Shown: positions 1 through 64,000 of the stretch, piece after piece | Position numbering within the stretch: position 1 is the first letter of the stretch | Layout: each line of letters begins with the position of its first letter | NCBI GenBank assembly: GCA_029938115.1 | Contig: JAPYOP010000001.1 | Span: 62,001-126,000, forward strand | From: Colwellia sp. | Lineage (GTDB): Bacteria; Pseudomonadota; Gammaproteobacteria; Enterobacterales; Alteromonadaceae | Length of the DNA stretch: 64,000 nt | Direction of reading: 5' to 3' | Program-made: the position numbers and the translations under genes | The notes under the pieces: generated by a model | Databases searched by the model: none | What the model was told of the DNA's origin: nothing | What the model saw: the letters and a program-made list of their open reading frames with translations, nothing else

Positions 1-219
1 CCATTAATAAAAAGATGTGCCTTGAACATGACTCGCTCAGTCGTCCTGAAACTAGCATCTTGAAGTGGCTTGGGTATAATTGCTATGCGCCATCATTATT
101 CTTCCATTTAAGTATGGGGCGTTATTCGGTATAATGCGCGCTGCGTAAAATTAAAGCATATTAAGACAACCTTTAATATAATATTTTAGACAGTATTAAG
201 ACAAGAGAGATACAGATAA
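1..219 (+). promoter_or_regulatory. hisS upstream region with two -10-like boxes
   Basis: No gene end is recognisable in these 219 bases. Two perfect TATAAT hexamers occur at 75-80 and 130-135, the second ending about 85 bases before the hisS start. Neither has a convincing -35 box at 16-18 bases. The purine-rich stretch at 203-210 is a plausible ribosome binding site for hisS. Promoter assignment is inference only. Confidence 0.3.
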
Positions 220-1500
220 GTGGCTAAAAATAAGGCGCTACAAGCAGTTCGCGGAATGAATGATTGCTTGCCAAGCGAAACGAATATCTGGCAAATGGTA
301 GAAGCAGTTTTGCGCCGTGTGGCTAGCAATTACGGTTTTGCTGAAATTCGTATGCCGATTCTTGAATCAACCGCACTTTTTAAACGCTCTATTGGCGAAG
401 TAACCGATATTGTCGAAAAAGAAATGTACACCTTTGATGACCGTAATGGCGATAGTCTAACTTTGCGCCCTGAAGGCACCGCAAGTTGTATTCGTGCCGG
501 CAATCAACATGGGCTTTTGTACAACCAAGAACAACGTCTTTGGTACATGGGACCGATGTTTCGCCATGAAAGACCACAAAAAGGTCGTTATCGTCAATTT
601 CATCAATTTGGTCTGGAAGCCTTTGGAATTGCAACACCTGACATTGATGCTGAAGTTATTTTACTAACTTCTCGCTTATGGCGGGAACTTGGCATCAATG
701 AATTTGTCACACTAGAGTTGAACTCGTTAGGCTCGAACGAAGAACGTGCAAAATATCGTGATGCTCTAGTTGAATTTTTAATGCAACGTGAAGAACTTTT
801 AGATGAAGATTCTAAACGTCGTATGCACACTAATCCATTGCGTGTTTTAGACAGTAAAAACCCGCAAGTGCAAGAAGCATTAACAGGTGCACCAAAGTTA
901 TCAAATTACTTCGGTGAAGAAACCCAGCAACATTTCGATAGCTTGTGTGAACGCTTAGATGCTGCGGGTATTAAATACGTGTTGAATGAACGTTTAGTGC
1001 GCGGTTTAGATTACTATAATCGTACGGTATTTGAATGGGTTACAACGAGTTTAGGCGCACAAGGTACTATTTGTGCTGGCGGCCGTTATGACGGTTTAGT
1101 AGAGCAACTGGGCGGTAAAGCAACACCTGGTTTTGGTTTTGCTTTAGGTATTGAACGCCTTGTGTTAATGCTAACCGAGTTAGAACAAGTAACTAATATA
1201 CGCCCGCAAGTAGATGCTTATGTGGTGATTTTAGGTGATGATGCACAAATTAAAGCAAATGAGCTTGCTGAGCTTTGGCGTGATCAAGTACCTAATATCC
1301 GTTTGCAATGTCACTGTGGTGGCGGCAATATGAAAAAACAGTTAAAGCGTGCTGACAAATCGGGCGCACAAATCGCGTTAATATTGGGCGATAACGAAAT
1401 TGTAGAACAAAGCGTTATGGTTAAATATTTACGTGGACAAAAAGAACAGCAGAACCTGGCATTTGAGCAAATACCAAGTTTATTAAATGAACTAATTTAA
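220..1500 (+). CDS. hisS: Histidyl-tRNA synthetase
   Basis: Charges tRNA-His with histidine in the cytoplasm as a class II aminoacyl-tRNA synthetase dimer. The 426-residue product matches the family length (about 424 in E. coli). Class II motif 2 is visible as [16 protein letters not shown], the HisRS signature as [14 protein letters not shown], and motif 3 as [15 protein letters not shown]; a C-terminal anticodon-binding domain follows. The start is GTG at 220, directly before an [15 protein letters not shown]-terminus typical of HisRS and preceded by an AGAGAGA ribosome site. yfgM follows after 23 bases and then bamB and der, the conserved gammaproteobacterial order. Confidence 0.97.
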
Positions 1501-1523
1501 GACTTTTAGTCGAAGGTGAAGAA

Positions 1524-2180
1524 GTGGAAGTTTATCAAACAGAAGAACAACAAGTAGAAGCGATTAAAAGTTATTGGCAAGAAAATGGCAATACTATTAT
1601 TGCTGGTATCGTTTTAGGTTTTGCCGGTTTTATTGGCTTCAACCTATATAAAGATAATAACCTTGCTAATGAATTAGCGGTTTCTGATAGTTATCAAACA
1701 TTAATAGATAATGCTCTTAAAGATAAAGCAGCTTTTAGTGATAACGCTCAAAAGTTTATCAGTGAAAATGCTGACACGAGTTATGCATCATTAACCACGC
1801 TAGCTTTAGCAAAAGAAGCGGCAGAGAAAAAAGATTGGCAAGGTGCACAAACCCAGTTAATGGCTGCGCTTAAAAGTGCGCCAAGTGACGGTATTAAAGG
1901 TATTGCCAGTTTACGTTTAGCGCGTGTACAAATTCAGTTAGAACAATACGAGCAAGCGTTAGCTACCTTGGCCAAGCCTTTGCCAGCATCTTTTATTGCA
2001 GCAATTGAAGAAATTAAGGGTGACACATATTTATTGCAAGGAAAAAAAGAGTTAGCTCGTAATGCCTATCAAGCCGCTATTGCAGCAGATGGCCTAACTA
2101 ACAGCCCAAGCTTGCAAATGAAGTTAGATGATTTAGCGATAGCAGTTAATTTAATGACTACTGTTCCTGTTGAAAAGTAA
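1524..2180 (+). CDS. yfgM: YfgM-family TPR protein, ancillary SecYEG subunit
   Basis: Membrane-anchored tetratricopeptide protein. In E. coli YfgM associates with the SecYEG translocon and the periplasmic chaperone PpiD to help newly exported proteins. The 218-residue protein has a short cytoplasmic N-terminus, one membrane segment at about residues 24-42 (IIAGIVLGFAGFIGFNLY) and a helical TPR-like periplasmic domain rich in Ala and Gln. The start is GTG at 1524 with GAAGGTGAAG upstream. It sits between hisS and bamB with only 13 bases before bamB, so the three are probably co-transcribed. Family assignment rests on size, topology and this conserved neighbourhood. Confidence 0.88.
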   Translation: MEVYQTEEQQVEAIKSYWQENGNTIIAGIVLGFAGFIGFNLYKDNNLANELAVSDSYQTLIDNALKDKAAFSDNAQKFISENADTSYASLTTLALAKEAAEKKDWQGAQTQLMAALKSAPSDGIKGIASLRLARVQIQLEQYEQALATLAKPLPASFIAAIEEIKGDTYLLQGKKELARNAYQAAIAADGLTNSPSLQMKLDDLAIAVNLMTTVPVEK

Positions 2181-2193
2181 ATAAGGTTATTTA

Positions 2194-3432
2194 ATGCTTT
2201 TTTCTATAAAACAAACAAACAGTGGCTTGTTAAGTAAACAGACACGAATGCTTGCCGTGCTTTTGTTTTCAAGTCTTTTATTTTCATGCTCATCAACCGA
2301 CGATGAAGAAGATACCAGTGATCTACCTGTTGAACTAACTGAAATAGACCAAAAATTTGAGCCCAAAGTATTATGGGAAGAAAGTGTTGGTGATGGCAGT
2401 GATGATTTTTTCTCTCGATTAAAGCCTATTGTTGCTTACGATAAAGTTTATAGCGCAAGTCGAGCCGGTGATGTTATCGCTTTTGATAAGAAAACAGGCA
2501 AAGTAGTATGGAAAATTGATTTAAGCGATACCAAGAATGAACGCAGTTTTTGGGATAGCCGACTTTCAGCTTTACTTTCTGGCGGCCCCGTTGCAGGTTT
2601 GAATAAAATATTTATCGGCAGTGAAAATGGTAAAATTTATGCTTTAGATGCTCAAACAGGTGAGCTTATATGGCAAGAAAACATTAAAGGCGAAATTATT
2701 AATGCGCCAGCCATTGAATCAGGTATTGTCGTGGTAAATTCGGCTTCAGGCATTATGAAAGCATTTAATGCTGAGAATGGTGAAGAGTTATGGAAAGTTG
2801 AGCAAGATGTTCCTGCACTAACTCTTCGCGGAATTAGTGCACCTGTCATAGCTTCTGGTGGTGTTTTAGTTGGCACAGGTAAAGGCGGCGTTAATGTTTA
2901 TTTGTTAGACAAAGGACAACAAGGCTGGTCAACTGAAATCGGTGAGCCTACCGGTTCAACAGAGCTTGAACGTGTTGTTGATGTTGATTCAGCGCCAGTC
3001 GTTTTTGGTGACAAAATTTATGCGATATCATCGCGTGGTAATTTAGCTGCCATTGAGTTGAAAAGTGGTCGGGTTATTTGGAAGCGCCAATACTCATCTT
3101 ATCGTCAAATTGCTATTTATCGTAACACTATATTTTTAACAAGTGTACGTGGCCACGTTTATGCATTAGACCGTGTGAATGGTATTGAGCGTTGGAGCAA
3201 TTTAGCTCTTGCAAACCGAGGCGTTACTGGTCCAGTTATTGTCAATGATTCTGTTGTTGTAGGTGACTTTGAAGGTTATTTGCATTGGCTCAATCAAGAA
3301 ACTGGTGAAATTGTTGCTCGCCATGAAGTGGATAGCAGTGGCATACATTCAACACCAACTGTGGTTGATAATGTGTTGTATAGCCAATCACGTGATGGTG
3401 ATTTACAGGTGATTGAAACACCTAAAATGTAG
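2194..3432 (+). CDS. bamB: Outer membrane assembly lipoprotein BamB
   Basis: Lipoprotein of the BAM complex that inserts beta-barrel proteins into the outer membrane. A lipoprotein signal ends in LLFSC, with the lipidated Cys at residue 32 if the start is ATG 2194. An internal ATG at 2248 would give a shorter, also plausible, signal. The rest is an eight-bladed PQQ-like beta-propeller: repeats such as AFDKKTGKVVWK, ALDAQTGELIWQ, AFNAENGEELWK and ALDRVNGIERWS recur about every 40-45 residues. At 412 residues it is slightly longer than the E. coli protein (392). It lies between yfgM and der as in other gammaproteobacteria. Confidence 0.95.
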   Translation: MLFSIKQTNSGLLSKQTRMLAVLLFSSLLFSCSSTDDEEDTSDLPVELTEIDQKFEPKVLWEESVGDGSDDFFSRLKPIVAYDKVYSASRAGDVIAFDKKTGKVVWKIDLSDTKNERSFWDSRLSALLSGGPVAGLNKIFIGSENGKIYALDAQTGELIWQENIKGEIINAPAIESGIVVVNSASGIMKAFNAENGEELWKVEQDVPALTLRGISAPVIASGGVLVGTGKGGVNVYLLDKGQQGWSTEIGEPTGSTELERVVDVDSAPVVFGDKIYAISSRGNLAAIELKSGRVIWKRQYSSYRQIAIYRNTIFLTSVRGHVYALDRVNGIERWSNLALANRGVTGPVIVNDSVVVGDFEGYLHWLNQETGEIVARHEVDSSGIHSTPTVVDNVLYSQSRDGDLQVIETPKM

Positions 3433-3444
3433 TGTTTATTAGAA

Positions 3445-3496
3445 TGTAGGTCGCAGCTAGTTGCGACACTTTGTTGAGGCAATCCTCAACCTACAA
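3445..3496. repeat. Family A intergenic repeat (TGTAGG...CCTACA), copy 1
   Basis: Bounded by TGTAGG at 3445-3450 and CCTACA at 3490-3495. Inside are two further stems, TCGCA/TGCGA and TTGAGG/CCTCAA, so the single strand can fold into a three-stem, clover-like shape. Similar units occur at 9151, 19871, 29769, 40734, 48741 and 50948. It fills most of the bamB-der gap. Function unknown; REP/MITE-like by appearance. Confidence 0.7.
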
Positions 3497-3567
3497 TACA
3501 TACGGCTCCTGTGCAATGTGCATGTGGAGCCGTTACTTGTTTTAAAATGAAGTTTTTTGAGGTTATC

Positions 3568-5055
3568 ATGCTTCCTGTTGTTGCCCTTGTTGGCCGCCCA
3601 AATGTTGGTAAATCAACATTATTTAATCGCTTAACACGCTCTAGAAATGCCTTAGTTGCTGATTACCCCGGTTTAACCCGAGATCGCCAATATGGTAAAG
3701 CAGAAGTTGAAGAGCACCCTTTCATTGTTATTGATACGGGTGGTATTAATGGCGATGAAGAAGGTATCGATGTTTTAATGGCTGAACAGTCTTTAATGGC
3801 TATTGAAGAAGCCGATGCCGTATTGTTTTTAGTGGATGCACGTGACGGCTTAACTTCTGCTGATTACGGTATTGCTGATTATTTACGTAAGCAGGATAAA
3901 AAAGTATTTTTAGTTGCTAACAAAGTCGACGGTATTGATGCAGATTCTGCCGTGGCAGAGTTTTATGCTTTAAGCTTAGGTGAAGACGTTCATCAAATTG
4001 CGGCGGCTCATGGTCGAGGTGTAACTCAATTACTTACGCTTGCACTTACGCCACACATTGAAGAACTTGGTCAGCCTAAAAAAGAGGGCGAGAATGATGA
4101 ATTTGATGAGTTTTCGCATGAAGAGCATGAGCTCTCAGAAGCAGAGTTAGCACAGCAAATTGAACAAGCACCTAACGAGAATGACACGATAAAATTAGCA
4201 ATTATTGGCAAACCTAATGTTGGTAAGTCAACGCTTACTAACCGTATACTAGGTGAAGAGCGTGTGGTTGTTTTTGATGCGCCAGGCACAACACGCGATA
4301 GTGTTTATATTCCAATGGAGCACGACGGTCGTAGTTACACGTTAATTGATACTGCGGGTATTCGTCGTCGTAAAAATGTTACGGATGTTGTTGAAAAATT
4401 CTCAGTGATTAAAACATTACGTGCTATTGAAGATTCTAATGTTTGTTTACTTATTATTGATGCTCGTGAAGGTATCACCGATCAAGATTTAAGTTTATTA
4501 GGGTTTATTTTAGAATCTGGCCGCTCGTTAGTACTAGCTGTTAATAAGTGGGATGGATTAGAAAATCACGTTAAAGACAGAATAAAAACCGAGCTAGATA
4601 GACGCTTAGGCTTTATTGATTTTGCCAAAATTCACTTTATTTCTGCGCTTCATGGTACCGGTGTTGGTCACTTATACGAGTCTGTAGAAGAAGCTTTTGT
4701 CAGTGCTACTAAGCGTATTTCAACGGCTATGGTGACTAAAATACTCGATATGGCAGTGTTTGATCATCAACCTCCAATGTTTCAGGGGCGACGTATTAAA
4801 CTTAAATACGCGCATGCCGGTGGTTATAATCCGCCAATCATTGTTATACATGGTAACTCGGCTAAAAAATTACCGAGTTCGTATAAACGCTATTTGATGA
4901 ATTATTATCGCAAGTCTTTAAAAATAATGGGTACACCAATTCGCATTGAATTTAGAGAAACGTCTAATCCATTTGCAGGTAAGAAGAAGCTCACTTATAC
5001 AGAGCAGAAAAAAATTGCCAGAGCAACACAGGGTTACAATAAAGATAATAAGTAG
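3568..5055 (+). CDS. der: Ribosome-assembly GTPase Der (EngA)
   Basis: Double-GTPase protein needed for maturation of the 50S ribosomal subunit. Two complete G domains are visible: [14 protein letters not shown] and NKVDG in the first, then [14 protein letters not shown] and NKWDG in the second. They are separated by an acidic linker at about residues 165-205 and followed by a KH-like RNA-binding domain. The open frame extends upstream to 3511, but the start at ATG 3568 is preferred. [12 protein letters not shown] places the first P-loop where the family has it, and a TGAGG ribosome site precedes it. The 57 upstream bases are part of the intergenic region. Product length 495 residues is normal. 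Confidence 0.96.
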
Positions 5056-5059
5056 CTAG

Positions 5060-5215
5060 TTATAAATAAGGAGTTTCGAAGACAGCTACTTTCTTAGCGA
5101 CTCGTTACTGGTCTCTTATATCTTTAAACTCGACATTATTAACTCGTCGCTAGTCGTTTATATCTGTTGCTTTTAACGTTGCCATTGGCTACTGTTGATT
5201 TATAAATTACACTTA
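5060..5215. repeat. Family C intergenic repeat (CTCG-rich), copy 1
   Basis: Downstream of der lies an AT-rich spacer with the phrase GTTTCGAAGACAGCTACT followed by several ACTCG/CTCGTTACT units. The same phrase type (GTTTCGAAG then CTACT and AACTCGCTACT) recurs at 31,402-31,500. This copy is the more degenerate one. Nothing else is recognisable in this 177-base gap, and no clear terminator for der is visible. Confidence 0.45.
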
Positions 5216-5232
5216 TTAATAATAAAACACCT

Positions 5233-5916
5233 ATGGCGGAACAACCTACAAACATTGATACTTCAGCTCGACTTGAACGTCACTTGGCTTTACTTCATGC
5301 GGGCTCATTAGTCACTATCGATGTAGTTACTCCTGCGGGTCAAAAAGGAAAGTTTAGAACAACGTTCATTGGTTATCTTCCTAAGCAATATATTTTAATA
5401 CAGTTTCCTGAAGCTAATAAGTTGGGGCAGTTTTCTCAACACATTAAGCAAGGCACATCTATTACGGTGCGTGGTTTAATTGAAGGTCATGAAGGCGCTG
5501 TGGTTGCCTTTGTTACAACTATTAAGCAAACCATACAAATGCCGTCTCGTATCATGGTATTGGAATTCCCTCGCACTGTTGGTTTACAAAACCTGCGCTC
5601 AGCTATCCGTATCGAAACCGACATCAATGCCAGAGTGAAAATAGATGAAAATTATTGGAAAACAACTATAGCCAACCTTTCAATTAATGGTTGTCAATTG
5701 AGTATCCTTAATGGCGAAAAGTTAGTCTTATCAGAAAAGAAAATGATTGAAATTGTGGTTGAAGATAAACAAGGAGGGAATAATATAAAATTGATTGGCT
5801 CTGTATGCAATTTAAAGAAACAAACTGATGGTCTATCTTTTGGTGTTATGTTTGATGCTAAAAGCAATGCTCAGGTTAGTCAGTTATTGTTTGATACCAT
5901 CATATCTCAAGATTGA
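5233..5916 (+). CDS. PilZ-domain protein, YcgR-like
   Basis: Probable cyclic di-GMP effector. Residues about 15-110 resemble the YcgR-type N-terminal beta-barrel (LVTIDVVTPAGQKGKFRTTF). A C-terminal PilZ domain follows, with the RxxxR nucleotide-binding motif (RSAIR) and the distal (D/N)xSxxG-type motif NLSINGC. These are the residues that contact cyclic di-GMP in known PilZ proteins. The start is ATG 5233; no good ribosome site precedes it, so the start is less certain than the frame. It ends 27 bases before the convergent xseA. YcgR proteins brake flagellar motors; whether this one does cannot be told from context. Confidence 0.82.
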   Translation: MAEQPTNIDTSARLERHLALLHAGSLVTIDVVTPAGQKGKFRTTFIGYLPKQYILIQFPEANKLGQFSQHIKQGTSITVRGLIEGHEGAVVAFVTTIKQTIQMPSRIMVLEFPRTVGLQNLRSAIRIETDINARVKIDENYWKTTIANLSINGCQLSILNGEKLVLSEKKMIEIVVEDKQGGNNIKLIGSVCNLKKQTDGLSFGVMFDAKSNAQVSQLLFDTIISQD

Positions 5917-5943
5917 TAAACTGGAAGTTAATCACCTTGGGTA

Positions 5944-7293
5944 TTAATTAGTTTGAGTATCAATCACCTTCGCTTTGATTGATCCGTCATTAACTTGAAC
6001 ACTAATCACCTCATCAACATCTACTTGGTTAATTGAACTAATGACACTCTGCTTAGTGTTACGCGTAACGCTGTATCCTCTCGCAATAGTAGCTAATGGA
6101 CTAACAAGTTGTAATTGCTCTATTAAATGAACGAATGATTCGCTTTTATGTTGCAAATTATTTTGCATGGCATAAGTTAACCTTTGTTCCAGCTGTGAAA
6201 TTTTAATTTTGTTTTCAATGATTTTCTTGTCGGGCAACAATTGATTTAATCGTTGTTGCAGTTGTTTAGGTTTATGCTGTGCTTGCACCATTAATCGTTT
6301 GATTACTTGTGTTAAACGTAGGTTTAATTCATCTGATTTTTGTTGATGCACAAGCAACTGCTGTTCAGGATGAACTTGCAATAATCTGTGCTGAAGATGA
6401 CTGTGTTTTTGAATCAACAAAGTACTTTTACGAGTTATAGAAGTAACTAAACGTTGTTTAAGTGTCGCTATTCTTGCTAGCAAATCGCCGCTATCATTTG
6501 AAACCAACTCAGCCGCTGCAGAAGGGGTCGCAGCGCGTAAATCAGCGACATAATCACTTAATGTAGTGTCAATCTCATGACCCACTGCGCTAATAACAGG
6601 AATAGCAGAGTCATAAATCGCCTGTACCACGCTTTCTTCATTAAACGACCAAAGATCTTCAAGCGAGCCGCCACCTCGACCAACAATAATCACATCGCAC
6701 TCTTGGCGTATATTAGCTTGATTAATGGCATGGCAAATGTCGTTACTGGCATATTCACCTTGTACTAAAGCAGGGTAAATGATCGCCTTGATATTAGGAC
6801 TTCGTCGCTTAAGTACGGTAAGTATATCTTTTACGGCCGCGCCAGTAGGTGAAGTGACAATACCCACCGTTTGGATATGTGTAGGTATTACTTGTTTGTG
6901 GGCTTGAGAAAATACACCTAGCGCATTAAGCTTATTTTTTAATTGCTCGTATTGTTGACGTAACAAGCCCTCGCCAGCATCTTCCATTTGCTCAATAATA
7001 AGTTGAAAATCACCACGTGGTTCGTACAAAGAAACTTTGGCGCGCACTAATACCTGCTGACCATTACGTGGAGCACTCTTATTTGCAAATCTTACTCGGC
7101 GGTTATTGCCCTTGAACATAGCGCAACGCACTTGTGATTTACTGTCTTTTAGCGATAAATACCAATGACCTGAACTAGCAGCGACGAAATTTGATATTTC
7201 TCCGGTTAACCACACTGTATTTAATTCGCTTTCCAAGATGAAGCGAACTTTTCTAGTGAGTTCACTCACTTGTAAAATGTGTTGTGCTGCCAT
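5944..7293 (-). CDS. xseA: Exodeoxyribonuclease VII large subunit
   Basis: Catalytic subunit of the single-strand-specific exonuclease VII. An N-terminal OB-fold (SELNTVWLTGEISNF, GHWYLSLKDSKSQVRCAMF) is followed by the catalytic region (TSPTGAAVKDIL, RGGGSLEDLWSFNEE, ISAVGHEIDTTLSDYVAD). A long Gln-rich coiled-coil arm (about residues 260-400) and a short C-terminal segment follow. Length 449 fits the family (456 in E. coli). It is divergent from guaB across a 224-base gap and convergent with the PilZ gene. The partner gene xseB is not in this window. Confidence 0.95.
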   Translation of the reverse strand: MAAQHILQVSELTRKVRFILESELNTVWLTGEISNFVAASSGHWYLSLKDSKSQVRCAMFKGNNRRVRFANKSAPRNGQQVLVRAKVSLYEPRGDFQLIIEQMEDAGEGLLRQQYEQLKNKLNALGVFSQAHKQVIPTHIQTVGIVTSPTGAAVKDILTVLKRRSPNIKAIIYPALVQGEYASNDICHAINQANIRQECDVIIVGRGGGSLEDLWSFNEESVVQAIYDSAIPVISAVGHEIDTTLSDYVADLRAATPSAAAELVSNDSGDLLARIATLKQRLVTSITRKSTLLIQKHSHLQHRLLQVHPEQQLLVHQQKSDELNLRLTQVIKRLMVQAQHKPKQLQQRLNQLLPDKKIIENKIKISQLEQRLTYAMQNNLQHKSESFVHLIEQLQLVSPLATIARGYSVTRNTKQSVISSINQVDVDEVISVQVNDGSIKAKVIDTQTN

Positions 7294-7517
7294 AATTATT
7301 GTTGTTTGAACGTGTAAAGTTTGCTGGAATTTATATTATATCGCTGTGAAAATTATTTAGGGCATTTATTTTGCATTCATTTATTAAAATAATAGCTTTT
7401 GAAAGCAAATTTATGTTTACCTAAACAAAGAAAACGGTTAAAATTCTGCCGCAATATTCGATACCAACTTTAACTTGTTTTGGTATCCACTCCACACTTA
7501 ACTCTGGTGATATTGCG

Positions 7518-8990
7518 ATGTTACGAATTGCCCAAGAAGCGTTAACTTTTGATGATGTTCTACTTGTACCTGCTCATTCAACGGTACTACCTCATACAGC
7601 TGATCTGAAAACCCGTTTAACTCGAAAAATCAATTTAAATGTACCTATGATTTCTGCGTCTATGGACACAGTAACTGAAGCACGCTTGGCTATTACATTA
7701 GCGCAAGAAGGTGGACTAGGCTTCATTCATAAAAACATGACCATTAGCGAACAAGCTAACAATGTCTCCCAAGTTAAAAAATATGAAAGCGGCATTGTTT
7801 CTGACCCTAAAACGGTAAGTGCTTCAGATTCAATTGAGCAAATTATGTGTAAAGCCGATGATTTAGGCTTTTCAGGCTTCCCTGTTGTAGATTCTGCAAA
7901 TAACTTAGTAGGTATTATTACCGGACGTGATTTACGTTTCGAAACTGACTTATCTAAACCAGCATCTGTTTTAATGACCACTAAAGATAATTTGGTAACA
8001 GTAAAAGAAGGTGCCGCCCGTGAAGAAATTTTAGGGTTGATGCATGAGCACCGTATTGAAAAAATATTGGTTGTTGATGATGCATTCAAACTTGTTGGTC
8101 TAATCACTGCAAAAGATTATCAAAAAGCAGAAAACAAACCAGATGCTTGTAAAGATGAATTAGGTCGTTTACGTGTAGGTGCTGCCGTTGGTGTTGGTGC
8201 TGGTACTGATGAGCGTATTGATGCCTTAGTTGCCGCTGGTGTTGATGTATTATTAATTGATACCTCTCATGGCCATTCTCAAGGTGTATTAGACCGAGTA
8301 AAAGAAACTCGAGACAAATACCCTGACTTGCAAATTATTGCTGGTAATGTGGCGACTGGTTCAGGCGCAAAAGCGATGGCCGACGCAGGTGTTGATGCTG
8401 TTAAAGTGGGAATTGGCCCAGGCTCTATTTGTACTACCCGCATTGTTACCGGTGTTGGTGTACCGCAATTAACGGCTATTTCAAATGCGGTTGAAGCATT
8501 GCAAGGTACTGGTATTCCAGTCATTGCCGATGGTGGTATTCGTTTTTCTGGTGATATAGCCAAAGCGCTTGTCGCTGGTGCTCATTGTGTCATGGTTGGT
8601 AGTATGTTTGCTGGTACTGAAGAAGCGCCGGGTGAAGTTGAACTTTATCAAGGTCGTTACTATAAATCATATCGTGGTATGGGCTCTTTAGGCGCCATGA
8701 GTCAGAAGGAAGGTTCAAGTGATCGTTATTTCCAAAAATCTGATGGTGAAGCTGATAAATTAGTACCAGAAGGTATTGAAGGTCGTGTTGCTTATAAAGG
8801 TCCTGTTGCGGCAATTATCCATCAACAAATGGGCGGTTTACGTTCTTCCATGGGCTTAACGGGCTCTAAAGATATTGAAACCATGCGCACTAAGCCTGAA
8901 TTTATGAAAATCACTTCAGCAGGTATGGGCGAGTCTCATGTACATGACGTAACCATCACCAAAGAAGCGCCTAACTACAGAATGGGCTAA
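7518..8990 (+). CDS. guaB: Inosine-5'-monophosphate dehydrogenase
   Basis: Oxidises IMP to XMP with NAD+, the committed step of guanine nucleotide synthesis. The TIM barrel is interrupted at about residues 95-205 by a tandem CBS regulatory pair ([41 protein letters not shown]). The catalytic Cys lies in [18 protein letters not shown]. Length 490 is standard. The start is ATG 7518 ([19 protein letters not shown]). guaA follows, but after an unusually long gap of 290 bases filled with two repeat elements, so the two genes may not form the tight guaBA operon seen in E. coli. Confidence 0.97.
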
Positions 8991-8993
8991 GCC

Positions 8994-9111
8994 GAATGTT
9001 CAATTTCTGTGCTATTTAACGTAATAGCGGCATCAGCAGTGCTCACCTAGTAAGCTAGGCTCCGCGCTTCTTCTTTGCTCTAACGCTAACTAGCTTCGAA
9101 CAAAAACATTC
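8994..9111 (+). repeat. Family B structured 3' element after guaB
   Basis: Begins 4 bases after the guaB stop. Outer stem GAATGTT (8994-9000) pairs with AACATTC (9105-9111). The core is AGTGCTCA (9038-9045), the stem-loop CCTAG-TAAG-CTAGG (9046-9059) and CTCCGCGCTT (9060-9069). The same core, with different but still paired stem bases, follows guaA and nirS. Function unknown. Confidence 0.6.
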
Positions 9112-9150
9112 TTATTCTCAATTTGGTGTTGCTCAACAGTGATTAACCAT

Positions 9151-9190
9151 TGTAGGTCGCAGTTGAGCGAAGCGAGGCACGACAAAGTGT
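9151..9190. repeat. Family A intergenic repeat, copy 2
   Basis: Starts with TGTAGGTCGCAG at 9151 and contains inverted GTCG/CGAC and GCGAAGCGA segments. It lacks a clear closing CCTACA. It lies between the guaB 3' element and guaA. Confidence 0.5.
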
Positions 9191-9280
9191 CCGTCAAAAC
9201 AAATTTTATCAGGTTGACATTAGTCAGCCTGTTTATTTTTTTAAGTAACTATTTTTAACTTTTTACAAGAGAAAAGCATT

Positions 9281-10858
9281 ATGAGTAAAGACATTCATGA
9301 TCACCGCATACTAATTTTAGATTTTGGCTCACAATACACCCAGCTGATTGCTCGTCGTGTTCGTGAAATTGGCGTTTACTGTGAACTTTGGTCATGGGAT
9401 GTGACGGAAGCGCAAATTAAAGAATTTAACCCTACAGGGATTATTCTTGCAGGAGGCCCTGAGTCGGTGACTGCAGACAATTCACCGCGCGCGCCAGAAT
9501 ATGTTTATACCGCGAATGTTCCTGTTTTAGGGATTTGTTACGGCATGCAAACAATGGCTGAGCAGCTTGGTGGCAGCGTAACAAGTAGTGAGCATAAAGA
9601 ATTTGGTTATGCTGCTGTGGAAGTTATCACTAAGTCGGCATTATTTAATGCGATTGAAGATAGTGTTGCTGATAACGGCAATGCACTACTTGATGTGTGG
9701 ATGAGTCACGGTGATAAAGTATCAGCAATTCCTGACGGCTTTGTTAGTGTTGCGAAAACGGCTAGCTGTGCTTTTGCGGCTATGGCTAATGAAGACAAGC
9801 AGTTTTACGGCGTGCAGTTTCATCCTGAAGTTACACACACCAAACAAGGCTTACGTATTCTAGAACATTTTGTTGTCGATATTTGTCAGTGTGAAAAACT
9901 ATGGACATCAGCGACTATTATTGAAGATGCCATTGAAAAAATGAAAGCACAAATCGGTGATGATGAAGTGATTTTAGGTTTGTCAGGTGGCGTTGATTCA
10001 TCGGTTGTGGCAATGTTATTACAACGCGCTATTGGCGATAAACTTACCTGTGTATTTGTTGATAATGGTTTACTTCGTTTAAACGAAGGTCAGCAAGTGA
10101 TGGATATGTTTGGCGATCACTTTGGCTTAAATATTATTCATGTTAAAGCCGAAGACAGATTTTTAGATAAATTAGCTGATGAAAGTGATCCAGAGAAAAA
10201 ACGTAAGATAATTGGTGGTGTTTTTATTGATGTTTTCGATGAAGAGTCAAAGAAACTTAAAAATGCTAAATGGCTAGCGCAAGGGACTATTTACCCTGAC
10301 GTTATCGAGTCGGCTGCTTCTGCCACTGGTAAAGCGCATGTGATTAAATCACACCATAATGTTGGCGGTTTACCAGACGATATGGAACTTGGTTTAGTTG
10401 AACCATTACGCGAATTATTTAAAGATGAAGTGCGTAAAATTGGTTTAGAGTTAGGTTTACCTTACGACATGCTTTATCGCCACCCGTTCCCTGGACCAGG
10501 TTTAGGTGTACGTATTTTAGGTGAAGTGAAAAAAGAGTATGCTGACTTATTACGTCGCGCCGATGCTATTTTCATTGAAGAATTACACAACCATGACTTA
10601 TACCAAAAAGTAAGCCAAGCCTTTACTGTATTTTTGCCTGTACGCTCTGTTGGTGTAATGGGTGATGCTCGTAAGTACGACTGGGTTGTGTCATTACGTT
10701 GTGTTGAAACTATCGACTTTATGACTGCACGTTGGTCACATTTACCATATGACTTCTTAGGATTAGTGTCTAATCGCATTATTAATGAGATTGATGGTAT
10801 TTCACGCGTAGTTTACGATATTTCAGGGAAGCCGCCCGCTACTATCGAGTGGGAGTAA
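9281..10858 (+). CDS. guaA: GMP synthase (glutamine-hydrolysing)
   Basis: Converts XMP to GMP using glutamine and ATP. The N-terminal class I amidotransferase has the nucleophile Cys in [16 protein letters not shown] and the His/Glu pair in [10 protein letters not shown]. The ATP pyrophosphatase P-loop is [12 protein letters not shown], and the C-terminal dimerisation domain ends in the family-typical PPATIEWE. Length 525 equals E. coli GuaA. The start is ATG 9281 with AAGAGAAAAGC upstream. A structured element and a strong terminator follow. Confidence 0.97.
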
Positions 10859-10976
10859 TTTAATTTTAAACTTGTTAAATCGAACAACTTCGTTGTCAAT
10901 CGTACTCACTGACTTCCGTCAGCTCCGTGCGATTTCCTAGAATTTGAACGATTTTCCATCGCCTAAAAATTAAATT
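10857..10976 (+). repeat. Family B structured 3' element after guaA
   Basis: An 11-bp perfect outer stem, AATTTAATTTT (10857-10867) with AAAATTAAATT (10966-10976), starts inside the guaA stop codon. The core is AATCGTACTCA, stem-loop CTGAC-TTCC-GTCAG (10909-10922), then CTCCGTGCGATT, so AATCG also pairs with CGATT. A CAAC-TTC-GTTG mini-hairpin precedes it. It shares its layout with the elements after guaB and nirS. Confidence 0.65.
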
Positions 10977-10985
10977 CAGTTCGCA

Positions 10986-11022
10986 GAAGCCCTAAGATCT
11001 TATGATCTTGGGGTTTTCTTTT
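10986..11022 (+). terminator. Intrinsic terminator of guaA
   Basis: GC-containing stem CCCTAAGATC / GATCTTGGGG with TTAT loop, extended by AA/TT pairs and followed by TTTTCTTTT. Immediately follows the family B element. Confidence 0.85.
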
Positions 11023-11031
11023 AATAATTAC

Positions 11032-11063
11032 CTAAAGGAGCCACACTAGTTGGGCTCCTTTAG
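11032..11063. repeat. Perfect 11-bp hairpin
   Basis: CTAAAGGAGCC (11032-11042) and GGCTCCTTTAG (11053-11063) form a perfect stem with a 10-base loop. There is no T-tract directly after it on either strand, so it is not a clear terminator. It lies between guaA and the RidA-like gene. Confidence 0.5.
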
Positions 11064-11177
11064 CAAAGTGTTTGAGTTTTTAATTTTTGAGCTTATGACT
11101 ATGAGTGATGGAATTAAATATACGCTTAGTAAGCGAAGCAATGCAGATAAAATTATAAATAGGAAGGCGAAGAAGTC

Positions 11178-11543
11178 ATGATAGAAAGACTAGAAACAAA
11201 ACAAAGAATGAGTCGTATAGTAAAACATAACGGTACTATTTATTTATGTGGACAAGTGGCTGCGGATGCGACAAAAGACATTACTGAGCAAACTAAAACC
11301 ATGTTGGATAAAGTAGATGCCTTGTTACTACAAGCAGGTAGCGATAGAAAGCACATTTTATCAGCGACTATATATGTCAAGGATATGAGTTACTTTAGCG
11401 ACATGAACGCTGTATGGGATGCTTGGGTGCCAGGAGGGCACGCTCCAGCACGCGCTTGTGTTGCCGCTAAAATGGCTCGTGAGGCTTTGCTCGTTGAAAT
11501 TTCAGTGGTTGCGGCAGCGATTTATCTCGAGGAGGCTACATAA
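11178..11543 (+). CDS. RidA/YjgF-family protein
   Basis: Member of the Rid superfamily, whose archetype RidA hydrolyses reactive enamine/imine intermediates released by PLP enzymes. The 121-residue product has the family core: [27 protein letters not shown], and the C-terminal [10 protein letters not shown] with the Arg that binds the substrate carboxylate. The start is ATG 11178 with AGGAAGGCGAAG just upstream. It stands alone after the guaA terminator. The Rid subgroup cannot be settled by eye, so I give no gene symbol. Confidence 0.85.
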
Positions 11544-11693
11544 CCAGTACTGTAGTTAATAGAATTTTGCCAGCGCAAAAGGAAACCAAATTTTATAAAC
11601 TTTATGATGGTGAAGCGAGTCATAAGCTATGGCAAAAACTTAATAAAGAAAGGCGTCACTTGAACGTAAGTATTTGCTATTGTTCTTTGCTCG

Positions 11694-11830
11694 ATGAATG
11701 TTATATCAGCAAAAAAAATAGGGATGTACAGCCAGTACAATCTTGTAAATCAAAAGCTTAATGGTTCTATAGTGTGTGAAAGTGAAGTTAACCACGGTGT
11801 TCAGTTTTACTTTGAAACCCCAAAATATTA
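11694..11830 (+). pseudogene. Histidine-kinase ATPase-domain relic
   Basis: A short frame reads GMYSQYNLVNQKLNGSI then VCESEVNHGVQFYFETP. This matches the last part of a HATPase_c domain (G-x-x-x-x-x-N-L-V-x-Q-K-L-x-G-x-I, then E-S-E-x-x-x-G-x-x-F-x-F-x-x-P). No kinase start, H-box or N-box lies upstream. The preceding 150 bases carry only an unrecognised short frame (11567-11761). I read this as the remaining tail of a deleted sensor kinase; the resemblance is from memory of the family and not aligned. Confidence 0.45.
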
Positions 11831-11954
11831 TCACAATCAGTGTCGTAAGCTCATTAGCTATTGTCATAATATAAAATATTTTTTGCATAAAAACACTTTA
11901 TATAATACTGTTTAAATACTCAGTGTTTTTGTTTGTATTATAAAGGGAAATAAA

Positions 11955-12668
11955 GTGATTAAATTATACAGTTTCGGTGCTAGCTTTGGTGTTATGGATC
12001 CCAGCCCATTTGTGGTGAAAGTTGATGCTTTCATGAAAATGGCACAGTTGCCTTATGAGGTGATTTCAAGCGCAGATAATTTGAAAATAGCACCGAAAGG
12101 GAAACTTCCTTTTATTATTGATCATACTGCTGATGGTGAAAATACTATCGCTGATTCGCAAGCTATTGCAGAATATTTAATTCAAAAATACCAAGTTTCA
12201 TTAGATGAGCATTTATCGCCTGAGCAGCAAGCGCAGGCTTATTTATTCACCAAATCTCTAGATGAGAATTTATACTGGTGCTTAGTCTATTCTCGTTGGG
12301 TTCTGGATGATACTTGGCCGCTGGTTAAAGAGGCTTTCTTTGGTGGTTTACCGTGGCCAATTAAAGTTATTGTTCCTAGCATCATCCAGAAAAAGGTGCG
12401 TAAAAACCTATATGGTCAAGGTATAGGAAGACATACTAAGGACGAAATTCTAGCGATTACTGATAAAAGTTTTGCTTCATTATCAACCTTGTTGGGAAGT
12501 AAGGACTATTTTTTTGGTAACAAGCCTAGTTCTTTTGATGCGACTGTTTATTCTATTTTATGCCAGTTTATATCTGTAGACTGTAACAATGAATTTAATG
12601 AAAAAGCGAGAAGTTATCTCAATTTAGTTCAATTTTGTCAGCGTATTGAACAAGCTTATTATAATTAA
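11955..12668 (+). CDS. Glutathione S-transferase-like protein (metaxin/Tom37 type)
   Basis: Thioredoxin-fold N-terminus (LYSFGASFGVMDPSPFVVKV) followed by a GST-type cis-Pro segment (KGKLPFIID) and the glutathione-site-like DSQAIAEYLI, then an all-helical C-terminal domain. The 237-residue length and pattern resemble the GST_N_4/metaxin-like group rather than classical detoxifying GSTs. The start is GTG 11955, 6 bases after AAAGGGAAA. It ends 5 bases before the RecQ-like gene, so the two are probably one transcript. Substrate unknown. Confidence 0.72.
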   Translation: MIKLYSFGASFGVMDPSPFVVKVDAFMKMAQLPYEVISSADNLKIAPKGKLPFIIDHTADGENTIADSQAIAEYLIQKYQVSLDEHLSPEQQAQAYLFTKSLDENLYWCLVYSRWVLDDTWPLVKEAFFGGLPWPIKVIVPSIIQKKVRKNLYGQGIGRHTKDEILAITDKSFASLSTLLGSKDYFFGNKPSSFDATVYSILCQFISVDCNNEFNEKARSYLNLVQFCQRIEQAYYN

Positions 12669-12673
12669 TAAAT

Positions 12674-14656
12674 ATGGATGAAAATACTGTGAATTCTTTA
12701 CATCAATCACTGAAAACTACTTTTGGTTTTGAGCAGTTTAGGCAAGGGCAAGAGCAAACCATTACGCAATTGCTTAATGGTCATTCATCCTTATCTATAT
12801 TTCCTACTGGCTCTGGTAAATCATTGTGTTATCAATTAGCCGCTTTACATTTACCGAACTTAACTTTAGTGGTTTCACCTTTGTTAGCGCTAATGAAAGA
12901 TCAATTAGAGTTTCTTGCTAGTAAAGGCATCGCTGCTGCGAGTATTGATTCCACTTTAAAAGGCAATCAAGCACAAGAAATAATGACCGGCGTGAGAAGT
13001 GGTGAAATTAAAATATTAATGGTGTCAGTAGAGCGCTTTAAAAACGAACGTTTCCGCCAGTTTATTCAATCAGTGTCTGTTTCAATGTTGGTCGTGGATG
13101 AGGCTCATTGTATTTCAGAGTGGGGGCATAATTTTAGACCAGATTATTTGAAATTGCCTAGTTACAAACAAGCACTCAATATTCCTTTAACTCTATTATT
13201 AACCGCCACAGCAACAAAAAAAGTAAAGTTAGATATGGCACAAAAATTTGCCATTAACGAACATCATATTGTCCAAACGGGGTTTTATCGTAGCAATTTA
13301 GATTTAGCGGTTGTTCCAGTAGCAAGTGCGAGTAAAAATACTTATTTGGCAGAGGAAATTAAGACGAATTCACACTTAAGCACAAATTCCGGCATTGTTT
13401 ATGTCACTTTGCAACATAGTGCCGAGCAAGTGGCAGCGTACTTACAAAAGGCTGGCATTAACGCTAGTGCCTATCATGCAGGATTTGACAGTGATCTTCG
13501 CAGCCAAATTCAAGCAGACTTTATGGCAGATAAAATTCAAGTTATTGTTGCCACTATTGCCTTTGGTATGGGCATAGATAAAAGTAATATTCGCTTTGTT
13601 TTTCATTATGACTTACCAAAATCTATTGAAAACTACTCTCAAGAAATTGGCAGAGCAGGGCGAGATGGCAAACTTTCACATTGTATAACGTTGGCAAATT
13701 TAGACGGTCTTAATACGGTGGAAAACTTTGTTTATGGAGATACGCCTGAGCTTAGCGGTATTGAGTATGTTATTGAAAATATTAAAGCTGAAGCTCAAAC
13801 AAGCCATTATGAATGCAAGTGGGAGTTACAATTATTGCAATTGTCTAACGCGAGTAATATCAAACAATTGCCACTGAAAACTCTATTAGTACAACTAGAG
13901 TTAGCGGGCGTTATTGAGCCTATGTACACTTACTTTGCTGATTTTAAAATAAAACTATTACAACCCGTTGATCATATACTCGCTAGCTTTAATGAACAGC
14001 GCCAAACCTTCTTAGCTACTATTTTTAAGGCGACAGTATTCAAAAAAGTATGGGGCAGTTTAAGTTTTGATACCTTGTTGCAAGACCAATCTATCGAGAG
14101 AAATAGAGTTATTGCCGCGTTAGAGTATTTGCAAGAGCAGCAATTGATAGTTTTAGAAACTTCCCGTATGACAGAAGTATTTAAAGTTAATATCAATGAG
14201 CTTGATGATCCTCGCTTAGCTAAAGTGCTTGCTGATTATTTTATAGACAAAGAAGAAAAAGAAATAAAGCGTATCGCTTCATTAGTGCAATTTTTTCAAT
14301 TAGAGTCTTGTTTGAGCTTTAATTTAGGGCACTATTTTGACGACCAAGGCACTCCTAAACAATGCGGTCATTGTAGTGTTTGTAGTGGTAAGATTGTTAA
14401 ACTTGAGTACTCTATGCAAGCTGAATGGCCAACAGATGAGATGTTGACAAATAATGCCCAAGGGCTCCAACAGCATTTAGCTAAAAAAGTGCCTCAGTCT
14501 TTATCGTTTGAAAGTTACTGTCGGTTTTTTGCAGGTATGACAGTGCCAATATTTGGCCGTAACAAAGTAAGACAGTTACCGGGTTTTGGCGCTTGTGAGC
14601 AGCAACGTTATCAAGATATTCGAGATAAACTCAGTAAACTTCAAATCATAAAATAG
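12674..14656 (+). CDS. RecQ-family ATP-dependent DNA helicase
   Basis: Superfamily 2 3'-5' DNA helicase. Motifs in order: motif 0 FRQGQEQTI, Walker A TGSGKSLCYQ, Ia VVSPLLALMKDQ, DEAHCISEWGHNFRPDY, III LTATAT, and V/VI ATIAFGMGIDKSN ... QEIGRAGRDG. A RecQ-type zinc site is present further on (Cys in ESCLSF, then CGHCSVC). The C-terminus ends in a short GRNKVRQLPGFG segment rather than an obvious HRDC domain. At 660 residues it is a RecQ-like paralogue and not necessarily the housekeeping recQ, so no symbol is given. The start is ATG 12674, 5 bases after the GST stop. Confidence 0.9.
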   Translation: MDENTVNSLHQSLKTTFGFEQFRQGQEQTITQLLNGHSSLSIFPTGSGKSLCYQLAALHLPNLTLVVSPLLALMKDQLEFLASKGIAAASIDSTLKGNQAQEIMTGVRSGEIKILMVSVERFKNERFRQFIQSVSVSMLVVDEAHCISEWGHNFRPDYLKLPSYKQALNIPLTLLLTATATKKVKLDMAQKFAINEHHIVQTGFYRSNLDLAVVPVASASKNTYLAEEIKTNSHLSTNSGIVYVTLQHSAEQVAAYLQKAGINASAYHAGFDSDLRSQIQADFMADKIQVIVATIAFGMGIDKSNIRFVFHYDLPKSIENYSQEIGRAGRDGKLSHCITLANLDGLNTVENFVYGDTPELSGIEYVIENIKAEAQTSHYECKWELQLLQLSNASNIKQLPLKTLLVQLELAGVIEPMYTYFADFKIKLLQPVDHILASFNEQRQTFLATIFKATVFKKVWGSLSFDTLLQDQSIERNRVIAALEYLQEQQLIVLETSRMTEVFKVNINELDDPRLAKVLADYFIDKEEKEIKRIASLVQFFQLESCLSFNLGHYFDDQGTPKQCGHCSVCSGKIVKLEYSMQAEWPTDEMLTNNAQGLQQHLAKKVPQSLSFESYCRFFAGMTVPIFGRNKVRQLPGFGACEQQRYQDIRDKLSKLQIIK

Positions 14657-14801
14657 CTAAAATGTGTAATTATTATAAGATCACAAACTTAATGAAAATT
14701 GTATAAATAAGCTTGATAGTCATATTGCTGTAACCCTATTTTTTGATTTAAATCTAGTTTATCAAAAATAACATTCGCTTTTAATCCTCGCTAAATAATT
14801 A

Positions 14802-14817
14802 TTTGACACAGATCACA
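14802..14817. promoter_or_regulatory. CRP-like (or FNR-like) site before the haem receptor
   Basis: TTTGA-CACAGA-TCACA matches the CRP pattern TGTGA-N6-TCACA with one mismatch. Shifted by one base it also reads TTGAC-ACAG-ATCAC, two mismatches from an FNR box. A perfect 12-bp palindrome AAATAATTATTT lies just upstream at 14793-14804. Predicted, not tested. Confidence 0.4.
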
Positions 14818-14925
14818 GTCACAAATTTTTAATGCTTTATAACTAACCGTAATTAATTTTTTATGTTCAGGATGAACGGGATCTCGCGCTGCCAGGATGG
14901 CAAAGAGCGTGCATTTTATATAGTT

Positions 14926-17163
14926 ATGGATACAGTTATGTTTAAAAAAACTATGGTAAGTATGGCCTTAGCCTGCGCTTTATCTCCCTCAGCATTTGTT
15001 TTTGCTGATGATGATGTTGTGCATCAAGGCATAAATGAAGAAATAGAAACTCTGGTTGTTATCGGTAAAACACCACGTAAGGTACAAGATGTTGTCGGTG
15101 CAGTCTCAGTGATTGATAGCGAACGAATAGATAGGCAATTAGTACATGATGTTGCGGATTTACTACGTTACGAAGCGGGTATTAGTATGGTTAATTCTGG
15201 GAGTCGCTTTGGTAACTCTAGTATTGCTATTCGTGGTATTTCAGGTAATAGAATTGCGACAGAAATTGATGGTGTACCCATTGCGGAACAATTTAATATT
15301 GGCAGTTATTCTAATTCTGGGCGAAATTATGTTGACCCAGAACTAATCAAGCAAGTGGAAATACTACGAGGACCCGCTTCTAGCACCTATGGTAGTGATG
15401 CCATTGGTGGTGTTGTTAGTTTTGTTACTAAAAAACCCAATGATTTGCTGAGTCAAACAGAGAACGATATCTATGTTGGCCTTAAAACAGGCTACTATTC
15501 CATTGATAACAGTAAACTCATTTCATTAAACACCGCATTTGGTAATGAATCTTCTAGTGCCTTAATTTCTGCCTCACTTCGTCAGGGAAATGAGTTTGAT
15601 AGTAATTCAGACTCTGATATTAAAAGTGATGTGCAAGACAATGAAGCTCGGTCACTATTGGCAAAATATTATTATGTAATATCTGACACCCAAGAGCTAA
15701 GTTTTACTTATGACTATTTTAAACGAGAAGCGCAAACTGACATTCAATCTATATTAGGATTAGGACGTTTTAGATCAACCACAGCACTTTTTGGTGATGA
15801 TGAAAGCAGTCGTGAAAATTTTGTCATTAATTATGATTTTGTGCTCGACTCTGCATGGCTTGAAGGTGGCGTTATGCGCCTTTATGACCAGAGCACTGAA
15901 ACGGCACAATTAACTGATGAATATCGCACGTCACGTGGAAAAAATTATCGTTATGATCGTGACTTTTACTATCAGCAAGATATTCAAGGACTGCGATTAA
16001 ATTTTTACACTAATGCCAATTTATCATCAACAACTCACCATATTGGTTATGGCTTAGAATACAACAAAACTAGTACTGAAGAATTGAGAAATGGTTTGCA
16101 AACCAATGTTGATACAGGTGATGCAACCAATGTTATTTTAACTGAAGAATTTCCCGTTCGAGACTTTCCTATAACAGAAGTAAAAGAGCTGGGTATTTAC
16201 CTTAATGATGAAATAGCGATTGATGGTACAAACTTTACTATTATCCCAGCTATTCGTTATGACAAATATGAGTTAACACCCAAAGTTGACAGTATATATT
16301 TGGCAGATAATCCTGATCAAAATGTTGTGGAAATCAGTGAAGATAGTTTTTCGCCTAAACTGGGTGTAGTTTACCAAGTAAATGATAACTCAAAGTTCTA
16401 TCTACAATATGTTAAAGGTTTTAGAGCGCCACCTTTTGAAGATGCCAATATTGGTTTAGATATTCCTTTATTTAAAATGCGGGCTATTCCAAATCCTGAT
16501 TTAAAGTCAGAAACAACAGACGGTTATGAAGTAGGTTACAATCTTGCCAATGAAAATCATAAATTTGATCTTATTGGTTTCTATAATGATTATGATGACT
16601 TTATTCAAACCAAAGTAAACCTAGGTTTTGACCCCGTCATTGGACGTATTATTTTCCAATCTCAAAACATTGCCAACGCTAAAATTTATGGAGCAGAGTT
16701 TAATTATAAATATAATAATCAAAGTTTGTTTAGTTCAAATGATAGTTATAGCGCTTATGTTTCAGCATTTTGGAGTGAAGGTGAAAATAGAGATACCGAT
16801 CAACCTATCAATGAAATAGAGCCTAATCATGCTTTATTAGGTGTTGAATGGTTAAACAGTGATGAGTCTATTTCTGTCGCGCTTCATGCAAATTTAGTCA
16901 CAGGAAAATCAGATATTGATGATCCTAATGCAGATGATCCAGATCAGAGGTTAGCCAGTACAGCAGGTTATGCAACATTTGATCTAATCGCTAATTATCA
17001 GATCAATGATCAACTTATGGTTGCAGCAGCAGTTAACAACTTAACAGATAAGCAATATTGGCTGTGGTCAGATGTTAATGGTTTAGCCCAAAGTGATCCT
17101 TTATTAGCAACGATGGCAGCACCGGGAATGAATGCTTCATTGCAATTAAAGTATGCTTGGTAG
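14926..17163 (+). CDS. TonB-dependent receptor, haem/haemoglobin type
   Basis: Outer membrane receptor for energised uptake of an iron source. The signal peptide is FKKTMVSMALACALSPSAF ending VFAD. The plug carries IRGISGNRIATEIDGVPI and VEILRGPASSTYGSDAIGG with GRNYVDPELIKQ, the pattern of the haemoglobin/transferrin/lactoferrin receptor group. The barrel ends in NLTDKQYWLWSDVNG ... PGMNASLQLKYAW. The open frame begins at 14863, but the first codons do not look like a signal peptide. ATG 14926 or 14938 is more likely. No Fur box could be fixed with confidence. A terminator follows and the haemerythrin gene is convergent. Confidence 0.85.
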   Translation: MDTVMFKKTMVSMALACALSPSAFVFADDDVVHQGINEEIETLVVIGKTPRKVQDVVGAVSVIDSERIDRQLVHDVADLLRYEAGISMVNSGSRFGNSSIAIRGISGNRIATEIDGVPIAEQFNIGSYSNSGRNYVDPELIKQVEILRGPASSTYGSDAIGGVVSFVTKKPNDLLSQTENDIYVGLKTGYYSIDNSKLISLNTAFGNESSSALISASLRQGNEFDSNSDSDIKSDVQDNEARSLLAKYYYVISDTQELSFTYDYFKREAQTDIQSILGLGRFRSTTALFGDDESSRENFVINYDFVLDSAWLEGGVMRLYDQSTETAQLTDEYRTSRGKNYRYDRDFYYQQDIQGLRLNFYTNANLSSTTHHIGYGLEYNKTSTEELRNGLQTNVDTGDATNVILTEEFPVRDFPITEVKELGIYLNDEIAIDGTNFTIIPAIRYDKYELTPKVDSIYLADNPDQNVVEISEDSFSPKLGVVYQVNDNSKFYLQYVKGFRAPPFEDANIGLDIPLFKMRAIPNPDLKSETTDGYEVGYNLANENHKFDLIGFYNDYDDFIQTKVNLGFDPVIGRIIFQSQNIANAKIYGAEFNYKYNNQSLFSSNDSYSAYVSAFWSEGENRDTDQPINEIEPNHALLGVEWLNSDESISVALHANLVTGKSDIDDPNADDPDQRLASTAGYATFDLIANYQINDQLMVAAAVNNLTDKQYWLWSDVNGLAQSDPLLATMAAPGMNASLQLKYAW

Positions 17164-17185
17164 TTATTTGAATGAGTACACAAAA

Positions 17186-17211
17186 GAAGCCCGTAAATTT
17201 GCGGGTTTTTT
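17186..17211. terminator. Terminator between the TonB receptor and haemerythrin
   Basis: CCCGT-AAATTT-GCGGG stem with six following T on the + strand; AAAAGAA precedes it. It may serve both convergent genes. Confidence 0.8.
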
Positions 17212-17229
17212 GTTGTAAAGCAGATAAAA

Positions 17230-17796
17230 TTAATTCACACCACGATCATTTAAATATTGGCTGTACTCTTTATCCGTACCATTTATATGGTTAATGAGCC
17301 AAACTGATAAATATTCACTAATATCTTTTAACGCATCGTGACCCTTTTCATTATATAAATCGACAAACATACTAACTTGAGTAATCATTTCTTGATGCTT
17401 GGCTTGGTGAACTACAAAATCAGGATAATCATTCTCTTGCATTAGTTTTTCTTCACGCTTGAAATGATAAACCGTGTAATCGACTAGCTCCTCTAATGCT
17501 TTCTTCTCAAAGTCCTCACTCATCGCGTGATCATAAGCGGTAGTAAATTGATTTAATAAATTAATTAGCTTCTTATGATCTTGGTCTATATGCGTGATGC
17601 CCACGCTATATTCGTCCTTCCACTTGATAATATTGGATTGTTCGCTTTTTTTGTAAAAAAAAGGAATTAACAGCAATCCGGTTATAAGTAACCACGACAC
17701 AGGGTTGGTAAAACTGGATAGAAAACCGAGAAATATAACGACAATCATTAGACCTATTGCCATTGCGTAAATAAAAGATTTGTTACGTTTGTTCAT
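17230..17796 (-). CDS. Membrane-anchored bacteriohaemerythrin
   Basis: Di-iron O2-binding (possibly NO-binding) haemerythrin domain tethered to the membrane. Residues about 8-28 and 33-48 form two hydrophobic segments. The domain at about 60-180 shows all the expected ligands: HIDQDH, HFKREEKLM, HQAKH and HINGTD, i.e. the H...HxxxE...HxxxH...HxxxxD pattern. The start is ATG 17796. It is transcribed away from nirS, and the shared 318-base gap holds two FNR-type boxes. O2 or NO handling linked to nitrite respiration is therefore a reasonable inference. Confidence 0.88.
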   Translation of the reverse strand: MNKRNKSFIYAMAIGLMIVVIFLGFLSSFTNPVSWLLITGLLLIPFFYKKSEQSNIIKWKDEYSVGITHIDQDHKKLINLLNQFTTAYDHAMSEDFEKKALEELVDYTVYHFKREEKLMQENDYPDFVVHQAKHQEMITQVSMFVDLYNEKGHDALKDISEYLSVWLINHINGTDKEYSQYLNDRGVN

Positions 17797-17938
17797 TACA
17801 TACCCCTAGATAATCAGCTGAAAAAATATTTCTTTAAAACCCTTAAAAATAATAGGGTTAAGTGAATGCGATTAATTATCAATCAATTCATTTTGATGAA
17901 AATATACCATGAAATGGAAGTAAATCATTGTTGGTTTA

Positions 17939-17952
17939 TTGACCTTGATCAA
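17939..17952. promoter_or_regulatory. FNR-type box 1 upstream of nirS
   Basis: TTGAC-CTTG-ATCAA, one mismatch from the FNR/DNR consensus TTGAT-N4-ATCAA. It lies 163 bases before the nirS start and could serve nirS, the divergent haemerythrin gene, or both. Confidence 0.65.
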
Positions 17953-17987
17953 CTTGTTCTTGCATTAGTTCCAATATTTTTAAAAAG

Positions 17988-18001
17988 TTGATCTGAATCA
18001 C
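17988..18001. promoter_or_regulatory. FNR-type box 2 upstream of nirS
   Basis: TTGAT-CTGA-ATCAC, again one mismatch from the consensus. Its centre is 49 bases from that of box 1, and it is 113 bases before the nirS start. Confidence 0.65.
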
Positions 18002-18114
18002 ATAATTGTAGCCTAAATAAGCAGATAGTTACATTTAGAAACATTTAGTGCCTGTATTTAGAAAACACATAAGTAAATACATAAGCAAACACAATAATAT
18101 CTGGAGAATAACCG

Positions 18115-19743
18115 ATGAAAAACATTAAACACAGTCTTTCAGCGCTTGGTTTAGCTATAAGCATGGCAGTTGGCGGCATAAGCATGTCAGTATCAGCAGC
18201 AGAGCCTACGTTAGCTGAAGCTGATTTTAATAAAGCAAAATTACAATACTTTCAACGCTGTGCTGGTTGCCATGGTACTTTACGTAAAGGCGCAACAGGT
18301 AAAAATTTAGAGCCTGAAAATACCCTTAAAAAAGGTCAAAAGCGTTTAGAAAAAATTATTGCGCTTGGTACTGAAGGTGGCATGAACAACTTTGATGATA
18401 TATTTAGCAAACAAGAAATTGCTAATATGGCAACGTTTATTCAAATGACTCCACCTGTTCCGCCGGAAATGTCAATTACACAAATGCGTTCTCATACGAA
18501 GCAGTTTGTTGCCCTTAAAGATTATCCAACTAAACCACAACATAACCTTAACTGGAATAACTTCTTTATTGTTATTGAACGTGATGCAGGTACGGTTGCA
18601 ATTGTTGACGGTGATACTAAGAAAATCATCACTCATATCAACACAGGTTACGCAGTACATGTAATTAAAGGTACTGAGCATCATAGCACTCAACATGTTA
18701 AAGACTTAGGTCGTTTTTGGTTCACTATCGGTCGTGATGGTAAAGTCACTAAAATCGATTTATGGCAAAAACCTGGCAAAATGTTAGTTGCTGAAACTAA
18801 AATGGCTTATGACGCACGTGATATCGCTGTTTCTGGTGACGGTAAATACGTAATTGCAGGCGGTTACTGGCCTTCACATTTCGTTATCATGGACTTTGAA
18901 ACATTAAACCCACTTAAAGTTGTTTCAACCCGTGGTTACAATACCAAAGGTGAATTTATCAACGAAGCTCGTGTAGCTGCTATTTACACTACACCGAATG
19001 AGCCAACTTTCATGGTTGCTGTTAAGGAACTTGGTCAAATGTGGCAAGTTGATTACAGTGACTTAGATAATCTTAACATCACACAAATTGATTCAGCTGA
19101 ATTCTTACATGACGGTTTCTTCGATCCTACAGGGCGTTACTTCCAAATTGCTGCTAACGCATCAAATAAAATGGTAATTGTTGATTCTAAATCACGTAAG
19201 TTAGAAGCGATGATTGATGTTGATTCATTACCACATCCTGGTCCAGGCGCGAACTGGATTGATAAAAAATGTGGCCCTGTTGGTGGAACAACTCACTTGG
19301 GTACTGGTTTAGTATCTGTTTGGGGTAATGATCCAATTAACCACCCAGACTACGCTTGGAAAATGTGTTACGAAGTTGAAACTGACGGTGCAGGTGCATT
19401 CATCCGTACTCACGAAACTTCGCAATACGTTTGGGCTGATCAACTGAAACATCCAGAGCCAGAAATTCAACAGTCGGTGCAAGTTTTCGATAAAGATACT
19501 CATGAAATCGTGAAAACCATTCGTGTAACTACAGAGCCAGGTAAAGCCGCTCTACACATGGAATTCAACAAAGGTGGTAGTGAAGTATGGGTTTCAGTTT
19601 GGAACCGTAAAGAAGCTAGCAAACCTATTGGTGAAATCGTAGTTTATGATGCAAAAACGCTTAAAGAGCTGTATCGAATTAAAGGCTTAACTACACCAAC
19701 AGGTAAGTTTAACGTTTACAACCGCGTTAATCACAAAACCTAA
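18115..19743 (+). CDS. nirS: Cytochrome cd1 nitrite reductase
   Basis: Periplasmic enzyme reducing nitrite to nitric oxide in denitrification. A Sec signal peptide ends near SVSAAEP. The cytochrome c domain has the haem motif CAGCH (Cys49, Cys52, His53). The remainder is the eight-bladed d1 propeller: GYAVHVIK supplies the likely proximal haem d1 His182, and FLHDGFF and TTHLGTG carry likely active-site His residues. Length 542 is typical. The start is ATG 18115 with CTGGAGA upstream. Two FNR-type boxes precede it. No haem d1 synthesis genes (nirF/D/L/G/H/J) are in the window, so they must lie elsewhere if the enzyme is active. Confidence 0.95.
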   Translation: MKNIKHSLSALGLAISMAVGGISMSVSAAEPTLAEADFNKAKLQYFQRCAGCHGTLRKGATGKNLEPENTLKKGQKRLEKIIALGTEGGMNNFDDIFSKQEIANMATFIQMTPPVPPEMSITQMRSHTKQFVALKDYPTKPQHNLNWNNFFIVIERDAGTVAIVDGDTKKIITHINTGYAVHVIKGTEHHSTQHVKDLGRFWFTIGRDGKVTKIDLWQKPGKMLVAETKMAYDARDIAVSGDGKYVIAGGYWPSHFVIMDFETLNPLKVVSTRGYNTKGEFINEARVAAIYTTPNEPTFMVAVKELGQMWQVDYSDLDNLNITQIDSAEFLHDGFFDPTGRYFQIAANASNKMVIVDSKSRKLEAMIDVDSLPHPGPGANWIDKKCGPVGGTTHLGTGLVSVWGNDPINHPDYAWKMCYEVETDGAGAFIRTHETSQYVWADQLKHPEPEIQQSVQVFDKDTHEIVKTIRVTTEPGKAALHMEFNKGGSEVWVSVWNRKEASKPIGEIVVYDAKTLKELYRIKGLTTPTGKFNVYNRVNHKT

Positions 19744-19865
19744 AACTGCGAACACCTTATTGCCATTTCGTCCAACTTCGTTGTTGAAAGTGCTCATTGA
19801 CTAACGTCAACTCCGCGCTTTCTCCTAGAATTTTAAAGAAATGGCTTCAAGCTGGATCGCAGTTT
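19743..19865 (+). repeat. Family B structured 3' element after nirS
   Basis: Outer stem AAACTGCGA (19743-19751), overlapping the stop codon, pairs with TCGCAGTTT (19857-19865). The core is GAAAGTGCTCA, stem-loop TTGAC-TAAC-GTCAA (19797-19810), then CTCCGCGCTTTC; GAAAG also pairs with CTTTC. CAACTTCGTTG just upstream is identical to a segment in the guaA copy. Confidence 0.65.
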
Positions 19866-19870
19866 AGTAG

Positions 19871-19949
19871 TTTGTAGGTCGTCACGAACGAAGTAAGTCA
19901 CGACAACTTCAATTTATGTTGATCTTTTTTTTCTCAGACTAATCTACAA
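19871..19949. repeat. Family A intergenic repeat, copy 3
   Basis: Outer pair TTTGTAG (from 19872) with CTACAAA (from 19944), inner stem GTCGT/ACGAC. It directly follows the family B element after nirS, so both repeat families are stacked in one 3' region. Confidence 0.5.
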
Positions 19950-19953
19950 ATGT

Positions 19954-19984
19954 AAAAGGCATGACTTGTGTCATGCCTTTTTAT
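19954..19984 (+). terminator. Terminator between nirS and the NirT-like gene
   Basis: Perfect 12-bp stem AAAAGGCATGAC / GTCATGCCTTTT with TTGT loop and a short T tail. It lies 211 bases after nirS and 72 before the next gene. The second gene therefore needs read-through or a promoter in the 72-base spacer. Confidence 0.8.
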
Positions 19985-20055
19985 TATTAATTAAAAGTAT
20001 TAAGCAAATACTTAGTAAAGCATTTTATAAGCGTATTACCCACAGAGAGCTAACT

Positions 20056-21852
20056 ATGGCTAACAACACATTCAAAAAACCTAGTTTCTGGTCTAGACGA
20101 CTGATACTTGGTACAACCGTTTCCGGTGCCGTCATTTTTTTCGTTATTGGTATCATCTTTTGGGGTGGCTTCAATACTGCAATGGAAGCAACAAACACCA
20201 CAGAGTTTTGCATTGGCTGTCATGAAATGGAAGACAATGTTTATCAAGAATACAAGCCAACAATACATTTTACTAACCGTACTGGTGTACGCGCAGGTTG
20301 TCCTGATTGTCATGTTCCGCGTCCTTGGATACATAAAGTGGTTCGCAAAATTAAAGCCTCGCGTGAAGTTTTTTATTGGTTAACAGGTAAAATAGGCACC
20401 AAAGAAAAATTTGACGAGCACCGCCTAGAGCTCGCAAAAAGTGTTTGGCATGATATGAAAACAACAGATTCAAGAGAATGTCGTAACTGTCATGATTTTG
20501 AATCAATGAATCCTGAATTTCAAAAACCTCGTGCACGTAAACAGCATTTAAATGCGTTTGAGTCAGGTCAAACGTGTATCGATTGTCATAAAGGCATTGC
20601 TCATAATACCGTAAGAAATAAATTAACTGATGAAGAGCTTGAAGCAATTGAAGCACCTGATGTGAAATTTATTCGAAAAGTTCCACAATCATATTTGGAC
20701 GGTTTAGCTAGAATTGAAGCTAAAGAAGTGGCAGCAAAAGCACAAGCTAAAGCTGATAAAATAGCTGAAAAAGTAAAAGTTGAAGCGCAAATAGAAAAAG
20801 CAGTGCAAGAAGCTTTAGCCGCAGCAGGTAAAAGCTCTTCAGCGAAGGTTGTGAAAAGCGATACAGGTGCAGCATCTTCAATTAATGTGGATTGGTCAAA
20901 GGCAAGTTCAGCTGACATTGGTGTCTTCTATCCCGGAACCGCCTCAATGGAGTGGATCCTTGGTCGTCGACATGGCGGTAAACGAGCCTTCACTAAAGGT
21001 GATCGTTGTACTGAATGTCACGATGAAGAAATTGCTGAAATGGGTCAAAATATTGTGAGCGGAACAAGCGAAAAAATAAAAGAAGAGAATCTTATCCCAG
21101 GTAAGCGAGGCAGTATTGATGTCACTATTGATGCCACTCACGATAATGAGAACCTTTACTTAAGATTTACGTGGAGTGATGGTGACCATGCGCCAGTACC
21201 CTTTGTAGACGGTGGTAAAATGGATCCTGAAAATCCAATGAAACTTGCCTTTATGATTGCTACAGATGATGTTGAATATGCAGACCGTGCCGGTTGTTGG
21301 GCTACGTGTCATGCTGACGCTAACTCAATGCCATTTGCACCAGAGCAAGACGTGTTTAAAGGTAGTGATTTAGCGAACCGCTTAAATTTCGATACTGGCT
21401 CTGGCATGGGCGTAACTAAGTACTTGAAAGAAACACGTACCAAGTTAGAGCTTAAAGGCCGTGGCGGTAAAGCGTTAGGTGGCTGGGATAAACTTAAAGA
21501 TGAAAGCGATATTAAAGCGGCGCAAGATGCTAATCAATTTATGGATATCGTTCGCTATAAATCAGGCACTGGTGAAGTAGAAGACGGTCAAATCTTAGCT
21601 TCACGCGATATGCATGCTGGCATGGGCGCGACAGTTGAAGCAGCACTTAAAAACGGCACTTGGTCTGTAATGGTTAAGCGTAAGCTAAAATCTGATAAAG
21701 CAGGCGATGTTAGCATTGAGGCAGGCAAAGTATACAACTTTGGTTTTGCTATCCATGACGATTACTCAAGTGCTCGTTATCATCATGTATCTTTTGGTTA
21801 TAAACTCGCTTTAGATAATGATGAAGCTGAGGTGAATGCTGTGAAACAGTAA
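20056..21852 (+). CDS. NapC/NirT cytochrome c fused to an ethylbenzene-dehydrogenase-like haem domain
   Basis: Residues about 1-200 are a NapC/NirT quinol dehydrogenase: one membrane anchor (LILGTTVSGAVIFFVIGIIF) and four CxxCH haem sites (CIGCH, CPDCH, CRNCH, CIDCH). An Ala/Lys/Glu-rich coiled-coil linker follows at about 215-265. The C-terminal 300 residues hold a further CTECH, a CxxxCH (CWATCH) and the beta-rich pattern of ethylbenzene-dehydrogenase-related haem proteins (VTIDATHDNENLYLRFTWSD). Ordinary NirT is about 200 residues, so at 598 this is a fusion. It probably passes quinol electrons to NirS. The frame opens upstream at 19966 inside a terminator; ATG 20056 with AGAGAGC is the likely start. 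Confidence 0.85.
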   Translation: MANNTFKKPSFWSRRLILGTTVSGAVIFFVIGIIFWGGFNTAMEATNTTEFCIGCHEMEDNVYQEYKPTIHFTNRTGVRAGCPDCHVPRPWIHKVVRKIKASREVFYWLTGKIGTKEKFDEHRLELAKSVWHDMKTTDSRECRNCHDFESMNPEFQKPRARKQHLNAFESGQTCIDCHKGIAHNTVRNKLTDEELEAIEAPDVKFIRKVPQSYLDGLARIEAKEVAAKAQAKADKIAEKVKVEAQIEKAVQEALAAAGKSSSAKVVKSDTGAASSINVDWSKASSADIGVFYPGTASMEWILGRRHGGKRAFTKGDRCTECHDEEIAEMGQNIVSGTSEKIKEENLIPGKRGSIDVTIDATHDNENLYLRFTWSDGDHAPVPFVDGGKMDPENPMKLAFMIATDDVEYADRAGCWATCHADANSMPFAPEQDVFKGSDLANRLNFDTGSGMGVTKYLKETRTKLELKGRGGKALGGWDKLKDESDIKAAQDANQFMDIVRYKSGTGEVEDGQILASRDMHAGMGATVEAALKNGTWSVMVKRKLKSDKAGDVSIEAGKVYNFGFAIHDDYSSARYHHVSFGYKLALDNDEAEVNAVKQ

Positions 21853-21923
21853 AGCGGGAGTCGAGGTTTACGTTACATGTAGAACGAAGCAGGATGCCAG
21901 TGCCGAGTCGGCATCATTCATTC

Positions 21924-21950
21924 AAGCCCTAACTTCGGTTAAGGCTTTTT
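21924..21950 (+). terminator. Terminator of the NirT-like gene
   Basis: AAGCCCTAAC-TTCG-GTTAAGGCTT, a 10-bp stem with one mismatch capped by a cUUCGg tetraloop and followed by T residues. A second small hairpin (GATGCC/GGCATC) lies at 21893-21915. Confidence 0.8.
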
Positions 21951-22114
21951 GAACTTAACCATTCGTAATAGACTGAATTAATAGGTTTTTTAATGTTTAC
22001 GATGATCTTGTTAACAATTTAAAACAACTTTTGGAACTTTGCTATACTTACCTCTATAGGGATTGATTTGATAAATGGAGTATTAGTATATAAATAGCTT
22101 AAGTGAGGTTTATT

Positions 22115-22672
22115 ATGTTAAGACATTATTTTGTTTCCAATGATCTTGATGAATTGGAAAAAGTTGAAAATGAACTAGAGCAACAAGGGTTCACAGAACC
22201 ACAAATTCATGTGTTAAGTGAAAATGATACTGATGTTGAAAACCATCACCTACATGAAGTTGCTGCGGTATTAAAACAGGATGTGGTGCACTCTACTCAA
22301 TTAGGTGCGGCGATTGGTATAGTCGGTGCTTGTGCAGTTCTATTGCTTACCTACTTATTAAACTGGCATCAATCGGCAGCTGGTTGGGTACCGTTTGTAT
22401 TCCTAGCGATCATTATCCTAGGTTTTTGTACATGGGAAGGTGGTTTTATCGGTATTCAGCAACCTAATGTAAACTTTAAACGTTTTCAGGAAATGCTTCA
22501 TAACGGTAAACATATCTTGTTTGTTGATGTTGAGTCTAGCCAAGAAATAGCATTAGCTAGCGTAATGAAAGCACACCCAAACGTTGGTGCTTCAGGTTTT
22601 GGTGAGTCTACACCTAGCTGGGTAATTCGAGCGCAAGATAAGTTTAAACACTTTATGAAAGCAATGCCTTAG
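22115..22672 (+). CDS. Conserved membrane protein of unknown function
   Basis: A 185-residue protein with a soluble N-terminal segment (about 1-60), two adjacent membrane helices at about 67-90 and 95-112 (GAAIGIVGACAVLLLTYLL, WVPFVFLAIIILGFCTW) and a C-terminal soluble part. I recall close relatives in marine gammaproteobacteria annotated loosely as NAD/FAD-utilising enzyme, but no nucleotide-binding motif is visible here. The start is ATG 22115 after AGTGAGG; the frame extends to 22103 without a better start. It lies between the nitrite and oxidase operons with its own spacer and a downstream palindrome, so it is probably a single-gene unit. Function unknown. Confidence 0.75.
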   Translation: MLRHYFVSNDLDELEKVENELEQQGFTEPQIHVLSENDTDVENHHLHEVAAVLKQDVVHSTQLGAAIGIVGACAVLLLTYLLNWHQSAAGWVPFVFLAIIILGFCTWEGGFIGIQQPNVNFKRFQEMLHNGKHILFVDVESSQEIALASVMKAHPNVGASGFGESTPSWVIRAQDKFKHFMKAMP

Positions 22673-22697
22673 CTCGTACACTACCAGCAGTGCTATA

Positions 22698-22736
22698 GCC
22701 AAAAACCTTATAAAATTATTTTATAAGGTTTTTGGC
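22698..22736. terminator. 39-base perfect palindrome, probable bidirectional terminator
   Basis: Two 19-base arms beginning GCCAAAAACC and ending GGTTTTTGGC pair perfectly around a single T. It sits 25 bases after the membrane-protein gene. A run of five T lies in the 3' arm. Probably a terminator, although the stem is unusually long. Confidence 0.65.
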
Positions 22737-23097
22737 TTGGCTGTGTTTCTCAAATCTACTTCGAACTTCCCCTGATTGCTAAGCGAAATTAATGATTGAC
22801 CGTGCTAAGGATATCGCTGGTCTTGGCAACTTACTCACTTTTTCTTAAGCTACATTTCGCTACTTTAGCAAAAGTAGTCTATGTTATTAATTATAGAGGT
22901 GAATAATAGACCATAATTGCTGTATGAATGAGTACAACAGTTTTTAAGAAATAAATGCCATATTAGTTTTATTTTTACTCTCAAGAGCCACACTAAATTT
23001 AATTACTATTTAGTGTCTCTTATCACTCATTCAATTCAAAATTTTGCCATTTAAACCATTTGTATCGAGCACTGTCGCTTATAAGAAAGGGTGTGTT
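22737..23097. other. Gap before the oxidase operon
   Basis: About 360 bases without a supportable gene. TTGAC-CGTG-CTAAG at 22797-22810 is too poor to call an FNR box. AAGAAAGG just before 23098 is the ribosome site of the oxidase subunit II gene. The operon promoter must lie here but no clear -35/-10 pair could be fixed. Confidence 0.5.
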
Positions 23098-24462
23098 ATG
23101 ACGATAGCCTTTGTTATTATTTTATTAGTTATTGCAACATTAGTTTTTCATTTTATTAGCCCTTGGTGGTTCACGCCATTAGCATCTAACTGGCAAACTA
23201 TTGATAACACAATTAATCTTTCTCTTTGGGTTGTGGGTGCAGTATTTGTTGTGGTAAGCCTATTTCTTGCCTTCGTTATCATTAAATTTCGTCATAACAA
23301 AAATAGGCGCGCTGACTATGAACCTGAAAACAATAAACTAGAAGGCTGGTTAACCTTAGTTACTACGCTTGGAGTAGCGGCAATGTTAGCCCCTGGACTT
23401 GTTGTCTGGGGGCAGTTTATTTCAGTACCTGAAAACAGTAAAATCGTTGAAGTAGTAGGTCAACAATGGCATTGGAGTTATCGTCTACCTGGCAAGGATG
23501 GTAAGTTAGGAAAAACCGCAATTAAGTTAATCAGTGAAGAAAATCCATTTGGTATTGATGTTAATGATATTAATGGCGCTGATGATTTACTAGTAAAAAG
23601 CAATGAATTACATCTGCTTATTGAACAACCAGTCAAAGTACTATTACGCTCAAAAGATGTTTTACATAATTTTGCCGTACCACAATTTCGCGTAAAAATG
23701 GATTTGGTTCCAGGAACCGTTACGTTTGTTTGGTTTATCCCAACTAAATTAGGGCGCTACGAACTGCTATGTGAAGAGCTCTGTGGTATTGCTCACTTTA
23801 CCATGCGTGGTTATATTAAAGTTGTCTCTGCAAGTGATTATCAAACTTGGCTGACCAGTTTACCTACCTTTACTCAGACATTAGCTCGTGACACCGCAAA
23901 TATTGCTCAAGGCAAGCAACTTTATACTGGCTGTGTTTCGTGCCACGGTATCGATGGCCAAGGCAATGAAGCGATGAATGCGCCTAAATTAATGGGCTTA
24001 AGTCGCTGGTATCTTCATAGACAATTAAGTTATTTCAAACGAAAAATCAGAGGCCAGAATAGTGATGACTTATATGGTCAACAAATGTCCGCTATGTCTG
24101 CTTTATTACCCGATGATAAAGCGATTGCAGACGTTAGCGCCTACCTGAGTTCCTTAACCGCTATTGAGAGTATTCCAGTGAGTACTGGCGATGCCATTAA
24201 GGGCAAGGCATTTTATAAAAACTGCTCCTATTGTCATGGTGAACATGCTCAAGGAAATTATGCCATGAATGCACCAAAACTGGCTGGACAATACCCTTGG
24301 TATTTGAAACGACAAATTAGCTCTTTTCAACAAGGGATTAGGGGGGCACATCCAGCTGACCTTTACGGTAAGCAAATGATACTGATGTCAAAAACTTTAC
24401 ACGATGAGCGGGCGATTAATGATGTGGTGAGTTATATCAATTCACTCACTAATGTTAGATGA
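23098..24462 (+). CDS. Cytochrome c oxidase subunit II with two fused cytochrome c domains
   Basis: Electron-entry subunit of a caa3-type haem-copper oxidase. Two membrane helices occur at about residues 3-20 and 40-65. A periplasmic CuA domain follows, with ligands in VLHNFAVPQ and LCEELCGIAHFTM. After it come two cytochrome c domains with CVSCH and CSYCH. The two are an internal duplication: GNEAMNAPKL, WYLHRQLS and DLYGQQM of the first align with GNYAMNAPKL, WYLKRQIS and DLYGKQM of the second. The frame opens at 23044, but ATG 23098 with AAGAAAGG upstream starts at the membrane helix. Length 454. First gene of a seven-gene operon. Confidence 0.92.
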   Translation: MTIAFVIILLVIATLVFHFISPWWFTPLASNWQTIDNTINLSLWVVGAVFVVVSLFLAFVIIKFRHNKNRRADYEPENNKLEGWLTLVTTLGVAAMLAPGLVVWGQFISVPENSKIVEVVGQQWHWSYRLPGKDGKLGKTAIKLISEENPFGIDVNDINGADDLLVKSNELHLLIEQPVKVLLRSKDVLHNFAVPQFRVKMDLVPGTVTFVWFIPTKLGRYELLCEELCGIAHFTMRGYIKVVSASDYQTWLTSLPTFTQTLARDTANIAQGKQLYTGCVSCHGIDGQGNEAMNAPKLMGLSRWYLHRQLSYFKRKIRGQNSDDLYGQQMSAMSALLPDDKAIADVSAYLSSLTAIESIPVSTGDAIKGKAFYKNCSYCHGEHAQGNYAMNAPKLAGQYPWYLKRQISSFQQGIRGAHPADLYGKQMILMSKTLHDERAINDVVSYINSLTNVR

Positions 24463-24493
24463 ATTTCTCTCTAAAATACTTTAGGAGCATGAT

Positions 24494-26272
24494 GTGACAA
24501 AAATCGAATATGTGGCGATTGCGGATCAAGTAGATCAATCAAACCATCCTAGCACTTTCTTGACCAAGTACATTTGGAGCCAAGATCATAAAGTTATCGC
24601 TATTCAATATTCGATCACGGCAATAGCTGTCGGTCTAGTGGCCTTGGTATTGTCTGGTATTATGCGCTTGCAACTTGGCTTTCCAAATGAATTTTCATTC
24701 ATAGACCCTGCTTCTTATCTGCAATTTGTCACTATGCACGGCATGATCATGGTGATTTATTTATTAACCGCATTGTTGTTAGGAGGTTTTGGTAATTATT
24801 TGATCCCTCTTATGATTGGAGCGAGGGATATGGTGTTTCCTTATTTGAATATGCTGAGTTATTGGACCTATCTACTGTCAGTTTTTGTCTTACTCGCCAG
24901 TTTCTTTGTTAGTGGCGGCCCCACTGGCGCTGGTTGGACTTTGTATCCTCCTCAAGCAATTTTAAGTGGTACTCCAGGTGCACATGCCGGAATTTTATTG
25001 ATGCTAACCTCTCTTGCTATTTTTATTGTCGCTTTTACTATGGGCGGATTAAATTATGTCACTACCATCTTGCAGGCTAGAACTAGAGGAATGACGTTAA
25101 TGCGTATGCCCTTAACTGTTTGGGGCATTTTTGTCGCGACAATTTTAGGGTTATTAGCTTTTCCGGCTTTGCTAGTCAGCGCCATTATGATGATTTTTGA
25201 TAAAGTGGTTGGCACCAGCTTTTTTATGCCGGCAATTTTATCATTAGGTGAAACATTAGATCATAGCGGTGGCAGTCCAATACTGTTTCAACACTTATTT
25301 TGGTTTTTTGGCCACCCTGAAGTATACATAGTTGCTTTACCTGCTTTTGGCATGGTTTCTGATGTAATAGCCATACATGCTCGAAAAAATATTTTTGGCT
25401 ATCGCATGATGGTTTGGGCCATTATCGCTATTGGAGGTTTGAGTTTTGTGGTGTGGGCGCACCATATGTATGTTAGCGGCATGAACCCGTATTTTGGTTT
25501 TTTCTTTGCCACTACGACACTCATTATTGCCATTCCAACGGCGTTGAAAGTTTACAACTGGCTGTTAACTTTATGGCGCGGAAATATTCACCTTACCATG
25601 CCGATGTTATTTGCCATTGGCTTTATTTTTACTTTCACTCATGGTGGTTTAACAGGGCTGATGTTAGGCAATGTGGTGATAGATTTACCTTTGTCAGACA
25701 CCTTTTTTGTGGTTGCTCATTTTCATATGGTGATGGGGGTATCACCCATAATGGTATTATTTGCTGCCATTTATCATTGGTTTCCACTCTTAACCGGACG
25801 ATTTTTAGATAATAAACTGGGCAAGTTTCATTTTTGGGGGACATTCTTAGGCACTTATGCTATCTACCTACCGATGCATTATTTAGGGTTTTTAGGCGTA
25901 CCTCGGCGTTATTATGCCATGGGAGATACCGACTTTATTCCTGAGTCCGCCCAAACGCTTAATGCCGGCATTACCGTTTCAGCTATTATCGTTGGTTTGG
26001 TACAATTCATTTTTATTGCCAATGTTATTTGGAGTACCTTTAAAGGGAAAAAATCAGGTCGTAATCCTTGGCAGGCAACATCCTTGGAATGGCAAACAGC
26101 AGATTTCCCTCCTGGGCATGGCAATTGGGGCGAACAATTACCTCAGGTTTATCGTTGGGCATACGATTTTAGTGTGCCGAAGGTTAAAGATGACTTTATT
26201 CCACAAAACTTACCCTCCGAAGAGGTTGAATACCTAACGAGTGAGAGAAATAATGACCGAGGGAAGAAGTAA
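24494..26272 (+). CDS. ctaD: Cytochrome c oxidase subunit I
   Basis: Catalytic 12-helix subunit reducing O2 and pumping protons. A-type signatures: GHPEVYIVALPAFG with the cross-linked His-Tyr pair and the Glu of the D-channel, the CuB His pair in VWAHHMYVSG, the haem ligands in VVAHFHMVMG, and an N-terminal haem-side His in MHGMIMV. At 592 residues it is longer than usual (about 530-550). A C-terminal tail after the last helix contains the caa3-typical LEWQTADFPPGHGNWGEQLP. The start is GTG 24494 after TTAGGAG. Its stop overlaps the next start by one base. The haem type (a or o) cannot be read from sequence. Confidence 0.94.
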   Translation: MTKIEYVAIADQVDQSNHPSTFLTKYIWSQDHKVIAIQYSITAIAVGLVALVLSGIMRLQLGFPNEFSFIDPASYLQFVTMHGMIMVIYLLTALLLGGFGNYLIPLMIGARDMVFPYLNMLSYWTYLLSVFVLLASFFVSGGPTGAGWTLYPPQAILSGTPGAHAGILLMLTSLAIFIVAFTMGGLNYVTTILQARTRGMTLMRMPLTVWGIFVATILGLLAFPALLVSAIMMIFDKVVGTSFFMPAILSLGETLDHSGGSPILFQHLFWFFGHPEVYIVALPAFGMVSDVIAIHARKNIFGYRMMVWAIIAIGGLSFVVWAHHMYVSGMNPYFGFFFATTTLIIAIPTALKVYNWLLTLWRGNIHLTMPMLFAIGFIFTFTHGGLTGLMLGNVVIDLPLSDTFFVVAHFHMVMGVSPIMVLFAAIYHWFPLLTGRFLDNKLGKFHFWGTFLGTYAIYLPMHYLGFLGVPRRYYAMGDTDFIPESAQTLNAGITVSAIIVGLVQFIFIANVIWSTFKGKKSGRNPWQATSLEWQTADFPPGHGNWGEQLPQVYRWAYDFSVPKVKDDFIPQNLPSEEVEYLTSERNNDRGKK

Positions 26273-26955
26273 TGGAACTTTTCAAATCCTTGCGAGTAAA
26301 GCCTTGGTTGTCAGCAGAGCTTGAACAACAAACTGAGCTAAACTCTTCAACGCCAGATATCGAAAAATCCGCTAGCACGGCATTAAAATTTTTATTAGCA
26401 GTTATCACAGTGGTTTTTTTCTTATTTACTATCACATTTTTACAGCGAACTCAGTCATTTGATTTCCAAGCATTATCGGGAGAGGTATGGTTACCTTTTA
26501 GCAATACCAACATGTTATGGCAAAACAGTGCTTATTTATTATTGGCCAGTATGAGTATTATTTTAGCAGAAAAGTTTGCTCAACAGCAGAACCTCTATGC
26601 CATTATTATTTCATTAACCGCAACAACATTATTTACTCTACTTTTTATCAGCGGCCAAGTTCAAGTTTGGCAGCAACTGAATCAATCAGGTTTTTATATC
26701 ACTACTAATCCTGCTAACAGCTACTATTTCTTGCTAACCGGCATTCATGCCTTACATATTGTTGGTGGCGTGTTGGTATTAATGCGTTGTACTTGGCACT
26801 TTGGTATAAGTTTCTCATACCAGCAGTTAGCTTCCCGTCTCAACTTATGTGCGCGTTATTGGCACTACTTACTTTTCATTTGGTTGTTTTTATTTTTTTT
26901 GTTAACCAGTGATGCCAGTACCTTTAAAACTATTGCTTTAATTTGTGGCTTCTAA
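26272..26955 (+). CDS. Oxidase subunit III, first copy
   Basis: 227-residue membrane protein of the COX3 family. About five hydrophobic segments are visible, with the family hallmark NPANSYYFLLTGIHALHIVGG and a closing RYWHYLLFIWLFLFFLL. A roughly 40-residue polar N-terminus precedes the first helix. The ATG overlaps the subunit I stop (TAATG), implying translational coupling. A second, different COX3-family gene follows 9 bases later, so this operon encodes two subunit III proteins. Confidence 0.85.
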   Translation: MELFKSLRVKPWLSAELEQQTELNSSTPDIEKSASTALKFLLAVITVVFFLFTITFLQRTQSFDFQALSGEVWLPFSNTNMLWQNSAYLLLASMSIILAEKFAQQQNLYAIIISLTATTLFTLLFISGQVQVWQQLNQSGFYITTNPANSYYFLLTGIHALHIVGGVLVLMRCTWHFGISFSYQQLASRLNLCARYWHYLLFIWLFLFFLLTSDASTFKTIALICGF

Positions 26956-26964
26956 GGGGGATAT

Positions 26965-27654
26965 ATGCAAAATGATGAACAGTCAAAACATAATGAAGCA
27001 AAAAACGCCTCATCTTGGCAAAGTGTAACTAACGACTGGAGTGCTGATAAACAGTCTTTTGACATGCCTTGGGGCAAGTTGATGATGTGGATATTTTTAT
27101 TAAGTGATACCTTTATTTTTAGTATATTTCTGACCAGCTATATGAATGTCCGTATGTCCGTGACCGCTGCTTGGCCTAATCCAAGTGAAGTTTTTGCCTT
27201 AACTATTGCCGGCCATCACATCCCTTTAGTATTAATCGCCATTATGACTTTCATTTTAATTACTAGCAGCGGCACTATGGCGATGGCGGTTAATTATGCC
27301 TATCAAGGAAATAAGAAAAAAACCGTCTACTTAATGGTAGTAACCGCCTTATTAGGCGCTAGTTTTGTAGGTATGCAAGCATTTGAATGGACAAAATTGA
27401 TCGTTGAAGAAGGCATACGACCTTGGGGAAATCCAATGGGGGCAAATCAATTTGGCGCAGCCTTTTTTATGATCACTGGTTTTCATGGTCTGCATGTCAG
27501 TGCGGGGGTTATTTACCTTAGCGTGATTGCCAAACGTGTTCATCAAGGAAAGTACGACCACAAAGGTTATCACATCGTTGAAGTCACGGGGCTATATTGG
27601 CATTTTGTTGATTTAGTTTGGGTATTTATTTTTGCATTTTTCTATTTATGGTGA
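26965..27654 (+). CDS. Oxidase subunit III, second copy
   Basis: 229-residue COX3-family protein with a hydrophilic N-terminus and about five helices. Typical motifs are GAAFFMITGFHGLHVSAGV and VTGLYWHFVDLVWVFIFAFFYLW. This copy is closer to canonical CtaE/SoxC-type subunit III than the preceding gene. AAGGGGG precedes ATG 26965. It is separated from subunit IV by 7 bases. The pair of dissimilar subunit III proteins suggests ancient divergence rather than a recent tandem duplication. Confidence 0.9.
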   Translation: MQNDEQSKHNEAKNASSWQSVTNDWSADKQSFDMPWGKLMMWIFLLSDTFIFSIFLTSYMNVRMSVTAAWPNPSEVFALTIAGHHIPLVLIAIMTFILITSSGTMAMAVNYAYQGNKKKTVYLMVVTALLGASFVGMQAFEWTKLIVEEGIRPWGNPMGANQFGAAFFMITGFHGLHVSAGVIYLSVIAKRVHQGKYDHKGYHIVEVTGLYWHFVDLVWVFIFAFFYLW

Positions 27655-27661
27655 GGATAAT

Positions 27662-28012
27662 ATGATTAAACAGCATAGCGAAATATCGAACATTGCAATA
27701 CCTACTGAGCAGCAACATCCGATCAGTATGTATCTTAAAATATGGTTATTACTGTTTGTATTAAGTGCTTGCTCTTACATGGTTGACTATTTCCAATTTC
27801 AAGGTCTACTCAGATGGACACTGATATTAGCTTTCATGTTTTTAAAGGCTGGCTTAATTATCATGGTATTTATGCACTTAGCGTGGGAGCGCATGGCAGT
27901 AAAATTATTATTATTTGTACCACCCTTGGCTATTTTAGTTTTTATTGCTTTGATGTCGAGTGAAGCGGGATATGTTTTTATCAGCCGAATTGTTTCGTTT
28001 GTTAATCCTTAA
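27662..28012 (+). CDS. Oxidase subunit IV (CtaF/CyoD-like)
   Basis: 116-residue protein with three membrane helices (IWLLLFVLSACSYMV, WTLILAFMFLKAGLIIMVFM, LLLFVPPLAILVFIALM). The pattern FLKAGLIIMVFMHLAWE is that of prokaryotic cytochrome oxidase subunit IV. The frame opens at 27632 inside the subunit III gene. ATG 27662 after GTGAGGATAAT is the likely start. Small accessory subunit for assembly or stability. Confidence 0.85.
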   Translation: MIKQHSEISNIAIPTEQQHPISMYLKIWLLLFVLSACSYMVDYFQFQGLLRWTLILAFMFLKAGLIIMVFMHLAWERMAVKLLLFVPPLAILVFIALMSSEAGYVFISRIVSFVNP

Positions 28013-28041
28013 TGTTACAGCCTCACAGTTAAGGAAAGTAG

Positions 28042-28944
28042 ATGAAGAATAGTGATATTGTTTCAGTGATGTCACCTCACCAGGCGGGTTGGCGAGATTA
28101 CCTGACATTATGTAAACCAAAAGTAGTGTTGATGATTTTGATCACCGCGATGGTTGGCATGTATCTGGCCAGCGAGCAAAGCTTTGATATTAAATTGATG
28201 TTAATTGCTAGTATCGCCATAGGTTTTGCGGCTAGTGCTGCTGCGGTTATTAATCATGTCATCGATGTTAATATTGATGCCAAAATGCAAAGAACGAAAT
28301 GGCGACCTCTGGTTAATCAACGCATTAGCAATAAGCAGGCACTATTTTTTGCCGCGAGTTTAGCCGCTAGTTCAATGTGTTTATTATTATATTATATTAA
28401 TATGTTAACTGCATTACTGACCTTGATTGGTTTCATTGGTTATGCCTTGATTTATACCTGTTTTTTAAAACACAAAACACCACAAAATATTGTTTATGGT
28501 GGTTTTGCTGGCGCCATCCCTCCCTTACTTGGTTGGACTAGTATCACCAATAATATTGCCGCTGAGCCGTTATTATTGACCTTAATTATTTTTCTGTGGA
28601 CGCCCGCTCATTTCTGGCCATTAGCCATAGACAGACTTGACGATTATCGACAAGCTAATGTGCCTATGTTACCTGTAGTTAAAGGCATTGACTATACCAA
28701 AACGTGTATTGTTATTTATACCTTAGCAACCATTGTTGCCAGCTTATTACCGTATTTTTTCCACTATTCAGGTGAGCTTTATTTAGTATCTGTTTTGCTG
28801 CTGGGATTATGGTTTGGCTATTATGCCATTCAGTTAAAAAGAATAGACAATAATCAATTAGCATTGAAAACATTCCGTATTTCAATTTATTATTTAATTG
28901 CCCTTTTTGTTGCTTTATTAGTTGATCGTTTGGTCGTGTTCTAG
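28042..28944 (+). CDS. ctaB: Protohaem IX farnesyltransferase (haem O synthase)
   Basis: UbiA-family prenyltransferase adding the farnesyl chain to haem b to make haem O. About nine membrane helices. The first Asp-rich motif is NHVIDVNIDAKMQRTKWRPL, the second DRLDDYRQANVPMLPVV. Length 300, start ATG 28042 after AAGGAAA. Being inside the oxidase operon, it supplies its haem. No haem A synthase (ctaA) is present in the operon, so either ctaA is elsewhere or the oxidase uses haem O. Confidence 0.93.
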   Translation: MKNSDIVSVMSPHQAGWRDYLTLCKPKVVLMILITAMVGMYLASEQSFDIKLMLIASIAIGFAASAAAVINHVIDVNIDAKMQRTKWRPLVNQRISNKQALFFAASLAASSMCLLLYYINMLTALLTLIGFIGYALIYTCFLKHKTPQNIVYGGFAGAIPPLLGWTSITNNIAAEPLLLTLIIFLWTPAHFWPLAIDRLDDYRQANVPMLPVVKGIDYTKTCIVIYTLATIVASLLPYFFHYSGELYLVSVLLLGLWFGYYAIQLKRIDNNQLALKTFRISIYYLIALFVALLVDRLVVF

Positions 28945-28957
28945 TGGTAAAACCGAG

Positions 28958-29725
28958 ATGAAAACCTTGTCTAAATCACCACAAATATTAATCTTATTGC
29001 CTATTTTCGTTGTCATTATATCAACGATATATGTGTACCGTTTAGTTACTAACACCGCTAGAAATTCCAGCGTTGAATTACCAAAGATACAAGGAGTGAT
29101 ATTAAAATCAGCGCAACAATTAGCAGACACTCGATTAACCGACCATCAGGGACAGGCTGTCAATCGTGACTACTTTTTAGGGAAGTGGCATTTTATTGCT
29201 TATGGTTATACGCAGTGCCCTGATATTTGCCCAACAACTTTATTCACTTTGGTTCAACTTGCTGACTTACTCAGTACCAGCCATGAGAAAATCGATACTC
29301 AATTTATTTTTTATACTGTTGACCCAGATAGGGATTCACAAGAAATTCTTAGCCAGTATATTCATTATTTTTCAGACAAGTTTGTTGCTGTGCGAGCCAA
29401 CACATCGATAAATGCTGAAATTTTTCAACATAGTTTAGGTATAAAGGTTTATATTACCAATGGTTATATAAATGATGACGATAAGCAGACTATTAAAGTT
29501 GAACAGACAGTTAAAGTAAAAAATAATGAACCGCCCTATCAAGTTGACCATGGACTAGCAATATTTTTAATAAATCCAGAGGCTGAGTTACAAGCAGTTT
29601 TTTTTCCTGAGATAACGGAACGAGGAATGAAAAATTTTACTAGTGATGTACTTTATCGGGATTATTTGAAAGTCATTGAATATTATAAACAACGCAGCTT
29701 ACTCTTAGATAAAATTAGTGATTAG
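28958..29725 (+). CDS. SCO1/SenC-family copper chaperone
   Basis: Delivers copper to the CuA site of subunit II. It has an N-terminal membrane anchor (ILILLPIFVVIISTIYVY) and a thioredoxin-like domain. The copper-binding motif is TQCPDICPTT, with the later conserved His in VDHGLAIFLI. The frame opens at 28922, overlapping ctaB, but ATG 28958 gives a normal anchor, so the product is about 255 residues. Last gene of the oxidase operon. No Cox11, PCuAC or Surf1 gene accompanies it in this window. Confidence 0.88.
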   Translation: MKTLSKSPQILILLPIFVVIISTIYVYRLVTNTARNSSVELPKIQGVILKSAQQLADTRLTDHQGQAVNRDYFLGKWHFIAYGYTQCPDICPTTLFTLVQLADLLSTSHEKIDTQFIFYTVDPDRDSQEILSQYIHYFSDKFVAVRANTSINAEIFQHSLGIKVYITNGYINDDDKQTIKVEQTVKVKNNEPPYQVDHGLAIFLINPEAELQAVFFPEITERGMKNFTSDVLYRDYLKVIEYYKQRSLLLDKISD

Positions 29726-29752
29726 CGCTATTCTATTGACCACTTTTTTGAT

Positions 29753-29791
29753 ACTGACTTGTAATCAGTAGGTCGCCAGTTCTACTCCGGC
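29753..29791 (+). pseudogene. tRNA-Thr(UGU) 3'-half relic
   Basis: The stretch reads as the anticodon arm ACTGA-CTTGTAA-TCAGT (anticodon TGT at 29760-29762), variable loop AGGTC, and T arm GCCAG-TTCTACT-CCGGC of a tRNA-Thr. The T-loop has TTCTACT in place of TTCGACT, and the acceptor and D arms are missing, so it is not functional. It ends about 20 bases before the IS110 leader hairpin. Its GTAGGTCG...CACGACTAC portion (29769-29799) also looks like family A repeats. Confidence 0.55.
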
Positions 29792-29809
29792 ACGACTACA
29801 TGGATGGAT

Positions 29810-29880
29810 AATAGTATGAACCCACGCCACTTCCTAACGGCCTCGCAATTGGCCAAAAATGGAAGTGTAAACATACTATT
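29810..29880 (+). ncRNA. Structured leader of the IS110 element, possible bridge-RNA relic
   Basis: Concentric inverted repeats: AATAGTATG (29810-29818) with CATACTATT (29872-29880), CACTTCC (29828-29834) with GGAAGTG (29861-29867), and an inner GGCC/GGCC pair at 29839-29842 and 29851-29854. They form one 71-base folded unit 22 bases before the transposase ATG. IS110-group elements are known to encode a guide (bridge) RNA in the non-coding end upstream of the transposase. Assignment here is by position and foldability only. Confidence 0.4.
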
Positions 29881-29902
29881 TAACATAAGCGGAGTGGGTA
29901 TA

Positions 29903-30924
29903 ATGAAGATTACAACAGTTGGACTTGATATAGTAAAATCTATTTTTCATTCGTTTGCGATTAATCATACCGGACGATTGGTTAGAAAAGAACAGCTCAA
30001 GCGTAAACAACTATTAGCTTGTTTTGTCAAACTTGAGCCTAGAATTATAGTGATGGAAGCTTGTGGTGGTGCAAACTATTGGGCAAGAGGAAGGTCACCA
30101 AGTCAAATTAAGAGCACCGCAATATGTAAAGCCTTTTGTTAAAGGAAATAAAATGATTACAACGATGCTCAAGCAATAGCGTAAGCATCACAACGTGCTA
30201 GCATGCGATTTGTGCCCATTAAATCGGTTGAACAGCAAGACTTGCAAAATGTCCATCGCCAACGAGAACGTGTAAAAAAAGAAAGAAAGGCTTTAGCCAA
30301 TCAAATACGAGGGTTGCTCGCTGAATATAGCATCGTGATCAAAAAAGCTATCTCAGCTATACGATATGAATTCCCTTCAATTATTGAAGATGCAGAAAAT
30401 GACTTAACTGTGATGTCCAGAGCGTTTTTTAACGAGCTACTTGAAGAATTTCGCGCTATGGATGACATGCTTGTACATTGTGAAGTTAAAATAAAAATAG
30501 CGAATTAAACAATGGCATACGAGCTAGGGGTGATGTATTAGGTATTGGTGCTATCACCTCGAGTGCACTTTATGCCGCTGCTGGCGATGGAGAAGACTTT
30601 GTTAATGGGCGTTATTTATCCGCATGGATTGGTTTAGTTCCAGGTCAACATTCAACGGGTGGAAAGCCGAGGTTATTGGGTATCAGTAAACGAGGCAATA
30701 GCTATTTGAGGACGTTATTGATACATGGCGCAAGAGTGGTATTAAGGCATTCAGCGAAGAAGAATGATCGTTTCAGTCTTTGGGTTCAGGCACTACTCAA
30801 ACGTAAGGGGCACAATAAAGCCTGTGTAGCAGTCGCCAATAAGTTTGCAATAATGGCAGGACGTATATTGTCCTGCCTCGACAATTGTCGCAGTAAGCGG
30901 CTAACTACAAATAAAGCACTTTGA
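29903..30924 (+). pseudogene. Decayed IS110-family transposase
   Basis: Reads as one IS110 (DEDD, Transposase_20) protein broken by several lesions. The N-terminal part starts at MKITTVGLDIVKSIFH (29903) and runs to ACGGANYWAR. A frame change follows, then GHQVKLRAPQYVKPFVKGNK. A one-base loss occurs near 30151, and there is an in-frame TAA at 30182-30184. The frame continues from MRFVPIKSVEQQ to about 30508. After one more shift near 30508 the C-terminal domain follows (SAWIGLVPGQHSTGGKPRLL, GISKRGNSYLRTLLIHGAR) to the stop at 30924. Nearly full length but inactive unless complemented. The element ends could not be fixed, as is usual for IS110. Confidence 0.85.
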
Positions 30925-30950
30925 TTTGTTAATTCAGATCAAAGTGCTTT
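30913..30950 (+). terminator. Terminator hairpin at the transposase end
   Basis: Perfect 13-bp stem AAAGCACTTTGAT / ATCAAAGTGCTTT with a 12-base loop, followed by TTATTTT. The transposase stop lies in its 5' arm. Confidence 0.75.
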
Positions 30951-31007
30951 TTATTTTCTGTGCTATTATTTTTTGCAATATTTCCACTAAGAATTAAATA
31001 GAAACAT

Positions 31008-31400
31008 ATGAAAACTTTTAAAGAACTACTTGAGCTAACTCACGAGCAAGAACAACCACAACGCCTAATGTTCTTATTTGCAAGTGCTGAATCGAAAAAC
31101 CCGAAAAAAAGTAAAAAGCATCAACAAGGTACAATCTCACCAGTAATGTGTGTTGATAAATTGCCCGAAGAATTAACGACTTTTGCCGATTTGAAGAAAG
31201 AAGCTGATTCAATTGAGAGCAATTGGAATTTTGTTTTTATTGCTAGTCTTAGTGGTGAAAATGGTATGACGCCGACTCAAGACGATGCCGAACCTTTTTT
31301 AAATAAAATGGTTAATGACGTACAAACGGGTAACAATGTTGGTCGTTATGTCATTTATGATCGTGAAGAAAACCCAATTGAGCTTGAAAATAATAACTAA
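31008..31400 (+). CDS. Conserved hypothetical protein
   Basis: 130-residue soluble protein with no signal or membrane segment. It has a conserved-looking core: EQPQRLMFLFASAE, SPVMCVDKLPEELTTFADL, and WNFVFIASLSG. I recall relatives in marine gammaproteobacteria that databases label 'ribonucleotide reductase subunit alpha'. The sequence has no resemblance to ribonucleotide reductase catalytic motifs, so that name is probably a propagated error. The start is ATG 31008; a clear Shine-Dalgarno is lacking. Function unknown. Confidence 0.7.
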   Translation: MKTFKELLELTHEQEQPQRLMFLFASAESKNPKKSKKHQQGTISPVMCVDKLPEELTTFADLKKEADSIESNWNFVFIASLSGENGMTPTQDDAEPFLNKMVNDVQTGNNVGRYVIYDREENPIELENNN

Positions 31401-31401
31401 T

Positions 31402-31500
31402 TTTTTAGTTACGAGTGGCGAGTTAAATAGTTTCGAAGTGCGCTACTGCAGCTACCGTCTTCGTAACTCGCTACTTATAACTCGCTACTTATAACTCGAA
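31402..31500. repeat. Family C intergenic repeat with tandem 14-mers, copy 2
   Basis: AGTTACGAGTGGCGAGTT pairs imperfectly with AACTCGCTACTTATAACT. The 14-mer AACTCGCTACTTAT occurs twice in tandem (31462-31475, 31476-31489) and a third partial AACTCG follows. It shares GTTTCGAAG and the CTACT/ACTCG units with 5060-5215. Confidence 0.6.
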
Positions 31501-31510
31501 GCTTAAGTTT

Positions 31511-31774
31511 ATGAAACCCAACACCTCTATAGCAATGAAAATGCTCATTGAGCAAGTTCAAAGTGCTCTGCCTTTTGAACGGCCAGAGCATGAAATTTGT
31601 GCGGGTAAATGTGTTGGCTGCCCCAAAAAAATGTTGGAATATATGGGTAGTGAGCTTGATCATTACCAATGCCAACTAGACAACGAAGTAATCCCTTCCT
31701 TAGGTGAAATAAGCGACTTAGCTCGAGTCGCCAAAAAAGTTCACCGTAGTATGGCTAGAAATAGTTTGGTTTGA
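31511..31774 (+). CDS. Small Cys-rich conserved protein
   Basis: 87 residues containing CAGKCVGCPKK (C-x3-C-x2-C), a fourth Cys in HYQCQLD, and a helical C-terminus. The Cys spacing could hold a metal or Fe-S centre, but no family is recognised. The start is ATG 31511, preceded by a weak GAAGCTTAAG. The composition matches neighbouring genes and the Cys pattern looks constrained, so I take it as real. Function unknown. Confidence 0.55.
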   Translation: MKPNTSIAMKMLIEQVQSALPFERPEHEICAGKCVGCPKKMLEYMGSELDHYQCQLDNEVIPSLGEISDLARVAKKVHRSMARNSLV

Positions 31775-32355
31775 AGTAGAATTATAGCGGATTATTTTCA
31801 GTAGTACCGATGAATTCTTTAGAAGTAAACGATGCAAACCAGTCTCTTCAAATAATATCATCCCGATGAAGCCCAACACTTCATCGGTAATAAGGTTGCT
31901 TATTAAGCAGCTTCATTACTGTGTCGGTTCCACGCCATAATGTGATCACAGCTCTGTCCTTTATTCACAAAGTTGACAGTAAATAGACAAACTCCAAATA
32001 ATATTTCAAAGGAATGATTGACCGTTTTTCATCAAGCATCGTTTATCCCATTTTCAGGATTTTTCCTCTTTTTCTTTTCCCATCTTTGGGATGTTAATAT
32101 CTTACTTTTGCAATTCAAGTGATTTGTTTAATTTAATCATGCAGTTATGTTTTGGCACTATCTCTGCAATATATTGGCTAGTGGATATATTTATTATTTG
32201 GAAATTCAAATAAAGGACTTATTTAAATTGTCGGTACCGAAAAGGTGCTCAAAGATTCTATGAGTACACCTTTCGACTAATTAGCCAAAATATTAGCAAA
32301 ATTATTATCTTTTGAAATATTTGGCAGGAAGGCAAGGCTATTAGGAGAACAAAGC
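31775..32355. other. 580-base region with a gene tail relic and two hairpins
   Basis: On the reverse strand, 32028 to 31903 reads as about 41 codons ending LFTVNFVNKGQSCDHIMAW then NRHSNEAA and stop, closed upstream by a stop at 32029; it looks like the orphan C-terminus of a deleted gene. Its end is followed by the hairpin CCGATGAA/TTCATCGG (31863-31887). At 32229-32278 a second folded unit pairs GTCG with CGAC, AAAGGTG with CACCTTT, and CTCA with TGAG. No complete gene is seen. Confidence 0.4.
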
Positions 32356-33045
32356 GTGGCTACACTTTTATTACTGATTATTCATACTATTGCAGGTTCA
32401 ATTGCCATACTTTCTGGCTTTGCAGCATTGTCTTTACGAAAAAGCTCAAATGGACATCGCACCGTTGGCAATATTTTTGTTCTAACAATTTTATTTCTTG
32501 GTTTTACTGGAATTTATATCGCGTATTCTCGCGCTATTATGCTCTCTTTTGTTAATGGCATTTTTCTATGTTACTTCGTTTCTACGGCATGGATGACCGT
32601 TAAGCGTAAAGCTGGAACTATTGGTAGATTTGAGTGGTTCGCTTTTCTTGTTGTCGTTGCAATTGTTGGAATGTTAGTCAATTTTGGCCTTGAGGCTTCT
32701 AAAAGCCCTGAAGGAAAGCTTAATGGTTTCGGTCCTCAGACATTTTATTTTTTCGCTTTCATTGCCTTTATTGCTGCTGCATTGGACTTAAAAATGATTC
32801 TTAACCGTGGCGTTGAAGGAAACCATCGAATTATCCGTCATTTGTGGCGTATGTGTTTTCCATTATTTATGTCAACAGCTGCATTCTTTCTTGGCCAAGC
32901 TAAGTTACTACCAGAACCGGTACGACAAATCGAATATCTTGCTATACCCGTAGTGATCGTATTGTTATCAATGGCTTATTGGGTTATACGCGTGTTGTAT
33001 AGCAAAACCTATAAAATCAATGACAGCGCAATTACATCTATATAA
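32356..33045 (+). CDS. DUF2306-like seven-helix membrane protein
   Basis: 229 residues with about seven membrane helices starting at the N-terminus (LLLLIIHTIAGSIAILSGF). The pattern HTIAGSIAILSGFAALSLRK, GHRTVGNIFV in the first loop, and HRIIRHLWRMCFPLF later resembles DUF2306-type predicted membrane proteins. The conserved His residues near helix ends might bind haem or metal, which is speculation. The start is GTG 32356, 7 bases after TAGGAGAAC. The next gene follows after 17 bases, suggesting a two-gene unit. Confidence 0.65.
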   Translation: MATLLLLIIHTIAGSIAILSGFAALSLRKSSNGHRTVGNIFVLTILFLGFTGIYIAYSRAIMLSFVNGIFLCYFVSTAWMTVKRKAGTIGRFEWFAFLVVVAIVGMLVNFGLEASKSPEGKLNGFGPQTFYFFAFIAFIAAALDLKMILNRGVEGNHRIIRHLWRMCFPLFMSTAAFFLGQAKLLPEPVRQIEYLAIPVVIVLLSMAYWVIRVLYSKTYKINDSAITSI

Positions 33046-33062
33046 AAATTTAAAGGAAAATA

Positions 33063-34046
33063 ATGAAAAAATTAATATTAATCTCAACGCTAAGCTGTGT
33101 TTTATCAACACCTGTTTTAGCAAACATCGAACAAGGGATTGCTGAATATAATGAAGGAAATTTAAAACAAGCAGTACAATTAATTTCACAAGCCGATGAC
33201 AGCCGTTTCGAAAAACACCTTTACCTTGCAAAAATTTCCTTGGATGAAGGTGATTTAGACGAGGCTGAAAGTTATATAGAAAATGCGATTGATAAAAACG
33301 ACACCAATGGTGAAGTTCATTATTTTCATGGGAAGGTGATGTCTGCGCAAGCTAAAGACGCCAATATATTTAGTAAAATGGGGTACGTAAAAAGTATATT
33401 AAAAGCATTCTCGGTCGCGGTAAAATTCTCACCTGAAAATATTTTATATAGACAAAGTCTATTAGCCGTTCATTTAGTTGTTCCGGGCATTATGGGCGGT
33501 GATGTTGATGTTGCTTTAGAGCAAGCAAAAGCGATCAAAGAAATGGATGCTAAGTCAGGCGCTGTTGCATTGATCAAAGTATATGCAAAACTTGAAGAGC
33601 ATGAAAAACTCAATGAAGTTTATAACAAGGCTGTAAATGATTTTCCCCAAGAGCCTGCAATTTACTATCAACGTGGCATGTTTTATCAACACCAAGAAGA
33701 CTTTGGCAGTGCAATTATTGAATTAGGGAAAGCCGCGAATTTATCTGTAGTTTCAGACAAGCAACGTAAATCCCAATATATGGCTATATATCAAATTGGG
33801 CGTACTAGCGTACTGAGTAAAAATTTTCTAGATGAAGGCGAAAAGGCACTAAACCAATATATAGCCGAGGCTGACGTGCAAGAAAACATGCCAAATAAAG
33901 ATTGGGCCAAGTTTCGACTTGCTACTATTGTTGAATTTAAAGGAGAAGCAGTTAAAGCAGTAGCTTTATATAAAGCGCTTCAGCAAAAAACAACAGATAA
34001 AGAGTTAAAGAACAAAGTGAAAAAACGCATAAAAAAGCTGAGTTAA
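33063..34046 (+). CDS. Periplasmic TPR-repeat protein
   Basis: 327 residues with a Sec signal peptide (MKKLILISTLSCVLSTPVLA). Helical repeats of TPR type run through the whole protein, e.g. EKHLYLAKISLDEGDLDEAE, GEVHYFHGKVMS, and PAIYYQRGMFYQHQEDFGSA. TPR proteins mediate protein-protein contacts; the partner is unknown. ATG 33063 follows AAAGGAAAAT, a good ribosome site. It is probably co-transcribed with the preceding membrane protein, which may be its functional partner. A short terminator lies downstream. Confidence 0.75.
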   Translation: MKKLILISTLSCVLSTPVLANIEQGIAEYNEGNLKQAVQLISQADDSRFEKHLYLAKISLDEGDLDEAESYIENAIDKNDTNGEVHYFHGKVMSAQAKDANIFSKMGYVKSILKAFSVAVKFSPENILYRQSLLAVHLVVPGIMGGDVDVALEQAKAIKEMDAKSGAVALIKVYAKLEEHEKLNEVYNKAVNDFPQEPAIYYQRGMFYQHQEDFGSAIIELGKAANLSVVSDKQRKSQYMAIYQIGRTSVLSKNFLDEGEKALNQYIAEADVQENMPNKDWAKFRLATIVEFKGEAVKAVALYKALQQKTTDKELKNKVKKRIKKLS

Positions 34047-34116
34047 TTATATTAGGCAAAGATCATCACACTTCTAGGTAATGATCTCCTGCCATTTGAT
34101 TTTAGTTACTAAATTT

Positions 34117-34137
34117 AAAGCCGTGTGTGGCTTTTTA
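34117..34137. terminator. Bidirectional terminator
   Basis: AAAGCC-GTGTGT-GGCTTTTT between the convergent TPR and methyltransferase genes. Short 6-bp stem with A and T flanks on both sides. Confidence 0.6.
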
Positions 34138-34143
34138 TCACGA

Positions 34144-34752
34144 TTATACACCAGTGCTTGCGTTGCGAATTTGACTAGCGCATTCGGCTAATATAATAGC
34201 GCCAGCGGTTGAAACATTTAGCGAGTTACCCATGCCAAACATTGGGATGTGTATTTGTTGTTGACTTAATTGCAATGCGGCTTCACTTACACCTTTGCGT
34301 TCGTTTCCTAGTACTAGCGCACAAGGTGATGGATAACTTACCTTTTTATAGTCAACAGAGTTATGGCACAGTTCAACACCAAAAATTGCATAACCTTTAT
34401 CTAATAATGTTTGTAAGCTTAAAGTAGTATCATTGCTATATTCAATGCAAACCCATTTAGCTTCATTGCGAGAGGCTTTTTTCAGTTTTTTATCTGAAAT
34501 AGTTAACTCGCCACAGATAATTATTTTTTCAATAGCGAAAGCGTCAGCCAAGCGAATAAAAGCACCGACATTATAGCTATTAGTGACATTATCCAATACT
34601 AGTATTAGAGGAAGTTTTGGTTGTTCAAGATATTCGTCTCGTGCTGGTTTGCTTTTTCTAAGCTCGTCTTTGCATAGTTGTATTGCTGAGTGCATGATAT
34701 ATTCTCGTTGCGCGCTTTGGCTAATTTCGTATGATAATAAAACTTGCCACAT
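34144..34752 (-). CDS. SpoU/TrmH-family RNA 2'-O-methyltransferase
   Basis: S-adenosylmethionine-dependent RNA methyltransferase of the trefoil-knot (SPOUT) fold. The three SpoU motifs are present: NVTNSYNVGAFIRLADAF, LVLGNERKGVSE and IPMFGMGNSLNVSTAGAIIL. It has a short N-terminal extension and lacks the longer substrate-binding domain of TrmB/RlmB types. The frame opens at 34839, but ATG 34752 (MWQVLLSYEIS) is a more natural start, giving about 202 residues. Target RNA not predictable. Confidence 0.82.
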   Translation of the reverse strand: MWQVLLSYEISQSAQREYIMHSAIQLCKDELRKSKPARDEYLEQPKLPLILVLDNVTNSYNVGAFIRLADAFAIEKIIICGELTISDKKLKKASRNEAKWVCIEYSNDTTLSLQTLLDKGYAIFGVELCHNSVDYKKVSYPSPCALVLGNERKGVSEAALQLSQQQIHIPMFGMGNSLNVSTAGAIILAECASQIRNASTGV

Positions 34753-34985
34753 CGTTATATTTTCTGTAATTGTAACTTTATTTTTTAAGTAAAAAATAAA
34801 TATTAATCTTCGGCACCGTTGAGTACAATTTTGCTGCATGGTTATCAGAAATTATTAAAAATGAATAGAGTATTATTTTAAGGTGAAACTTCTTTGCTAT
34901 GTACTCAGGGAAATTGTTTGAGTCGCTATAGGACTAATAGCACCGATAATTTTACGTTAAAGCACTTAAAACAAAGAGTAATAGA

Positions 34986-35603
34986 TTGATAGATATAACA
35001 TTATTAGCCATATTCATTCCAACGTTCTTCTTGGTAAGTATAACACCCGGCATGTGTATGACCCTAGCGATGACTTTAGGTATGTCGCTTGGTATACGCA
35101 GAACGCTTTGGATGATGTTAGGAGAAGTTATAGGCGTTGCCTTAGTTGCTATAGCCGCAGTCATTGGTGTTGCCTCAGTAATGCTTAAATATCCCGATAT
35201 ATTTTCTGTAGTAAAATATTTAGGCGGATCCTATCTAGCGTATATTGGTATTGGGATGTGGTTATTAAAAGGAAGCATGATCATTACCAATGAATCACAA
35301 TCTAATGTAAGTCGACTTACTTTATTTAATCAGGGACTATTCACCGCTATATCAAACCCTAAGGGATGGGCTTTTATGATATCCCTGTTACCACCATTTA
35401 TTAATATAAATAATGCGCTGACCCCTCAACTATCCGTATTGGTATTGATTATAATGATATCTGAGTTTGTTTGTATGATGGTATATGCTTCAGGAGGTAA
35501 GACTCTCAGGGTATTCCTTTCAAAAGGGGACAACGTAAAGTTAATGAACAGGGTTGCAGGCTCTCTTATGATTGGAGTAGGTGCTTGGTTAGCTTTCGGT
35601 TAG
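34986..35603 (+). CDS. LysE/RhtB-family exporter
   Basis: 205-residue membrane protein with six helices and the family marks: FLVSITPGMCMTLAMTLGMS near the N-terminus, YLGGSYLAYIGIGMWLLK and NPKGWAFMISLLPPFI. Members export amino acids or homoserine lactones. The start is TTG 34986 with AAAGAGTAAT upstream; no in-frame ATG precedes the first helix. Stand-alone gene. Its substrate is unknown. Confidence 0.82.
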   Translation: MIDITLLAIFIPTFFLVSITPGMCMTLAMTLGMSLGIRRTLWMMLGEVIGVALVAIAAVIGVASVMLKYPDIFSVVKYLGGSYLAYIGIGMWLLKGSMIITNESQSNVSRLTLFNQGLFTAISNPKGWAFMISLLPPFININNALTPQLSVLVLIIMISEFVCMMVYASGGKTLRVFLSKGDNVKLMNRVAGSLMIGVGAWLAFG

Positions 35604-35735
35604 CTTTCGGTTAGTTTTTTAGATAGGAGCCTATGAGTAACTGCTCACAGTGGTAGGCTTAATCTGTTTACAACAAACTGTCTCTAAAAAAAGAGGTTTA
35701 ATGTTTATAATTTACATGATAACTTTTAGAGACCT

Positions 35736-35749
35736 TTGCCTTATATCAA
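35736..35749. promoter_or_regulatory. FNR-like site upstream of the HPP gene
   Basis: TTGCC-TTAT-ATCAA keeps one perfect FNR half-site (ATCAA) and TTG of the other: two mismatches in ten. It lies 61 bases before the HPP start, followed by AT-rich -10-like sequence. Weak. Confidence 0.3.
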
Positions 35750-35809
35750 CACTCTGTTATGCTAAATATATCAATTAATTAATTAAATAGCTTAGCTGAC
35801 ATATCGCCT

Positions 35810-36304
35810 ATGCCAATGAAAACAATGTCTAACAAGGAAGTATATGTCTCCATTATTGGTGCATTCTTCGCAACCTTGTGTGCATCTTTTTTCAGTTTCA
35901 ACATTCTACAAGCTGAAAACCACCCGATGATTTTAGCATCAACCGGTGCTTCAGCAATGTTGATTTTTGCTATTCCTCATAGCCCTGTATCTCAGCCTTG
36001 GCCTTTGGTAGGAGGGCATATAATTTCAGCGTTTATTGGTATCAGTGCTTATTATTTAATTCCTAATCCTATTTTGGCATCATCGGCGGCTATTGGTGTC
36101 GCTATGTTAGCAATGCATCATACTGGTAGTATGCATCCACCTGGCGGTGCAACAGCGGTAACTGCAGTTATTGGCGGAAGTACCGTACATGAGTTAGGCT
36201 ATTATTTTGTGGTAGTGCCTGTGTTTTTTAATTCAATCATTTTACTTTCTATTGCTATGGCTGTAGCGACGTTTAGAGAGAAAAACCCCTTCGTTGTTGA
36301 TTGA
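35810..36304 (+). CDS. HPP-family membrane protein
   Basis: 164 residues with about four membrane helices and the diagnostic MHPPGGATAVTAVIGG motif, preceded by HHTGS. HPP proteins are integral membrane proteins; plant and cyanobacterial members have been implicated in nitrite transport. With nirS on the same segment a nitrite role is attractive but not shown by context, since the genes are 16 kb apart. The start is ATG 35810, with alternatives at 35816 and 35825. Confidence 0.8.
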   Translation: MPMKTMSNKEVYVSIIGAFFATLCASFFSFNILQAENHPMILASTGASAMLIFAIPHSPVSQPWPLVGGHIISAFIGISAYYLIPNPILASSAAIGVAMLAMHHTGSMHPPGGATAVTAVIGGSTVHELGYYFVVVPVFFNSIILLSIAMAVATFREKNPFVVD

Positions 36305-36381
36305 ATCATTTTTATTACAATCTATTCAGCTTAGTTTTATAAAAACAAAATACAGAGCGTTTTTTCCCGCGAATTAACGCG

Positions 36382-36443
36382 AATTTTCACAGATTAAAGT
36401 ACACTAAACAAAAAGTAGTTAAATGCTCTAATCTGCGCAAATT
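36382..36443. repeat. Imperfect hairpin in the HPP/sensor-kinase gap
   Basis: AATTTTCACAGATTA (36382-36396) pairs with TAATCTGCGCAAATT (36429-36443) at 13 of 15 positions. The neighbouring CGCGAATTAACGCGAA is a phrase common in dispersed bacterial repeats. It may also terminate the convergent genes. Confidence 0.4.
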
Positions 36444-36470
36444 ATCGTAAAGAATTTTTGTGTCCAACTA

Positions 36471-37820
36471 CTAAAAAGTCAATTTAAACAAAGCACCTTG
36501 CTGAACATTTTTTTCTAGTTTCACCGTACCGCCATGAGCAATCATCACCTGACGAGTTAATGCTAAGCCAACACCTGAACCATCATTTTTAGTAGTGAAA
36601 AATGGGACAAATATCTTTTGGATTAGTTCTTTAGGTATGCCAACTCCGTTGTCTTTAACCTCAATAACTACATGACCACGTTTATTTAAGAAAGCACTTA
36701 GAGATATTTCTGCCTCGGTGACACCATCAACGGCTTGTTCAGCATTTTTTAATAAGTTGATCAACATATGTTCTACCATGTCGGTATCAACATTAAACGT
36801 TAATTCAGTCGGGTTAACATCAAGGTTAAAGCGAATTTTTTTGTCAGACCAATGTTGAGTTGTAATTGAACTAACTTGAACAAAAATATCATTTAATTTC
36901 ACCAACTTTCTGCTTGGCGATTGTAGTCTCGTTAATTGTCGATAACGTCCAACAAAATTCATTAAGCCGTCGCTACGACGGGCAACAGTTTGTATTGCAT
37001 CTGTCACATCGCTTAATTCTTCACTGACATCACTCTTTGTTAATTTCGTTTCAACATCAGCTAATAAATCTACTGCTGTTTTTGCTAAAGAAGCAACAGG
37101 AGTAATGCTGTTCATTATTTCATGTGTGAGTACCCGCACTAAATCTTGCCAAGCTTGCAACTGAGCGCCATCTAATTCATTTTGAATGTCTTGCATACTG
37201 AGTAATTTTTCTTGCTTTCCTGCAATAACAATTTGTGTTGCTGAAATAGTTAATTGCTGTTCCATGGCATCAACTTCGAAAGTGACTAAGCGGCGTTCCC
37301 CTGCTTGAACGTCTGTTAAGTGTTGAGCAAAGTCATCGCCAAATTGGTTTAAATCCCTTAAATAATCAACAGCGTTGGCACCAAATAAGCGTCGAGCGCT
37401 GTTGTTCCATAAGGTGACCTTTCCTTGAGAGTGAATACTAATTAGTGGTACGGGAACATGTTCAATTATCGCTTTAAGGTGAATTAATTCCTCAGCTTGG
37501 CTTGCTCTATTCGTTTGGAAGTTTTTCAAAATATTTGAAAATTCATAGCCTAATTCACTAAAACCGGCACCTAAACCTTTTAATTCAAATCGTTGTGAAA
37601 AATCAGCATACCGAGCAGCATTGAGAAATCTGGTCAGCTCAATATTGGTTTTTTCAATGTATCTAAAAGCAGAAATACATTGAACAATTAACACCAATGT
37701 CAGTATTAAAGTATTGGCATAATAACCTGATGTTGAAAGCAAGTAAGTGAGTCCTAATAATGTCACCATTATCAGTATTGTTTGAATAGCTATCATTAAG
37801 GAGAATCGTTTAAAAACCAT
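36471..37820 (-). CDS. Sensor histidine kinase of an NtrBC-type pair
   Basis: 449-residue membrane kinase. Two N-terminal helices (about 8-28 and 34-52) are followed by a PAS-like sensor region (about 115-220) and a kinase core: H-box LTHEIMNSITPVASL, N-box NLLKNAEQAV, G1 DNGVGIPKEL and G2 GSGVGLALTRQV. There is almost no periplasmic loop, so it probably senses a signal in or near the membrane. Its start overlaps the end of the response-regulator gene by 11 bases, so the two are translated together. It likely controls the divergent efflux operon. Confidence 0.9.
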   Translation of the reverse strand: MVFKRFSLMIAIQTILIMVTLLGLTYLLSTSGYYANTLILTLVLIVQCISAFRYIEKTNIELTRFLNAARYADFSQRFELKGLGAGFSELGYEFSNILKNFQTNRASQAEELIHLKAIIEHVPVPLISIHSQGKVTLWNNSARRLFGANAVDYLRDLNQFGDDFAQHLTDVQAGERRLVTFEVDAMEQQLTISATQIVIAGKQEKLLSMQDIQNELDGAQLQAWQDLVRVLTHEIMNSITPVASLAKTAVDLLADVETKLTKSDVSEELSDVTDAIQTVARRSDGLMNFVGRYRQLTRLQSPSRKLVKLNDIFVQVSSITTQHWSDKKIRFNLDVNPTELTFNVDTDMVEHMLINLLKNAEQAVDGVTEAEISLSAFLNKRGHVVIEVKDNGVGIPKELIQKIFVPFFTTKNDGSGVGLALTRQVMIAHGGTVKLEKNVQQGALFKLTF

Positions 37821-39234
37821 ATTTTTCCATCCTCCTGTACAGCGCAGCTCTTGTTAAGCCCAAGTCTTTAGCCGCATGACTAATATTAAAATGATGTTTT
37901 TTAAGTGCTTGCTCAACCGTGCCTTTTTCTAAGCGCTCTAAATTTAGATCGGTGTTTTCTATTTCATTACTCACGGGTTTATTTGCTTGCTTATAAATTA
38001 CTTCTTCAATGCTTTGATTACTATAACCATCCAGCTGAAAATCAATCGGCTCAAGCAAAGGGTGTTGAGATAAAATAATGGCTCTTTCAATGGCATGTCT
38101 CAAGGCTCTGATATTACCCGGCCATGAATATTTCACAATAGCTTCAAGCGCTTGTGTGGAAATTGATTTTTCATGCTTGCCATATTTATGACGATAGAAT
38201 TGGGTGTAATGATTAGCCAAAGTCTCTATATCAGCGCTGCGTTCTCTTAATGGTGGCAAATTTATTTCTACGGTATTTAAACGAAATAGTAAATCTTGCC
38301 TAAATTTTGCTTTATCTGCTAAATCCTGTTTGCTGATATTGGTTGCAGTGATAACTCGGACATCAAAAGGAATAGCAGAATTAGAGCCTAAAGGCGTTAC
38401 CGTACGTTGTTCAAGTACGGTGAGTAATTTGGCTTGCAAATGCAATGGCAAATTGCCTATTTCATCAAGGAACAGTGTGCCACCGCTAGCCGCTTTTAGT
38501 CGGCCTACGCGGTTTTCTCGCGCGCCAGTAAAAGCCCCCTTTTGATGACCAAACAATTCACTTTCAAATAAAGATTCAGAAATTGCGCCTAAATCAATCG
38601 ACATAAAGACATTATCACTGCGCAAGCTTTGCGCATGTAATTCCCGTGCAACTAATTCCTTTCCTGTGCCATTTTCACCTAATATCAACACATTAGCATC
38701 GGTTGGGGCACAGCGTTCAATTAATGACAAAACAGTTGCCATAGCGGGCGAATGGCCAAGTAATTGTTGGCCATTATGGCTGGCAGATACTTGTGCTAAT
38801 ACCTTATTGGTCTTTTTTAGCTCACTTGCTTCGCGACGAGATTTACCTAATTTTACCGCTGAGGATAGGGTTGCGACCACTTTTTCATTTTGCCATGGTT
38901 TAGCAATAAAATCGCTAGCGCCAAGTTTCATCGCTTTAACTGCCACATGAATACCACCGTGTGCTGTTATCATAATCACCACCGCTTGAGGGTCAATGTT
39001 GATGATTTTTTCCAGCCATAAATAGCCTTGTTTGCCGCTACTTTCTCCGGGGCCAAAATTCATGTCGAGCAAAATGGCATCAAAAGTTTGTTCACTCAGT
39101 AATTGAGGAATATTTTCTGGCTGGCTGCAGGTAAGTACATTTGAAAAATGTCGTTTTAGTAATAATTTTCCCGCAATTAAAATATCTTGATCATCATCAA
39201 CGATGAGAATAGTGCCTTCTTGTTTCACATGCAT
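37810..39234 (-). CDS. Sigma-54-dependent response regulator (NtrC type)
   Basis: Receiver domain (ILIVDDDQD, phosphorylated Asp in AILLDMNFG, Lys in FIAKPW), then a AAA+ domain with Walker A GENGTGKELVARELH, the sigma-54-contact loop GQKGAFTGA and Walker B GGTLFLDEIGN. A Fis-type helix-turn-helix ends the protein (NISHAAKDLGLTRAALYRRM). The frame opens at 39309, but ATG 39234 with TAAGGA just upstream is the likely start (474 residues). A longer version would run through the operator repeats. It probably binds the three repeats at 39258-39318. Confidence 0.92.
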   Translation of the reverse strand: MHVKQEGTILIVDDDQDILIAGKLLLKRHFSNVLTCSQPENIPQLLSEQTFDAILLDMNFGPGESSGKQGYLWLEKIINIDPQAVVIMITAHGGIHVAVKAMKLGASDFIAKPWQNEKVVATLSSAVKLGKSRREASELKKTNKVLAQVSASHNGQQLLGHSPAMATVLSLIERCAPTDANVLILGENGTGKELVARELHAQSLRSDNVFMSIDLGAISESLFESELFGHQKGAFTGARENRVGRLKAASGGTLFLDEIGNLPLHLQAKLLTVLEQRTVTPLGSNSAIPFDVRVITATNISKQDLADKAKFRQDLLFRLNTVEINLPPLRERSADIETLANHYTQFYRHKYGKHEKSISTQALEAIVKYSWPGNIRALRHAIERAIILSQHPLLEPIDFQLDGYSNQSIEEVIYKQANKPVSNEIENTDLNLERLEKGTVEQALKKHHFNISHAAKDLGLTRAALYRRMEKYGF

Positions 39235-39257
39235 CCTTAGGTATTGCCGTGCTTTAC

Positions 39258-39318
39258 TGTTCAATATCGTACACCGAGTGTTCATAAACGTACAGCTATT
39301 AGTGTTCAATAATGTACA
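39258..39318. promoter_or_regulatory. Three 16-bp operator repeats (putative enhancer sites)
   Basis: TGTTCAATATCGTACA (39258-39273), TGTTCATAAACGTACA (39279-39294) and TGTTCAATAATGTACA (39303-39318). Each is an imperfect 6-4-6 palindrome (TGTTCA / GTACA-type halves). Spacing is 21 and 24 bases, about two helical turns. They lie 40-100 bases upstream of a sigma-54 promoter, where NtrC-type activators bind. Confidence 0.75.
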
Positions 39319-39357
39319 TTAATGTAAAATACCACTATAAATCAATGGTTTGTTTTT

Positions 39358-39373
39358 TGGCGTGACAATTGCT
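39358..39373 (+). promoter_or_regulatory. Sigma-54 (-24/-12) promoter
   Basis: TGGCGT-GACAA-TTGCT fits TGGCAC-N5-TTGCW, with the invariant GG and GC pairs correctly spaced by ten bases and two mismatches in the -24 box. It faces the efflux operon and lies downstream of the three activator repeats. Confidence 0.75.
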
Positions 39374-39413
39374 ATATACAGAATATGGAAGTACTACAAC
39401 GATAAAACTCTTG

Positions 39414-40739
39414 ATGAAAAGTTCAGTTAAATCAATTAATTCTCAAAAACCCATACCAAGGGTGACGAAAAGCAGCGCAAGTGTTTCTGGCGTCGCGATG
39501 GATAAGAAAATTGTGCGAGCAGATAAACGCTTACAACGATTTTTATGGATCACCGTTATTATCATGGCTAGTGCATGGGTTATTTATCAGTTAATGATTG
39601 TTAATAGCGTGAAATCATTAACGGTAAATACCAAACAAATTACCGTTTCAATTGTTGGTAAGGGCACCTTTGAAGATTTCCTTCCTGTGCGTGCGCAAGT
39701 AAAACCCGCGAAAACTTTGTATTTAGATGCTATTGAAGGTGGTCGAGTTGAGCGAATATTAGTTGAAGACGGTGCGCATTTAAAGGCCGGTGATTTAATT
39801 GTTGAATTATCTAATGCCTCATTACAGTTAAATGTATTAGGTAACGAAGCACGGGTAGCGGAGCAATTAAATAATATGCGCACTATTGAGTTGAATCTTG
39901 AACAAAATCGTTTGCAGCATAAACGTAATTTAATTGATATTGATTATCAAATAAAAATACTTAAACGTCAGTTGTCGCGAGAACAGGAGTTAGTTAAAAG
40001 TGGTGCTGTAGCGCAAACCAAGTTTGATGATACTCGCGATACACTACAGTGGTACCAAAACCGTTTAGCAATTACCTTAGAAAGCCAAGCTTCAGATAAT
40101 AAAATGCAAGCTGAGCAACTTAAATTTTTGAGGGAAACCAGTAAACGTTTAGAAAGTAACTTAGGTATTTCACAGCAGAATTTAGATAATATGAATGTTA
40201 AAGCGCCGGTTGATGGTAAGTTATCTGGCTTTAATGTTGAAGTAGGTCAGAGCATCGGGCGAGGCGAACGCTTAGGGCAAATAGATACCCCTGATGATTA
40301 TAAGTTAACCGCTAATATTGATGAATTTTATCTAGGTCGCGTTGATTTAGAGCAAGAAGCGCAATTTAAAGATTATTTACTAAAAATATCAAAAATCTAT
40401 CCTCAAGTGAAAAATGGTCAGTTTCAAGTAGATTTCAAATTTTCTAAAGAACAGCCCAAAGCTATTCGTCGTGGGCAAACCGTTTCGTTAAAACTCACCT
40501 TAGGTGATGCCAAAGAGGCGACACTACTTTCTAATGGCGCCTTTTTTCAAGATACCGGTGGTCATTGGGTTTTCGTCGTCAGTGAAGTAAATAACGAAGC
40601 ACTAAGGCGAGAAATTCGTCTAGGGCGTCGGAACAGCCAATATGTTGAAGTGCTGAGTGGTCTTGAAGTCGGCGAGCAAGTCATAACTAGTTCATATAGC
40701 ACATATAAAGATATAGAGCGTCTTGGCATAGATTTGTAG
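39414..40739 (+). CDS. HlyD/MacA-type periplasmic adaptor
   Basis: Membrane-fusion protein linking an inner-membrane ABC exporter to the outer membrane. There is an N-terminal anchor (FLWITVIIMASAWVIYQLM), a biotinyl-lipoyl-like half-motif (LDAIEGGRVERILVEDGAHL, KAGDLIVELSN), a coiled-coil hairpin (about 145-235), the returning half-motif and a beta-barrel. The frame opens at 39369, within the -12 promoter element, so translation must start downstream. ATG 39414 is preferred and ATG 39498 is possible. First gene of the efflux operon. Confidence 0.88.
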   Translation: MKSSVKSINSQKPIPRVTKSSASVSGVAMDKKIVRADKRLQRFLWITVIIMASAWVIYQLMIVNSVKSLTVNTKQITVSIVGKGTFEDFLPVRAQVKPAKTLYLDAIEGGRVERILVEDGAHLKAGDLIVELSNASLQLNVLGNEARVAEQLNNMRTIELNLEQNRLQHKRNLIDIDYQIKILKRQLSREQELVKSGAVAQTKFDDTRDTLQWYQNRLAITLESQASDNKMQAEQLKFLRETSKRLESNLGISQQNLDNMNVKAPVDGKLSGFNVEVGQSIGRGERLGQIDTPDDYKLTANIDEFYLGRVDLEQEAQFKDYLLKISKIYPQVKNGQFQVDFKFSKEQPKAIRRGQTVSLKLTLGDAKEATLLSNGAFFQDTGGHWVFVVSEVNNEALRREIRLGRRNSQYVEVLSGLEVGEQVITSSYSTYKDIERLGIDL

Positions 40740-40844
40740 GTTGATGCTTGCCTAAATGGATATAGCAATAATGCAGAATTCATGTGGTCGGGTTTCGACA
40801 GATTTCATTTTGTCGGGCCTCGTTGCACTCGTGCCGATCTACAA
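40734..40844. repeat. Family A intergenic repeat, copy 5
   Basis: TTGTAG (40735-40740, overlapping the adaptor stop) pairs with CTACAA (40839-40844). Inside are GTCGGG and TGTCGGGCC segments with inverted partners. It lies within the efflux operon between the adaptor and the ATPase gene. Confidence 0.45.
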
Positions 40845-40951
40845 GTGACCTGAAAAAACATAGGAGATTAATGTCATTTTCTAACTGACATCAATCAAGT
40901 CAACCCAATTAACTAAAAATGAATAACAGTAATAAACATAAGGATGTAAAC

Positions 40952-41632
40952 ATGATTAAGCTCAACAATCTTTCAAGAACCTATCAAACGGATGAAGTTG
41001 AAACAGCGGCATTAAGTGGCGTTAATATTGAAATTGAACAGGGTGAGTTTGTCGCTATTATGGGACCTTCCGGTTGCGGAAAATCGACCTTACTTAATAT
41101 TCTTGGCATGTTAGACAATCCCTCTCAAGGGCAGTACTTGTTTAGTGACGAAGACATTTCAAATTATTCAGAAGCCAAATTGGCTAATATTCGTAAACAA
41201 AATATTGGTTTTATCTTTCAAAGTTTTAATTTAATTGAAGAGTTATCTGTAGAAGAAAACATTGAGCTAGCGCTGCTTTATCACAATATTCCTACCGCTG
41301 AACGTAAAGAAAAGGTGATTAAAGTAATGGATAAAGTAGGCATAGCTCATCGTGCTAAACACATGCCAAATCAATTATCGGGTGGACAACAACAACGAGT
41401 TGCTGTGGCACGTGCCGTGGTTGGTAATCAAGCAATTATATTGGCGGATGAGCCCACGGGAAATTTAGACAGTGTTCACGGGCAAGAAGTGATGGAAATG
41501 CTGCGAGCATTAAATGAAGAAGGCACCACTATTATTATGGTTACTCACAGCGCAGCGCATGCGGGTTATGCTCGTAGAACAATTAACTTGTTTGATGGTA
41601 GCGTAATGACTGAAAACGTACGAGCAGCGTAA
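40952..41632 (+). CDS. ABC transporter ATPase (MacB/LolD type)
   Basis: ATP-hydrolysing subunit with Walker A GPSGCGKSTLLNILGML, signature LSGGQQQRVAVARA, Walker B AIILADEPTGNLD and the switch His in MVTHSAAHA. The sequence is of the MacB/LolD/FtsE class that pairs with FtsX-fold permeases. The frame opens at 40919, but ATG 40952 with AAGGATGTAAAC gives the standard N-terminus (MIKLNNLSRTY). The permease gene follows after 13 bases. Confidence 0.92.
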   Translation: MIKLNNLSRTYQTDEVETAALSGVNIEIEQGEFVAIMGPSGCGKSTLLNILGMLDNPSQGQYLFSDEDISNYSEAKLANIRKQNIGFIFQSFNLIEELSVEENIELALLYHNIPTAERKEKVIKVMDKVGIAHRAKHMPNQLSGGQQQRVAVARAVVGNQAIILADEPTGNLDSVHGQEVMEMLRALNEEGTTIIMVTHSAAHAGYARRTINLFDGSVMTENVRAA

Positions 41633-41645
41633 AGGAGTGGCTTAA

Positions 41646-44105
41646 ATGTTTAAAAATTATTTTAAAATAGCGATGCGAAATTTAGTTAATAACCGTCTTT
41701 ATAGCGCCATAAATATTTTTGGTTTAGCAGTAGGCTTAGGGGCTTGCCTACTGCTCTTTTTATTTATTAATGATGAAACTCACTTTGATCAGTTTTGGAC
41801 TGATGCAGATAAAATATATCGTGCTGAATCTCTTATTCAAAGCCCAGGCCGAGGCCCTTATGGGCAAGGGTTTACTTCAGGTAAAACACGATCAACATTA
41901 TTAAATTATTTTCCACAAGAAATAGAGAGTGCAACTCGTTTTCATCAAGAATATCCTATCATTCAGGTAGGTGATAAAGTGTTTGAAGAGCCTCTTTATT
42001 TAACCGATGCGGATACGGCTGATATCTTTGATATTGAGGTGTTAAAAGGCGACTTAAAGCAAACCTTAAGTGACAATCGCTCAATTGCTTTATCAAAAGA
42101 GTTGGCAATAAAATATTACGGTAATATTGATGTGTTAGGGCAAGTACTCACTATCGCACAAAATAATAGCAAACATGATTATCGGGTCGGTGCGGTTTAT
42201 AAAAAGTTACCACACAATACCGTAATATCGTTTAATGCCTTAATTAAAATAAACGAAGATGATTTTAAAGATCAACCTTGGATGTTTGATAATTGGGCGT
42301 CTCCAAATACGGTAACCTATTTTAAACTTAAACCTAATGTTGACATTTCAGCCATTAATAGCCGTTTAGTATCCTTGGTTGAAGACAATGTTTCAGTACC
42401 TGAATATTGGGCTGATCAATTTAGTGAAGCCACTGAGTTTATTAGTTTTAGCACATTACCAATATCAAAGATTTATTTATCCTATGCTGGTGTTAGCAAT
42501 AACATCACCATTTTTGGCTCTATTGCCTTACTGATTTTAGTGATTGCTTGCATTAATTTTACTAATTTATCTATTGCTAAATCAACTCGCAGGGCACGAG
42601 AAGTGGCGATGAGAAAAGTGGTTGGCGCTTCTAGAAAACAGTTAATTGTGCAGTTTTTGGGTGAAACTATTGTTATCGCGTTTATTGCCTTAATTGTCGG
42701 TGTTGCTTTAGTTGAGCTAGCGCTACCCGCTTATAATAATTTCCTTGGACGTGAATTACAAATAGGCTATCGCGACCCATTTACTATAGTCATTATGCTA
42801 GCTTTAGTGCTTTTTGCTGGCATTGTTGGTGGTATATATCCGGCATTAATTTTATCAAGTTTCCGGCCTGCGGCTATTTTAAAAACCAATAAAGCCATTA
42901 CCGCTTCAAGTGGTTTTACCTTTAGTAATTTATTAGTGATTTTTCAATTTATAGTTTCAATCAGTTTGATTATTTGCGCTGTGGTCATGTACGCACAACG
43001 TGAACATGCAGCCAACATGGAACTAGGGTTTGATAAGGATCATATTGTTATTTTACATGGTGTTGGTCGGGAAACACTCATACCAAGGCAGCAAACCATT
43101 CGAGAGCAACTTAAAAAATTACCCAATATAAATTCGGCTACGTATATCCATATGTTTCCGGCAACAGGTGCCAGTAGAACCGGTACTATCACCGTAACGG
43201 GAGATAAAAACTTAACTAAGCATATTGTTGCTTTTAAAGATATTGATGCTGATTATCAAAATACTTTCAACGTAAAACTATTGGCAGGGCGAATTTTTAA
43301 TAAAGAGATAGGCCGTGACAAAATGCCTACTAATGAGCAGTGGGAGAACGATCCAGGGCCGTTTGAAAGTAATATTATAATTAATGAGTTAGCAATAAAG
43401 CAGTTAGGGTTGGGCGATAAACCAGCAGATGCATTAGGTAAAATATTAGAGTTTCCAGATAGTAAAAAGTTGTATGCCACTGTTGTCGGCGTGTTTTCTA
43501 ACATAAATTACCGCACTACACGTGAAGCACAACAACCGGAACTGTATATGCAAAATACTGCAGGCGCTGGTTTTCTCGCTGTACGCTTTAATGGCTCACC
43601 CATTGCAGTAGAAAAAATATTAAAAGATTATTGGCAAGAGAATATTACCGATGTGCCGTTTGTGCGCACCTTTGTTGATGAATTAGTACAGGGGCAGTTT
43701 AGAGGAGAACAACGCATGTCATTTATGCTAGCTGTTGCTTCAAGCATTGCCGTTTTTGTAGCCTGCATGGGACTATTTGGTTTGGCAAGTTTTACCGCGG
43801 AACGCCGTACTAAAGAGATAGGCTTGCGTAAGGTTATGGGCGCGAATGTTAGTGATATTGTTAAATTATTAGTTTGGCAGTTTTCTAAGCCGGTATTGAT
43901 TGCTAGCGTTGCTGCCAGTTTACTCTCATTTTTCTTGATGGCTAAGTGGTTAGACGATTTTCCATATCGAATTGAACTTTGGGTTATTATTCCTATTTGC
44001 TTTGCCGCTAGCCTTTGTGCAACTTTGATGGCTTGGTTAACTATTGGCGGTAATGCCTTTAAAGTAGCTCGCGCTAGGCCCGTTAAAGCATTACGCACGG
44101 AATAA
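41646..44105 (+). CDS. MacB-like ABC permease with two FtsX domains
   Basis: 819-residue permease. It has a first helix at about 20-40, a MacB-type periplasmic domain (about 45-285) and an FtsX core with three helices (about 285-415). A fourth helix and a second periplasmic domain follow, then a second FtsX core (about 690-805). STRRAREVAMRKVVGAS and AERRTKEIGLRKVMGAN are the paired FtsX signature segments that show the internal duplication. This full-size duplicated form differs from MacB proper, in which one FtsX core is fused to the ATPase. With the adaptor and ATPase it forms a mechanotransmission-type exporter, probably for peptides or a toxic compound. Confidence 0.88.
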   Translation: MFKNYFKIAMRNLVNNRLYSAINIFGLAVGLGACLLLFLFINDETHFDQFWTDADKIYRAESLIQSPGRGPYGQGFTSGKTRSTLLNYFPQEIESATRFHQEYPIIQVGDKVFEEPLYLTDADTADIFDIEVLKGDLKQTLSDNRSIALSKELAIKYYGNIDVLGQVLTIAQNNSKHDYRVGAVYKKLPHNTVISFNALIKINEDDFKDQPWMFDNWASPNTVTYFKLKPNVDISAINSRLVSLVEDNVSVPEYWADQFSEATEFISFSTLPISKIYLSYAGVSNNITIFGSIALLILVIACINFTNLSIAKSTRRAREVAMRKVVGASRKQLIVQFLGETIVIAFIALIVGVALVELALPAYNNFLGRELQIGYRDPFTIVIMLALVLFAGIVGGIYPALILSSFRPAAILKTNKAITASSGFTFSNLLVIFQFIVSISLIICAVVMYAQREHAANMELGFDKDHIVILHGVGRETLIPRQQTIREQLKKLPNINSATYIHMFPATGASRTGTITVTGDKNLTKHIVAFKDIDADYQNTFNVKLLAGRIFNKEIGRDKMPTNEQWENDPGPFESNIIINELAIKQLGLGDKPADALGKILEFPDSKKLYATVVGVFSNINYRTTREAQQPELYMQNTAGAGFLAVRFNGSPIAVEKILKDYWQENITDVPFVRTFVDELVQGQFRGEQRMSFMLAVASSIAVFVACMGLFGLASFTAERRTKEIGLRKVMGANVSDIVKLLVWQFSKPVLIASVAASLLSFFLMAKWLDDFPYRIELWVIIPICFAASLCATLMAWLTIGGNAFKVARARPVKALRTE

Positions 44106-44137
44106 AGACACGATAAGTTCCAAGTTAAATAAAATAG

Positions 44138-44172
44138 AAAAGCCACAAACACTGTAATGCTTGTGGCTTTTT
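44138..44172. terminator. Bidirectional terminator
   Basis: AAAAGCCACAA / TTGTGGCTTTT, 11-bp stem with a 12-base loop, A-rich and T-rich flanks. It separates the convergent permease and M49 peptidase genes. Confidence 0.85.
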
Positions 44173-44194
44173 ATGTGTAGCTTAAAACTCTGTG

Positions 44195-46330
44195 CTAGTT
44201 CAAATAAGGTAACAAACTGTATTCTTTACCGTATTCAAGCATCTGCTCAGAAAAATCACTTGGGTAGCTAATTTTCACATCAATAATTTTACCACCTTGC
44301 TCTCCACCTTCATAAATGGCTTCTAGTTTAGGATTAATAAAACCAGAATAAGGCGCTAAGTTAAGCTTTTTATAACGCTCAATAACTTCCTTGTGCAACT
44401 CTTCATCAACGTTAACGGCATAACCTTCAATGAGTGCTTGACCCGCAGCAAAGTCGCCTTCTGATTTAATACGTTGTAACTCACGTAACAAATCACCAAA
44501 TAAGGTGCGCAGTTTTTGATAATCATTGACAACAAAATAGGTTTTTTCATCACGAACACGCTTTTCGATTACATTATCTTTAGCGCCTTTCTCGAACACC
44601 CAGCTAGCAATTAGCTGACGGTTACGCATATGTGCTTCCTCAATATGTTCACCCAACTTTAAGCGACGAAGTTGTTGCATCATACCGTTGCGAATGTAGC
44701 TATCGTAACTGGCTTTACCTACTTCAAGGCTTGGCATAACGCCCATATCAATGAGTTTTTGATCCATTAAATAATACAAGGCAACTAAATCAGCACGACC
44801 TTCTTCTAAAGCAGAAGAGTATTGCTTTAATGTTTCTTTTGGTGTGCCAACACCTTCGTTGATTTGACCTGAAGCATGACCAATCACTTCGTGTAAATCT
44901 GTGTGCAAGTGCGAAGCTAATGGGCCAAATTCTTTAGCACGTTTCATTTCAGCTTCGTCCCAAGCAAACTCACCTAATGAACCGCCTTTTACGTGGTCAT
45001 AAGCCTCAACTATGTTGGTTAAACTCACTGACTTTGAACCATGCTCAGCACGGATCCAATTGGCGTTAGGTAGATTAATACCGATAGGTGTTGATGGAGA
45101 GGCATCGCCAGATTCAACAACAACCGTAATGGCTTTACCTGTAATACCTTTTACTTCTTTTTTCTTATGAGATTCAACAAGTGGTGAATTATCTTCAAAC
45201 CATTGTGCTTGTAGGGCAATAGCGGCAATAACCTTTGTCGCTTGATGATCTTTCACCGATACTACCGACTCAAATGAACCGCGATAAGCTAACGGATCAT
45301 CGTAAACTTCAATAAAACCGTTTACGACATCGACGTCAGAATTAATATCTTTTACCCACTCAATATTATAAGCATCAAAGTCAGCTAAATCACCGCTACG
45401 GTAATATTTAGCTAATAGCTCAAGTGTCTTTTGCTGTTGCTCATTTTCAGCAACCATTGAAGCTTTATCTAACCAATAAGCAATTTTGGTAATGGCATTG
45501 CCATACATACCGTCAGCTTTGTAAATTTGTTCAACTAGTTTGCCATCAACTTTGGTTAGTTTAGAATTTAATCCCCAAGAAACAGGACGCTTATCATCCT
45601 TGTTAGTTTTTGCTTTGTAAAAGGCTTCAACTTCTGCCTCTGTTACGCCCTCATAATAATTCACCGCAGAGGCAACTACATTGTCAATATCAGCAGATTG
45701 GTCAACCATTTTAGGGGCTATGCTTTTATCAAAAATTATTGGTGTTAACTGAGCAATTAGTTGCTCAGTAGTTTGTTTTATACCATTGGTATTGTGAAGT
45801 GGTAACTTACCTTGTTCTGCAACTGAGTTAATATATTCAGCAAAGCTAGATTGGCTAAACTCAGGCTGAATTTTGGCTGACATATAATGATGATGAATTC
45901 CGTTTGAGAACCAAACACGTTTGGTGTATTCAGCAAATTTAGTGAACTCTTCAGTTGTTTTATCACCTTGATAACCTGTCATCACGGCTTCTAAAGTATG
46001 ACGAATGGTTAGGTTATATTTATAGTTTTGATCCCAAGTCATATCGCGACCAGATAGCGCTGCTTCATATAAATAATAAAGAAGTTCTTTGGTTTCTAGT
46101 GGTAACTCGTTAAAACCAGGAACTTGATAGCGTAATACGCGAATATCAGCGAAACGTTCAGCTTCCCATTTGAATTCACTTACTTGTTTTTCACTTGTTG
46201 ATTTGTGATCAACACTTACTTCTTGTTTAGTTTGTGTGTCAGTTGTTTTTTGTTGCTCTGAACAGGCTGTAATAGCTAAAGAAAAACTCACAGCTAAAGC
46301 AATTTTGCTTGGCTTCTTATTGAATATCAT
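44195..46330 (-). CDS. M49 (dipeptidyl-peptidase III-like) lipoprotein
   Basis: Zinc metallopeptidase of family M49, which releases dipeptides from peptide N-termini. The lipoprotein signal is ALAVSFSLAITAC (Cys23). The zinc and catalytic motif is HEVIGH (the family's HExxGH), with the second-zinc-ligand segment EEGRAD about 40 residues later. Length 711 is normal for the family. Being membrane-anchored outside the cytoplasm, it would trim oligopeptides from extracellular proteins. It is divergent from the collagenase gene across a 237-base gap holding the ATTGTATACATT palindrome, so both may be co-regulated. Confidence 0.88.
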   Translation of the reverse strand: MIFNKKPSKIALAVSFSLAITACSEQQKTTDTQTKQEVSVDHKSTSEKQVSEFKWEAERFADIRVLRYQVPGFNELPLETKELLYYLYEAALSGRDMTWDQNYKYNLTIRHTLEAVMTGYQGDKTTEEFTKFAEYTKRVWFSNGIHHHYMSAKIQPEFSQSSFAEYINSVAEQGKLPLHNTNGIKQTTEQLIAQLTPIIFDKSIAPKMVDQSADIDNVVASAVNYYEGVTEAEVEAFYKAKTNKDDKRPVSWGLNSKLTKVDGKLVEQIYKADGMYGNAITKIAYWLDKASMVAENEQQQKTLELLAKYYRSGDLADFDAYNIEWVKDINSDVDVVNGFIEVYDDPLAYRGSFESVVSVKDHQATKVIAAIALQAQWFEDNSPLVESHKKKEVKGITGKAITVVVESGDASPSTPIGINLPNANWIRAEHGSKSVSLTNIVEAYDHVKGGSLGEFAWDEAEMKRAKEFGPLASHLHTDLHEVIGHASGQINEGVGTPKETLKQYSSALEEGRADLVALYYLMDQKLIDMGVMPSLEVGKASYDSYIRNGMMQQLRRLKLGEHIEEAHMRNRQLIASWVFEKGAKDNVIEKRVRDEKTYFVVNDYQKLRTLFGDLLRELQRIKSEGDFAAGQALIEGYAVNVDEELHKEVIERYKKLNLAPYSGFINPKLEAIYEGGEQGGKIIDVKISYPSDFSEQMLEYGKEYSLLPYLN

Positions 46331-46505
46331 TTTGACGTTCCGATTTTATATTAGTTTTATTATCAATAGATTTAATTATTGCGGGCAATAATTTTAACTA
46401 GAAAAGGTTAACAGTTTGCTAGGGCAAGATATACGAGAGAAAACAAATAAGGTGTTTATTTATGAAAGAGCCTTGAAGGTAATTCGTTTTCCTGAAATTT
46501 ATCGC

Positions 46506-46535
46506 TTGAAAAGTAAATGTATATTGTATACATTT
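46506..46535 (+). promoter_or_regulatory. Collagenase promoter with GntR-type palindrome
   Basis: AAATGTATA (46515-46523), TTG, TATACATTT (46527-46535) form a perfect 9-3-9 palindrome. It contains ATTGTATACATT, one base from the ATTGTATACAAT site at 61,202. A TTGAAA at 46506 and TATACA at 46527 could be -35 and -10, so a bound regulator would cover the promoter. Confidence 0.6.
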
Positions 46536-46567
46536 GCGCTCTCAATAACTCACCTAATTAATTTTAA

Positions 46568-48583
46568 ATGAAAAATAAGAAATCACTTTTATTAATACTG
46601 CTATCGGTAATAATCACAGGTGCTTGTAACGACACCACCATAAAAGGTAACTCAACTGAGCAGAGTAGTAATTCAGTTCAGTATGTAAAATCTAAAGCCG
46701 TGCAATCACTACTCGACATTGATCTTGAAGTACTTTGGAGTCAAGATTTTGATCACCATCAAGAACAACTGCTTTTACAGGTCAGTCAGGCAATTTCTGA
46801 GCTAACAAAAAAAGGTAACTTGGCTGATACTGATCTAGAAAGATTGACTTTCTATTTACGCATCTACTCAAGTTTTGGACCAGATAGAGATTGGGCAGAA
46901 CAAACATCACAAGCGTTGAATAATGCACTGATCAGCTTGCAGGCTATGCCAGGCTTTTATCAAATAACACCAACAACGGCTCGTTTGCATGAAAACTATG
47001 CAGTAGCGCTTTATCGTTTGTATTTCCTCGAGCCATTACGCTTATTAACTATTGATCATATAGAGCCACTAACAAAGTTAATTGAGTTATATGCCAATAA
47101 TGATTTGATACAGGACAATGAAAACAAAAAGAGCAAAGCTGTTGATTATGCACTGTGGGAAATTCTTCGTGCTAGTGCTATTTTGCCCTATGAAGCGGCA
47201 CGAAAAAATAAAGCGGAGCACCTTGCAGTATTCACTCACAAAGATACTCTCGCTCTATCTTTACTTGCTTTTATTGAAAGTGAAAATGCAACTATTGATG
47301 GTGACGATTGGCCAAAAAAACATGCTACTTGGGCGTTAGCGCAATACTATAATGTTTATAATAAGCAATATTCAAATACTTATTATGAGAAAAGTGAAAC
47401 AGAGCAAAAGCAACTTGATGATGATGAAATAACCTTGCCTGTTCAACAAAAAATGACGGATTTAGATAATTCGTTGTGGCAAGCGCTTGCAAATTCACTA
47501 GCCGATACTGAGCTAGGCACAAAGTCAGATGTTGAGGTAGATAAAAAAGTACTTAAAACGCTCTTTAGCGTGCCTTATATTGTTAGTACTTTTCGTGGAA
47601 AGTCTGAATGTGAAGAAGGAAGTTTAAAAGATCGCTGTATTGAACCAACAATAGAGGAAGCGACACCAATTAAACATGCTTGCTCTGATAGTTTATTCAT
47701 TCGAACGCAAAAAATGACTGTAGCGCAGTTAGAAGACTCTTGCCGCCAGTTGATTTCACAAGAAACTATTTTTCACGAAAAACTAGCCACTAAACGTCAA
47801 CCAGCAGCAAATGACTTCAATGATAAACTTCGCGTTGTGGTATTTAACAATGCCGCGGAATACAACAAATATGGTCAGTTGGTTTTTGATATTAGCACTG
47901 ATAATGGCGGTATGTATATTGAAGGCACCACACAAGACCCTGACAACTTGGCGACTTTTTATTCTTATGAGCATTTTTGGGTTCGCCCTAAATTTCAAGT
48001 ATGGAATCTAAATCATGAGTATGTCCATTATCTTGATGGTCGTTTTATAAAATACGATACCTTTAATCACTTCCCCAGCCATCTAGTATGGTGGTCTGAA
48101 GGGCTTGCTGAATATATTTCTAAAGGGGATAGTAATCCAAGGACGTTTAAATTTATTAATGAAACAGAGCAAGAAAAATGGCTAACCCTGCAACAAGTTT
48201 TTGATACAGAGTACCATGATGGTACAGATCAAGTTTATAAATGGGGCTATTTAGCTGTGCGTTTTATGTATGAAAAACATGTCGATGAATACCGTCAGTT
48301 GGCTTATTTTTTGAAAACAGACTTTTTTGATGGTTATAAAAAATTACTTGATGACAGTGGCGAGAAATATGAGAAAGAATTCAATAAATGGTTAGTTGGA
48401 CTTAACACTACTTTTGTTGATGTTAGTGTTGAAAATAATCCGCATAAGCCAAGACAGTTTTATCGTTATTCTTACAAAGGCTATTTGCAGCCTGTACACT
48501 TAACTGAGACGCTGCAACATATGCATTGGCAGTATTGGCATTCGAATGCACTAAAAGGTCAAGAAAGTATTGCTAAGAAGTGA
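46568..48583 (+). CDS. M9-family collagenase lipoprotein
   Basis: Zinc metallopeptidase related to Vibrio/Clostridium collagenases. The lipoprotein signal is LLLILLSVIITGAC (Cys20). A helical activator-like N-terminal half (about 60-370) is followed by a catalytic domain with HEYVHYLDGR (HExxH) and, about 30 residues on, EGLAEYI supplying the glutamate ligand. No PKD or collagen-binding domains follow; the protein ends shortly after the peptidase domain at 671 residues. Anchored on the cell surface or in the periplasm, it would cut collagen or gelatin near the cell. The hydroxyproline genes downstream support collagen as substrate. Confidence 0.87.
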   Translation: MKNKKSLLLILLSVIITGACNDTTIKGNSTEQSSNSVQYVKSKAVQSLLDIDLEVLWSQDFDHHQEQLLLQVSQAISELTKKGNLADTDLERLTFYLRIYSSFGPDRDWAEQTSQALNNALISLQAMPGFYQITPTTARLHENYAVALYRLYFLEPLRLLTIDHIEPLTKLIELYANNDLIQDNENKKSKAVDYALWEILRASAILPYEAARKNKAEHLAVFTHKDTLALSLLAFIESENATIDGDDWPKKHATWALAQYYNVYNKQYSNTYYEKSETEQKQLDDDEITLPVQQKMTDLDNSLWQALANSLADTELGTKSDVEVDKKVLKTLFSVPYIVSTFRGKSECEEGSLKDRCIEPTIEEATPIKHACSDSLFIRTQKMTVAQLEDSCRQLISQETIFHEKLATKRQPAANDFNDKLRVVVFNNAAEYNKYGQLVFDISTDNGGMYIEGTTQDPDNLATFYSYEHFWVRPKFQVWNLNHEYVHYLDGRFIKYDTFNHFPSHLVWWSEGLAEYISKGDSNPRTFKFINETEQEKWLTLQQVFDTEYHDGTDQVYKWGYLAVRFMYEKHVDEYRQLAYFLKTDFFDGYKKLLDDSGEKYEKEFNKWLVGLNTTFVDVSVENNPHKPRQFYRYSYKGYLQPVHLTETLQHMHWQYWHSNALKGQESIAKK

Positions 48584-48620
48584 TTATTGTTGAAAATCTG
48601 AGCCTAAAGCATTAAATAAG

Positions 48621-48647
48621 CGCATTTATATTTTTATAAATGCGTTA
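48621..48647 (+). terminator. Terminator-like hairpin after the collagenase gene
   Basis: CGCATTTATA / TATAAATGCG, perfect 10-bp stem with TTTT loop, followed by TTATTA. T-tract is weak. Confidence 0.55.
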
Positions 48648-48740
48648 TTAATACAGCTTAGTTATTCTTGAATGAATACAGAGCGGCATAATACAATTAC
48701 ATGACTATGCATCTAGCTCAGGAATATGGTTTAAATCCCT

Positions 48741-48790
48741 TGTAGGGGGTAATTTATTGCCCTTTTTGTCAGACTGAAGTCTAACCTACA
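48741..48790. repeat. Family A intergenic repeat, copy 6
   Basis: TGTAGG (48741-48746) pairs with CCTACA (48785-48790). Inner stems are GGG/CCC and AGACT-GA-AGTCT. The three-stem layout is as in copy 1. Confidence 0.6.
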
Positions 48791-48834
48791 CGAGATATTG
48801 CCAATTTGATTTGTGCATCCTGAGTCATCTACAA

Positions 48835-49782
48835 TTATGATATTTTTTTATACACCAAATAAGCAGCTACCAAATCACTAATCGCAGTACCAACCGATTT
48901 AAACAGGGTTATCTCGTCTGCTGATTGTCTTAATATTTCAGGTTGTTTACACATATCTGCCAACTCGGCAATAATATCATCAGCATTAAAAACACCTTCT
49001 TCAATCGGAATTAATAACTCACCTGCTTCATTTAAGGTGTTGGTTAAGCTATCAACAAATACACGTGCGTTGGTAACAGTAATGCTGTCACATTCTCTCG
49101 CATTAACCATGTGATTGCCTAAGCAATCTATATGACAACCTTTACTCACTGATTCTCCGTTAAACAAAGGTGTTTTAGCGCCAGTGGCGCAGCAGATGAT
49201 ATCAATATGGGGAATTTCTTGGGTAACATCTAAACTGGTGTAAAAGCTGATATTAGGATAAATAGCGCTAAATTCGTTAATTAATTTCTGAACTTTTATT
49301 GCGCTTCGACCCCAAATAGTTATTTTTTTCAAGTGACGTACACTAATGTGCGCATGTAATAAATAAGCCGCTAAATTTCCTGTGCCAAATAACATTAGAT
49401 GCTGGCTATCTTCTCGTGATAATAACTGGCTAGCTAATGCTGAAATTGCGGCAGTGCGCCAGTAAGTGACACTTGTGCCATCAACTAGTGCTAATGGTTC
49501 ACCTGTTTCACGGCGAAATAACATGATTTTAGAAAACAAACCGGGTAAGTCATGCTTAGCAGAATTGTTGGGGAAATAGGTAAACATCTTATTGCCGATT
49601 ACTTCATCATTCCAAGAAGGTAGTAAAGCAAAAGCATCATGATTGTCGCTATTTTCAGGCGCAAGAGAATGAACCTGTCGTTGCGGCATATGAAAGGGTT
49701 TACTAAAGCTTTTTTTGAGCAAGGGAATTAATTCTGCAAAATTTAAGCTGCTTTGTACTTGTTCGGTGTTAATAATTTTCAT
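48835..49782 (-). CDS. Ornithine cyclodeaminase/mu-crystallin family, probable pyrroline-2-carboxylate reductase
   Basis: 315-residue NAD(P)-dependent enzyme with Rossmann motif LFGTGNLAAYLL, DGTSVTYWRTAAISALAS and C-terminal LFKSVGTAISDLVAA. In hydroxyproline-using bacteria members of this family reduce delta-1-pyrroline-2-carboxylate to L-proline. Here the gene is in one strand-wise group with a trans-3-hydroxyproline dehydratase (51000-52103), which makes exactly that substrate. Reductase function is therefore inferred from context; true ornithine cyclodeaminase activity is the alternative. Confidence 0.8.
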   Translation of the reverse strand: MKIINTEQVQSSLNFAELIPLLKKSFSKPFHMPQRQVHSLAPENSDNHDAFALLPSWNDEVIGNKMFTYFPNNSAKHDLPGLFSKIMLFRRETGEPLALVDGTSVTYWRTAAISALASQLLSREDSQHLMLFGTGNLAAYLLHAHISVRHLKKITIWGRSAIKVQKLINEFSAIYPNISFYTSLDVTQEIPHIDIICCATGAKTPLFNGESVSKGCHIDCLGNHMVNARECDSITVTNARVFVDSLTNTLNEAGELLIPIEEGVFNADDIIAELADMCKQPEILRQSADEITLFKSVGTAISDLVAAYLVYKKIS

Positions 49783-49822
49783 GGCTGTCTCTGTTTAATA
49801 ATATGACTTGTTTGAATTGGAC

Positions 49823-50905
49823 TTACAGTTCAATCAATTCTTTAGGTGATTGCGTTAATATTTCTAGGCCGTGCTCTGTCAGTACCACATCGTCTTCAAT
49901 GCGGACTCCACCCCACTCAGGAATATAAATGCCAGGCTCTATGGTGATAACGCAGCCTTGTTCAATACTAGTTTCACAATCAGGTCCAATAAATGGTAGT
50001 TCGTGTAATTGCAAACCAACACCATGACCTAAGCCTTCACCTGCGTATTTTTTATATTCACTGCTTAGTAAAATATTGGCTGACTGTTGATATAGCTGTT
50101 CGCCACTTACTCCTTCTATTAGCGCATCTATGGCGGCTTGTTGAGCGTCTTTCACTAATTGATAAATAGCTCGCTGCTTAGCATTGGCTTGACCAAAAAC
50201 AAAGGTACGGGTCATATCTGATCGATAACCGTTCACCACAGCACCAAAATCAATTAAGATCAAATCACCTTGCTTAAGGGCACGGTCTGAAGGAATACCG
50301 TGAGGTAGAGCACTACGTTCACCAAACCCTAAAATAGTAGCAAAAGATAATTCTTCTGAGCCCAATTTTGACATTTGATAATCTAACTCATTGGCAAGTT
50401 CTCGCTCTGTTATACCTGCTTTAGCTAAGGGTAAAATATTAGCTAAGGCTTGATCAGCAATTTTAGCCGCTTGTTTGATGTTTGCTATTTCATCTGCTGT
50501 TTTGATCATCCTGAGTTTTTCTACTGTTGCCGTTATCGGAAAGATTTCGGATACAGAAGAAAATTTTGATATCTCTTTTTCCATGTCGTGCCAGTGAGCA
50601 ACATTAATATGCTCACTTTCAAATAATAGTGTTTCACTGTTGTTTTGTTGTAATAATTCAGCAATTAACGCAGCTAATGTTTGATTGGCTCTATCACGAC
50701 ATATTACTTTAAAAGCAATTGCTTGCTCTTTTGCTTGCTCAAAATAACGATAATCTGTAATTAGATAATTAGCCGTGTCTGTGATTAATACAGTCGCAGC
50801 ATGGCCAGAAAATCCGGATAAGTAACGAATGTTAGTATCGCTAAATACAATAAATGCACTTTTCGTTTTGGTTAATACTTGTTGACGTAATGTGTTAATT
50901 TTCAT
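49823..50905 (-). CDS. M24 Xaa-Pro peptidase
   Basis: Metallopeptidase of the pita-bread fold cleaving X-Pro bonds. Metal ligands: the two Asp of DFGAVVNGYRSDMTRTF, His in GEGLGHGVGLQLHE, Glu in ITIEPGIYI and Glu in GVRIEDDVVLTE. An N-terminal creatinase-like domain precedes (about 1-130). Length 360 fits the short Xaa-Pro aminopeptidase/dipeptidase group. It sits between the 3-hydroxyproline genes, where it would release proline and hydroxyproline from collagen-derived peptides. Confidence 0.87.
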   Translation of the reverse strand: MKINTLRQQVLTKTKSAFIVFSDTNIRYLSGFSGHAATVLITDTANYLITDYRYFEQAKEQAIAFKVICRDRANQTLAALIAELLQQNNSETLLFESEHINVAHWHDMEKEISKFSSVSEIFPITATVEKLRMIKTADEIANIKQAAKIADQALANILPLAKAGITERELANELDYQMSKLGSEELSFATILGFGERSALPHGIPSDRALKQGDLILIDFGAVVNGYRSDMTRTFVFGQANAKQRAIYQLVKDAQQAAIDALIEGVSGEQLYQQSANILLSSEYKKYAGEGLGHGVGLQLHELPFIGPDCETSIEQGCVITIEPGIYIPEWGGVRIEDDVVLTEHGLEILTQSPKELIEL

Positions 50906-50947
50906 CGGTTAATTCTCTAAGTGAATGTGTTGTCATTGATGCTTTAT

Positions 50948-50997
50948 TGTAGGTTGTAGCTCGCTGCGACAATTATTAAGGCAAGCCTCAACCGACA
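50948..50997. repeat. Family A intergenic repeat, copy 7
   Basis: TGTAGG (50948-50953) faces CCGACA (50992-50997) with one mismatch to the usual CCTACA. Inner TTGTCGCAGCGAGC and GAGGCTTGCC segments on the reverse strand resemble copy 1. It ends 2 bases before the stop of the dehydratase gene. Confidence 0.55.
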
Positions 50998-50999
50998 AG

Positions 51000-52103
51000 T
51001 TAGCGTAATAAAAAGCCATGTTTTAGGGGATCATCTTGGTTAATCAACCATTGTGCTTTACCACAAATAAAAGCCTCTCCTGTTACTTGAGCAATAACAG
51101 CATTGTGACTGTTCTGAGCTGTTCCATAGGTAAGTTCTTCAATAGCCTCTACTTTAAATTGGCTACCTAAAATACTCTCAATGGTTATACTTTGTTGTAA
51201 AGGCACTTCATTTTTGGCAACATGTAATGCAATACGACCACTAACGCCACTGCCTGTGGGACTTCGATCTAATTCACCATCAGCAAATATGCAAACGTTT
51301 CGACTGTGAATATCTTCACTTTTAGCGTCATCAATAGCCTTTTCCTCAATGAAAATGACACCATATAAGAAGCTTAAATCTGCTTCAAATGGATGATTGA
51401 TTGTCATCGTTTCGATGATGGACTTTTTGATTTTTCTACCGTAATCAATTAATTGTGCTTGGTGTTTTGGTAATAAAGTTAACCCTAAGTTTGCGGCATT
51501 CACATAAGCATAAAAAGCGCCACCAAACGCAATGTCGAAATGTACTGTGCCAATATCAGCTACTTCAACATGTTGATTTTTGGCCAAGACGAAAGAGGGC
51601 ACTGATTTGAAACTGACCTTAGTCATAATGTTCGGTTTCGAAGGATTATCAGTAAAAGCTTGGGCGATAATTTGGCCGCAAGGAACATCAATAATAACTT
51701 CAGTTATTTTGCCTGTTTGCTTTACCACACCAGATTCAACTGCACATTTTGCTAAAGCAATTACAGCATGGCCGCACATGGTACTGTAACCTTCGTTATG
51801 AATAAAAATAGCACCAAAATGACTATCTGTTCGTTCGGCTTTGGTGATTATGGCACCGTACATATCCGCATGACCACGCGGCTCAAACATTAATGCCCGC
51901 CGTAAAACATCATGGTTTTGTTGGCAATATCGTCTTTTAGCTAAAATAGTCTTGCCTTTAAGCTCAGGAAAACCGCTAGTAATAATACGCAGTGGTTCTC
52001 CCCCTGTATGACATTCAAGGGTATTTATCGTTAGAAAACACGCTTGTTCAGTGTTTGGCTGCCATTGCTCGAATTTTTCAATAGCTGTCTTTTGTCGGTT
52101 CAT
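51000..52103 (-). CDS. trans-3-hydroxy-L-proline dehydratase
   Basis: Proline racemase superfamily enzyme of 367 residues. The first catalytic site is TMCGHAVIAL (Cys). The second is DRSPTGSGVSGR, with Thr where racemases and epimerases have Cys. This Cys/Thr pair is the known mark of trans-3-hydroxyproline dehydratases, which convert trans-3-hydroxy-L-proline (a minor collagen component) to pyrroline-2-carboxylate. Its neighbour at 48835 would reduce that product to proline. It is separated by 6 bases from the upstream peptide transporter gene, so both share a transcript. Confidence 0.88.
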   Translation of the reverse strand: MNRQKTAIEKFEQWQPNTEQACFLTINTLECHTGGEPLRIITSGFPELKGKTILAKRRYCQQNHDVLRRALMFEPRGHADMYGAIITKAERTDSHFGAIFIHNEGYSTMCGHAVIALAKCAVESGVVKQTGKITEVIIDVPCGQIIAQAFTDNPSKPNIMTKVSFKSVPSFVLAKNQHVEVADIGTVHFDIAFGGAFYAYVNAANLGLTLLPKHQAQLIDYGRKIKKSIIETMTINHPFEADLSFLYGVIFIEEKAIDDAKSEDIHSRNVCIFADGELDRSPTGSGVSGRIALHVAKNEVPLQQSITIESILGSQFKVEAIEELTYGTAQNSHNAVIAQVTGEAFICGKAQWLINQDDPLKHGFLLR

Positions 52104-52109
52104 AACTTT

Positions 52110-53882
52110 TTACTCTTTACTAGTAACTTGAGTTAGCTGAAATGCTTGCTGTTGCTCAATATCACTGACTAGCGTTCGATTGAAAATATAAAGGGCAGTA
52201 CAAGTGATAAAACCAAGCAGGGCGATTACTGCCCACATCAGCATAGGATTTGATAAATTAACAGCCAATGCTTGATATAACCAACCAGAAAGTAAGCCAC
52301 CAAATAAATTACCTAGTGCCATAGAAACGAAGTAATAACCCATGAACATTGCCGCTTTTTCTTTTGGCGCAAAAGAAGCAACATATTCTTGGCTTTTAGG
52401 GGAGGCCGTCATTTCACCGACAGCGAAAATAATTACGGAAACAGCAACCAGTAGACCACCAAAAATAAAACCGTGAGCAAAACCGCCAACGAGCATAGCC
52501 ATAGATAAAATAGCTGTGCCAGCAATCAAAGTGGGCAATGCTTTGAAGCTACCAATAAAGCGGCTAATGAGCACTTGGAAAAGAATAATCATTAAAAAGT
52601 CTAAACTTAAAATAGTAGCGGGATTCATTTGACGATAGTCTCTGCCCCACTGATTAGCGAAATCAGCACTTAATTGTGGTAATTGGTCACCCGATTGACC
52701 AAGTCTGGTAAAGGCATCAGTCAATTCATTATGGGGCAAACGAATATCTAATGTGGCTAAAGTGCTAGCTATTTCTTTAAGACTTTCTTTGCTAGCGTAT
52801 AAATCAACAGTAGCTAACTCTTTGCCTAAACGAGCAATTTCACTGGTTAATGTGTCGATATTGATAGCGGTTAAAATATCGTGTAACCAAGGGCTGATGC
52901 TATGCAAAAGATGAACTAAGTCTGAGGTGTCAATAAAGTCGCGAATAAAGACGGGTAGGGTAATGAAAATTTGTAAATAGACGGTCCAAAAGCCAGTTAA
53001 AATCAGTAAATAAACCATGAATGCCTTATTACCAACTTGCATTTTTTGCTGATACCAAGGTGCTACATTGCTATGGCTGTTTGGCTTTTTAGCAACTAAT
53101 ATATCCCAAATAATTGCTGAGATTATTAATGCAACAGCAAGCGTGATGGTGAGCTTACCACTATTGATGATACCAGCGTAAAAAGAGACCAGTAACACCA
53201 GTAAAGGTACAATCAATAAGGCTAGTCGTAAATTGCCTAACACTTCTTGTATTTCTTTAAATACTTGAGTTAAACCACTCGTTTTAGTTTGACGTTCGGG
53301 CTCTTTGTAAAAGAATAATGCAGGGATGAAGTTGATTGAAATCCAGATAGCGGCACAAATAAAGACCCACTGCCAACCATGATTTTTTTGAATAATAGGG
53401 GCTATAAAGGGTCCTAAAAATCCGCCAATATTAACCATCATGTAAAATATACCAAAGCCTAAACCACGATTAGAGTCATCAGTGCTAAGGCTAACCGTGG
53501 CAATAACAACCGGCTTAAAAATTCCAGCACCTAAAGCGATGAGCATAAATATACTCATAAAGCTGGCTAAGTTTGTCGCGTAACCTAAAAAGTAATAACT
53601 GGGAGCCATTAATGTAAACGACAGCAAGAACATTTTTCGATAGCCAAATCGATCAGCTAATGCACCGGAGATAACAGGGAATAAATAGAGGAAAAATGGC
53701 ACCACGCCCATAATTAATCCACGTTCTGTATTACCTAGACCTAATCCCCCTTGAGTAGATGGCGTCATAATATAGCTAGCAAGCAAAGTATACATTCCAT
53801 ACCATGCAAGACGCTCGAATATTTCCATTGTATTGGCCACATAAAATGCTGCTGGAAAGGGAGTAGATTCTGTATTTTTCAT
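52110..53882 (-). CDS. POT/PTR-family proton-coupled peptide transporter with a large loop insertion
   Basis: Major-facilitator symporter for di- and tripeptides. The POT signature ExxER is visible as EIFERLAWYGMYTLL, and GIFKPVVIATVS and GFGIFYMMVNIGGFLGP are family segments. Two extra helices at about 218-262 correspond to the bacterial HA/HB pair. Unusually, about 105 mostly helical residues (about 315-420) separate helices 7 and 8, where ordinary members have a short periplasmic loop. This brings the total to 590 against about 490-500. First gene of the 3-hydroxyproline group; an operator-like ATTGTATAAAGT lies 49 bases before its start. Confidence 0.88.
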   Translation of the reverse strand: MKNTESTPFPAAFYVANTMEIFERLAWYGMYTLLASYIMTPSTQGGLGLGNTERGLIMGVVPFFLYLFPVISGALADRFGYRKMFLLSFTLMAPSYYFLGYATNLASFMSIFMLIALGAGIFKPVVIATVSLSTDDSNRGLGFGIFYMMVNIGGFLGPFIAPIIQKNHGWQWVFICAAIWISINFIPALFFYKEPERQTKTSGLTQVFKEIQEVLGNLRLALLIVPLLVLLVSFYAGIINSGKLTITLAVALIISAIIWDILVAKKPNSHSNVAPWYQQKMQVGNKAFMVYLLILTGFWTVYLQIFITLPVFIRDFIDTSDLVHLLHSISPWLHDILTAINIDTLTSEIARLGKELATVDLYASKESLKEIASTLATLDIRLPHNELTDAFTRLGQSGDQLPQLSADFANQWGRDYRQMNPATILSLDFLMIILFQVLISRFIGSFKALPTLIAGTAILSMAMLVGGFAHGFIFGGLLVAVSVIIFAVGEMTASPKSQEYVASFAPKEKAAMFMGYYFVSMALGNLFGGLLSGWLYQALAVNLSNPMLMWAVIALLGFITCTALYIFNRTLVSDIEQQQAFQLTQVTSKE

Positions 53883-53930
53883 AAGACCTCTGCCGTATTA
53901 TTTTTATAAGTAGATTCAGAGAAAGTAATT

Positions 53931-53942
53931 ATTGTATAAAGT
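53931..53942. promoter_or_regulatory. GntR-type operator-like site before the peptide transporter gene
   Basis: ATTGTATAAAGT matches the 61,202 palindrome ATTGTATACAAT at 10 of 12 positions. It lies in the 155-base region upstream of the transporter start at 53882 (reverse strand). Weak alone; notable because three other sites precede related genes. Confidence 0.4.
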
Positions 53943-53984
53943 ATATTATTTGTCTTCAATAGTATATTTAATAAGTATAAATAA

Positions 53985-54009
53985 TAAAAAACCGCTCAAA
54001 TGAGCGGCT
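53985..54009 (-). terminator. Terminator of the truncated TonB receptor gene
   Basis: On the reverse strand, CCGCTCA-TT-TGAGCGG followed by six T. Perfect 7-bp GC-rich stem. Confidence 0.85.
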
Positions 54010-54037
54010 TGGAATATAAAAATTGATATCTTATTTA

Positions 54038-55105
54038 TTAGAAGCTTAGGCTAAATGAAGCATAGTAGATAGGACCACGAATATCATAAAGGTTGCCATT
54101 GAATCCACCCCATTTGTCAAACTCAGGCTCTTCATCTGTTAAGTTATTAACGCCTAATGTGACATTGCTATTCCAAGGTGTCATATAGTTATAGGACAAA
54201 TTGTGTGTCATATGAGCATCAATTTCATATAAACCCGATTTTTCATCATCACCGTTGTAATCCCAAGTTGTTTGAGCATTTGTATAGTTGGTGAAGTAAT
54301 GAATACTGTGAGCACCCAAGGTGTAATCAAAATTCATATTAATATGAATATCAGGCACATCGTGTCTACCGGCTTGGTCTTCTGAAATAACTGAAATGCC
54401 ATCATCAACAAAGGTATATTTATAAGTTAAATACTTGGAAACATTTAGCCCTAGATCAAAATCACCAAATTCCGTTTCAAAGTTTGCATTAATAGCAATA
54501 TCAATACCTTCACCTTCAGATTCACCTATGTTGATTACTGGCGAAGTTACATGATCTATTCGACCATTAGGCAATAAAGCAATAGCTGCTCCAGGGTAAA
54601 CTAGTGAAATATCAAAGCGTGGCATTCCTGTCGCATCTGCCGCTTCAAAAAGTTTTGCCCGCGTTTGTAGTAACTCATTTGAGCTAATACTTTGAATTAA
54701 GCCATCCGTGTTTAGCTGCCAGTAATCTAATGAAAAATCGATATTATCAGTTATATTCCAAACTAAACCTAAGTTCATTGTTTGTGACTCTTCAGGCCCT
54801 AAATCTGCATTTCCACCTGTTTGTGTCGCTGCTTCTTCAGGTAAATTACAACTGTCAATTGCATCACCAGCTTCATAACAAGCAATGTAGTTAGTTAATT
54901 TACCAAAGCCCTCAGCGATACCTTGGTTTAAATCTGCAAGGGGTGAAGCCCTAAAGTCTTCACCGTATGAAACACGCAGCATAACTGATTCAATAGGGTT
55001 GTAACGTGCTGAAACTTGTGGATTAAATGTGCCACCAAAATCAGAGTAATCATCATAACGACCAGCTAAAGTGACATCTATAAAAGAGAGCTTGTCGCCT
55101 GAGTA
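54038..55105 (-). pseudogene. 3' fragment of a TonB-dependent receptor
   Basis: Only the C-terminal barrel of a TonB receptor remains. In-frame receptor sequence can be read from about 55105 (YSGDKLSFIDVTLAGRYDDY, then GGTFNPQVSARYNP) through the first Met at 54982 to the terminal GPIYYASFSLSF. Signal peptide, TonB box and plug are missing. At about 55105 the receptor sequence joins the end of the DUF1330 gene, whose last codons are read in another frame through receptor DNA. This is a deletion junction. The family style (FRASPLADLNQG, SLDYWQLNTDGLI, GVNNLTDEEPEFDKWGG) is that of large marine peptide/siderophore receptors. Confidence 0.8.
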
Positions 55106-55512
55106 GGCAATAATCTTGAATCTACAATGGCAGCCTCTCTATGCCCTATAACTTTCTGGTATTGAGGGTCAGATGCAAAAGAAATAAAATTGGCGAGTGA
55201 TTTTTGTTTTATTATCATCATAAAATCCCACCTTTCTTCCATAGGTCCAATGAAAAAGTGATCACATTCGCCAAGTAATATAACTTGCCCACCACTTTTT
55301 TCTAAAAAGGGTAACGTTTGATCAATATATACTTGGTAAGCCTCTTTTCCGGTTCTTGGGTATTTAGGTGCTATTTCAGGAAAGTTACCATAGTCTGCAA
55401 TCTCTTTAAAACGAAGCAAATTAAGCATAATAACTTCACCTTGTATTGATTTTGAAAATAGCTGCCTTGCTGATTCGTCACTTGGGTTTAAGTAGTTAGT
55501 TGGCATGCTCAT
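55078..55512 (-). CDS. DUF1330-type ferredoxin-fold protein with altered C-terminus
   Basis: 144 residues. The core is a dimeric alpha-beta barrel of the DUF1330 kind (VIMLNLLRFKEIADY, YQVYIDQTLPFLEKSGGQVI, WDFMMIIKQKSLANFISFA, EAAIVDSRLL). The last residues, PTQATSSLL, are encoded by DNA that in another frame is TonB receptor sequence, so the natural C-terminus seems to have been replaced at a deletion junction. The start ATG 55512 has AAGGAT upstream. Enzymatic role unknown; related folds are monooxygenases or stress proteins. Confidence 0.7.
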   Translation of the reverse strand: MSMPTNYLNPSDESARQLFSKSIQGEVIMLNLLRFKEIADYGNFPEIAPKYPRTGKEAYQVYIDQTLPFLEKSGGQVILLGECDHFFIGPMEERWDFMMIIKQKSLANFISFASDPQYQKVIGHREAAIVDSRLLPTQATSSLL

Positions 55513-55669
55513 TTATCCTTAGATGTTATTTTCTATAAATTATACGCACGTGTTTTAATTTTACTTTTCCATTCTTGCGAAAAAATATTATGAAGAGCAA
55601 TATTGGAAAATCTTGTTAAACAATTAATGGATAAACTTTATTGAATTGAGCTAATAGAGGTTATTTAAA

Positions 55670-55873
55670 ATGAAAACGAATAAGCTAACGTTAAGAGTAT
55701 GTGTTGTCCTAACGTTTATACTTTGTTTATTTACAAAGTTTTGGTCGCAACAGTCACCGAATATAGAAACAGAGAACACACTCATTTTATTTATTGCTGT
55801 TGATCTATGCTGTTCAGTTAAAGTAGAAAGGCTTACTAAGAGCTTTTCCATATCTGTGACTATAGGAACCTAA
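55670..55873 (+). CDS. Possible small membrane protein before the AraC gene
   Basis: 67 codons from ATG 55670, preceded by TAGAGG at a good distance, with a hydrophobic segment (VCVVLTFILCLFTKF). Its stop lies one base before the AraC-family start, which suggests coupling. No homologue is recognised and the second half is unremarkable, so it may be chance. Confidence 0.3.
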   Translation: MKTNKLTLRVCVVLTFILCLFTKFWSQQSPNIETENTLILFIAVDLCCSVKVERLTKSFSISVTIGT

Positions 55874-55874
55874 A

Positions 55875-56786
55875 ATGAACCCTATCTATAAACAAAGAAT
55901 TTTAGCTGCGCTCGACTATATTGAGTCAAACTTAGCTCAGCCACTTAACTTAGATTTGATATCAAACCATTGTCATTTTTCACCGTTTCACTTCCATCGA
56001 GTTTTCAGTGGCGTTATGAATGAAACGTTGAACAGTTATGTAGGGCGAAAACGACTAGAAAAAGCCGTTAATTTATTAGTCTTTAGAAGGGAGCTTAATA
56101 TTACAAACATTGCGTTCGATTGTGGCTTCTCTTCCAGCGCTAACTTTTCAAAAGCGGTTAAAAAATATTTTGGCTATAGTCCTACAGAAATTCGCTCACC
56201 AAAACATGATGAGTTGCCAAGTTTAGGTGATATTTTTAGTAAATATGGCAAAAAATTCAATCCGAATGAGTTATATCCTACGGCAATAGACCCAATGTTG
56301 GAAAACGAGCATAAAATAAGTGTTGAAGTTAAGACGATAGGGCAAAAACGATTATGTAAGCTAGTATCACAAGGTGGCTATGAACCAGAGTCATTATTTG
56401 AAACGTGGGATACGTTGAGCCATTGGGCTGAACGTCAAGGCATACCCGAGGCGTCGCAATATAGGTTAGCTTGGTGTTTTGACAATCCGGCACTTACACC
56501 TGCTAATAAGTGCCGATATGAAGCATCAATAGAAATTGATAGCAAGATAGATGTTATTGAACCGTTCAGTATAATAAATTTACCAGAGGGAAAATATGCC
56601 GTGATATATGTTAAAGGCTCTCCCTATGATATAACTCAAGCACAAATATATTTGTTCAGTTTTTGGTTACCAAATAGTGGTTATGAACCAGATAACTTAC
56701 CCATGCTAGAGCGTTATTTAAATGACGTTAGAGTCGATGGCTTCCTAGAGTCAGAAATTATGATTAAGTTGAAAGTGCTAAGTTAA
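55875..56786 (+). CDS. AraC-family regulator with GyrI-like effector domain
   Basis: 303 residues. The N-terminal AraC DNA-binding domain has two helix-turn-helix units (LDLISNHCHFSPFHFHRVFS and ITNIAFDCGFSSSANFSKA, then KKYFGYSPTEIR). The C-terminal half is a GyrI-like small-molecule-binding domain (VEVKTIGQKRLCKLVSQGGY, LPEGKYAVIYVKGSPYDITQ). This is the Rob/SoxS-adjacent architecture often controlling drug or stress responses. The start is ATG 55875. It lies between the DUF1330 gene (divergent) and the GntR gene. A direct role in hydroxyproline use is not indicated. Confidence 0.88.
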   Translation: MNPIYKQRILAALDYIESNLAQPLNLDLISNHCHFSPFHFHRVFSGVMNETLNSYVGRKRLEKAVNLLVFRRELNITNIAFDCGFSSSANFSKAVKKYFGYSPTEIRSPKHDELPSLGDIFSKYGKKFNPNELYPTAIDPMLENEHKISVEVKTIGQKRLCKLVSQGGYEPESLFETWDTLSHWAERQGIPEASQYRLAWCFDNPALTPANKCRYEASIEIDSKIDVIEPFSIINLPEGKYAVIYVKGSPYDITQAQIYLFSFWLPNSGYEPDNLPMLERYLNDVRVDGFLESEIMIKLKVLS

Positions 56787-56813
56787 GGAAAACCAAATTT
56801 AAGCCTGCACACC

Positions 56814-57482
56814 TTAAGCGTTACTCGCTTCTCGCTGTACTAAAAATGCTTTGATTTCATCACGAGAACTTAGGATATGTTGTTTTAATTTCGCAACAGC
56901 ATTGTTAGTATCTCGTGCCTGACAAAAAGCTAAAAGCTCTGCATGTTCAGGACCTGCTTTTGAAATACCGCCAGCCCATAATAAATGCATACGAATATAG
57001 CGGTCGGCATTTTTGTTTAGAATATTAACTAAATCTGCTGTTTGAGGGCGTTTTGCCCCAGAGTATAAACAGTTATGAAATTCAGAGTTTAACTCACTCC
57101 AAGTATTGGCTGCATTCTCTTTACCTAAGGCACTGTCAAGGTTTGCAAGAATATCGGCTGCTTGAGCAAGGGCATCATCAGTAATATCCACTAATGAAGC
57201 GGCTAGTAAATCCCCTTCAATCATTGCTCTTAGTTCAAATAACTCATCTACTTGATCAAGATTAAGCTCGGTAGCACTCGCACCTTTATGGGGCTCAAAT
57301 GAAACTAAACCTTCAGCTTCAAGTTGCAATAAAGCTTCCCTAACAGGAATTCGGCTAACATTTAACTCTTCGGCTAAAGCGGCTTGGCGTAATGGTTGTC
57401 CGGCAACAATTTCACCGCTAAGTATCTTTTCTCTTAATATTTCAACAACTAACTGTGTTCTGGTTTTATATTCTATTACCAT
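56814..57482 (-). CDS. GntR/FCD-family regulator, probable hydroxyproline regulator
   Basis: Winged-helix GntR N-terminus (VVEILREKILSGEIVAGQPL, LAEELNVSRIPVREALLQLE) and a helical FCD ligand domain with metal-type ligand positions (ELRAMIEGDLLAA, NSEFHNCLYSG, HAELLAFC). The frame opens at 57536, but ATG 57482 (MVIEYKTRTQL) is the usual GntR start. The upstream part would overlap the operator-like ATTTTATACAAT at 57511-57522. It sits directly beside the hydroxyproline operon. GntR/FCD proteins commonly bind TTGTATACAA-type palindromes, like those found before four units here. About 222 residues. Confidence 0.87.
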   Translation of the reverse strand: MVIEYKTRTQLVVEILREKILSGEIVAGQPLRQAALAEELNVSRIPVREALLQLEAEGLVSFEPHKGASATELNLDQVDELFELRAMIEGDLLAASLVDITDDALAQAADILANLDSALGKENAANTWSELNSEFHNCLYSGAKRPQTADLVNILNKNADRYIRMHLLWAGGISKAGPEHAELLAFCQARDTNNAVAKLKQHILSSRDEIKAFLVQREASNA

Positions 57483-57510
57483 TGTATTTTGCCATATATT
57501 ACGATTGCTT

Positions 57511-57522
57511 ATTTTATACAAT
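57511..57522. promoter_or_regulatory. GntR-type operator-like site before gntR
   Basis: ATTTTATACAAT differs by one base from ATTGTATACAAT. It lies about 30 bases upstream of the preferred gntR start, a position suiting autoregulation. Confidence 0.45.
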
Positions 57523-57545
57523 CTATTATAAGGCAATTAACAATG

Positions 57546-57575
57546 AAAAAAAGGATTAAGAAAAAATCTTAATCC
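57546..57575 (-). terminator. Terminator of the 4-hydroxyproline operon
   Basis: On the reverse strand, GGATTAAGA-TTTTT-TCTTAATCC, a perfect 9-bp stem followed by seven T. It lies after the aldehyde dehydrogenase gene and separates it from gntR. Confidence 0.85.
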
Positions 57576-57612
57576 AATATATGTCAAACTGAAGTTTTCT
57601 CACTTTATATGG

Positions 57613-59157
57613 TTAGGTTTGTAATGCTTTTGGCAGCAAAGCCTGAGGCATATTTTGATAACAAATAGGGCGTTGAAAACGTTTGATTGCTTCGCTACCA
57701 ACAGATGTAGTTCTGAGGGCTGTTGACGCCGGGAATGGACCGCCATGATTCATAGAAGCACACACTTCAACTCCTGTAGGCATTTGGTTGTAGATTAAAC
57801 GACCAACTTTATGCGCTAATGTTTGCGCTAATGTTGCAGATAAATCTAAATCAGCGTCAAGGGCATGAATACTCGCGGTTAAATTACCCGTTAGCAATTC
57901 TGTTAATTTCATCATTTGGTCAAAATCATCACAACGAACAATTAAAGCACTAAAACCGAATAACTCCTCGTGCAGCTCAGGCGTGTTTTCATAAGTAGCA
58001 AAGTCAGTAGCAAATAACGCGGCTGAACAATCTTGCTCTCTACCGGATAAGCCCATTGCAAGTAACTCAACGCCTGCAACGGCTTTACGAGCTGCAACTG
58101 CATCATTATAAGATTTACACATTGCAGGCGTTAGCATTACGCCGGCAGTTTGTTCGCCTAATGATTGTGTTGCTGCGTCAATAAAGGTTTGATAATTACT
58201 ATTAGACTCTTTTCCTTTTTCACTGCCAATAACAACCCAAAGCCCCGGACTTGTACAAAATTGTCCTTGCCCCATCACTAAAGAGCCGACTAAACCTTGC
58301 GCTATAGCTTGAGTATCTTGTGCTAATTTTTCTGGCATAACATACTGAGGGTTAATGCTGCCCAGTTCACCATAAAAAGGAATTGGCTCAGGACGTTGAT
58401 TCATTTGTGCTTGTAAAATCATCCCCACACGTTCAGAGCCGGTAAAACCAATAGCTTTAACTTTTGGATGCGTTACTATTTGGCTGGCTACTGTATATTT
58501 TTTTCCTTGAATAAGTGAAAAAACACCTTTGTCGATATCGCAAATTTCAATGGCTGCTAATATGGCTTGGGCAACTAGTTCTGCTGTCGCTGGGTGAGCC
58601 GCATGGGCTTTCATTACGACAGGACAACCTGCAGCAAGCGCTGAAGCGGTATCACCACCAGCGGTTGAAAATGCCAAAGGAAAGTTACTCGCGGCAAATA
58701 CGCCCACTACACCTAAAGGTAAATATCCTAAGCGAGTATCTGGTTTTGGTAATGGTTGACGATCATTATCAGCTAAGTCAATAACAGCTTGGTATTCACC
58801 ACTTTCTAATAAGTTGGCAAATAAACCGAGTTGATTAACGGTACGACCTCGCTCGCCTTGAATTCGCATGGCAGGTAAACCCGTTTCAGCACAGGCTGTT
58901 TCAATTAACTCATCACCAAGGGCATTGATTTGATCGCCAATAGTACGTAAAAATTGAGCACGTTTTTCAGGGATAAGTTGGCTGTATGAAGCAAAAGCCT
59001 CATTAGCGCGGTTAATAGCCGTGTTAACTTCAATTTCTGTGGCATCTGCAAAAGTCGTGCTCATCGCTTGATGACTTTGAGCGTCAAAGGCAGTAAAGCC
59101 ATTGGTCGTTTCGCCAGTCCACTGACCCGCGATTAAATTTTTACCTGTGATAGTCAT
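57613..59157 (-). CDS. 2-oxoglutarate semialdehyde dehydrogenase
   Basis: NAD(P)-dependent aldehyde dehydrogenase of 514 residues. Catalytic Cys is in GQGQFCTSPG, the general-base Glu in FYGELGSINP, the cofactor loop in GFTGSERVGM, and ASNFPLAFSTAGGD near the N-terminus. The sequence is of the alpha-ketoglutarate semialdehyde (2,5-dioxovalerate) dehydrogenase type. In this operon it would perform the last step of trans-4-hydroxyproline catabolism, giving 2-oxoglutarate. Gap to the upstream epimerase gene is 23 bases. Confidence 0.88.
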   Translation of the reverse strand: MTITGKNLIAGQWTGETTNGFTAFDAQSHQAMSTTFADATEIEVNTAINRANEAFASYSQLIPEKRAQFLRTIGDQINALGDELIETACAETGLPAMRIQGERGRTVNQLGLFANLLESGEYQAVIDLADNDRQPLPKPDTRLGYLPLGVVGVFAASNFPLAFSTAGGDTASALAAGCPVVMKAHAAHPATAELVAQAILAAIEICDIDKGVFSLIQGKKYTVASQIVTHPKVKAIGFTGSERVGMILQAQMNQRPEPIPFYGELGSINPQYVMPEKLAQDTQAIAQGLVGSLVMGQGQFCTSPGLWVVIGSEKGKESNSNYQTFIDAATQSLGEQTAGVMLTPAMCKSYNDAVAARKAVAGVELLAMGLSGREQDCSAALFATDFATYENTPELHEELFGFSALIVRCDDFDQMMKLTELLTGNLTASIHALDADLDLSATLAQTLAHKVGRLIYNQMPTGVEVCASMNHGGPFPASTALRTTSVGSEAIKRFQRPICYQNMPQALLPKALQT

Positions 59158-59180
59158 ATTTCTTCCTAATATAAAATTTA

Positions 59181-60194
59181 TTACTTAACGACAAAGCCAA
59201 AGGCGTATGGATCATCGTCATCAATGGTGATGCAGTTTTTACCAAAAACTCGCGCCCAACCTTCAATACTTGGCATGATGGCTGGTATATTTCCAGTAGC
59301 AGAATGTAACTCTATTACTTGTTCAATTTTTCCGACAAACTGGCTACCGATATAGCTTTCGTGCACAAAACGATCGCCAAGTTTCAATTCTCCTCTAGCG
59401 TACAGTTGAGCCATTCTAGCGCTAGTACCCGTACCACAAGGGGATCTATCGATGGCTTTATCGCCATAAAATACTGCGTTGGCAGCATCAGAGTCTTGAG
59501 TTTGAGGTTTTCCTGTCCATAACACGTGAGAAATACCATTAACACTTGCATCGTTTGGATGAATACAAGTGAGTGCTTTATTGGCAGCATTTCGCACAAT
59601 CGAACTCCAGTGCAGAATTTTTTCAGATGACCATTGGTCAATGCCGGGAAAGTTTTCCTGTGGTTCAACAATGACATAAAAATTACCACCGTAAGAAACA
59701 TCTACTTTTAAGCAGCCAAGAACTGGAATAGTTAACATGACATCACGGTGAGCTAAATAAGAAGCCACATTAAAAATTTTAACGGCCGTAATTTTTTCAT
59801 CTTGCTGTTGATATTCAACCGAAATCTGCCCTGCAGGAACATCAATAGTTAACTTGCCCTGGATTTGGGGGGTTAATAAGCCATTTTCGAGAGCAGCTGT
59901 AATCGCACCAATGGTGCCGTGACCACACATTGGTAAACAGCCAGATGTTTCAATAAAAAGGATTGATGCATCGCTACCTTTGCTACAAGGTGGATATAAA
60001 AAGGCGCCAGACATCATGTCATGACCACGAGGTTCAAACATTAAACCTTGACGGATCCAGTCATAGTTTTCCATGAAATCAAGCCGTTTATCACTCATGG
60101 TTTTTCCCTTTAAATTAGGGTGACCACTAGTGACTAAACGAACAGGATTTCCGCAGGTGTGGGCATCAAAACAGAAGAACGTGCCTTTAATCAT
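59181..60194 (-). CDS. 4-hydroxyproline 2-epimerase
   Basis: Proline racemase superfamily protein of 337 residues with both catalytic Cys: LPMCGHGTIGAI and DRSPCGTGTSARMAQL. The Cys/Cys pair separates it from the Cys/Thr dehydratase at 51000. Such enzymes interconvert trans-4-hydroxy-L-proline and cis-4-hydroxy-D-proline, the first step of the pathway. CFDAHTCGNPVRLVTSGHPN at the N-terminus is typical. It is flanked by the deaminase (32 bases upstream) and the semialdehyde dehydrogenase, matching known hydroxyproline operons. Proline racemase activity is the main alternative but context argues against it. Confidence 0.9.
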   Translation of the reverse strand: MIKGTFFCFDAHTCGNPVRLVTSGHPNLKGKTMSDKRLDFMENYDWIRQGLMFEPRGHDMMSGAFLYPPCSKGSDASILFIETSGCLPMCGHGTIGAITAALENGLLTPQIQGKLTIDVPAGQISVEYQQQDEKITAVKIFNVASYLAHRDVMLTIPVLGCLKVDVSYGGNFYVIVEPQENFPGIDQWSSEKILHWSSIVRNAANKALTCIHPNDASVNGISHVLWTGKPQTQDSDAANAVFYGDKAIDRSPCGTGTSARMAQLYARGELKLGDRFVHESYIGSQFVGKIEQVIELHSATGNIPAIMPSIEGWARVFGKNCITIDDDDPYAFGFVVK

Positions 60195-60225
60195 AGCTGT
60201 GATTATCCATTAGAATCGCGTGTTA

Positions 60226-61140
60226 TTAATCAAGGTTAAATTTGCTCAAATTGATACGATTGTCATTGGCTTCGTTGAAAATTCGCTCAACGTTTTTACG
60301 CTCTTCTCCTATTAATGGCATGCGTGGTGCGCGAGTTAATTCACTACCCCGACCTGCAAGTTGCTCACATAATTTAATGCATTGCACCAGTTTTGGCACA
60401 GTGTCTAAACGTAATAATGGCAAAAACCAGCGCCAAATTTCTAAGGCTTCAACATAGCGGCCTTGTTTGGCTAGTTGATATATAGCGACAGACTCTTTTG
60501 GAAAAACATTGGTTAAGCCCGAAATCCAACCAGTACAACCTAGCATCAAAGATTCGAGGGCAATGTCATCAACGCCGCCAAAAATAATAAAACGATCACC
60601 AAAAGCAGAGTAAAGTTCAGAAATACGTCGGGTATCTTCAGTCGCTTCTTTAATGGAGACAATATTCTTTTCTGCGGCAAGCATTTTCATGCCTTCTATG
60701 CCAACATCTACACCGTAAGTTACGGGGTTGTTGTAGATCATAATTGGCAAGTTACAGTTACGCGCAATTTGTTGGTAATGATGAATTGCCTCGCTTTCAT
60801 CTGATTTGTAAATCATGCCAGGAAGTACCATTAACCCGTCAATGCCTACTTCTTCACAAGCTTGAGAGAATTCAATAGCAAATTGTGTTGATGTTTCAGC
60901 CACACCAGAAAGCACAGGTACACGACCAGCAACCACTTCTTTAACTGCTTTTAAAATAGCTATTTTTTCTGTACAGGTATGCGAGGCATTTTCGCCTACT
61001 GTGCCTAAGGCGATGATGCCATCAACCCCTTCATTAATGATGGTATCAATCATTTTTTGTGTGGCTGCAAAATTAATAGATAAGTCATCGTTGTATTGGG
61101 TGGTTACTGCGGGGTAAACACCTTGCCAGTTTACAGTCAT
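60226..61140 (-). CDS. 1-pyrroline-4-hydroxy-2-carboxylate deaminase
   Basis: Class I aldolase-like (DapA/NAL superfamily) lyase of 304 residues. Schiff-base Lys is in VSIKEATEDT, the conserved Tyr in IMIYNNPVTYG, and the phosphate-loop-like GTVGENASHT near the N-terminus. In hydroxyproline operons this family deaminates 1-pyrroline-4-hydroxy-2-carboxylate to 2-oxoglutarate semialdehyde. A dihydrodipicolinate synthase role is unlikely here. First gene of the reverse operon, divergent from the D-hydroxyproline dehydrogenase gene; the perfect palindrome at 61200 lies between the two. Confidence 0.88.
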   Translation of the reverse strand: MTVNWQGVYPAVTTQYNDDLSINFAATQKMIDTIINEGVDGIIALGTVGENASHTCTEKIAILKAVKEVVAGRVPVLSGVAETSTQFAIEFSQACEEVGIDGLMVLPGMIYKSDESEAIHHYQQIARNCNLPIMIYNNPVTYGVDVGIEGMKMLAAEKNIVSIKEATEDTRRISELYSAFGDRFIIFGGVDDIALESLMLGCTGWISGLTNVFPKESVAIYQLAKQGRYVEALEIWRWFLPLLRLDTVPKLVQCIKLCEQLAGRGSELTRAPRMPLIGEERKNVERIFNEANDNRINLSKFNLD

Positions 61141-61199
61141 AAAATTCTCATTTCCAAAAAGTTAAAAGCTAGTAAAAGTATCACTAGTAAGAGTTGGGT

Positions 61200-61215
61200 A
61201 TATTGTATACAATAT
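61200..61215. promoter_or_regulatory. Perfect 16-bp GntR-type operator in the divergent hydroxyproline promoter
   Basis: ATATTGTATACAATAT is a perfect palindrome, 60 bases before the deaminase gene (reverse) and 75 before the dehydrogenase gene (forward). It is the best instance of the motif also seen near 46523, 53931 and 57511. Confidence 0.7.
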
Positions 61216-61289
61216 TATTTCTGTTGCAAGTAATAAGTTAATACTTAGTATGTCTAATAGTTAATCTATTGGTTAATAAGGTAAAATAA

Positions 61290-62594
61290 ATGTTATTGAA
61301 ACAAGGTGCTCCCTTAAATGAGGCTTTAGGTGCTAAAAAAGTTGCGGTAATTGGCGCAGGTATTGTTGGAGTAAATTGTGCCTTAGCACTACAAATGGCC
61401 GGTTATCAAGTTACTTTAATAGATAAGCAAGGCATTGGTGAAGGCTGTTCTAAAGCTAATGCTGGACATTTTGCCACTGAGCAAGTTTTTCCACTTGGTG
61501 ATCCATCCTTGCTATTAGCATTACCGAAAATGTTACTGGATCCATTAGGACCAATAGCACTTTCACCAAAGCATTTTTTTAAGGCTATTCCTTGGTTTAT
61601 GCAGTTTTTTAATAATATGCGTAAGAACAAAAGAGTAAGTAATAGTGCAGCAATTAAAGCGTTGAATAAGCATGCTATTGAATACTATAAGCCATTATTG
61701 CAAGCAGCGAATGCTGAACATTTGTTAATTAGCAAAGGCTCCTTATTGGTGTTTGAAAAAACAAAACATAGTGATGTTATGGCAATACATCAGCATTATC
61801 AGCAAGCAGGCATAAAAGTTAAGTTATTAAATAGAGCACAAGTCTTAGACGTAGAGCCTAATTTACATGCCAACATAAACTATGCATTATTTTTTACTGA
61901 AGTTGCACACACAGGTAATCCCTCTCACATTTGCATTACTCTGGCTGATTACGCAAAAAGTTTAGGCATGGTGTATCAGCAATCAGCGGTTGAGAGTATA
62001 AACCAAAATATATCCTCAATTGTTGTAAGCACCACGACTGAACAGTTAAGGTTTGATCAATGTGTTGTCGCTACGGGGGCTTGGTCAAAAAACTTGTTAA
62101 AAGGGCTTGGGTATTCACTGCCCATTGAAGCAGAGCGGGGTTATAGCCTAAGTTTGGCGTTGGGGAAAAATGAACAACCACTACTGTCTCGACCGGTAGC
62201 ATCGGCAGAGCGAAAATTCATCATTACGCCTATGGAAAATATGCTGAGATTATCAGGCACGGTTGAATATGCAGGGCTAGATGCAAAAGCAAATAATAAG
62301 CGCGCAGATTTGTTGTTAAAAAATGCAGAGTCAGTGCTGAGTAAATTACCAGAACCAGTATCTGCAAATAATAATGAAAAGAATGAGCGTTGGATGGGGT
62401 GTCGTCCTTCATTACCCGATTCATTACCCGTGATCTGCCAAGCGCCACATCACGATAAAGTGTTTTTTGCTTTAGGGCATCAACATTTAGGACTAACCCA
62501 AGGCGCAATTACCGGAAAATTAATTGAGCAACTGGTGAGTAAACAAACGACAGATATAGATGTTACCCCCTTTTGCATAAGTCGGTTTAATTAA
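61290..62594 (+). CDS. FAD-dependent D-hydroxyproline dehydrogenase (DadA-like)
   Basis: 434-residue flavoprotein with an N-terminal FAD-binding Rossmann motif (KVAVIGAGIVGVNCALAL, then MAGYQVTLIDKQ) and a C-terminal GHQHLGLTQGAITGKLI, as in D-amino acid dehydrogenases. In the trans-4-hydroxyproline pathway such an enzyme oxidises cis-4-hydroxy-D-proline, made by the epimerase, to 1-pyrroline-4-hydroxy-2-carboxylate and feeds electrons to the respiratory chain. The start is ATG 61290; TAAGGTAAAAT upstream is a modest ribosome site. Divergent from the rest of the pathway across a shared operator. Confidence 0.87.
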   Translation: MLLKQGAPLNEALGAKKVAVIGAGIVGVNCALALQMAGYQVTLIDKQGIGEGCSKANAGHFATEQVFPLGDPSLLLALPKMLLDPLGPIALSPKHFFKAIPWFMQFFNNMRKNKRVSNSAAIKALNKHAIEYYKPLLQAANAEHLLISKGSLLVFEKTKHSDVMAIHQHYQQAGIKVKLLNRAQVLDVEPNLHANINYALFFTEVAHTGNPSHICITLADYAKSLGMVYQQSAVESINQNISSIVVSTTTEQLRFDQCVVATGAWSKNLLKGLGYSLPIEAERGYSLSLALGKNEQPLLSRPVASAERKFIITPMENMLRLSGTVEYAGLDAKANNKRADLLLKNAESVLSKLPEPVSANNNEKNERWMGCRPSLPDSLPVICQAPHHDKVFFALGHQHLGLTQGAITGKLIEQLVSKQTTDIDVTPFCISRFN

Positions 62595-62712
62595 TCCTGC
62601 CATTATTCAGTTCATGGCGCACAATTTGCTTTCATTTATGATAAGAAATAAACAGCATGCTAGTGTCAATATTTTACCGAATTATTGACACCTTTGTTTG
62701 AAGGAAATCATA

Positions 62713-62967
62713 ATGCCAGTAAAAGATGAAGCTATCATGAAAAGTATCCAAAACCTTTCATTGTCCTTGTCAACAGCACAGTTAGATCAATTTGTCACCG
62801 TAATCGAATCACTGGCAGATTTATTACAAACAGCGAATAAAGATACTGAAAAAGCTTATCGAATGTATTTAAATTCTATTCAATCATCACAAGAACAAAC
62901 TTATATAAACGCGCAAACTGCTTCTGTTTATTACGACACAACCAATGTTGTGCCACTTAAACATTAA
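62713..62967 (+). CDS. Small conserved-looking protein of unknown function
   Basis: 84 residues from ATG 62713, 5 bases after AAGGAAATC. Predicted helical, with an amphipathic Leu/Ser-rich first half (IMKSIQNLSLSLSTAQLDQF) and a polar C-terminus. No Cys, no membrane segment, no recognised domain. It lies between the D-hydroxyproline dehydrogenase and a convergent M24 peptidase gene, 118 bases after the former. The good ribosome site supports it as a real gene. Function unknown. Confidence 0.5.
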   Translation: MPVKDEAIMKSIQNLSLSLSTAQLDQFVTVIESLADLLQTANKDTEKAYRMYLNSIQSSQEQTYINAQTASVYYDTTNVVPLKH

Positions 62968-62980
62968 AAGAAAATGTCGT

Positions 62981-64000
62981 TTAAACCTCTAAACCAAAAG
63001 GATCATCTACAGAGTATGACGGCTCAGTAAACCATATTGGCCCATGTTCCCCCATGTAGAAATGATCTTCTAATCGGATACCAAATTTTTGCACAATGAC
63101 TAGCATTGGTTCATTACTAAATGCCATGCCGGTTGCTAGCGGTGTTTTATTGCCGCGTAGTAAATAAGGCCACTCATGAATATCTAAACCACAACCGTGA
63201 CCTGTTCTATGGGGTAATCCCGGCAAATTGTAATCAGGACCGTAGCCATTCTCAGTGATCACTGCACGGGCAGCATCATCAACAGCACTACAGGGAGAAT
63301 TTAATTGAGCAGCAGCAAAACCAGCAGCTTGTGCATCTTTCTCAACTTGCCATGCAATCCGCTGTTCATCGGTTGCCTCACCGTAAGCATAAGTGCGGGT
63401 GATATCAGAATTATAACCGTGCAGTAAACAGCCGGTATCAATCAACACCCAGTCGTTATCTTGCAAGATTTGTGGGTCTTTAACGCCATGAGGATATGAG
63501 GTCGCTATTCCAAAGAGTACAATGCAAAAAGAAGAGCCTGATGCGCCAACACATTTATGGGCTTCATGAATAAAGTTAGTTACTTCAATTGTGCTAATTC
63601 CTGGACGTAATATACGCGCTGCCGCTTTATGCACTTCTATTGTCATGTCTTTAGCCCGTTGCATCAAGGCTATTTCAACGCTTGATTTAATTTGGCGACA
63701 AGGGGCTGAAATGTCAGCGCCGTTACTAAATTCAAATGTCGGAGCAGTTTTACGCAGACCATCAAAAATAAAAAAAGCTGCTGACTCATCAATAGCCACT
63801 TTACCTTGAGTAAATCCCATTTTAGTTAATACGTTAGCGAAGAGCTGGTAAGGACTTTCATCTTCATGCCAGCCATTATAATTTCCTTGAATGAGCATGT
63901 TATCGCGTAGTGAACTTTCTTCAAAATGTGGGGCAATAAATTCTAAATCGCCATCAACGGGTAGAATTGCTCCAACCATTCGTTCTGATTTATACCATTT
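62981..64000 (-). CDS. M24 creatinase/Xaa-Pro dipeptidase-like hydrolase, 5' end outside the window
   Basis: The reading frame continues past the right edge (KWYKSER precedes the first Met at 63979), so the N-terminus is cut off. M24 metal ligands are present: the two Asp of DTGCLLHGYNSDITRTY, His in TGHGCGLDIHEWPYL, Glu in FSNEPMLVI and Glu in IRLEDHFYM. A partial creatinase-like N-terminal domain precedes them. This is a second M24 protein in the island, distinct from the one at 49823. An Xaa-Pro or Xaa-Hyp dipeptidase role fits the context; creatinase- or ectoine-hydrolase-like activity is an alternative. Confidence 0.83.
   Translation of the reverse strand, partial: KWYKSERMVGAILPVDGDLEFIAPHFEESSLRDNMLIQGNYNGWHEDESPYQLFANVLTKMGFTQGKVAIDESAAFFIFDGLRKTAPTFEFSNGADISAPCRQIKSSVEIALMQRAKDMTIEVHKAAARILRPGISTIEVTNFIHEAHKCVGASGSSFCIVLFGIATSYPHGVKDPQILQDNDWVLIDTGCLLHGYNSDITRTYAYGEATDEQRIAWQVEKDAQAAGFAAAQLNSPCSAVDDAARAVITENGYGPDYNLPGLPHRTGHGCGLDIHEWPYLLRGNKTPLATGMAFSNEPMLVIVQKFGIRLEDHFYMGEHGPIWFTEPSYSVDDPFGLEV

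Follow-up and report, generated by a model that had tools for sequence, protein, structure and literature searches.

Within a 64,000-nt stretch of a Colwellia sp. genome (hereafter the window), the genes at positions 44195-64000 very probably form a HypR-controlled cluster for the utilization of collagen and hydroxyproline by a Colwellia-type marine bacterium. An initial annotation had portrayed this region as a complete and self-contained system that ties a surface collagenase to the degradation of both hydroxyproline isomers. All of the genes it named are present, each with a Pfam or NCBIfam family match, and the tie itself is upheld by similar arrangements seen repeatedly in other genomes and by a common operator. 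Completeness and self-containment had to be abandoned, given that the receptor in this slot is a C-terminal fragment and that collagenases of the same class stand apart from hydroxyproline genes at 17 of the 23 loci, within the stretch examined. The implied novelty also falls away: a 21-kb collagen-utilization cluster was described from the Colwellia MAG BB5 in 2021 (PMC7883544), collagenases were placed among the predicted members of Alteromonadales HypR regulons in 2016 (PMC5343134), and an M9 collagenase was reported in a Streptomyces HypR regulon (PMC6608401). A cluster of this kind is thus already described, and the window carries a variant of it, to which we add recurrence counts, an operator preceding orthologous collagenases, a predicted two-domain collagenase on a lipid anchor, and a broken receptor.

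The M9 collagenase (46568..48583, plus strand; Pfam M9, 264 bits) carries the HExxH motif of the Pfam M9 peptidase domain as HEYVH at 483, and adjoins an M49 dipeptidyl-peptidase III-like protein (44195..46330, minus strand; Pfam M49, 154.7 bits) in which HEVIGH and EEGRAD were recognized by eye and which scores 731 bits against 5na7, a putative DPP III. Inspection by eye also revealed an N-terminal lipobox in both proteins. Pfam covers only residues 360-608 of the M9 protein, as would a bare peptidase domain, a description ruled out by structural modeling and Foldseek. The model (pLDDT 85) finds its best matches in 8jt1, 7wss, and 7esi, all 15 matches at E <= 0.001 are collagenases, and the fold match spans both the activator and the peptidase domains of these enzymes. 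The window M9 is therefore modeled as a helical activator domain N-terminal to a peptidase unit on a lipid anchor, with the placing of the domains relative to each other uncertain because the rmsd is 9.5 over 592 columns. The M9 and M49 proteins might instead be general surface proteases under HypR control for which collagen is not the main substrate, as the lack of any PKD or collagen-binding domain detectable by Pfam in the M9 would allow; the two-domain collagenase match of the modeled fold speaks against this alternative, which we consider unlikely. Elsewhere in the genome there is a second, weak M9 match (contig C13, 32.8 bits).

Both hydroxyproline branches are represented, several of the enzyme names being best matches that fall below curated NCBIfam cut-offs. 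In the trans-3 branch, a racemase-family protein (51000..52103, minus strand; Cys110/Thr283) has a Cys/Thr active-site pair that aligns with human trans-3-hydroxyproline dehydratase 7qpo. Its best profile match, T3LHyp dehydratase NF045511, scores 358.8 bits, under the equivalog cut-off of 540, and for this reason we name it trans-3-hydroxy-L-proline dehydratase-like and assign no family membership. The companion Delta1-pyrroline-2-carboxylate reductase (48835..49782, minus strand) clears its cut-off (PRK06141, 402 bits versus 322). The trans-4 branch has a 4-hydroxyproline 2-epimerase of the racemase family (59181..60194, minus strand) that possesses both the Cys90/Cys253 pair and an equivalog-level score (PRK13971, 573.5 bits; cut-off 376), and a DAO-like member of the D-amino-acid dehydrogenase family (61290..62594, plus strand) that by its context is a probable D-hydroxyproline dehydrogenase. 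A DHDPS-like enzyme (60226..61140, minus strand) is a predicted deaminase, a role assigned from context since its best NCBIfam match is dapA, at 194.4 against a cut-off of 206.15. The aldehyde dehydrogenase at 57613..59157 (minus strand) is alpha-ketoglutarate semialdehyde dehydrogenase-like, scoring under the NCBIfam cut-off and at more than 420 bits against 3v4c and 1eyy.

Peptide uptake is probably served by an MFS/POT-like transporter (52110..53882, minus strand), a candidate oligopeptide importer by its family matches whose POT subfamily score is 111.1 (cut-off 130.2). An M24 Xaa-Pro peptidase (49823..50905, minus strand; Pfam M24 and Creatinase_N) is YpdF/PepQ-like, its best NCBIfam names lying under cut-off, and a second, prolidase-like M24 (62981..64000, minus strand) runs past the window to a start near window-equivalent 64138. 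The window brings together these features of the BB5-type cluster: M9, D-hydroxyproline dehydrogenase, epimerase, KGSA dehydrogenase, MFS transporter, aminopeptidase, pyrroline reductase, and hydroxyproline dipeptidase.

Encoded with the hydroxyproline genes is a GntR-family regulator of the GntR/FCD type (56814..57536, minus strand, likely start near 57482), which we take as a candidate HypR. A HypR-like operator, TTGTATACAT, lies at 46524..46533, 35 bp upstream of the collagenase. Related sites occur just before the GntR gene (TTTTATACAA, 57512..57521), in the divergent promoter (TTGTATACAA, 61203..61212), and, as an exact match beyond the window, at the second M24 gene (window-equivalent 64212). 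In front of the transporter, at a distance of 49 bp, an operator-like site (53932..53941) has two mismatches, and at loci L065, L068, L073, and L102 sites with zero or one mismatch occur at 37-50 bp. The 10-mer alone was rejected as genome-wide evidence, as it is no commoner than shuffles predict in the window (3 seen versus 5.58 expected) or than its reversed control in the genome (5 exact sites versus 7). The exact copies on other contigs lie by a LysR-like and a small DUF1330-like gene (C15), between 2-hydroxy-acid-oxidase-like and oxaloacetate-decarboxylase-like genes (C128), and by a glycosidase-like gene (C210), all named by eye; in a search of exact sites, the 3-kb stretches seen around these three copies contain no TonB receptor. 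Because the 10-mer is not enriched, weight is placed only on a longer form, TATATTGTATRCA, and on position upstream of orthologues. The longer form occurs four times in 5.2 Mb, three of them inside the island, and its reversed control does not occur.

Position upstream of orthologues is strongly conserved. With kinship ignored in the count, 22 of 23 orthologous lipoprotein collagenases have TTGTATACAA, exact or with a single mismatch, upstream of them, and 19 permuted palindromes used as controls score 0-1 of 23. Among wider M9 relatives the operator is found in 66 of 80 (controls, at most 6/80; kinship again ignored) and is missing at one mismatch from the remaining 14, and among the 533 other ORFs at those loci, 7 carry it. 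Gene linkage recurs as well, and a cultured Colwellia, C. maritima MSW7, has the linked cluster. M9 and proline-racemase-family genes are both present in 95 of 395 family genomes, and at least 27 of these 95 have them within 20 kb of each other, versus about 3.3 expected with kinship ignored, so the adjacency is not confined to this genome, which the initial annotation had named as grounds for refutation. Were the peptidase pair next to the hydroxyproline operon merely by chance, orthologues without such neighbors would be no surprise, and 17 of the 23 lipoprotein collagenases indeed lack any hydroxyproline gene within the stretch fetched. All 17, however, are preceded by the operator too, and this conservation, together with the recurrence of linkage, leads us to reject a chance neighborhood as most improbable.

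The cluster differs from an intact system in its receptor slot. A TonB-dependent receptor gene (54038..55080, minus strand) is truncated at its 5′ end, retaining the C-terminal ~350 residues and lacking the plug and N-terminus, and the genome contains no close copy (best, 30%), though further TonB receptors are present. Beside it lie two genes that are probably parts of an insert. One is a DUF1330 gene (55078..55512, minus strand; Pfam 24.3 bits, cut-off 23) that has no match at E <= 1e-10 across 60 compared stretches of relatives, and the other encodes an AraC/GyrI-like regulator (family match; 55875..56786, plus strand) whose best in-genus match is 28%, with matches in 2 of 36 genomes; the latter gene is apparently foreign. 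The initial annotation was silent on the GntR/FCD regulator, the AraC/GyrI and DUF1330 genes, the 5′-truncated receptor, and the overrun of the window by the second M24. An assembly error could produce such a truncation in a draft genome of 278 contigs, yet the junction is internal to a contig of 178,810 bases and the DUF1330 and AraC reading frames beside it are open, making this explanation improbable. With the cluster's own receptor broken, outer-membrane passage must therefore use another receptor or porins.

Comparison with BB5 delimits the variant. The BB5 contig has most of the window's genes, sharing the MFS transporter, M24 peptidase, pyrroline reductase, epimerase, D-hydroxyproline dehydrogenase, deaminase, semialdehyde dehydrogenase, and GntR regulator, along with an M9 of the same lipoprotein class that is 74% identical. 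The window has a T3LHyp dehydratase, for which BB5 stretches L068 and L156 give no match (one racemase-family gene is found in G021), and an M49 adjoining M9, unmatched on BB5 stretch L156, whereas BB5 has an intact TonB receptor (extra to the published core) and a secreted cyclophilin. The BB5 report counts a secreted cyclophilin-type PPIase in the conserved core (PMC7883544), and the BB5 protein has no match at E <= 1 in the island. It also has none in the Colwellia piezophila and GAB14E stretches (L069, L070), although the same report treats these as conserved examples, and the cyclophilin is therefore doubtful as a defining feature. These observations bear on whether the island is decaying, such that receptor loss ended collagen use and what is left of it handles free hydroxyproline and small peptides. 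The truncated receptor without a close genomic copy, the two mismatches at the transporter site, and the missing cyclophilin could all be read in this manner. Absence of the cyclophilin is nevertheless not a sign of decay, because, of 6 other loci with the cluster's lipoprotein or a short M9 that were checked at a permissive threshold, 5 have no BB5-like cyclophilin either. Moreover, the remaining genes are ORFs without stops, three long-form operators persist, and other TonB receptors are available; we judge decay to be a fairly unlikely account.

Three further known systems come close to this cluster. C. piezophila ATCC BAA-637 (G023) and C. psychrerythraea GAB14E (G015) have the same hydroxyproline/transporter/M24 core with an M9 nearby (L069, L070), but that M9 is a short form of ~320 residues, 35-36% identical over its match, and the lipoprotein orthologue lies on another contig. 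The predicted Alteromonadales HypR regulon unites the GntR regulator, hydroxyproline catabolic genes, an ornithine-cyclodeaminase-family gene, prolidases, a peptide permease, a TonB receptor, and secreted collagenases, the latter mostly in Shewanella, and so matches the gene types of the window (PMC5343134). The main text of that paper does not give the operator letters. In Streptomyces coelicolor, a GntR-type HypR is reported to repress hydroxyproline genes together with SCO5912, a putative M9 collagenase gene located outside the SCO6289-93 cluster, and the HypR targets are induced by L-hydroxyproline (PMC6608401). That system is actinobacterial and its M9 is listed in the paper with M9_N, PKD, and PPC domains, whereas the window M9 has none of these by Pfam and bears a lipobox.

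Genes, catalytic residues, modeled fold, and the operator with its recurrence are known from sequence; substrates, localization, regulator identity, and induction are inferred. In the proposed mechanism, the lipid-anchored two-domain M9 would cut collagen at the cell surface and the lipid-anchored M49 would trim the peptides. The POT-like carrier, with both M24 Xaa-Pro peptidases, would then supply the cytoplasm with free imino acids. From there, trans-4-hydroxyproline would pass through the epimerase, D-hydroxyproline dehydrogenase, deaminase, and semialdehyde dehydrogenase to 2-oxoglutarate, and trans-3-hydroxyproline through the dehydratase and reductase to proline. The putative HypR would bind TTGTATACAA-type sites before the collagenase, its own gene, the deaminase/dehydrogenase pair, and the second prolidase.

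We tentatively suggest that the collagen system may be held together by its regulator and not by gene order. A single class of lipid-anchored collagenase would keep a HypR-like operator wherever it is located, and an operator-bearing slot by the transporter would be occupied by quite different TonB receptors from one species to another. Here that slot might have been overwritten by a foreign AraC/DUF1330 segment, leaving a surface digester that lacks a receptor of its own and may either rely on a shared one or nourish its neighbors. Because its receptor is broken, this strain offers a natural test of the need for a dedicated one. Fish waste, bone, and whale falls offer collagen as a source of carbon and nitrogen, and a short, specific operator that marks even unlinked surface collagenases provides a genomic test for marine bacteria that couple collagen attack to hydroxyproline use. 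The operator pattern further predicts that the inducing signal is hydroxyproline or a product of hydroxyproline.

By family matches, the segment from 44195 to the window end, in a draft genome of 5.2 Mb in 278 contigs, encodes M49 (44195-46330) and M9 collagenase (46568-48583) lipoproteins, a pyrroline-2-carboxylate reductase, an M24 peptidase, a Cys/Thr racemase-family enzyme, an MFS/POT-like carrier, an aldehyde dehydrogenase, a Cys/Cys 4-hydroxyproline epimerase, DHDPS-like and DAO-like enzymes, and a second M24 peptidase, whose gene extends beyond the window end and which resembles prolidases 5cik and 4r60 (385 bits). All island genes named in the initial annotation were matched between these limits, confirming the observation; their interpretation as a complete, self-contained route from collagen to 2-oxoglutarate is partly supported. 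Also present, and absent from that annotation, are a GntR/FCD regulator (56814-57536), an AraC/GyrI regulator, a DUF1330 gene, and a truncated TonB receptor. Genes just past the window (L063:5069-10440; a MocR-like regulator, a nitrilase-family gene, and a full 827-residue TonB receptor, named by eye) apparently form a separate locus. Elsewhere, 18115-29725 carries a cytochrome cd1-like gene, a multihaem cytochrome, and a run of cytochrome c oxidase genes, also named by eye.

The Cys110/Thr283 pair of the gene at 51000 aligns with human trans-3-hydroxyproline dehydratase (7qpo), and the best structural-sequence match of this gene is 6r76, labelled a proline racemase. Both cysteines of the gene at 59181 align with Trypanosoma proline racemase, and this gene exceeds the curated cut-off for 4-hydroxyproline epimerases. 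The scores behind the dehydratase and POT names fall under curated cut-offs, and the naming of the DHDPS-like enzyme as the deaminase and the DAO-like enzyme as D-hydroxyproline dehydrogenase rests on family and context. For the collagenase, the Pfam match covers the peptidase part only (residues 360-608). A model built from 32 sequences (mean pLDDT 85.4, pTM 0.83) predicts an all-helical N-terminal half, with the peptidase forming the other half. Foldseek gave 15 matches to this model at E ≤ 0.001, every one a collagenase, with Grimontia and Vibrio collagenase units ranked highest. The rmsd against 8jt1 is high (9.5 over 592 columns, TM 0.59 by target length), which makes the modelled domain arrangement tentative.

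Co-occurrence of M9 and racemase-family genes extends beyond this genome. Among 37 genus genomes, a subset of the 61 searched for both families, 23 have both, one has M9 only (G005), none has a racemase-family gene only, and 13 have neither. In G005, the M9 match (L031, on G005:C44) is broken by stop codons. Across 395 genomes of the family, with weak matches counted, 95 have both, 19 M9 only, 19 racemase only, and 262 neither. The two lie within 20 kb of each other in at least 27 of the 95 genomes having both, versus approximately 3.3 expected under random independent placement; all of these counts are raw and ignore relatedness among genomes. The M9 protein adjoining the hydroxyproline locus varies, being a 650-710-residue lipoprotein, a short form of ~320 residues, or a longer protein.

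The island is a variant of an already described system. A cluster of this type is reported in the Colwellia MAG BB5, and similar ones in C. piezophila and C. psychrerythraea GAB14E (PMC7883544). The BB5 cluster (L156, and L068 on G021:C112) is orthologous to that of the window. In these records (L068:10132-12100 and L156:15134-15720) its transporter match consists of two overlapping pieces and the dehydratase-like gene is missing, and the published cluster may therefore itself be damaged or misassembled here. Other papers describe predicted HypR regulons that include collagenases, prolidases, a permease, and a TonB receptor (PMC5343134), list HypR in Shewanella (PMC3223726), and tie collagenases to hydroxyproline degradation at the community level in oyster Vibrio (PMC12542681). 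For Streptomyces coelicolor, HypR is reported to repress hyp genes together with the gene for a putative M9 collagenase, L-hydroxyproline being the inducer (PMC6608401).

Full TonB receptors of 903-1001 residues lie between the GntR and MFS genes in five relatives' loci (L065, L066, L068, L073, and L102), with exact copies of the HypR-like palindromic operator 77-110 bp upstream; they represent three dissimilar types, with 25-35% identity over parts. The window's receptor fragment matches only residues 603-953 of another receptor (39%; the next best match in its own genome is 30%), and no plug domain was found in it. Within 54038-56786 this fragment directly abuts the DUF1330 gene, with the AraC/GyrI regulator beyond. 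Of the 36 other genus genomes, 34 lack any match to the AraC gene at E ≤ 1e-30 and the remaining two have one of just 28%, while its best match (53%) is in another family; from sequence comparison, the regulator looks foreign to the genus. DUF1330 was not beside AraC in six other loci (~1.5 kb flank). We infer a replacement in which the receptor lost its promoter and its first ~600 residues. Less probably, the truncation is an assembly error.

The operator TTGTATACAA, allowing one mismatch, is located 35 bp upstream of the window's M9 gene, ahead of the GntR gene, within the DHDPS/DAO promoter, and past the window end between the second M24 gene and an AlkB-like gene (named by eye). The motif is not enriched in the window (3 seen versus 5.58 expected). 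Its position is conserved across 23 M9 loci, comprising the 21 matches from the 61 genomes that have open frames of 654-707 residues and two from the family set (G348 and G247): a site with at most one mismatch occurs within 100 bp upstream of M9 in 22, and each of 19 control palindromes of the same half-site composition scores 0 or 1. In the exception, L103, a site with two mismatches can be made out by eye. Hydroxyproline or reductase genes occur on the fetched stretch in six loci (the window's own, L065, L066, L068, L075, and L103). The site is present in all 17 others, whose stretches cover just 1.7 to 15.7 kb on each side of M9; the searches placed their racemase-family genes on other contigs or at distances of hundreds of kb, and those of G001, G004, G007, and G035, where the contigs are short, may yet be linked. 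Neither such conservation on unlinked Colwellia collagenases nor the truncated receptor was found in the consulted passages of the papers cited here, and we make no claim that they are unpublished. In other Colwellia hydroxyproline loci (L069-L072), a short ~320-residue M9 adjoins the second M24 gene, and inspection by eye of 150 bp upstream of it showed no operator.

A wider set of named relatives, drawn from GTDB genomes and limited to the best 80 of 157, includes Colwellia, Thalassotalea, Pseudoalteromonas, Shewanella, Ferrimonas, Kangiellaceae, and others, and shares several genomes with the 23 loci. Here 66 of 80 relatives have the site in the interval from 260 bp before the matched start to 60 bp inside it, and permuted palindromes reach at most 6 of 80. 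The site occurs at 7 of 533 other reading frames of at least 250 residues, of unverified gene status, in these loci. The longer form, TATATTGTATRCA, occurs four times in the genome, three of them within the island; the only one outside (L213:1501-1513, at G000:C94:80394) lies ahead of a PD40/DPPIV_N-like protein, which may also belong to the regulon.
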